A program made the position numbers and the translations under genes. Shown one piece after another: positions 1 through 23,482 of a stretch of DNA of 23,482 nucleotides (position 1 is its first letter; each line of letters begins with the position of its first letter). The notes under the pieces were generated by a model. The model was given only the letters and a program-made list of their open reading frames with translations, was not told the DNA's origin and did not search any database. Source of the DNA: a virus; IMG/VR virus record IMGVR_UViG_3300045971_000154, positions 1 through 23,482 of that record; one strand, given 5' to 3'.

Positions 1-728
1 GTCAGCTCGACCAAGCCAGCGCCGAAGCTTCGAATCGCCTCGACGAAGTGGCGAGGGTCGGCCCCGCGGAAACCATAGATCGCTTGCCGTGGGTCGCCGA
101 AAAGGATCAGGCGGCCGTCGTTTTTGCCCGACTTGTGAAGCTTCGAATAGATCGCGAAATCGAGCGCGCTGCCGTCCTGTGCCTCGTCAACGTAAACCCG
201 GAAATCGCGGGACGTCGGCGACTCCGAAAGGATCATGTCGAAGGCGGCGAGCATCACGTCGGCATGAATCAGACGCCGGGCCCGAAGGTCGGAAAAGATC
301 GAGCGAACGAGCAACAGCGCGTTGCCGCCCTTCGGCCTGTCCATGATCCAAGCGCGCACCTGGGACACCGGCGCGTTGATCTTCGTCCGTTTGCACGTCG
401 CCTTGATCAGGGCTTCGAATTCCTTATCTTTGATCACCGTCAGCCCGCCCCACGCCGCTTTGACGTGGCGAAGGGCGAGACTGTGAAGGGTGCCGACATG
501 ACCCGGTTCCCACGCGCCGGAAGCCTTCAGGCGGTCGCGGATTTCGTTCGCCGCGGCGTTGGTGAACGTCACGACGATCTGATCGGCGGATGGGGTGCCG
601 TGGGCTTGATCGTGCTGAATTTTGGCGATCAGCGTTCGGGTCTTGCCCGCGCCCGCGCCCGCGACGACGACGCCGGAATCGAGGTTAAGGGCCGCGGCTT
701 GTTCGGCGGTGAGACTATCGGTTTTCAT
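1..728 (-). CDS. UvrD/Rep-like SF1 DNA helicase (3' end beyond window)
   Basis: Superfamily 1A helicase, expected to unwind DNA using ATP during phage replication or recombination. I read this frame directly from the reverse complement; it opens with ATG at 728 and stays open to the window edge (242 codons seen, C-terminus missing). Motifs appear in canonical order: a Q-motif-like LTAEQAAAL (res. 6-14), Walker A GAGAGKT (24-30), motif Ia TFTNAAANEI (54-63), motif Ib GTLHSLALR (79-87), motif II VDEAQD (180-185) and motif III GDPRQAIYGFRG (211-222). This is the 1A domain; the 2A domain would lie off the left edge. It starts 34 nt after the Rad50-like gene and probably shares its transcript. No Shine-Dalgarno is visible. 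It could be a UvrD/Rep/PcrA relative or a RecB-like helicase domain; the missing C-terminus would decide. Confidence 0.9.
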   Translation of the reverse strand, partial: MKTDSLTAEQAAALNLDSGVVVAGAGAGKTRTLIAKIQHDQAHGTPSADQIVVTFTNAAANEIRDRLKASGAWEPGHVGTLHSLALRHVKAAWGGLTVIKDKEFEALIKATCKRTKINAPVSQVRAWIMDRPKGGNALLLVRSIFSDLRARRLIHADVMLAAFDMILSESPTSRDFRVYVDEAQDGSALDFAIYSKLHKSGKNDGRLILFGDPRQAIYGFRGADPRHFVEAIRSFGAGLVEL

Positions 729-762
729 ATCGGTCGGGATTGTGCGTTTCGCGGGGCGTGGG

Positions 763-2808
763 TCAACCTTCAATCGAGACAGTCGAGCCGTTCAAATAGC
801 CGACTTCCAGCCCGGTTTGCGGGTCGTGGTCGAAGACAATCACCTGATCGACCAGCCCCATTTTCAGGGCACTGAACAGGTTGTCGATGATTTGCTTTTT
901 CCGCTCCGGTTCGAAGGTCGTCAGCTCGTCAATCATCGCGATCCGGATCGGCGACGTCCCGGCGATTGCCACCTGAAGCGCGGCCGCCACCGCCGCACTT
1001 TCCGACCCTGACAGCACTTCCAGCGGGAGGAATGCGTCGCCACGCATCACGCCGATTGCCGTGCCGTCGATCGCGAGTTCGCCAAGGTTCAGGCCGCACG
1101 TCACGACATTGCAAACAGTCAGCAGTGGCTTCATCGCTTCGGCCGCCAGTTCCAGCGACTTCGCCTTCGCCCATCGGGTCAGCTCGACGGCTTCACCGAG
1201 ACGGACTTCACGATCGACGTTTTCCTTCGTCATGTCGGAAAGCCGTTCCTGATCGGCGAGGTAGCGGTTCCAGAGGTCGCGCTCGTTCGCCTGTGCCGAC
1301 TCGACCTGTTGCAGCGAATCGACCGCTTCCCGGGCGACGTTCCAGCGTTTGCCGGCGACTTCGACCTGTTCGTCGGTCGGGACGTCCGCGGCGTTGAACG
1401 CCTGCCATTGTGCCGTTTCCAGCCGCAGACGTTTCAGATGCGAATCGGCGGCCGTCAGCTCGACCTTGATCGCGTCAACCGTCCGCGACGGACGGGCGAG
1501 GTCAGCTTCGCGCATGATCGCTTCCGATTCCTTCGTCGCCAAAAAGCAATCGTGATCGCGGCGTTTCACTTTCTCCTGAACCAGTTCGAACCGTGCCTCC
1601 TCGACGGCCGCGATTTCTTCGGCCGCTGCCGTCACTTCCGCGTTGGCGACGTCGAGCGCCTTTTGCGCTTCCGCCACCTGTTCGGAAAGGATGCGGTTGA
1701 TCGCGTCCGTCAGCACCTCGCCCGCGATGCCGCACGTCGGGCAACATTCCGACTTCGACAGTTCGGTCGCCCGGGCTTCAGCCGTCTGATGCGCGGCGAG
1801 CGCGTGGCGGGCATTGGCGGCCGCTGTTGCCTTGCGGGCGTTGGCGTCCCGCGCGCGCTCGTCAAAGCGACGCTGTGCCGTCTCCAGTTCGCTTGCGGTC
1901 ATCGGGTCGCTGGTTGCCTCGACCGGCGTGCTTCCATGATGGCCATCGAGCAGACGTTCCGCCCGGGTCTTCGCATCCGACCAGGATTGCCAGCCCGCGC
2001 GGGCCGTCTCCATGGCTTCGCGGATCTCTGCGACCTTGGCTTCCGCTTCGGCGATCATCATCGGCGTGATCCGTTCGCCGTCTGGTTGCTCCGGTGCCTC
2101 TTGCTGGCGGCGGGCGAGTTCGTCGAACGCTTCTTTCGCCTGACCCAGTTCGACACGCATCTCGGCGAGCTTCGCCGACGTTTCGGTCAAGCGGTCGCCG
2201 TAGAAAAGGGCCGGAGCTTCGATGGCCGACAGTGTCAGGATCGCCCGGGCGGCGGTGTCGATTTCCTGCTTCAGGAATCGGCCGACTTCGCGGGCTTCGG
2301 TTTCGAGCTGTTGCAGCCATCCGGCGGCGTTCGTCAGGCTGATGTCGAGCTTTGCCATCGCCACGCGCTTCTGTGCCTCGCCGAACACCTCGCCGTCGCC
2401 AGAGCTGGCAAGCAGGCTTTCAAGGATGCGCTGGCGGTCCGTCGGCTTCGCGTTGACGAATTCGCGGAAGTCGAGCTGTGCCGGAATGACTTTGTCCGAA
2501 TAGTCGGGCCCGGTCAGCTTGCTGGAAATCGACTTGCCGACGTTGTAGGTCCGGCCGATCTGGGTGCCGTCGGAAAGCTTGGCGCGGATGTCGAGCGTCG
2601 TCGCGCCGGACGTCATGAGTTGCACGGTCTTGCCGGGAAGCTTCCCGAGGGTCGGCAGATAGCCCAGAAGCGCGATGGTGATCGCTTGGCCGATGGCCGA
2701 CTTTCCGCCGGCATTGCGACCGATGACGGCCGTCAGATGGGTCAGGTCAGCTTCGCCGGATTTGCCTTTGAGGTTCAGGAATTGGATCCGTTCGATGGTA
2801 GTTGTCAT
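763..2808 (-). CDS. Rad50/SbcC-like ATPase with zinc hook
   Basis: A 681-aa SMC-family ATPase of the Rad50/SbcC/T4 gp46 kind. In that family the ATPase joins an Mre11/SbcD-type nuclease to process DNA ends. Walker A is GRNAGGKS (res. 30-37). Long charged, Ala/Glu-rich coiled-coil stretches (about 160-350 and 370-555) flank a CPTC zinc-hook motif (356-359, preceded by another Cys). The ABC signature is LSGSE (599-603) and Walker B is IRIAMIDE (621-628). All ATPase motifs look intact. At 681 aa it is shorter than E. coli SbcC (about 1050) and closer to phage gp46-like proteins, so the coiled coil is short. It lies 27 nt downstream of the OB-fold gene and upstream of the helicase. No nuclease partner lies in the window. 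It might instead be a RecF/RecN-like ATPase, but the zinc hook argues for Rad50. Confidence 0.9.
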   Translation of the reverse strand: MTTTIERIQFLNLKGKSGEADLTHLTAVIGRNAGGKSAIGQAITIALLGYLPTLGKLPGKTVQLMTSGATTLDIRAKLSDGTQIGRTYNVGKSISSKLTGPDYSDKVIPAQLDFREFVNAKPTDRQRILESLLASSGDGEVFGEAQKRVAMAKLDISLTNAAGWLQQLETEAREVGRFLKQEIDTAARAILTLSAIEAPALFYGDRLTETSAKLAEMRVELGQAKEAFDELARRQQEAPEQPDGERITPMMIAEAEAKVAEIREAMETARAGWQSWSDAKTRAERLLDGHHGSTPVEATSDPMTASELETAQRRFDERARDANARKATAAANARHALAAHQTAEARATELSKSECCPTCGIAGEVLTDAINRILSEQVAEAQKALDVANAEVTAAAEEIAAVEEARFELVQEKVKRRDHDCFLATKESEAIMREADLARPSRTVDAIKVELTAADSHLKRLRLETAQWQAFNAADVPTDEQVEVAGKRWNVAREAVDSLQQVESAQANERDLWNRYLADQERLSDMTKENVDREVRLGEAVELTRWAKAKSLELAAEAMKPLLTVCNVVTCGLNLGELAIDGTAIGVMRGDAFLPLEVLSGSESAAVAAALQVAIAGTSPIRIAMIDELTTFEPERKKQIIDNLFSALKMGLVDQVIVFDHDPQTGLEVGYLNGSTVSIEG

Positions 2809-2835
2809 GGTATCGTGTAGGAGAGAGGTTGAGAA

Positions 2836-3585
2836 TTAAGCTTGGAAACGTGGGTCATTGGCGGCGTTGACGACTGGCATATATCGGACCAGCCCTTCCC
2901 GGTCGGCTTTGATGAAGATCGAAGCACACGCGGCTTGCCGTTGGCTTTCGCTCATGTCCTGACCGGTCAGCTTTTTGAACGCCGGCGCTTCGTATCGCTC
3001 GACGGCGAGCATGCAGGTCAAATGAAGGTTGGCGATCTGAACAACCGTCTTTTGCGCGTCGTGAAATTCCTGTTCTTCCTTCGTGCGTTGCGGCTTGCCG
3101 CCGGTCTGCGGGGCGGGGTCAGCGGGCTTATTTGCCGGGGCGGGGTCGGCCGGATTCGTCAGGCGTTCCGTCGGCTGTTGCTGGTGTTGCTGAAGGTTCG
3201 GGGCGGCCGCCGACTGGGTTTTCGCGTCATCATAAACGATCTCGATCGTCGCGGTCGTGGTGACTTTGAGCTTCCGAATCGTGACGTCGTTTTTCGTGTC
3301 ATCGAAGACGTAAAGCCCGGTCATCGACTTATCGACCTTTGCCGTCAGAAGGATCGTTTTGCCCTTCCAACTCTTGTCGATCGCGTCCCGATCCTTGAAC
3401 ATGACCGGCAACGTGATGCCGTCGGCTTCGATTTCGGCGTTCTGGATTTGCCACTTCCCGACGCTGTTTGTTCCGCCTTTGGCGTCATACAGCTTGGTGA
3501 TGGTTCCTTTGATGGCGGCAACTGGTTGGCCGTCGGCGAGGCTGTCGAATGCGGACAGCGGAAAGATCTTCACTTCGGTTTTCAT
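2836..3585 (-). CDS. OB-fold ssDNA-binding-like protein with Gln/Pro-rich linker
   Basis: A 249-aa protein in three parts. Residues about 20-110 alternate short hydrophobic strands with Gly turns (VAAIKGTITKLYDAKGG, GKWQIQNAEIEADGITLPV, KGKTILLTAKVD), the pattern of an OB-fold. Residues about 120-170 form a low-complexity Gln/Pro/Ala linker. Residues about 170-249 are helical, with a SIFIKADREGL motif reminiscent of C-terminal parts of phage ssDNA-binding or recombination proteins (recalled, not searched). It is the first gene of the DNA-metabolism block, directly before the Rad50-like ATPase and helicase, which fits an SSB/RPA-like role; function is inferred from fold and context. The ATG at 3585 follows a 215-bp non-coding gap carrying a palindrome, so transcription probably starts nearby. 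No Shine-Dalgarno is visible. Confidence 0.65.
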   Translation of the reverse strand: MKTEVKIFPLSAFDSLADGQPVAAIKGTITKLYDAKGGTNSVGKWQIQNAEIEADGITLPVMFKDRDAIDKSWKGKTILLTAKVDKSMTGLYVFDDTKNDVTIRKLKVTTTATIEIVYDDAKTQSAAAPNLQQHQQQPTERLTNPADPAPANKPADPAPQTGGKPQRTKEEQEFHDAQKTVVQIANLHLTCMLAVERYEAPAFKKLTGQDMSESQRQAACASIFIKADREGLVRYMPVVNAANDPRFQA

Positions 3586-3655
3586 ATCCGCGCCAGAATG
3601 CGGAATTTCCCGACCGGCGCAAGCGAAATGTTACGCGTTGGCGAATTTATCGGCC

Positions 3656-3675
3656 CGACTGCAAATTTGCAGTCG
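3656..3675. promoter_or_regulatory. Perfect 20-bp palindrome, candidate operator
   Basis: The sequence CGACTGCAAATTTGCAGTCG equals its own reverse complement over all 20 bases and has no spacer. It lies in the intergenic gap 71 bp upstream of the OB-fold gene start. A loop-free dyad of this length suits a dimeric repressor or activator site better than an RNA hairpin. A weak leftward promoter candidate (CTGCAA, 17 bp, TAAATT) would place it over the -35 region. The role is inferred. Confidence 0.55.
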
Positions 3676-3697
3676 CCGGAAAATCCCGACAAGTCGC

Positions 3698-3723
3698 GTG
3701 CAAAAGAAGGCGGCCGCCGCCCC
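3698..3723 (-). terminator. Weak candidate terminator after the lysis genes
   Basis: On the minus strand GGCGG-CGG-CCGCC forms a 5-bp, all-GC stem with a 3-nt loop followed by TTCTTTTG. It lies about 80 nt downstream of the last lysis gene stop. The stem is short and the T-run interrupted, so it may be chance in GC-rich sequence. Confidence 0.25.
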
Positions 3724-3800
3724 TTTCGAGACGACGACCGCGGGTTTCTCCCCCCGGAGAATGAATGCCAATTACCCCACCGACGGCAGGGCGTCAACCA

Positions 3801-4283
3801 TTAAACCCACTGCCACGTTGCGGCGATCATGATCGGTGGTTTCAATCCCAGCTTGCCGACGGCCGCCGGGTTCAGGTCGATGCCCGCGCCGTTCTTGATA
3901 TTCTTTCGATGCGGCATGGTGTCGCGGAGTTCACAGACGACTTCCCGGCCGTTGGCGCGGACCAATACCAGCTTGCCACGGGCCGCACTCCCGAACGGGG
4001 CCCAGTCTTCCCGCGGCAGCGCACACATCGGGCGCGGTGCGGACGTGCTGTCGCCCCACAGGCCGATTGCGTTGTCACCGAAGGCAAAGCACTCGCGATC
4101 ACTGCCGCCCCGGGCCTTGCAGCGTTTGAAGGCGAGCACGTCGGCCGGATCGGCAAAGCTCGACGCCTTGACGACGTGAACTTCGGTTGCCGGCGTCGGG
4201 ATGCTGACCGGTGTGACGGCCGTCGAGGGTTTCGGCGCGAAGATCGCGGCCGCGATGGATTTGAAGAATTCGGGGATGTTCAT
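3801..4283 (-). CDS. RlpA-like double-psi beta-barrel protein, putative lysis protein
   Basis: A 160-aa protein. The C-terminal half reads like a double-psi beta-barrel of the RlpA/barwin kind: GKLVLVRANGREVVCELRDT (103-122) followed by GAGIDLNPAAVGKLGL (132-147). This matches the RlpA pattern of a strand ending in an Asp, a Gly/Pro-containing loop, then an 'IDLS-AA--LG' segment; D121 and D136 occupy the expected acidic positions. RlpA-type barrels bind or cleave glycan strands of peptidoglycan. Four cysteines (55, 65, 87, 117) could form disulphides outside the cytoplasm, and residues 1-16 are amphipathic to hydrophobic. I chose the ATG at 4283 because it overlaps the upstream stop as ATGA; an in-frame start at 4310 would add nine residues inside the upstream gene. 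Membrane and DUF1353 genes just upstream support a lysis role, but enzymatic activity is inferred. Confidence 0.6.
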   Translation of the reverse strand: MNIPEFFKSIAAAIFAPKPSTAVTPVSIPTPATEVHVVKASSFADPADVLAFKRCKARGGSDRECFAFGDNAIGLWGDSTSAPRPMCALPREDWAPFGSAARGKLVLVRANGREVVCELRDTMPHRKNIKNGAGIDLNPAAVGKLGLKPPIMIAATWQWV

Positions 4284-4762
4284 CGGGTTGGCTTGTGCTT
4301 CACCCGGCAATACACATCCGGCCGGGGCTTGTTAAGCCAAATCCACAATGAACCCAGCGGGCCGGCGACTGCGCCGTTGTAAATGTCGCGGCCGCGAAAT
4401 CCGAGCATGGTCATCGCGTTGTAAAAAAGCCGGTCGGTTTCCGCTCGATCCCATGGAGAACAGGCGAGGTTCGGGGCCATGAACTGCCGCAGGAAATCAT
4501 GCAGGAACGCCGCCAATTCCGCGCCCTTGCTGGGTGTCCCGAACCAGCGGCCGCAGAAGTAAAAGCCGGGACTGCAAAGGTCGCTGGCGTAGCCGGCGAA
4601 GATCGTCAGTCGGTCGTCGTCGAGCACTCCCCACAAGGTTTCCTGATGCTGGAACTCATGATGCCCGCGAAAGCCCGCGCCAAGGTCAATCACCAGGTCG
4701 CAGGCGAGCACTGCGCGATATTTCCGCGATGGGTCGAAGTAAAAGCTGGAGAGCTGTTTCAT
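4280..4762 (-). CDS. DUF1353 family protein
   Basis: A 160-aa protein with the hallmarks of DUF1353 as I know them: GYASDLCSP (57-65, corresponding to 'GF-TD-AS-P'), AAFLHDFL (84-91) and RAETDRLFYNAM (106-117, corresponding to 'AD-LF--AM'). The His-Asp and Asp residues of these motifs are conserved in the family, but its biochemical function is not established to my knowledge. Such genes often sit beside phage lysis or tail-fibre genes, and here the gene is between a membrane protein and a beta-barrel protein. Both junctions are overlaps: ATGA with the downstream gene, and 4 nt with the upstream one, implying translational coupling. Confidence 0.75.
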   Translation of the reverse strand: MKQLSSFYFDPSRKYRAVLACDLVIDLGAGFRGHHEFQHQETLWGVLDDDRLTIFAGYASDLCSPGFYFCGRWFGTPSKGAELAAFLHDFLRQFMAPNLACSPWDRAETDRLFYNAMTMLGFRGRDIYNGAVAGPLGSLWIWLNKPRPDVYCRVKHKPTR

Positions 4763-5211
4763 TCGGCGGCCGCGGCTTCGGTTGGGGTGGGGGTTTCATC
4801 GGTGATCAACTTGACGCCGTTTTTCATGAGGTCGCTTTTGATCCCGTTGGACGTCTCGACAGCCCGCTTCGACTCTTCGATTCCCTGCTTCACCATGCCG
4901 CGCGTCGTAACGTTCGAACTGATCAGGACTTTCAGGCGGTTCGCCCCGTTCTTGTCGATGTTTTCCAGTTGCTCAATCACGGGCTTCAGTTGCTCGACGT
5001 TCAGCTTCGCGGCCGCCTCCGCTGCCGCGATCAGGTCGAGACGATCCTGTTCCCGCTCTTCCAGTTTTTGCCGACGTTCATCCTCCAACGCGAGGCGCGC
5101 GCTTCGGTCTTTTGTGACCTGCCAGAGCCAATGACCGACGCCGGTCGCGATCAGGGTGAGGAGTGCCCAAAATTCAGGCGTCGGGGCATAGGCAAGCAAG
5201 AAGGGTGTCAT
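4759..5211 (-). CDS. Small membrane protein with coiled coil, holin or inner-spanin candidate
   Basis: A 150-aa protein with one N-terminal hydrophobic segment (about 13-31, EFWALLTLIATGVGHWLWQV). A highly charged, Arg/Lys/Glu-rich coiled coil follows (about 34-85), then a mixed region and an acidic, Ala-rich tail. A single membrane anchor with a long coiled coil resembles inner-membrane spanins (Rz-like) or some one-TM holin-like proteins. It opens the probable lysis cassette and is preceded by a 50-bp gap with a candidate promoter whose -10 box ends only 8 nt before the ATG. No family is recognised with certainty and no embedded Rz1-like lipoprotein frame was identified. Confidence 0.55.
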   Translation of the reverse strand: MTPFLLAYAPTPEFWALLTLIATGVGHWLWQVTKDRSARLALEDERRQKLEEREQDRLDLIAAAEAAAKLNVEQLKPVIEQLENIDKNGANRLKVLISSNVTTRGMVKQGIEESKRAVETSNGIKSDLMKNGVKLITDETPTPTEAAAAE

Positions 5212-5248
5212 CGACGCTCGTTCTAATTTCCGTTTCCGAAATGATCAA
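5211..5248 (-). promoter_or_regulatory. Candidate near-leaderless promoter for the lysis genes
   Basis: On the minus strand TTGATC (5248-5243) matches four of six -35 positions and TAGAAC (5225-5220) four of six -10 positions, with exactly 17 bp between them. Only eight bases separate the -10 box from the ATG at 5211, so the transcript would start at or next to the start codon. The -35 box contains one of four clustered GATC sites. This is consensus matching by eye. Confidence 0.35.
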
Positions 5249-5261
5249 GATCCGATCAGGA

Positions 5262-6176
5262 TCAACGTCGATATTCGATCAGCCCGCGCACCTGATCCGT
5301 AAGGGCTTGCATCGCAATTCGACGGACGCGCCAGTCGTAGCCCTTCAGGTCTTCTTCGCTGATGAACCCGCTCGCTTGGTTGATCCGAATATGCTCGTCA
5401 CCCGCGCCGATCCACAGGGCGAAACGTCCGGTCCAATCCTCGCCGAAGGCGGTGTCGGTCAGGCCTGGCGTCTCCGGAAGATAGATTTCGGCGAGCACGT
5501 CCCACGGTTGCCGGGTGTAGGCTTCCGGACGTCCGTCGGGGCCGTAGTTGCATGGCTCGATCTTCCGGGTGAGAAACACTTGCCCGCCGTGACAGGTTTG
5601 CACGTCATCGACGCGCGGATCCGCGCCCCAAGCGTCAACGGTGGCGGCGAAGTCGGCCGTCATCGTAGGGATCAGGACAAGCGGCCATGGCAGGGCCGTC
5701 GAGCCCGCCAACGGCGAATCGAGCACTTCCCGATGCAGTGCCGACCAGGTGAGTTCCAGCCGCAGAATTTTGCTTTCTTCGAAAAGAATCTGCGCCTCGA
5801 CGATCACGCATCCGAAATACGCGCTGATGTCGCCGGCCTCGCTGGTCGCCTCCATGATGAACGAAACCCCTTCGGCTTCCGGGTCGAGCGTCCAAACACC
5901 GCCGCCGCGGTCGGTGAGGTGCGGTTCCAGAATCCAGCGGAAGAAGTCGACGCCGATTTCGTGGCTCGTCATGAACGACCAGGCTTGGCAAATGACGTCC
6001 CGCCGGGTGAGTTGCCGGAAGACGTCGCGGCGTTCGGCCGACGTCGTGAAACCGCGCGTGACGGCGGCCGCGGTGAAACCAGGTGCGACCCACGAACCCG
6101 ACGCGACTCCGCTGCCGACCGCGGTTTCGCGGGCGAGCCTGATTTCGGTTGCGTTCAGATGCTCGATCCGGGCCAT
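5262..6176 (-). CDS. Putative tail-tube-fold structural protein
   Basis: A 304-aa protein of no certain family. Its layout resembles phage tail tube proteins: an N-terminal arm, a segment with FFRWILEPHL, a long strand pair around AYFGCVIVEAQILFEESKILRLELTW, then GGQVFLTRKIEPCNYGPDGRPEA and WDVLAEIYLPE. The tube protein encoded at 20377-21882 has the parallel elements YLGMVCDSMELNIESKKIVTGSMKF, FKSIKLAFGNNVRGKDALG and FVVTGTLNAYF in the same order. The similarity is visual and modest. The gene starts one base inside the fibre gene stop (TGATG), so it is coupled to the fibre and belongs to the tail-tip operon. Alternatives are a tail-tip or fibre-attachment protein. No Shine-Dalgarno is visible. 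Confidence 0.45.
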   Translation of the reverse strand: MARIEHLNATEIRLARETAVGSGVASGSWVAPGFTAAAVTRGFTTSAERRDVFRQLTRRDVICQAWSFMTSHEIGVDFFRWILEPHLTDRGGGVWTLDPEAEGVSFIMEATSEAGDISAYFGCVIVEAQILFEESKILRLELTWSALHREVLDSPLAGSTALPWPLVLIPTMTADFAATVDAWGADPRVDDVQTCHGGQVFLTRKIEPCNYGPDGRPEAYTRQPWDVLAEIYLPETPGLTDTAFGEDWTGRFALWIGAGDEHIRINQASGFISEEDLKGYDWRVRRIAMQALTDQVRGLIEYRR

Positions 6177-8317
6177 CAGAGTTTCAGTTCAGCGGTGTCA
6201 CAGTAGCCGTTCCAATAAATGTTCGTTGCCGCAACCCCGGTGATCTGGAAGCGAAGGCGGCCGTTGGTCGTATCGGCGCTGATCGTCAAATCCCACGTCG
6301 AAGCGCCGGCGTCGCCGTCATTCGTATTCGTTGGGGTGCCGACGATGGTCGTCGAGCCCGCGGTCGTCGCCTTCTTAATGATTCCGCTGAACGTCCAAGC
6401 CTTCACGTCGCCGGCGCTTGAACGGGCAACCAATTTCCCGCTGTATGCATAGACGGAATTGTTCGGCAGGTTGATCGTGTTGCCAGCGACCGCAGAATTC
6501 CAGTTTGCCGTCAGGTCCGTCTGAGTTGAGCCCGTTGTCTTGTAATACATCGGGTAGCGCACATTCTGAGCCTGACCCGGAAAACCGCTTCCGTCGAAAT
6601 TTCCCGGTGCTTGCACGCGCGCGCCGTGGGTTCCGCGGGTGTCGCCATAATTGCCCATCACGACGCCATAGGTCGAATCGGCGAGGTTGCTGTTTCCGCC
6701 GATGATCACGGCATAAGTTCCTGTGGCGTTGTTCGACCGGCCGCCGATCACGGTCGCATACTGGCCGCTGTTACTGTTGCTGTCGCCGCCCGTGGTAGTT
6801 CCGGCGGTGTTGGTGGCGGTGTTCTGGTTGCCGCCGCCGACAAAAGCATCCTGACCGCTGGCGGTGTTGTTCCGGCCGCCCGCGACGGTCGCCTGTGAAC
6901 CGCTCGCCGTGTTGCTGTTGCCGCCGCCGACGAAGGTGTCGGTCGAGCTGGAAGTGTTGACGCGGCCGCCCGCGACGGTCGAGCCGGTTCCGCTGGATTT
7001 GTTGGAAATCCCCCCGCCGATGGTGGTATTGTCGCCGCTCGCCACCTTGTCATTTACCGACCGGTTGAGCTGCCAATCTACCGAACTTGCGCCCCGTTTG
7101 TTGCCGCCGGTCGTCGAGTTGTCGGGGATGTTTGCCAATAGCGATCCGGTTCCTTTCGGCTTCAGCACGGCATCGACGTTTGTCGCGGCATTGGTTGCGG
7201 TGAAGCTGGCAACCGTGATTGTCGCGTTCGGTGTGCTCGAATTGATGGCTTCGGTCCAATTCGAAATCGACGCCGGCGACGCCCATGTTCCATCCCCACG
7301 CCAATACGTCGAAGAGCTGGCAGACGTCCCGCTGTTCAGGTTGGCAACGGGGAGGTTGCCCGTCACGCCCGTCGCGAGCGGCAGAGCGGTGCCGTTGGCG
7401 AGGTTGATCGCCGATGGTGTCCCGCCCGCCCCCCCGTTCGTCACAGGGCCGCCCGCAGAGCCGACAGCGATGCCCAGCGCCGTTTGAACGGATGCCGGGG
7501 GAGTGATGCCCGCCCATGTCGTCAGGTCGCTGTCGAAGGCCTGCACGTTGGTGCCGATCACCAGCCCGCAAAGCGTTCGAATCGCCGCATAGTCGGCCGC
7601 GTTCAGCACCGCCTTGACGTTTGCCGACGGGGTGAAGGTGGCGAGATAGTCGAGGTCGGCATCCCACGCCTGCACGTTGGTGCCGATCACCAATCCAAGG
7701 TTGCTTCGTGCGGTCGTGAAGTTCGTCAGGTCGCTCAGGTTGTTCGTCGATAGAAGGTCGCCACCGGCCGCCAGAGTCGCCCATGCGGGAAGCCCGGCCG
7801 TCACCTTCAGGAACTGACCAGGTGAACCGATCGGCAGGCGGACGAAGCCCCCGCCGGCGTCCCGATAGTAAATGTCGCCGTCGGCATCGCCCCCGACGTT
7901 GATGAAGGGATTGGTCAGCGTTTTGTTGCTCAACGTCTGAACGTCATCATGTCCGACCGCGTTGCCCGATGGGGCGGTCTTCAGCGCCCATGCGGCGAGG
8001 TCGGCGTCGTATCCCTGCACGTCGGTGCCGATCGCAAGCCCGATATTCGAGCGGATCGCGGCATTGTTCGAACTGTTGAGCAACGTCCGGACGTCAGTCG
8101 TCATCGTGAAGCCGGCGAGATAGGCGAGGTCGGCGTCATACGCTTGCACGTCGGTGCCGATCACAAGCCCCAAGTTCGCCCGCCACGTTGCCGGGTTGGT
8201 CAGGCCGGTGCCGTTGGCGGCGACGCCCCCGGTTCCAGCGGTTGGGGTTGGCGGACCGGCGAACGCGATCAGCGCGGCCGAAAGATAGATGATGGGGATG
8301 GTTCGTTTTAGGTTCAT
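6176..8317 (-). CDS. Tail fibre with phage-fibre repeats and YadA-like head repeats
   Basis: A 713-aa fibre, probably trimeric and host-contacting. Residues 1-20 look like a signal peptide (Lys/Arg, then IPIIYLSAALIAFA). Residues about 45-285 carry four copies of the common fibre repeat LGLVIGTDVQAYDADL (near 49, 92, 207 and 250) plus a decayed fifth at 281. Residues 330-345 have a YWRGDGTW motif. Residues about 424-556 are 14-15-residue repeats such as NTASGSQATVAGGR, as in the left-handed beta-roll of YadA-type adhesin heads. Residues 570-713 form a beta-rich cap with Asn/Trp/Tyr. The ATG lies 3 nt after the upstream stop (TAAgccATG), which supports the start despite the odd N-terminus. Its position after the gpJ-like gene fits a receptor-binding fibre; the receptor is unknown. 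Confidence 0.85.
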   Translation of the reverse strand: MNLKRTIPIIYLSAALIAFAGPPTPTAGTGGVAANGTGLTNPATWRANLGLVIGTDVQAYDADLAYLAGFTMTTDVRTLLNSSNNAAIRSNIGLAIGTDVQGYDADLAAWALKTAPSGNAVGHDDVQTLSNKTLTNPFINVGGDADGDIYYRDAGGGFVRLPIGSPGQFLKVTAGLPAWATLAAGGDLLSTNNLSDLTNFTTARSNLGLVIGTNVQAWDADLDYLATFTPSANVKAVLNAADYAAIRTLCGLVIGTNVQAFDSDLTTWAGITPPASVQTALGIAVGSAGGPVTNGGAGGTPSAINLANGTALPLATGVTGNLPVANLNSGTSASSSTYWRGDGTWASPASISNWTEAINSSTPNATITVASFTATNAATNVDAVLKPKGTGSLLANIPDNSTTGGNKRGASSVDWQLNRSVNDKVASGDNTTIGGGISNKSSGTGSTVAGGRVNTSSSTDTFVGGGNSNTASGSQATVAGGRNNTASGQDAFVGGGNQNTATNTAGTTTGGDSNSNSGQYATVIGGRSNNATGTYAVIIGGNSNLADSTYGVVMGNYGDTRGTHGARVQAPGNFDGSGFPGQAQNVRYPMYYKTTGSTQTDLTANWNSAVAGNTINLPNNSVYAYSGKLVARSSAGDVKAWTFSGIIKKATTAGSTTIVGTPTNTNDGDAGASTWDLTISADTTNGRLRFQITGVAATNIYWNGYCDTAELKL
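6650..7048 (-). repeat. YadA-head-like 14-15-residue repeats in the fibre gene
   Basis: About nine tandem units of roughly 42-45 bp encode NxTAxGxxAxVxGGx-type repeats (fibre residues about 424-556). The units are degenerate at DNA level, though neighbouring copies share blocks such as the repeated cgcccgcgacggtcg on the plus strand. Confidence 0.75.
7536..8173 (-). repeat. Four dispersed fibre repeats encoding LGLVIGT(D/N)VQAYDADL
   Basis: Four units of about 57 bp lie near 7536, 7665, 8010 and 8140. On the plus strand each contains tgcacgt(c/t)ggtgccgatc. DNA identity is high enough to allow recombination between copies, and the protein repeat is a common element of phage tail fibres. Confidence 0.75.
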
Positions 8318-8320
8318 GGC

Positions 8321-8653
8321 TTAAATGATTTTGATGCGTTCGGACCCGGCCGCGCCTTCGATGCGAATGCGCTGCATGATCCCTTGATCTTCGTTCCAGA
8401 GGGTGAGGTCTTTTCCACCGTCGGCATTGGTGACGGTGCCGAAGGCGTCGTTCGCCCCGCCACCGATGGCGCTGATCGTCCCGAGGGTGAAGACCTTGGT
8501 TGACGGGTTCCAGCCGACGAACTGACCAGGGACGGCCGCCCCAAGCGGGGCGAACATTGCCTCGAGCCGTCCCCAGTTGGCATTGATGATCCCATTTAGG
8601 CCGGACGTCCCGACGGGGTGATTTTCAAGGCCGGTGATGGTGTAAACTGCCAT
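8321..8653 (-). CDS. Small tail-tip/fibre-associated protein
   Basis: A 110-aa protein between the gpJ-like tip gene (5 nt upstream) and the fibre gene (3 nt downstream). It begins MAVYTITGLENHPVGTSGLNGIINANWGRLE, a style often seen at the N-termini of small fibre or tip-attachment proteins ('N-N-NW--LE'). The remainder is Gly-rich beta sequence ending in RIKII. No enzymatic motif, signal or membrane segment is seen. Position and composition suggest a virion component linking tip and fibre; no named family is claimed. Confidence 0.6.
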   Translation of the reverse strand: MAVYTITGLENHPVGTSGLNGIINANWGRLEAMFAPLGAAVPGQFVGWNPSTKVFTLGTISAIGGGANDAFGTVTNADGGKDLTLWNEDQGIMQRIRIEGAAGSERIKII

Positions 8654-8658
8654 GGTGG

Positions 8659-11340
8659 TTACGGTTCGGAAACTGTCAGGGGTGTAGTGGATTTGAAGCC
8701 GTCACGCACGCCCCAAATGTCGAGCGATGAAGGCGAGCTGTCGAAGGTGATGGTCAGCGTGATGATGCCCGATTCGATTTCGCCGTCGTCAGGTGTCCAA
8801 ACGAGCGAGTCGATGCTGACGTCCGTCGGCATGGTGAACGGTGGATCCGCGAAACTTGTGCCGGCGGGCACGGTGACGGTTCCGCCGGTCCCGGTCTTGC
8901 GGATCTGGATGGAAAGCCCGGTCAGGTCAGTCACGAAGGCGTTGAAATCGTCCTGAAGGGCCGGGCGATACCCAGCGCCAGCGACCCACAGGCGCGGCCG
9001 AACCTTGACCGTCCAAGTGTCGCCCGTGCGTTCCGCCGAATAGAGTTCGGGGGCGAATGGCCGCAGGGAGTTGCCCGCCAGAGTGATGCCGGTCCCTTCG
9101 GGGGATGGCGCGACGGTCGTGACGTCAAATGTTTCGTCGGCCGTGTTCGGAGTGAGGTAGATCTCGACCGGCGTTTCGGTCGGAAGAGTGGCGATGTCGG
9201 TGATGTTCGACGTCCGGATTGATGGCACCAAACAGCAAATCGCCCCGCTGGTGTGAGAGGCCACGACGCTTCCGAGTTCCGCCCGCATGTAGGTGCGGAC
9301 CGTGATCACCCCGGGGCTTGTCTGTTCGGCAAAGCCGATCCGGAAAATCTCGCCGTCGATCAGCATCAGCGCCGTCAGGTTGGCGGTCAGCGCGGAAAAG
9401 TGGTCGGTGTCCTCGATCACAAGCCCGGTCGCGGCTTCGAAGGCGGGCGCGTCGTCGAGGTGGAAAAGCTCGATCTGGAATTCATTGGCGGCGCCCCGGG
9501 CGAGCTTCGGCCCGTCGGCCGTCAGGTCGGTCATCAGAAGCCCGTTGATCGGCAAAACCGAAGACGTCCGAAGGTCTTCGGTCGTCAGTTCCCCAAGGTT
9601 CGACCAGGCGAGATTGACGGACGTCACATAGGTTTGCTCGCGAGTCGGCAAGACCAGCAAGCGGCGGGTCGCGGCCGACACCCAAATGTTCGGTTCGTGC
9701 AACACGACAGGCTCGATTGATCCGGGATCGAGGTCGCCGGCGAGGTCGTCGAGCGCAAGGTCTTCGTTGTCGAGCGCGTCGTCGCTGTCGATCGCTGGGT
9801 CGGGATCTTCCCAGTCGCCATCTTCAAACACGCCGTCGCGCGCGGTGGCGAAATAATCCTCCATCAGAGTGACGGTGATTCCCTCGCCGCCTTGGTCGTC
9901 GTCTTCAATATCGACGACGCGCCAATAGGTCGTCGCGACCCCGGTTTCGCGCCATTCATCCCACACGAATTCCACGAAGCCCGCGGGTTGCAATCCTGAG
10001 AACGTCCGCCGAATTTTGACCTGGCACGTCGCCGGCGGGTAAGCGAGCTGGCGAAGCATGTTTGCAGCGATCCTTTCGGCCGCGCGCCGGGTGCCGATCT
10101 CGTTTCCGTCGATGGTCTGAGTCCGCACACCGCCGACGGTTTCGACGTGTGCAAGATCCATCGCGGTCGCGATTTCGGTCTGAAAGTTGTTCTGGCGGTT
10201 GGTGAATTCCAGGCGGATTTCGTTATACGAACCCGAAGCGGCGGGCCGGTTGAACGCCGGGACGCCGATCACGTCGTCGGCTTGGATGCGCGGCCGCGGT
10301 GTGTAGGCGACCGACCGGTCCCAGATGCACTGTGCGCGGAGCTTTTCCCCGTCCCACCAAATATAGAGCCCGAAGACGTCCCGCAACCGTTGCACGAAGC
10401 TGGCAAGGGACATGCGCCCCATCGCGGTTGAGATTCCAAGCCGGTTCGCTTCGTAGTAGTTCGCGGCGGTGCGGAAACTTGGGATGTCGAGCAAGTCGGA
10501 ACTTTGCCCCTTACCCCAAACCTTATTTGTGAAAACCTCCCACGCGACGGCCGCCGGATTGGCGTCGAAGAATTCGGGTTGATCGTCACTTGTCCCGGCT
10601 CGCTTCGGGAAGTTGGGAACTGAATTGCCGTCGTCGGTTTTGACCCGTGGAAGACGTCGGATCGTGAAAAGGAGGCTTCGCGGGCTGGTCGAGCCGTCGA
10701 TTCGATACTTCGGAAAGTTCACCCAGCAAACGCCCCGATGCACGTTGTCCCGCTGGGTGCCTTCGTTCCCTTGGGTATCGCTTCCAGGGTAGAAATCACA
10801 GCTTCCGCCCTCGACGACCGTTTGTCCGTTCGACTCCTTTTGATGGATGATGTCGAAGGTTTCGTGCTCGCCGTCGGTGAAGCCAATTCCGCCAGAGCCG
10901 AAATGCGTCATCCGCTTCAGACCAGGCGAGCCGACGACCTTGATCAGTCGGTCGATCTCGCCCATGCAGATGCCGTAAGCGAGCGGGAAAGTGTAGGTGA
11001 AACCGATCGTCGTGTCTTCCGCGCCCTTGCTCTGCGCCTGCTGTTTGATTTCCTTCGATTCGAACTGATCGAACCCGACGTAAATGTAGTTTGCCGCGAC
11101 CCGGGACGTCCCGAAGATCACCGGGATGGTCGTCGATTCGCTCGACAGGTTCACTTCCAGCTTGTCCGGTTGCGGCCCCTTCTGACCCTTCACTTCATCC
11201 GGTCCAAGGGCGAGCATGGTCGCCGCGGACGCGAGCGAGAACGCGGCAAGCACGGCATAAGTTCCCCAACCGAAAGTAAAGTAGCCGGCGACGGCCGCCA
11301 CAATGCCGACGCCGATGCTGATCAGTTGGTTCTGGCTCAT
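8659..11340 (-). CDS. gpJ/GTA-megatron-like central tail tip protein
   Basis: An 893-aa tip protein that would cap the tail and help contact or penetrate the host. Two hydrophobic stretches (about 8-21 and 27-46) precede IPVIFGTSRVAANYIY (72-87), a segment typical of gpJ/GTA-type tip proteins. Residues 261-295 (NPAAVAWEVFTNKVWGKG then DIPSFRTAA) match the 'NPA---Y-LLT---YG-G' pattern of the same group. Residues about 355-500 form the conserved tip domain, with NEIRLEFTNR and YWRVVDIEDDDQGGEGITVTL. The C-terminal 390 residues are beta-rich with no catalytic motif. The start overlaps the peptidase stop as ATGA. Gene order hub-peptidase-tip is the same as in lambda L-K-(I)-J and the GTA gene 13-14-15 cluster. 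Confidence 0.85.
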   Translation of the reverse strand: MSQNQLISIGVGIVAAVAGYFTFGWGTYAVLAAFSLASAATMLALGPDEVKGQKGPQPDKLEVNLSSESTTIPVIFGTSRVAANYIYVGFDQFESKEIKQQAQSKGAEDTTIGFTYTFPLAYGICMGEIDRLIKVVGSPGLKRMTHFGSGGIGFTDGEHETFDIIHQKESNGQTVVEGGSCDFYPGSDTQGNEGTQRDNVHRGVCWVNFPKYRIDGSTSPRSLLFTIRRLPRVKTDDGNSVPNFPKRAGTSDDQPEFFDANPAAVAWEVFTNKVWGKGQSSDLLDIPSFRTAANYYEANRLGISTAMGRMSLASFVQRLRDVFGLYIWWDGEKLRAQCIWDRSVAYTPRPRIQADDVIGVPAFNRPAASGSYNEIRLEFTNRQNNFQTEIATAMDLAHVETVGGVRTQTIDGNEIGTRRAAERIAANMLRQLAYPPATCQVKIRRTFSGLQPAGFVEFVWDEWRETGVATTYWRVVDIEDDDQGGEGITVTLMEDYFATARDGVFEDGDWEDPDPAIDSDDALDNEDLALDDLAGDLDPGSIEPVVLHEPNIWVSAATRRLLVLPTREQTYVTSVNLAWSNLGELTTEDLRTSSVLPINGLLMTDLTADGPKLARGAANEFQIELFHLDDAPAFEAATGLVIEDTDHFSALTANLTALMLIDGEIFRIGFAEQTSPGVITVRTYMRAELGSVVASHTSGAICCLVPSIRTSNITDIATLPTETPVEIYLTPNTADETFDVTTVAPSPEGTGITLAGNSLRPFAPELYSAERTGDTWTVKVRPRLWVAGAGYRPALQDDFNAFVTDLTGLSIQIRKTGTGGTVTVPAGTSFADPPFTMPTDVSIDSLVWTPDDGEIESGIITLTITFDSSPSSLDIWGVRDGFKSTTPLTVSEP

Positions 11341-11813
11341 TTTGCGATGATGTTCACCGGATCGGCTTTGAGCCCTTCCCGGTCGATGCGAATGATTTCC
11401 TGAAGCCCGGGGCGGATGGTGTCAATCAAGCAGTGGTGAACCGCCCGGTGTGTCGTTACATGCCAGAAGCGACCCGCCACGACAAGCCCGACGTGGTTCG
11501 ACGTCCGCCCGACCTTGAAAATCCCTACGTCGCCGGTCGCCGGTTCCCAGCCATCGACGGCGATGCTGTGCCCGTCGGTGTAATCGAGGAACGCCCGGGC
11601 GAGCCAATTCACGCGCTGATTGAAGCCGATGTTTTGCGGATAGGTCGGCCATTGGAACGGCTGAAGGATTTCGGCCGACTGTATGGCACCGACGACGAAC
11701 CTGACACAGTCGGCACCGACTCCGGGCTTCAGACGTCGCTGACAGTGCGGCGTGCCTTCAAACTGCCGACAAAACGCCAGCGCGGCCGCTTCCCGATCCG
11801 GCGTCCAAATCAT
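11337..11813 (-). CDS. NlpC/P60 tail peptidase
   Basis: A 158-aa papain-like NlpC/P60 peptidase, expected to cleave peptidoglycan stem peptides as the tail tip passes the cell wall. The catalytic Cys lies in GADCVRFVVGA (C36). GDVGIFKVGRTSNHVGLVV carries the probable catalytic His107, and RFWHVTTHRAV supplies a third polar residue (H118 or H122). GDV before the His strand is typical. I use the ATG at 11813, which overlaps the hub gene stop as ATGA; an upstream in-frame start at 11963 would add 50 Arg-rich residues that merely shadow the hub gene. Its place between hub and tip proteins matches the peptidase in lambda (K) and GTA (gene 14) modules. Confidence 0.88.
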   Translation of the reverse strand: MIWTPDREAAALAFCRQFEGTPHCQRRLKPGVGADCVRFVVGAIQSAEILQPFQWPTYPQNIGFNQRVNWLARAFLDYTDGHSIAVDGWEPATGDVGIFKVGRTSNHVGLVVAGRFWHVTTHRAVHHCLIDTIRPGLQEIIRIDREGLKADPVNIIAK

Positions 11814-12712
11814 ACCCCGTGCGCGGATGGGTTCTTGTTCGGCACCTGGCTGAACCCGCCGAAGTTCACGGCGTTGTCGAACTTCGTTTTGCACTCGACG
11901 AAGGTGTGACGACAACCCGCCCGGGCGACGACGACGTCGGTTGTCGCGAAGTCGGGGTTCCACTGATGAAGGGTCAGCCGGGTGTTGCCGGCGATCAGCT
12001 CGCTTTTGAAGATCGGCAGGCGCATGCCGGTCGGCTGGTGAACCAGAACGCCGGCGCGGAAATAGTCGCCGTCGTCGTCATCGTGCTGACCCTGAATTGT
12101 CACCCGACGTTTCGCGATATTGATGCCGATGATGTTGGTTTCGAGCGAAAAGGGCGTCGGGTTGACGCCGCAACCGATGCCGTAAAGCTGGCGGTTGCAG
12201 GTCCGGGAAAAACGCCAGCGCGGGACTTCGTGATTCGAGAACAGCGGCGGCGGGACACACTCGACTTGGATGTTGAAACCTTGGAAGCCGAAAGTGTTCA
12301 TCAGCCCGGTCTGAACGGTCAGCGTGTCCTGACTCCAGAGGGCAGGGACAGCGGATTCAACAGGGCCGGGGTTGACCTTGATCACGTCGAACTGAATGCG
12401 CGGGACAGCACCCGTCAGCGCGTAACGGCTGATCCCTGTGATGTCACGGGTCAGCGCGTGAATGGTGAAAGTTGTCTTGTCGAAATTGCCCTCCCGGGAA
12501 ATCGGCCCGTGCCCGATATTGGCAGGGCTGAAAACCTGCGGATTGTCCGCCCCGAAGCTGTCGGGCATGTTGGCAATTTCAAACTCGCCGTCGTAGCTGG
12601 TGAGGAACAACGCGGGCGCGTCTTCGATGTCAAGTTGACGGATCACGTATGCGTAAATCGACCGGGTGTCCGGTCGGCTGTCATCGCCAAACTTGGTATT
12701 GTGAGCAGGCAT
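11810..12712 (-). CDS. gpL/DUF2163-like tail hub protein with paired cysteines
   Basis: A 300-aa protein that begins with a beta-rich hub domain (IYAYVIRQLDIEDAP, ALFLTSYDGEFEIAN). Its C-terminal region has GCRHTFVECKTKFDNAVNFGGF (266-287), the ending typical of DUF2163/BR0599-type proteins. Cysteines sit at 172 and 181 (C-x8-C) and at 267 and 274 (C-x6-C), with an extra Cys at 152. Lambda gpL uses four C-terminal cysteines with the same pairwise spacing, as I recall, to bind an iron-sulphur cluster, so a cluster is plausible here. It lies directly before the NlpC/P60 peptidase (ATGA overlap), as in lambda L-K and GTA 13-14. The start shares one base with the upstream stop (TGATG). Confidence 0.75.
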   Translation of the reverse strand: MPAHNTKFGDDSRPDTRSIYAYVIRQLDIEDAPALFLTSYDGEFEIANMPDSFGADNPQVFSPANIGHGPISREGNFDKTTFTIHALTRDITGISRYALTGAVPRIQFDVIKVNPGPVESAVPALWSQDTLTVQTGLMNTFGFQGFNIQVECVPPPLFSNHEVPRWRFSRTCNRQLYGIGCGVNPTPFSLETNIIGINIAKRRVTIQGQHDDDDGDYFRAGVLVHQPTGMRLPIFKSELIAGNTRLTLHQWNPDFATTDVVVARAGCRHTFVECKTKFDNAVNFGGFSQVPNKNPSAHGV

Positions 12713-14331
12713 CAGGAGAGGTCAGGTTCCCAGCTATGCTTCAGCGTCATCGCCAGCGCGAAGCCCACCTCCTTGATTTGCCGTTCGTCGAACGTGATCG
12801 CGATTGCGCCGGAATCCGATACTTCCGCCCCTCCCGACATGGCGATTTGCCGAATGTTCCCGTTGCCGACGGCTGATGCAAAAACGAAATCGAAGGTGTA
12901 GGTTCGAAGCCCGACGTCATAGCTCGACGTCGTCAGTGACGCGGTGCCGTTGCTGCCGCTGTTCCATCCGGCCGTGACGCCGTATTGCAGGCCGGTCTTT
13001 AGGTTGGCTTCGGTGAAGCATCGAAGCGTCTTCGTCGCCTTCAGGTCGAGCGCCCCGCCGGAGTTGCCGGCGAGTGTCGCCGCATAGGCAATGCCGGTGA
13101 TGATCGCGGTCGCGGCGGTCGAGTTGGTGACGTTGCCAGCCGCGCCGGCCGCCGGTGGCGTGATAGCAGACGTCACGCGGATCGTCGAGGTCGTCGGGAA
13201 GCTGGCGGCCGTGTGGGTGCCGTTGAACCAGGTTCCAGGCGTCGAGAAACGAAGCGTTCCGCCACTGCCAGCGCCAAGGTTGGAGGTATCGTTCACCGTC
13301 AGGCTGTCGGCGTCGATCACAGTCGCGACCGTCCATGTCCCGTTATAGCCGGGCGGGGTTGACCCAGCGATCACGATGCTGTCGCCCGGGCTCTTACCGT
13401 GCGCGGCCGCGGTGTTCACGGTGAAATCGAGCGAGGTGCTCGTGATGGTGCTAATCGCCACGGTCGCCGGAAGAGCCCCGGTGACGATCACGGGACGTCC
13501 GGCGGCATAGTGATGTGGTTCGGTCAGCACGATGTCGAAATAAGTTCCGTTGGCGGTGATCGAGGCGATGCTATACGGCCGCGGCCAGCCGGTGACGTTG
13601 ATCGCAATCGGTTGGCTTGTGCCGTAGGTATCGACGACGCCCGACATGCTGAACTCGACCTGAAGGAATTGGCCGGTGTCCACATCGACGGCGGTGTCGA
13701 GCACTACGCGGGAAAGAAGTTGCGAGGTGGATCCGCTGGTCGCGCTGATGCCGATTTCGGTATAGGTGGCGGGCGCGACTTCGAACGCGAAATCGAAAGT
13801 CCGGACGAAGGTTGCGGACCGGCCGTCGGTGTCCTGAGTGGTGACGAAGCTGCCGCTGGTCGTGTTCGTCTGCTTCACCCAAGCGTCGAGCGCGACCCGG
13901 CTGCAATCGTAAACCGTCAGGCCGGCGGCCGCGACCGATTGGCTTCGGTCGGCCTCGACCGTGACGGTGTTCGTGAAGCTGGCGATTTTGGCGACTTGCC
14001 CGCCTGCGAACTTGACGAAGTCGTTCACGTTGCCAGAGGCGAAGACGCCGACGCCCGAAACCCGGGTGATGGTTGTCCCGGTCTGACTGAACGTCCCGGA
14101 AAGGGCCGCGCTGTTCGGGGTTGTCCCGGTCCCGGCGTGGCAATAGGCGATCATGTCGCCCCACGAACGGGACACCGCGCCCCCGCCCGCGCCGACGCCG
14201 GCGGGAAGGATCAAATTCTTATGCTCGCCGCAATCTTTCGCGACGGTGCCGTCGGCGTTCATCACCCGCAAGCGGTAGCGGCCGCTGACGGATTCCTTCA
14301 TTGCAAGCTGAATCGTGGGGTTCGGTGTCAT
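12712..14331 (-). CDS. Beta-rich tail-tip structural protein with internal duplication
   Basis: A 539-aa protein rich in Thr, Ser, Gly and Ala, low in Lys and without catalytic motifs, as expected of a virion protein. The N-terminus has HKNLILPAGVGAG (37-49), similar to the 'KNLIL-AGL' start of several fibre and tip proteins. Residues about 170-235 (RTFDFAFEVAPATYTEIGIS through FLQVEFSMSG) reappear in altered form at the C-terminus (about 475-532: YTFDFVFASAVGNGNIRQIAMS through GFALAMTLKHSW). Between them lie Ig-like or SH3-like beta segments such as GYNGTWTVATVIDADSLTVND. It sits between a distal-tail-like protein and the hub, overlapping both by 1-4 nt. No named family is assigned; a tip or side-fibre role is inferred. 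Confidence 0.6.
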   Translation of the reverse strand: MTPNPTIQLAMKESVSGRYRLRVMNADGTVAKDCGEHKNLILPAGVGAGGGAVSRSWGDMIAYCHAGTGTTPNSAALSGTFSQTGTTITRVSGVGVFASGNVNDFVKFAGGQVAKIASFTNTVTVEADRSQSVAAAGLTVYDCSRVALDAWVKQTNTTSGSFVTTQDTDGRSATFVRTFDFAFEVAPATYTEIGISATSGSTSQLLSRVVLDTAVDVDTGQFLQVEFSMSGVVDTYGTSQPIAINVTGWPRPYSIASITANGTYFDIVLTEPHHYAAGRPVIVTGALPATVAISTITSTSLDFTVNTAAAHGKSPGDSIVIAGSTPPGYNGTWTVATVIDADSLTVNDTSNLGAGSGGTLRFSTPGTWFNGTHTAASFPTTSTIRVTSAITPPAAGAAGNVTNSTAATAIITGIAYAATLAGNSGGALDLKATKTLRCFTEANLKTGLQYGVTAGWNSGSNGTASLTTSSYDVGLRTYTFDFVFASAVGNGNIRQIAMSGGAEVSDSGAIAITFDERQIKEVGFALAMTLKHSWEPDLS

Positions 14332-15947
14332 GAGTATGAGCCGGTGACGGCGTGAATTGTTGCGGTGATCGACTGCGGGGCTGGAATCGAAAGCTTCCGG
14401 CTGAGGGTGTAGCTTCCGGACGGCGGCAAGACAAGCCCGGTTGTCGAGTCGCCGGTCGTGTCGAGAAGAACCCGAACTTCGCTGTATTCGCCGGAAAGCT
14501 CGCCGACGATGTCGCCAGAAACGCCAGCTTCCGAAGTGCTTTCGACGACGCGCACCGACCGATACAAGCCCGTGAACTCAATCCCTTCGCCGCCGGTGCT
14601 GTCCTCGACAGGCGTGTGAATCGTCACCGCCTCATATTCACCCGTCACCGGCCCGACGGTTCCGGTCATCACCTGAACCTGAAGCGGGGTCAGATAGGCC
14701 TGCGAACGCCAGCGGGCGCGGCGATGGCTGACGTCCATCCCGACCAGTTCCAAGCGACCCAGAAAGCGCCGGGCGGCATGCAGGAACATTGGGGCGATCG
14801 GGCTGACGCAATACCGGCGTTCCGTCGCGTAGCTTTGCGCGCCGATCCGGCAAAAGATCGAGGAATCGCCCTTTTTCAGGTAGAAGATCGCGACCGTCGC
14901 CTCGCCGGCCGTGACGGTCGAATCGATGCTGAAGGTGTTGAACGCGACCGGTGAATATCCTTCGAAGTGGATTCGGTGAACGCCATCGCCAGCGGTCCAA
15001 GCAATCCACACCTCGCCGTCGAGACTCCAGGCCAGAACTTCCTTGCTGACCGCGTCATGCGTCAGCGCGATCTGATCGGCAGGGCCGGGGGCGTTGTAGA
15101 GCGCGCAAACTTGCGGGTCGCCCGGTCCGTCGGTCGTCACCAGGTTGGTCAGCGGGTCGAGGGTGGCGAGCCATTCCGTCCCGAAGTTGGCCGCCTGCGG
15201 TGCGTTGCGGCTGATCGGTCCAATCGCGACACACGACCGAAGATTGTCGTAAAGCGGATCTTGATCGGTCGCGACCAGGTCGAACGCTGCCTTCATCGAA
15301 CTGATCGCCGATCCAGTCGCGCTTTCTGTCTGATCGAGGCGGCGGCGGTGCGTCACTTCCCGAAACTTCAATTCCGCGGCCGTGTGATTGATCGACAAAT
15401 GCACAGATTCGATCGTGTCGTCGATCATGCGCGCAAGGTAGCAAATGCTGATGATGCAGCGGCCTGCTTCCAAGGCGGCGGCGAGCGGGGAATCGAGAAA
15501 CAAAATGTCGTTCGGGCCCGAAGTGATGAAGTTTTTAATCCAGTGGGTCGAGGTCGCGCCCGTCTGGTCGATGATCATCAGGCGGCGGCCGATCGTGTCC
15601 GGCCGGTTGTCCGGAACTTCGTTGGTGTGGAAATGCCCGTTCACCGTGATCGAGGTCGCGCCGATCTCAGCATCCGCCACAAGCTCGAAATCAGCGTTCC
15701 AGCTTGGCAAATAAAAGGCTTTCGCGCGGCCGCCGTGACGATCGAAGAACTCGCGGATGATGCGCCACTCTGACGAGCTGAACGTCTGGAATTTGAAGAA
15801 CAGCAGGCGGTCGGTGCGGTCCGTCCATGCGATGAAGTTCGGCCCGTCCGATGGTGAGTTGACGTCCCGGTCATCGGCCGCGCCGAACACCGGCGGGTTC
15901 GTCATGTCCGGTTGAAGCGTGAAAACCTCGTAATATCGGAAGCTCAT
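14328..15947 (-). CDS. Distal-tail-like protein with C-terminal beta repeats
   Basis: A 539-aa tail protein. The N-terminal region (about 50-175) contains EWRIIREFFDRHGGRAKAFYLPSW followed by ATSITVNG, RRLMIIDQ and DILFLDSPLAAALEAGRCI. The 'helix, then short strand ending in W' arrangement is typical of distal tail/DUF2460-type proteins that join tube and tip ('FF-ARHGR-YGFRF-D'). The shorter protein upstream shares the same order of elements. A central beta-rich part (WSLDGEVWIAWT, VHRIHFEGYSPV) precedes C-terminal tandem units of about 25 residues, each beginning (T/S)G-x-Y. The gene overlaps both neighbours as ATGA. No signal peptide or membrane segment is seen; assignment rests on pattern and position after the tape measure gene. 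Confidence 0.6.
   Translation of the reverse strand: MSFRYYEVFTLQPDMTNPPVFGAADDRDVNSPSDGPNFIAWTDRTDRLLFFKFQTFSSSEWRIIREFFDRHGGRAKAFYLPSWNADFELVADAEIGATSITVNGHFHTNEVPDNRPDTIGRRLMIIDQTGATSTHWIKNFITSGPNDILFLDSPLAAALEAGRCIISICYLARMIDDTIESVHLSINHTAAELKFREVTHRRRLDQTESATGSAISSMKAAFDLVATDQDPLYDNLRSCVAIGPISRNAPQAANFGTEWLATLDPLTNLVTTDGPGDPQVCALYNAPGPADQIALTHDAVSKEVLAWSLDGEVWIAWTAGDGVHRIHFEGYSPVAFNTFSIDSTVTAGEATVAIFYLKKGDSSIFCRIGAQSYATERRYCVSPIAPMFLHAARRFLGRLELVGMDVSHRRARWRSQAYLTPLQVQVMTGTVGPVTGEYEAVTIHTPVEDSTGGEGIEFTGLYRSVRVVESTSEAGVSGDIVGELSGEYSEVRVLLDTTGDSTTGLVLPPSGSYTLSRKLSIPAPQSITATIHAVTGSYS
14331..14660 (-). repeat. Degenerate 25-residue C-terminal repeats
   Basis: The last ~110 residues of the 539-aa distal-tail-like protein contain successive units starting TGEYEAVTI, TGLYRSVRV, SGEYSEVRV, SGSYTLSRK and a final TGSYS, spaced about 24-27 residues. 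Each unit looks like a beta hairpin with a conserved G-x-Y. Confidence 0.5.
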
Positions 15948-16519
15948 AAGGTGCGGAAAATGAGCCGATCGACGGCGGTCCGGTGGCGGGTGGTTCCGAG
16001 CATGGATTCGTCCCGGTCGCGCACGGCGAGACGTCCGGGAAAACAGTAGGCACCGGCGGCAAAGCGCGTGTGGACGCCTTCGTCAACAAGCGTCAGGATC
16101 CGCCCGTCGCGGCCGCTGATCTGCCGCCATTCCGTGCCTTGGGTGCGACTCCAGAAAAACACCCATCCGGACTGATCCCAGTCGTCGGAAATTGGCGTGT
16201 TTGCGAGCGTCACAGCGGTGTCGCCGGTCATCAGAGCGTTCACGGTCGCGCCGTGGGGCCACCATGGCACGATGACCGGTTTGCGGGACATGAGAACCGA
16301 CGCCTCGATCAGACGGCGCGCGTCGGCGTCGTTCACGTTCATCTGATATTGCATCGACAGCATCGGCCGACGCCGGCGCTGTGCGCGTTGTTCCAGGCCT
16401 CGCCGCGACCGGGTGATGTCGGTCCGGTAAATGGTCGCCTGTTGCACGCCTTGCGACCAGTCGGGAAGAACCGCGACCAGCGTCGGCGTGTCGTCGGTTG
16501 TTGGATACTCGACGCTCAT
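15944..16519 (-). CDS. Small distal-tail-like protein
   Basis: A 191-aa protein directly after the tape measure gene (4-nt gap), the usual place for a distal tail protein. Visible elements are an Arg-rich segment (RSRRGLEQRAQRRRRP, about 37-52), a helix (DADARRLIEASVLMSR), a hydrophobic strand KPVIVPWWPHG, then GDTAVTLAN, WVFFWSRTQGTEWRQI and RILTLVDEGVHTRFAAGAYCFPG. The order and spacing match the N-terminal half of the next protein, suggesting the two are paralogues. The upstream region has AGCGGAATTGAAATC before the ATG, whose GGAA is the nearest thing to a Shine-Dalgarno in the window. The ATGA overlap with the next gene implies coupling. Function is inferred from order and fold pattern. 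Confidence 0.55.
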   Translation of the reverse strand: MSVEYPTTDDTPTLVAVLPDWSQGVQQATIYRTDITRSRRGLEQRAQRRRRPMLSMQYQMNVNDADARRLIEASVLMSRKPVIVPWWPHGATVNALMTGDTAVTLANTPISDDWDQSGWVFFWSRTQGTEWRQISGRDGRILTLVDEGVHTRFAAGAYCFPGRLAVRDRDESMLGTTRHRTAVDRLIFRTL

Positions 16520-16523
16520 GATT

Positions 16524-19500
16524 TCAATTCCGCTGACCGCTCATGACCATTTTTCGGACTTGTGGGAGGTGACGGGAAATTGCGTTCACGACAGCGCCGG
16601 GGTTTTTCGCGATGGCGTCGGCAACCTCTGAGCGGTCGAGCACGTTGATGATCGTCGCCGTGCCACCGCCGACGCCGCTTTCCCGCGGTTGGCTATCCTG
16701 ACGGCTTGCCTTCAGCTCGGCTTCCAGTTCGCGGGCGCGACGACGGGTCAGGATCGTTTCGCCTTTATCGACCTTGATCATCGACTCAGCAGAAGAGACG
16801 CCGCCGGTGTGGAATTTTTGCGGAGCGCCGTTGGTGGCGAAGTTGGAAGAGCCGACGACGCCGCCGGTGTGCGCGACCTTCGTCCCACCGACTGAGTAGC
16901 CCGCCCCGCCGCCGCCGGTGTATCCCATCGCGAAAAGTATTTCCGCAATCGCGAGTTGAATCATCATCTGAACCACCATTTTGATGATGTCATTGACGAT
17001 CGAGGTCGCCATGCCGGCGAAAGCTTCCTTCAGCGATTTTGTGCCATCGACGACCGACATGATTCCGTCGGTCAGGTTCGTCGCGACCGACTGTCCGAGA
17101 TTCGCCAAACCCTTGTCCATCTGGGTTTCCAAATCGACCCACGACTTCAGAAGCTTCTGAACTTCGGTGTCGAGTTCAGTCACGACCTTCGCCTTGGGGA
17201 TCTTGTCTTCCGCGCCCCCGCTGCCGCCGCCGGTCTTCGCGATGGGGCCGCTTGGCGGGATCACTGGCGCTACATAAGGCTTCGGCGGGCCGACGAACTG
17301 CGGGGATTGGCCAAGCTTGTTATACTGATCCATGAACGCGTCACGGTTGCCGGTGCCGACCAGGGCATTCGACGCGTTGTTGATCTGACCAGGGCCAAGC
17401 GGCGTCGGGGTGAAGGTCAGCGGCTTTGGTGCCACCGGGCCAAGCGAGGTCGGCGCGACGCCAAATTGCGCCTTGCCCGCATCGACCAGGTTGCTGACCG
17501 ATGCCCATGCCTTGTAAAAGGCCTGAATGAAGGTGTTGACGACGTCGATCATCGCTTGACCCAGCGCGTTCCGGATCGCGACCGCGATGTTCGAAAGGAT
17601 GCCACCGCCACCGGTGAAAAGGTTGCCGAAGAAATCGACGACGATCTGAAACGCCCCGCTGAAATTGCCCTTCACCAGTTCGGTGATGAAGTTGATGACG
17701 GTCGTGAATCCGGACGAAACGAACTCGACGACCGACTGAATCGCTGACGACAGGCTCGAAACTGCGAAGTTGATCAGCAGGATGATTTGTGCCTGCCACA
17801 GGCTGACAAACAGGCTCGCCGCTTGCTCGATTCCAGCATAGAGCGCCAGCCGAAGCAGTTCGGTCAGTTGCCCTGAGTTGATCGCGTTGAACAGGGCCGT
17901 GATGCCGGTCGCGATCCCCTCGCCGATTGACGTCGCGACGGGGATTAGGGATTCGAGCAAGGTCGAAAGTTTGTTGATGACCGGCACAAGGGCCGTGTTC
18001 ACCGGCTCGCCAAGGCTGACCAGTAGGTCGGCCCAGATGGCTTTCAGCTTGGCAATCGCGCCCGGGAAGGTGGCGGTCATCTTCTGAGCCCCGCCCGCCA
18101 TTTTGGCGAATCCGCCCTCCATGTTTAGGAAAATGTCGATCAGGTCTTTGCTCGCGACCTTGCCGTCGGCGACCATCTTGTTCAGGGCCGCGACGTTGCC
18201 CTTCGTTAGCTTGTTCGCCAGCTCTTGAAACACCGGAACGCCCTTTTCCGCGATCTGTTGCCGAAGCTCTTCCATCGCGACGACGCCCTTCGCCTGAACC
18301 TGTGCCAGTGCGTTGCCAAGGCCTTTCGCTTCTTCGGCCGTGAGTCCGACCGCGCCGGCGATGTCATTGATCGAGCGGTTCAGCTTGATCGCGTTGTCGG
18401 GCGAGAATTGCAGCGCGATGAACTTTTTCACCGTGTCCATCGCGGGGCCAAGTTCGGCACCGGTCGCACGGCTGTTCTTCCGCAGTTCCATCAGGATGCG
18501 ATTCGCTTCCGTCACCGACCCGGTCATCGTCGTCAGCGCGACGCGCGTCCGTTGCACCGGTCCGGCCAAATCCATGCCCTCGCGAACGAGCCCCCACGAC
18601 ACCGCCAGAAGCTTGACCGCGATCACAAGCGCACCGATCACGGCGATTGCACCGGCCGCGATAGCGACGAAGCCAGCGACGCCAGCGCCCCCGGCAACCG
18701 CGCCAGCGCCAGCTTCGGAAGCACCGGCCCCGATGGCGGTCAGCGGTGGCGGGAGTCGGCCCGCGGTCGTCGCCAGTTGCGAAAGCCCGCTGTCGAGATT
18801 CTTGACCCGGTTCACGACTTGCGCGTCGATGTCGATCGTCATCCCCTTCGCCGGTCCGGTCAGGCGCGGGGCGTTGTTCGCCCGCTGCACCCGTTGGCTG
18901 GTGATCATCTGCGAATTCATCGCCGCAAGCGCGGTTGTCGTCGCGGTCGCGGCAATGCCGACGCTGGTAATTCCGGCCGCGGTGGCGGTCGAGCTGACGG
19001 CAAGGCTTGTCGAAGCAGCGGCGGCGGCGGTGGAAGCGCCTGCCATGGCACCGGCGGCGGCGGCCGAAGAAGTCGCGGCGGTCGCGTTGGTGGCATTGGC
19101 AGCGGCGGCGGCAGTGGCGGCAGTGGCGGCAGCGGCCTGCGAAGTGGTCGCCCCGGCGCTGGCGGCAGCGGCCGCGATCGTGGCGGCCCGCTGTGCCTCT
19201 TGCGCGGCGGCCAAGGCGTTGAGCCCGTTCCGCATCGCCTGAACGGTCGAGATGAAAGATACCGTGCGGCTGATGAGCTGACCGACCGGCCCGCCCATCA
19301 TTCCGGCGGCTTGCGCGGCGTCGATGATTCCCCGCTGGAAGTCATTCATTCCCCGCTTGGCATCCTGTGCCGCCCGTTCCGCCTTTTTCGCGGACGTCTG
19401 CGCTTCGTTGCCGGCGCGCCTGGCCGCTTCTTCTGCCTTCTGAAGTTCGGTCTTCGCGGTATTGCCGATGTCGGTGATTGCCCGCTTGGCGCGGTCCGCC

Positions 19501-19553
19501 CCGGCAACGGCTTGGGTTGGATCAATGGCGACCCCGAGTTTAGCGATGTCCAT
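16524..19553 (-). CDS. Tail tape measure protein
   Basis: A 1009-aa tape measure protein that sets tail length and is ejected during infection. The N-terminus has a helical charged segment (about 15-75), then an Ala/Thr/Ser-rich low-complexity stretch (about 115-212) and a conserved tape-measure core (about 320-520) with ALTTMTGSVTEANRILMELR, NDIAGAVGLTAEEAKGLGNA and MEELRQQIAEKGVPVFQEL. Hydrophobic segments lie near 270-310 and 560-620. The C-terminus has the common AHTGGVVG...FHTGGV...VDKGETILTRRRA ending. With about 0.15 nm per residue (family rule of thumb) the tail would be near 150 nm. Its ATG lies 14 nt inside the chaperone extension frame, the usual coupling for these genes. I chose ATG at 19553 because no upstream in-frame alternative fits better. 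Confidence 0.93.
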   Translation of the reverse strand: MDIAKLGVAIDPTQAVAGADRAKRAITDIGNTAKTELQKAEEAARRAGNEAQTSAKKAERAAQDAKRGMNDFQRGIIDAAQAAGMMGGPVGQLISRTVSFISTVQAMRNGLNALAAAQEAQRAATIAAAAASAGATTSQAAAATAATAAAAANATNATAATSSAAAAGAMAGASTAAAAASTSLAVSSTATAAGITSVGIAATATTTALAAMNSQMITSQRVQRANNAPRLTGPAKGMTIDIDAQVVNRVKNLDSGLSQLATTAGRLPPPLTAIGAGASEAGAGAVAGGAGVAGFVAIAAGAIAVIGALVIAVKLLAVSWGLVREGMDLAGPVQRTRVALTTMTGSVTEANRILMELRKNSRATGAELGPAMDTVKKFIALQFSPDNAIKLNRSINDIAGAVGLTAEEAKGLGNALAQVQAKGVVAMEELRQQIAEKGVPVFQELANKLTKGNVAALNKMVADGKVASKDLIDIFLNMEGGFAKMAGGAQKMTATFPGAIAKLKAIWADLLVSLGEPVNTALVPVINKLSTLLESLIPVATSIGEGIATGITALFNAINSGQLTELLRLALYAGIEQAASLFVSLWQAQIILLINFAVSSLSSAIQSVVEFVSSGFTTVINFITELVKGNFSGAFQIVVDFFGNLFTGGGGILSNIAVAIRNALGQAMIDVVNTFIQAFYKAWASVSNLVDAGKAQFGVAPTSLGPVAPKPLTFTPTPLGPGQINNASNALVGTGNRDAFMDQYNKLGQSPQFVGPPKPYVAPVIPPSGPIAKTGGGSGGAEDKIPKAKVVTELDTEVQKLLKSWVDLETQMDKGLANLGQSVATNLTDGIMSVVDGTKSLKEAFAGMATSIVNDIIKMVVQMMIQLAIAEILFAMGYTGGGGAGYSVGGTKVAHTGGVVGSSNFATNGAPQKFHTGGVSSAESMIKVDKGETILTRRRARELEAELKASRQDSQPRESGVGGGTATIINVLDRSEVADAIAKNPGAVVNAISRHLPQVRKMVMSGQRN
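18918..19211 (-). repeat. Alanine-rich low-complexity segment of the tape measure gene
   Basis: GCG/GCC/GCA-rich codons encode a roughly 98-residue Ala/Thr/Ser tract (about 115-212). On the plus strand this reads as repeated ggcggcagt/ggcggcggc. It is slippage-prone sequence inside a gene, not an independent element. Confidence 0.7.
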
Positions 19554-19926
19554 TTTCGATGCGGGTGCTTACGTGCTCGCGATATAAGCAATCGGCGGGC
19601 TGGATGACACGAAGAAAATGAAGCGGTTCGAATCCCGACTCCCGCGCGACCGCGAACGCGTCAGTGATTCGAATCGCCTCGATATGCGTTGGTGTCATCC
19701 CGCCGCCGGTAATCCCCCGCGACAGGCTGAGAAGCCAAAAAGCTTCCTGATATGCCTGAAGCAGGGGCGGGAGGGTCGGCTTGGTGTCGAGCGCGGCCGG
19801 GATGTTTCCCTGTTCAATCTGAAGCTCGAAAATCTCCTGATATTGGCCGAACTGCAAATCCCACTCAATCGCCCGTCGGAAAGTCTTCGGCTTCCGATGC
19901 CGTCGCCTCTTGCTGGAAGTTGGCAA
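19540..19926 (-). CDS. Tail assembly chaperone extension, probably made by frameshift (GT-type)
   Basis: This frame overlaps the end of the upstream chaperone gene and the first 14 nt of the tape measure gene, as in lambda G/GT and its relatives. Its only nearby start is a TTG at 19926. The first 19 residues from there (PTSSKRRRHRKPKTFRRA) are just the off-frame reading of the acidic end of the chaperone, while sequence from about 19873 on (AIEWDLQFGQYQEIFELQ) looks like real protein. The simplest reading is a frameshift product of about 242 residues. The shift is +1 (equivalent to -2), near TTTCCGACGGGCGATTGA. A Mu-like -2 shift on GGGCGA or a +1 slip on TTTC are possible. The C-terminal part would bind the tape measure protein during assembly. 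Independent initiation at TTG cannot be excluded. Confidence 0.7.
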   Translation of the reverse strand: MPTSSKRRRHRKPKTFRRAIEWDLQFGQYQEIFELQIEQGNIPAALDTKPTLPPLLQAYQEAFWLLSLSRGITGGGMTPTHIEAIRITDAFAVARESGFEPLHFLRVIQPADCLYREHVSTRIENGHR

Positions 19927-20266
19927 GGTCTTGCGCTTCGGTGGCGAGGAACGTCCGGATCGTCTCGACGCCGCAGACCGCCAAACGATGCTGGCGGTTC
20001 TTGAAATCGAGCGGGACGCCGTTGTCTTCGACCTTGCCGCTCCAATCGACCAGGATGCCGTCAGCGAGCCCTTCGACGGTGATTTCGTGCATCGCTTCCG
20101 GGTCGTGTTTCAACCGGTTCGCGTTCTTCTTTTTCGCCAGCTTGCCAAGGATTCGCCGATAGGTCGGCGAGTCCGTCGAGCGGATCTTGAATTTGCAGTC
20201 TTCGAATTCAACCCAAACGCCGGCGTCGGCGAGGTTGCTGTCTTGTCTCAGTGCTTTGATGTCCAT
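19865..20266 (-). CDS. Tail assembly chaperone (gpG-like)
   Basis: A 133-aa soluble protein between the major tail protein and the tape measure gene, the standard place for the tail assembly chaperone. The N-terminal half is beta-rich (GVWVEFEDCKFKIRSTDSPTYRRIL), a pattern common in siphovirus chaperones that resemble the tube protein fold. The C-terminus is helical and acidic (TEAQDLANFQQEATASEAEDFPTGD). The end overlaps a second frame that continues to the tape measure gene, supporting a G/GT pair. A terminator lies about 30 nt upstream, between this gene and the tail tube gene, which would lower its expression relative to the tube. The start has no Shine-Dalgarno (CTTCTCTACCCC before ATG). 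Confidence 0.75.
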   Translation of the reverse strand: MDIKALRQDSNLADAGVWVEFEDCKFKIRSTDSPTYRRILGKLAKKKNANRLKHDPEAMHEITVEGLADGILVDWSGKVEDNGVPLDFKNRQHRLAVCGVETIRTFLATEAQDLANFQQEATASEAEDFPTGD

Positions 20267-20293
20267 GGGGTAGAGAAGGCGTTTTGCCTTTCG

Positions 20294-20367
20294 CCCAAAA
20301 AGCCCCGCCGGGGGATTCCGGCGGGGCTGGCATCTGTCAGCCGCTATTTTTCAGCGGGGCTTTTTGG
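20294..20367 (-). terminator. Strong terminator with competing stems after the tail tube gene
   Basis: On the minus strand AGCCCCGCCGG (20328-20318) pairs with CCGGCGGGGCT (20311-20301): 11 bp, a 6-nt loop, followed by TTTTGGG. A second arm (20367-20354, CCAAAAAGCCCCGC) can instead pair over 14 bp with GCGGGGCTTTTTGG (20308-20295), enclosing the first stem's 5' half. The arrangement could also terminate rightward transcripts. It lies in the 110-bp gap after the highly expressed tail tube gene, where phages often reduce read-through into chaperone and tape measure genes. Confidence 0.8.
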
Positions 20368-20376
20368 TCGGATTCC

Positions 20377-21882
20377 TTAGTCGTCGAGCGCGTCGATGAA
20401 AAGTGTTTTGCCGGTGACGGCCTGATCCATGATCGCTTGGAAGGCGGTCTCGATCATCACGTCGGTGTTGATGGCCGTCACCGCCGGGTCGCCCTTCGCC
20501 GGCTTGGTGTTCGGCATGTAGAAATGGAGCTGATTGCCTTCCGCGTCCTGAAGGTAGAACGACAGGCCGAAAGAGGTGTGCGCCTTGATCTTCGCAGGCA
20601 AATCGGTGTTGTTGAAATAGGCGTTCAGCGTCCCGGTGACGACGAACGTCCCAAGGCCGGTATCGAAGTTTCCAACGATTCCAAGCGCATCCTTGCCGCG
20701 CACGTTGTTGCCGAATGCGAGCTTGATGCTCTTGAATTTGTCGGTCGCGACCGCGCCGTCCATCATGATCGTGCCCATGTTCGAGGCGGCGTTGAAGATC
20801 GAACCGGTTTCGGCCTGATCGTAGCCGCTGACCTGAGTCACACCGCCGGTCAGGGTGGCACCGCCGAAGGTGGCGTTCGTCATCACCTCGACAGTCGTGA
20901 TGTCGTTCCCTTGCGTGCCTTCTTCGATGGCCGTCAGTGTCATGGTGTCGCCGGCCCCGGCGGATGCGATCACGTCTTCGTTCGCTTCGGCGAACCCATC
21001 ACCGTTGATTTCGGCGATCAGGTTGTCGATAGATACTGACGCGCTGCCGCCGATCGTCACCTCGCCCGCTTCGTCGGCCGACGTCTTCCAGGTGTAAACG
21101 ACGCCGTTGATCGTCACCGTTTCGTCGGCGACGGCGTTGCCGGTCAGGGTCAGGGTTCCGGTCGCCTTGACAGGGGATACCGCGCCAGCATCGGCACCGG
21201 TTGCGCTGATCTCATTCGTCATGCCGATGAACTTCATCGAACCGGTGACGATCTTCTTCGACTCTATGTTCAGTTCCATCGAATCGCAAACCATGCCCAA
21301 ATATCGCAGATAGTAGTCAGCCCCGGCGCTGTTGATGATGCGCTTTTCGAAGTCGAAACCGACCTTGTCCTGACTGTTGCAAAGGCTCTTGCCGCTGAAG
21401 GCGTGGGTCGCGCTGATTGCATCGACGGTAATCGAGCCGGGGGCGAAAACGAGAGTCGAGCCGTCGTTCGCCTTGCCGACGATCCGCTTCGGACCGTTGT
21501 TGCCGGGGGCGACGGCACCGGTGACATTGACCAGGCTTCCGAGCGGGACGTCGTCGAAGGTTCCGGCGGCCGCGGTGACGGTTTGCGTCGAAGCGGTCAT
21601 GGTCGAGGCGATAGAAATCGCGGTGACGACCCACTCATTCCGCAGAGCGCCGGCGAAGAACGGCTGAAACGCGCGATAGGAAAGCTCGAAATTGAACCCG
21701 CCCTCCGGCTGACTGCCGACCATGACGAGGTCAGGAACTTGCCCGTCGCTGCGGATTTCCTGCGACTGCACCGTGTCTTTGGTGTTTTGCAAATCCTCGC
21801 CGGTGTAGCGAAGAAGCTGGTATGCGGCCGCGGCGGACGCGGAAAGTTTGAAGGCAAGCGAGGCTTTGTTCGCGTCGGACAT
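20377..21882 (-). CDS. Major tail tube protein with inserted beta domains
   Basis: A 501-aa tail tube protein, polymerising around the tape measure to form the tail shaft. Core elements are QEIRSDGQVPDLVMVGSQPEGGFNFELSY-type N-terminal strands (about 41-70), RYLGMVCDSMELNIESKK (193-210), FKSIKLAFGNNVRG (383-396) and FVVTGTLNAYF (413-423). Two extra segments interrupt the core. Residues about 97-158 resemble a small SH3-like beta domain. Residues about 238-349 begin ATGTLTLTGNAVADETVTINGVVYTW, a domain I have seen appended to several phage structural proteins. At 501 aa it is longer than common tube proteins (about 200-350), because of these insertions. It is preceded by a 40-bp gap, has an A-rich leader (CAAAAAACA before ATG) and no Shine-Dalgarno, and is followed by a strong terminator. 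Confidence 0.85.
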   Translation of the reverse strand: MSDANKASLAFKLSASAAAAYQLLRYTGEDLQNTKDTVQSQEIRSDGQVPDLVMVGSQPEGGFNFELSYRAFQPFFAGALRNEWVVTAISIASTMTASTQTVTAAAGTFDDVPLGSLVNVTGAVAPGNNGPKRIVGKANDGSTLVFAPGSITVDAISATHAFSGKSLCNSQDKVGFDFEKRIINSAGADYYLRYLGMVCDSMELNIESKKIVTGSMKFIGMTNEISATGADAGAVSPVKATGTLTLTGNAVADETVTINGVVYTWKTSADEAGEVTIGGSASVSIDNLIAEINGDGFAEANEDVIASAGAGDTMTLTAIEEGTQGNDITTVEVMTNATFGGATLTGGVTQVSGYDQAETGSIFNAASNMGTIMMDGAVATDKFKSIKLAFGNNVRGKDALGIVGNFDTGLGTFVVTGTLNAYFNNTDLPAKIKAHTSFGLSFYLQDAEGNQLHFYMPNTKPAKGDPAVTAINTDVMIETAFQAIMDQAVTGKTLFIDALDD

Positions 21883-21922
21883 TGTTTTTTGAGGTTGGCG
21901 GTGTAGGGGCGGGCGTCAAGTG

Positions 21923-22363
21923 TCAGCCGTCGGCCGTGTAATTATCGAAGAAGCCCGTCAGTGTCACGTTGAAAGCTTCGAACCCATCGACCTTGCCGAC
22001 CGCGTCGAGTGATGCCGTCCCGAAGCTGACGCGGATCCCGCCGTCATTCGAACGAACGTCGGTGTCGTCGAGCTTACCCATGATGTCGGACGCCTTCGCC
22101 GATTCAGTGGTTCCGGTGTCTTCCGGATGGAAAACCTGAAGGATCAGGGCAAACGGCGTGCGGTAGGTTTTGCCCGGTCCCAAGCTGACCGGCGACCGCT
22201 TACCAGGGAGGAAAGAAAGACGTCCCCACACGGCATTTTTCGGCCGTTCGAATTTCCGGTTCTGAAGCTCGACCGCCATTTCGTGAAGCGACCCGGCCGC
22301 CCATACGTCTTTCCATGCCCCCATGACCAACTTCTTCGCGTCTTCCAGGCGTGGCGTGCTCAT
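21923..22363 (-). CDS. Tail terminator protein
   Basis: A 146-aa protein just before the tail tube gene. The segment TYRTPFALILQVFHPEDTG (about 66-84) matches the 'G--G-L-VQVF-P-G-G' strand pattern of tail terminator (gpU-like/DUF4128-type) proteins. The C-terminus (GIRVSFGTASLDAVGKVDGF then NVTLTGFFDNYT) supplies the remaining strands. Tail terminators form a hexamer that stops tube growth and joins tail to head. Order gp10-like, terminator, tube is standard in siphoviruses. Its start overlaps the upstream stop as ATGA. Assignment is by pattern and synteny. Confidence 0.75.
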   Translation of the reverse strand: MSTPRLEDAKKLVMGAWKDVWAAGSLHEMAVELQNRKFERPKNAVWGRLSFLPGKRSPVSLGPGKTYRTPFALILQVFHPEDTGTTESAKASDIMGKLDDTDVRSNDGGIRVSFGTASLDAVGKVDGFEAFNVTLTGFFDNYTADG

Positions 22364-22767
22364 AACTGATCCAAGATGTTTTCCAGCTCGACTTCAAGCT
22401 CTGCGAGCGACAGCAGCACGATGCCCGCCGGGGCTTGCTGTGACGAACCTTCTTCCAGATATTTCATGTAGTCGATGGACGTCGAGATAAACACGATCTG
22501 TTTCCCGTCGATCTTCTCAACCTCGCCCGAGACGTCTTTCGCGCCGGCGTATTTGCCAGCTTCGGGAAGGTAGTCGCTGGAAACCCCGACTTTGATGTCC
22601 CAGCTTGCGCGGGCGCGGCCGGTATCGACCGGGGTGCGCTTCGTGATCCGAGTGAAAAGGTCGAGCACGATCCGGACCGTCACAACCTCGACAGCAAGGT
22701 CGAGCTTCTTCGCAAACTTCGTAATGTCGAAGTTGAACGCCTGAAGGTTGTCGTCGTTCGCTCCCAT
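22360..22767 (-). CDS. HK97 gp10-like neck/tail completion protein
   Basis: A 135-aa protein with the hallmark KRTPVDTGRARASWDIKVG (43-61), matching the 'TPVDTG-AR-SW' motif of the HK97 gp10 family, which acts at the head-tail junction. SIDYMKYLEEGSSQQAPAGIV (98-116) corresponds to the 'Y---LE-G-S-QAPAGM' motif. I chose the ATG at 22767, one base after the upstream stop (TGAaATG); the longer frame reaching 23091 reads through the upstream gene and adds an Arg-rich shadow. It overlaps the tail terminator gene as ATGA. Confidence 0.88.
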   Translation of the reverse strand: MGANDDNLQAFNFDITKFAKKLDLAVEVVTVRIVLDLFTRITKRTPVDTGRARASWDIKVGVSSDYLPEAGKYAGAKDVSGEVEKIDGKQIVFISTSIDYMKYLEEGSSQQAPAGIVLLSLAELEVELENILDQL

Positions 22768-22768
22768 T

Positions 22769-23146
22769 TCATGCCCGGCCGTAAAAGATGACGACGCCGC
22801 CACCGGGCGCGACTTCCGCCCGGTAAACTTCCCAGATGACACCGTCGGACGTCTCGACCTGTCCGGTCTGGCTGAACGGCGCACCGGCCGGGTAGTCGGC
22901 CGCCTCCAAAAGGAACGACCGTTGTTTCGTGTCCACTGGCAAGGCCTTGCGCTCGTCAGCATCGTCGAACCCGAACAGCGAAACGCCCGCCAGCTCGACC
23001 AGCCACGTCGTCGCGGCCGTATCCTCGACCACGTCAACGGCCGACGTCGGGCCAAGGCGCACCGTCGAGGAATCGAACGCGTCCGGAACAAGTTCCTTGG
23101 CGACCGCGAAGCCCATGCTGATCAGCGATGTCAGGTCGAGTGCCAT
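22769..23146 (-). CDS. Head-tail connector/head closure-like protein
   Basis: A 125-aa protein directly downstream of the DnaT-like connector (the upstream stop ends at 23147, adjacent to this ATG) and upstream of the gp10-like gene. This is the position of head-closure or stopper proteins. The sequence is mainly beta strands in the C-terminal half (RSFLLEAADYPAGAPFSQTGQVETSDGVIWEVYRAEVAPGG), with a short helical N-terminus (LTSLISMGFAVAKELVPDAF). Known stoppers are of similar size and beta-rich. No diagnostic motif is recognised, so the assignment rests on synteny. Confidence 0.6.
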   Translation of the reverse strand: MALDLTSLISMGFAVAKELVPDAFDSSTVRLGPTSAVDVVEDTAATTWLVELAGVSLFGFDDADERKALPVDTKQRSFLLEAADYPAGAPFSQTGQVETSDGVIWEVYRAEVAPGGGVVIFYGRA

Positions 23147-23482
23147 TTATCCGCGGCGGGTTGAAACCATGGAGATTCGGTTCGATCCGGCCGCGCCGGT
23201 CAGCTTGCCAAGGCCTTGCAACAGTTCCTCGACGATCGAGGGGATGCGGGTCTTTTCCGCGTTGCCCTTGAACGCCACCTCGAGCGCGCCCTTGCCAAGG
23301 TTCAGGCTGGAAAGATTGTTCTGGCTGACGTCCTGTGTCACGTCGGCACTGATCAGCATCCGCGCAAGCTCGCACGTCGCCTGAATGACTGGGATCGGCA
23401 CCATGTCGGCCGAAACCTCCAAGCCGTCGTAAACCGTGCCTTCCCGCGGCCATGCAAGCGCCTGGGTGGCACTCGCACGGCT
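23147..23482 (-). CDS. DnaT-like head-tail connector (5' end beyond window)
   Basis: The frame is open to the right edge, so only the last 111 residues are visible. They begin SRASATQALAWPREGTVYDG and continue with VPIPVIQATCELARMLI. This matches the 'QALAWPR-G--DG------VP--V--A--ELA' signature of the phage family annotated as 'DnaT-like ssDNA-binding', which by genome position is generally a head-tail adaptor. The apparent TTG start at 23422 is not credible, because conserved sequence continues upstream of it. The C-terminus (LGKLTGAAGSNRISMVSTRRG) is basic. It would be the first neck gene after the head genes, which lie off the window. Confidence 0.75.
   Translation of the reverse strand, partial: SRASATQALAWPREGTVYDGLEVSADMVPIPVIQATCELARMLISADVTQDVSQNNLSSLNLGKGALEVAFKGNAEKTRIPSIVEELLQGLGKLTGAAGSNRISMVSTRRG

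Follow-up and report, generated by a model that had tools for sequence, protein, structure and literature searches.

The excess of an 8-bp palindrome in a phage contig centers on CGGCCG and probably belongs to a broad skew in short-word usage

The window, by which we mean the whole 23,482-nt stretch of viral record IMGVR_UViG_3300045971_000154, uses the 8-bp palindrome GCGGCCGC about three times as often as its genes require. The enriched unit is the hexamer CGGCCG rather than the octamer, and we consider it probable that the copies of GCGGCCGC are just the most conspicuous part of a wide-ranging bias in the phage's short words and not a discrete repeated element. This phage lineage is rare and its word use is unusually skewed, with a genome signature of the host being a plausible source of the GCGGCCGC excess.

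Exact matching recovered 21 copies of GCGGCCGC in the window and no further ones (Table 1), and the 21 start positions counted by hand in an earlier, sequence-only reading are all exact matches and form the complete list. The over-representation claimed there is real: base composition predicts 1.9 copies, dinucleotide shuffles (n = 100) gave a mean of 2.79 (sd 1.51, largest 6), and synonymous codon shuffles of the coding sequence, which holds 20 copies, gave 6.7 to 7.0, or 9.3 under the strictest scheme. By that reading's own standard, a codon-preserving shuffle returning about 20 copies would have told against the excess; in each of four versions, 1000 shuffles never yielded 20, and the top value was 18 in the strictest. 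These codon nulls rest on our own gene calls, with one ORF trimmed to 22360-22800, and overlapping genes enter them twice; for the per-phase analysis, the automatic ORF finder had misassigned the strand of some stretches of the window. The control word CGCCGGCG, which is GCGGCCGC read backwards, occurs 14 times, with codon-null expectations of 13.0 when junctions are kept and 7.8 under the freer version. Markov models of order 2, 3, 4, 5, and 6 predict 3.9, 4.4, 6.6, 14.1, and 17.6 copies of GCGGCCGC, which ranks 5, 2, 2, and 423 among the 11322 observed 8-mers at orders 2, 3, 4, and 5. With observed/expected (O/E) ratios of 1.49 at order 5 and 1.19 at order 6, the excess is accounted for by shorter words, as in a genome signature. 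The copies are randomly spaced (gap CV of 0.89 versus 0.93 simulated), and an apparent cluster of five copies in 1.1 kb (4246-5009) was discarded, being matched in 17% of simulations.

Table 1. Exact copies of GCGGCCGC in the window, with the gene and codon phase of each.
Copy	Position	Strand	Context
1	980..987	.	RecF/SbcC-like ATPase gene, phase 0 (Ala-Ala-Ala)
2	1817..1824	.	RecF/SbcC-like gene, phase 0 (AAA)
3	3203..3210	.	gene 2836-3585, phase 0 (AAA)
4	3710..3717	.	intergenic, 2836-3585 and 3801-4310 on either side
5	4246..4253	.	gene 3801-4310, phase 0 (AAA)
6	4388..4395	.	gene 4280-4762, phase 1
7	4547..4554	.	gene 4280-4762, phase 1
8	4766..4773	.	gene 4759-5211, phase 0 (AAA)
9	5009..5016	.	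gene 4759-5211, phase 0 (AAA)
10	6064..6071	.	gene 5262-6176, phase 0 (AAA)
11	6962..6969	.	tail-fibre-like gene 6176-8317, phase 1, within 45-bp repeat array
12	10290..10297	.	tail hub gene 8659-11340, phase 2
13	11782..11789	.	gene 11337-11963, phase 0 (AAA)
14	13403..13410	.	gene 12712-14331, phase 0 (AAA)
15	13925..13932	.	gene 12712-14331, phase 0 (AAA)
16	14278..14285	.	gene 12712-14331, phase 1
17	15726..15733	.	gene 14328-15947, phase 1
18	16109..16116	.	gene 15944-16519, phase 1
19	19168..19175	.	tape measure gene 16524-19553, phase 0 (AAA)
20	21566..21573	.	tail tube gene 20377-21882, phase 0 (AAA)
21	21824..21831	.	tail tube gene 20377-21882, phase 0 (AAA)

Like that of a highly iterated palindrome (HIP), the excess is independent of codon frame, with 13 copies in phase 0, every one of them coding for Ala-Ala-Ala, 6 in phase 1, and 1 in phase 2, against expectations of about 5.5, 0.8-1.0, and 0.2-0.3. 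The sequence-only reading was right that the copies fall in different frames, that one of them (at 3710, outside the gene calls) lies between genes, and that alanine codons alone do not suffice; still, 13 of the 20 coding copies are alanine runs. The intergenic copy is the only one in the window's 456 noncoding bases.

CGGCCG occurs 82 times where the codon null gives about 37 (∼2.2-fold), and it is up in every phase (7 versus 3.2-4.0, 58 versus 25-26, and 17 versus 7-9). The heptamers CGGCCGA (33 versus 14.1) and CGGCCGT (30 versus 13.6) are raised nearly as much as CGGCCGC (74 versus 29.5). Under the junction-preserving codon null CGGCCG comes first among 3269 hexamers scored, a rank that sets it apart from other words and counts against a broad skew. 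Total GGCC is as expected with codon junctions kept (170 versus 172.5), and other GGCC contexts drop as CGGCCG rises (AGGCCC 1 versus 11.8, AGGCCA 2 versus 9.7, CGGCCA 18 versus 31.8). The two flanks of GGCC vary almost independently of each other (Fisher p 0.057, OR 1.94), with p 0.12 for those of CGGCCG, and flank frequencies predict 76.7 CGGCCG and 17.6 GCGGCCGC against the 82 and 21 observed. One-base deviations from GCGGCCGC are biased to the outer positions, as reported for HIP1 (34 versus 15.4, with inner pairs at 2 versus 7.3, 24 versus 29.0, and 22 versus 19.0), and enrichment of the hexamer core suffices by itself to produce this.

The skew extends well beyond palindromes. The non-palindromic 8-mers ACCTCGCC (14 versus 1.1), AGCTCGAC (14 versus 1.2), and GACGTCCC (13 versus 1.2) all stand above GCGGCCGC at order 2. 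A similar excess of non-palindromic 8-mers of equal composition had been named beforehand as evidence that would tell against a special palindrome; the excess of these words is equal or greater, although their composition is not equal. Words more than 2.2-fold over both codon nulls comprise 80 8-mers and 56 7-mers in the window and 69 and 49 in its relative L005 (IMGVR_UViG_3300046312_000089), compared by the same criterion with 38 and 16 in the annotated phage Pan1 and 12 and 11 in the annotated phage A1432. Many biased short words, mostly explained by 5- and 6-mers and found in all frames, are what a phage or host genome signature looks like, but the window's skew exceeds that of the two annotated phages under the same analysis, and the biases are only moderately symmetric between strands (r 0.26-0.36), less so than expected of a pure DNA signature, which counts against one. 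Separately, we note that CGGGACGTC is more striking than GCGGCCGC, with 12 copies for about 1.3 expected.

Several palindromes are depleted, with GTCGAC observed once for 24 expected, GGCGCC once for 31, and GTAC absent for 20. Flank frequencies give the same picture for GTCGAC (1 versus 29.9, p 2e-18) and GGCGCC (1 versus 12.4, p 5e-6), whose loss is specific to the palindromes and leaves the half-sites unaffected. GTAC and GGCGCC have probably been eliminated by restriction-site avoidance. As described for phages in passages of PMC6286503, short palindromes of 4 and 6 bp are cleanly lost here while their non-palindromic neighbors stay at normal levels, but avoidance accounts for missing words and not by itself for an over-used CGGCCG. 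A general inflation of the retained palindromes was considered and rejected: enrichment of at least 1.5-fold is seen for 3 of the window's 30 and for 6 of the 35 in L005, versus 9% and 11% of non-palindromes.

Scans for viral relatives returned a single contig, L005. Counted in corrected reading frames against the codon nulls, its CGGCCG excess is weak (42 versus 27.8-29.7, 1.4-1.5-fold), and GCGGCCGC is not significantly up (8 versus 4.9-5.3, with 37 and 49 of 300 shuffles reaching 8). The amino acids under CGGCCG are conserved in L005 like matched residues (0.496 versus 0.485). Alanine triplets coded by the motif align there to AFA, AMA, AVA, ATA, AAA, QPA, PLP, and GTD, so that 1 of 8 is intact, and other alanine triplets are rarely intact as well (1 of 5); the idea that the motif drives alanines into the proteins was dropped on these grounds.

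Scans of genome contigs for a host with alignments of the window and L005 proteins returned no relative. Plasmid tblastn gave three distant tail-protein matches, and phage tblastn gave matches that were all below 60% identity, the RecF-like protein drawing no match at all. In GCGGCCGC density the window surpasses all 53 of the GC-matched viral loci, which are mostly shorter and so have noisier densities; pooled, they hold 69 copies, fewer than the 90.3 expected at order 2. Since none of 13 high-GC plasmids from other taxa has a comparable excess either, such a host signature was seen in no cellular replicon examined, which counts against the broad skew. The window is nonetheless not unique, because L239 (IMGVR_UViG_3300049780_000007, GC 0.683), one of 90 loci (each 6 kb or longer) chosen because two copies of GCGGCCGC lie close together in them, holds 16 further copies in 13.1 kb versus 2.7 expected. 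The palindrome profile of the window is matched by none of these 90 loci (largest r 0.31).

The sequence-only reading had likened GCGGCCGC to HIP1 (GCGATCGC). Passages of Elhai 2015 (PMC4390886) give HIP densities of 500-2500 per Mb in cyanobacteria, for whose HIP1 and alternate HIPs a methyltransferase plus repair bias has been proposed. Like the elements described in those passages, GCGGCCGC is a GC-rich, frame-independent 8-bp palindrome with a density in range (894 per Mb) and with outer bases that are least fixed. If an unsampled host carried an orphan methyltransferase that recognizes CGGCCG or GCGGCCGC together with such a repair bias, the phage might have taken on the pattern, which would fit an excess absent from the 53 GC-matched loci and a weaker CGGCCG excess in L005. 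However, HIP1 in the Synechocystis control plasmid pSYSM has an O/E of 87 by composition and 99 at order 2, against 11 and 5.4 for GCGGCCGC, which is thus ∼10 times weaker and is not an extremely over-represented, dominant octamer. The 4-to-6 flank step is more cooperative for GATC in that control (OR 5.1, p 5e-10) than for GGCC here, and neither sequence departs from independence at the 6-to-8 step. Unlike HIP1, moreover, GCGGCCGC is explained by 6-mers, is equaled or exceeded by non-palindromic words, is known from a phage and not from a host, and has no significant excess in the relative. No match to PF00145, a C5-methylase family, occurs in the window, and Pan1, the one cyanophage examined, is depleted of both CGATCG (1 versus 58.7) and GCGATCGC (0 versus 5.4), which indicates that phages do not necessarily mirror the HIP of their host. 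In the literature, a table in PMC6471742 gives CGGCCG as the commonest predicted target of a haloarchaeal dcm-type methylase group. An excess that is real, frame-independent, and beyond alanine codons stands, but the 8-bp palindrome as a HIP1-like unit is not supported. We regard an alternate HIP as quite unlikely, and it is harder still to credit that the phage's host is an unsampled high-GC bacterium whose own HIP-like, methylation-linked palindrome (core CGGCCG) has left its mark on the phage.

Restriction might also have displaced GGCC into CGGCCG, with other contexts counter-selected and CGGCCG tolerated, perhaps because it is methylated by the host. The strong palindrome-specific avoidance is consistent with this, as is a CGGCCG gain of ∼45 that matches the ∼48 lost in other GGCC contexts (summed under the junction-preserving null), a match that follows in part from the null itself, in which junction dinucleotides are held constant; yet those contexts are down by about a third and not eliminated, AGGCCT is not reduced (8 versus 5.0), and protection of CGGCCG alone needs cooperative flanks, which are weakly seen here, making such displacement unlikely. 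A pure effect of protein and codons, that is, alanine runs in a GC-rich genome, would suit the Ala-Ala-Ala copies in phase 0, genes that are GC-rich, 12% alanine, and written with GCG and GCC codons, and the pooled viral loci, where composition sets the baseline. Alanine codons explain about a third of the coding copies (∼6.7 of 20), and as a full explanation this effect is refuted by the codon shuffles and by the six phase 1 copies where about one is expected; we give it very little credence. Hardly more credible is a putative functional site at which a protein of the phage or its host would bind or recombine DNA, since the over-represented, dispersed, and frame-independent copies that would suit such a site include just one in noncoding DNA, allow no orientation, being palindromic, and are not shared with L005 at homologous sites.

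In the broad short-word skew that we favor, the excess has two layers. GC-rich, alanine-rich genes alone give about 7 copies of GCGGCCGC, and a DNA-level preference in all frames for GGCC preceded by C and followed by G lifts CGGCCG to ∼2.2 times the codon need, which roughly triples GCGGCCGC. The same genome eliminates GTAC, GGCGCC, and GTCGAC and over-uses dozens of non-palindromic words. The eliminated palindromes would be type II restriction sites that the phage avoids, and the favored words may represent a mutational and codon-context signature of the host or lineage, potentially with displacement from avoided neighbors.

If word bias is all there is, the finding matters little except as a description of a rare phage lineage whose word use is unusually skewed. 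If instead the phage does bear the mark of its host, this would be a HIP outside cyanobacteria, discovered via its phage, and a host with a HIP-like CGGCCG would make it possible to test outside that group how methylation and mismatch repair are linked to iterated palindromes.

The over-representation of GCGGCCGC that the sequence-only reading reported is real and statistically strong, as established here from direct counts, null models, reading frames, flanks and comparison sets. All 21 copies listed in that reading were exact and the list was complete, compared to a mean of 2.79 and a maximum of 6 in 100 dinucleotide shuffles, and the count exceeded expectation at each Markov order from 1 to 4. 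The octamer ranked first by z-score among the 256 palindromic 8-mers at orders 2, 3 and 4, and was also top among those scored in synonymous-codon shuffles (codon nulls). Alanine codons alone are, as proposed, an insufficient explanation: four kinds of codon shuffle gave 6.7 to 9.3 copies versus 20, a number reached in 0 of 1,000 shuffles, and the copies did fall in different frames (codon phases 13/6/1), with every phase above its expectation. About a third of the copies are thus explained by protein sequence and codon usage. The remainder reflects a frame-independent hexamer preference, and the word use of this phage is skewed in general.

The hexamer is the core CGGCCG, which was enriched 2.2-fold in every frame of the window, with total GGCC normal by the junction-preserving null. 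A C before or a G after accounted for 67% of GGCC flanks, and the two flanks were nearly independent (82 CGGCCG versus 76.7 expected, p 0.057). Enrichment by following base was 2.5-fold for CGGCCGC, 2.3-fold for CGGCCGA, 2.2-fold for CGGCCGT and 1.5-fold for CGGCCGG; the terminal G and C contribute little to the excess of GCGGCCGC, and for this reason its observed/expected ratio (O/E) fell to only 1.49 and 1.19 at Markov orders 5 and 6. Ala-Ala codon pairs showed the same taste as the flanks, with GCG-GCC (37 versus 22) and GCC-GCC (35 versus 22) above expectation and GCG-GCG below it (10 versus 22).

The window is a siphovirus-like piece of a tailed phage, a 23.5-kb virus record without tRNA genes. 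Its sole relative found, IMG/VR contig IMGVR_UViG_3300046312_000089 (L005; further handles L058-L060; 41676 bp in whole), is collinear at 29-64% identity, and searches of genome contigs with the proteins of both found no host.

Features of the window
Feature	Positions	Strand	Details
Gene content		minus	tail terminator, tail tube, tail assembly chaperones, tape measure, distal tail and hub proteins, tail fibre, SbcC/RecF-like ATPase, partial helicase
Repeats within tail-fibre-like gene	6681-6995		imperfect repeats, array with 45-bp period
Repeats within tail-fibre-like gene	7511-8176		imperfect 192-bp duplication, 73% identity
CGGGACGTC (examples)	216, 953, 1386, 5994, 7323, 8604, 10375, 11105/11110, 13499, 15861, 21552	either	positions of GACGTCCC

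The likeness to the cyanobacterial palindrome HIP1 (GCGATCGC) suggested earlier is not supported. Such words resemble GCGGCCGC in density, frame independence and outer-base deviations, but when a 60-kb portion of the Synechocystis plasmid pSYSM was run through the identical pipeline, GCGATCGC had O/E of 87 by composition, 99 at order 2 and 7.0 at order 4, compared to 11, 5.4 and 3.2 for GCGGCCGC in the window, and flank cooperativity was strong at GATC (OR 5.1, p 5e-10) versus an OR of 1.94 at GGCC. The analogy is weak. Elhai (PMC4390886) reports that, where a word is highly over-represented in a cyanobacterial genome, that genome has a methyltransferase that can act on it. We note separately that CGATCG, the core of HIP1, occurs once versus 58.7 expected in the cyanophage Pan1 (Pseudanabaena phage; L008).

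Several palindromes were scarce in the window: GTAC (0; expected 20-37), GGCGCC (1; 26-32), GTCGAC (1; 17-24), ATCGAT (1; 8-10), CAGCTG (0; 7) and GAGCTC (0; 6-7), but neighbours that differ on one side, for example AGCGCC, ATCGAC and CAGCTC, were normal or raised. Palindrome-specific loss is the pattern that type II restriction avoidance predicts, and the scarcity of GTAC, GGCGCC and GTCGAC likely reflects avoidance of restriction sites. L005 lacks a different set by Markov expectation (GCCGGC 0/89, GGCGCC 0/51, CGATCG 0/30, CGCGCG 0/29, GTAC 0/22, and CCGCGG nearly absent at 1/40), with codon nulls concurring for GGCGCC, GCCGGC and GTAC. None of 32 random viral loci was GTAC-free, yet both lineage members were.

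The density of 894 copies of GCGGCCGC per Mb was reached by none of 53 GC-matched viral loci (maximum 528), these being what remained of 125 loci, 108 of them at least 4 kb, after removal of 55 outside GC 0.56-0.68; 13 high-GC plasmids had order-3 O/E of 0.22-1.55 versus 4.77 in the window. A scan biased to close pairs of GCGGCCGC yielded one contig with comparable excess (L239, IMGVR_UViG_3300049780_000007; 16 further copies in 13.1 kb, 2.7 expected), where CGGCCG had no marked excess (42 versus 36.4).

Word use was compared across coding stretches of 23.4 kb (19.9 kb for L005), with over-use defined as at least 2.2-fold above both codon nulls. Over-used 8-mers and 7-mers numbered 80 and 56 in the window, 69 and 49 in L005, 38 and 16 in Pan1 and 12 and 11 in the annotated phage A1432; hexamers nearly eliminated were 18/944, 34/827, 9/991 and 2/1006, respectively. 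The word use of this lineage is therefore unusually uneven, and GCGGCCGC is one among many skewed words. Non-palindromic words were also over-used in the window (CTCGAC, 82 versus 35; GACGTCC, 32 versus 10), and the excess of the non-palindromic 9-mer CGGGACGTC is stronger and less explained than that of GCGGCCGC, with 12 copies, in every codon phase and both orientations, where codon nulls gave about 1.3 and never more than 6 in 500; it was absent from L005. Another word, ACCTCGCC, was over-used in both the window (14 versus 3.8, mostly in a single codon phase) and L005 (10 versus 2.0).

With reading frames in L005 set by homology and 300 shuffles per null, its 8 copies of GCGGCCGC compared to 4.9-5.3 expected (37 and 49 shuffles reached 8), so L005 has no demonstrable excess of the octamer. 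None of the copies lies at a site homologous to one in the window. Its 42 copies of CGGCCG versus 27.8-29.7 were reached in 0 and 3 shuffles, so a weaker hexamer preference is common to the lineage. We infer that this preference arises from a host or lineage signature.
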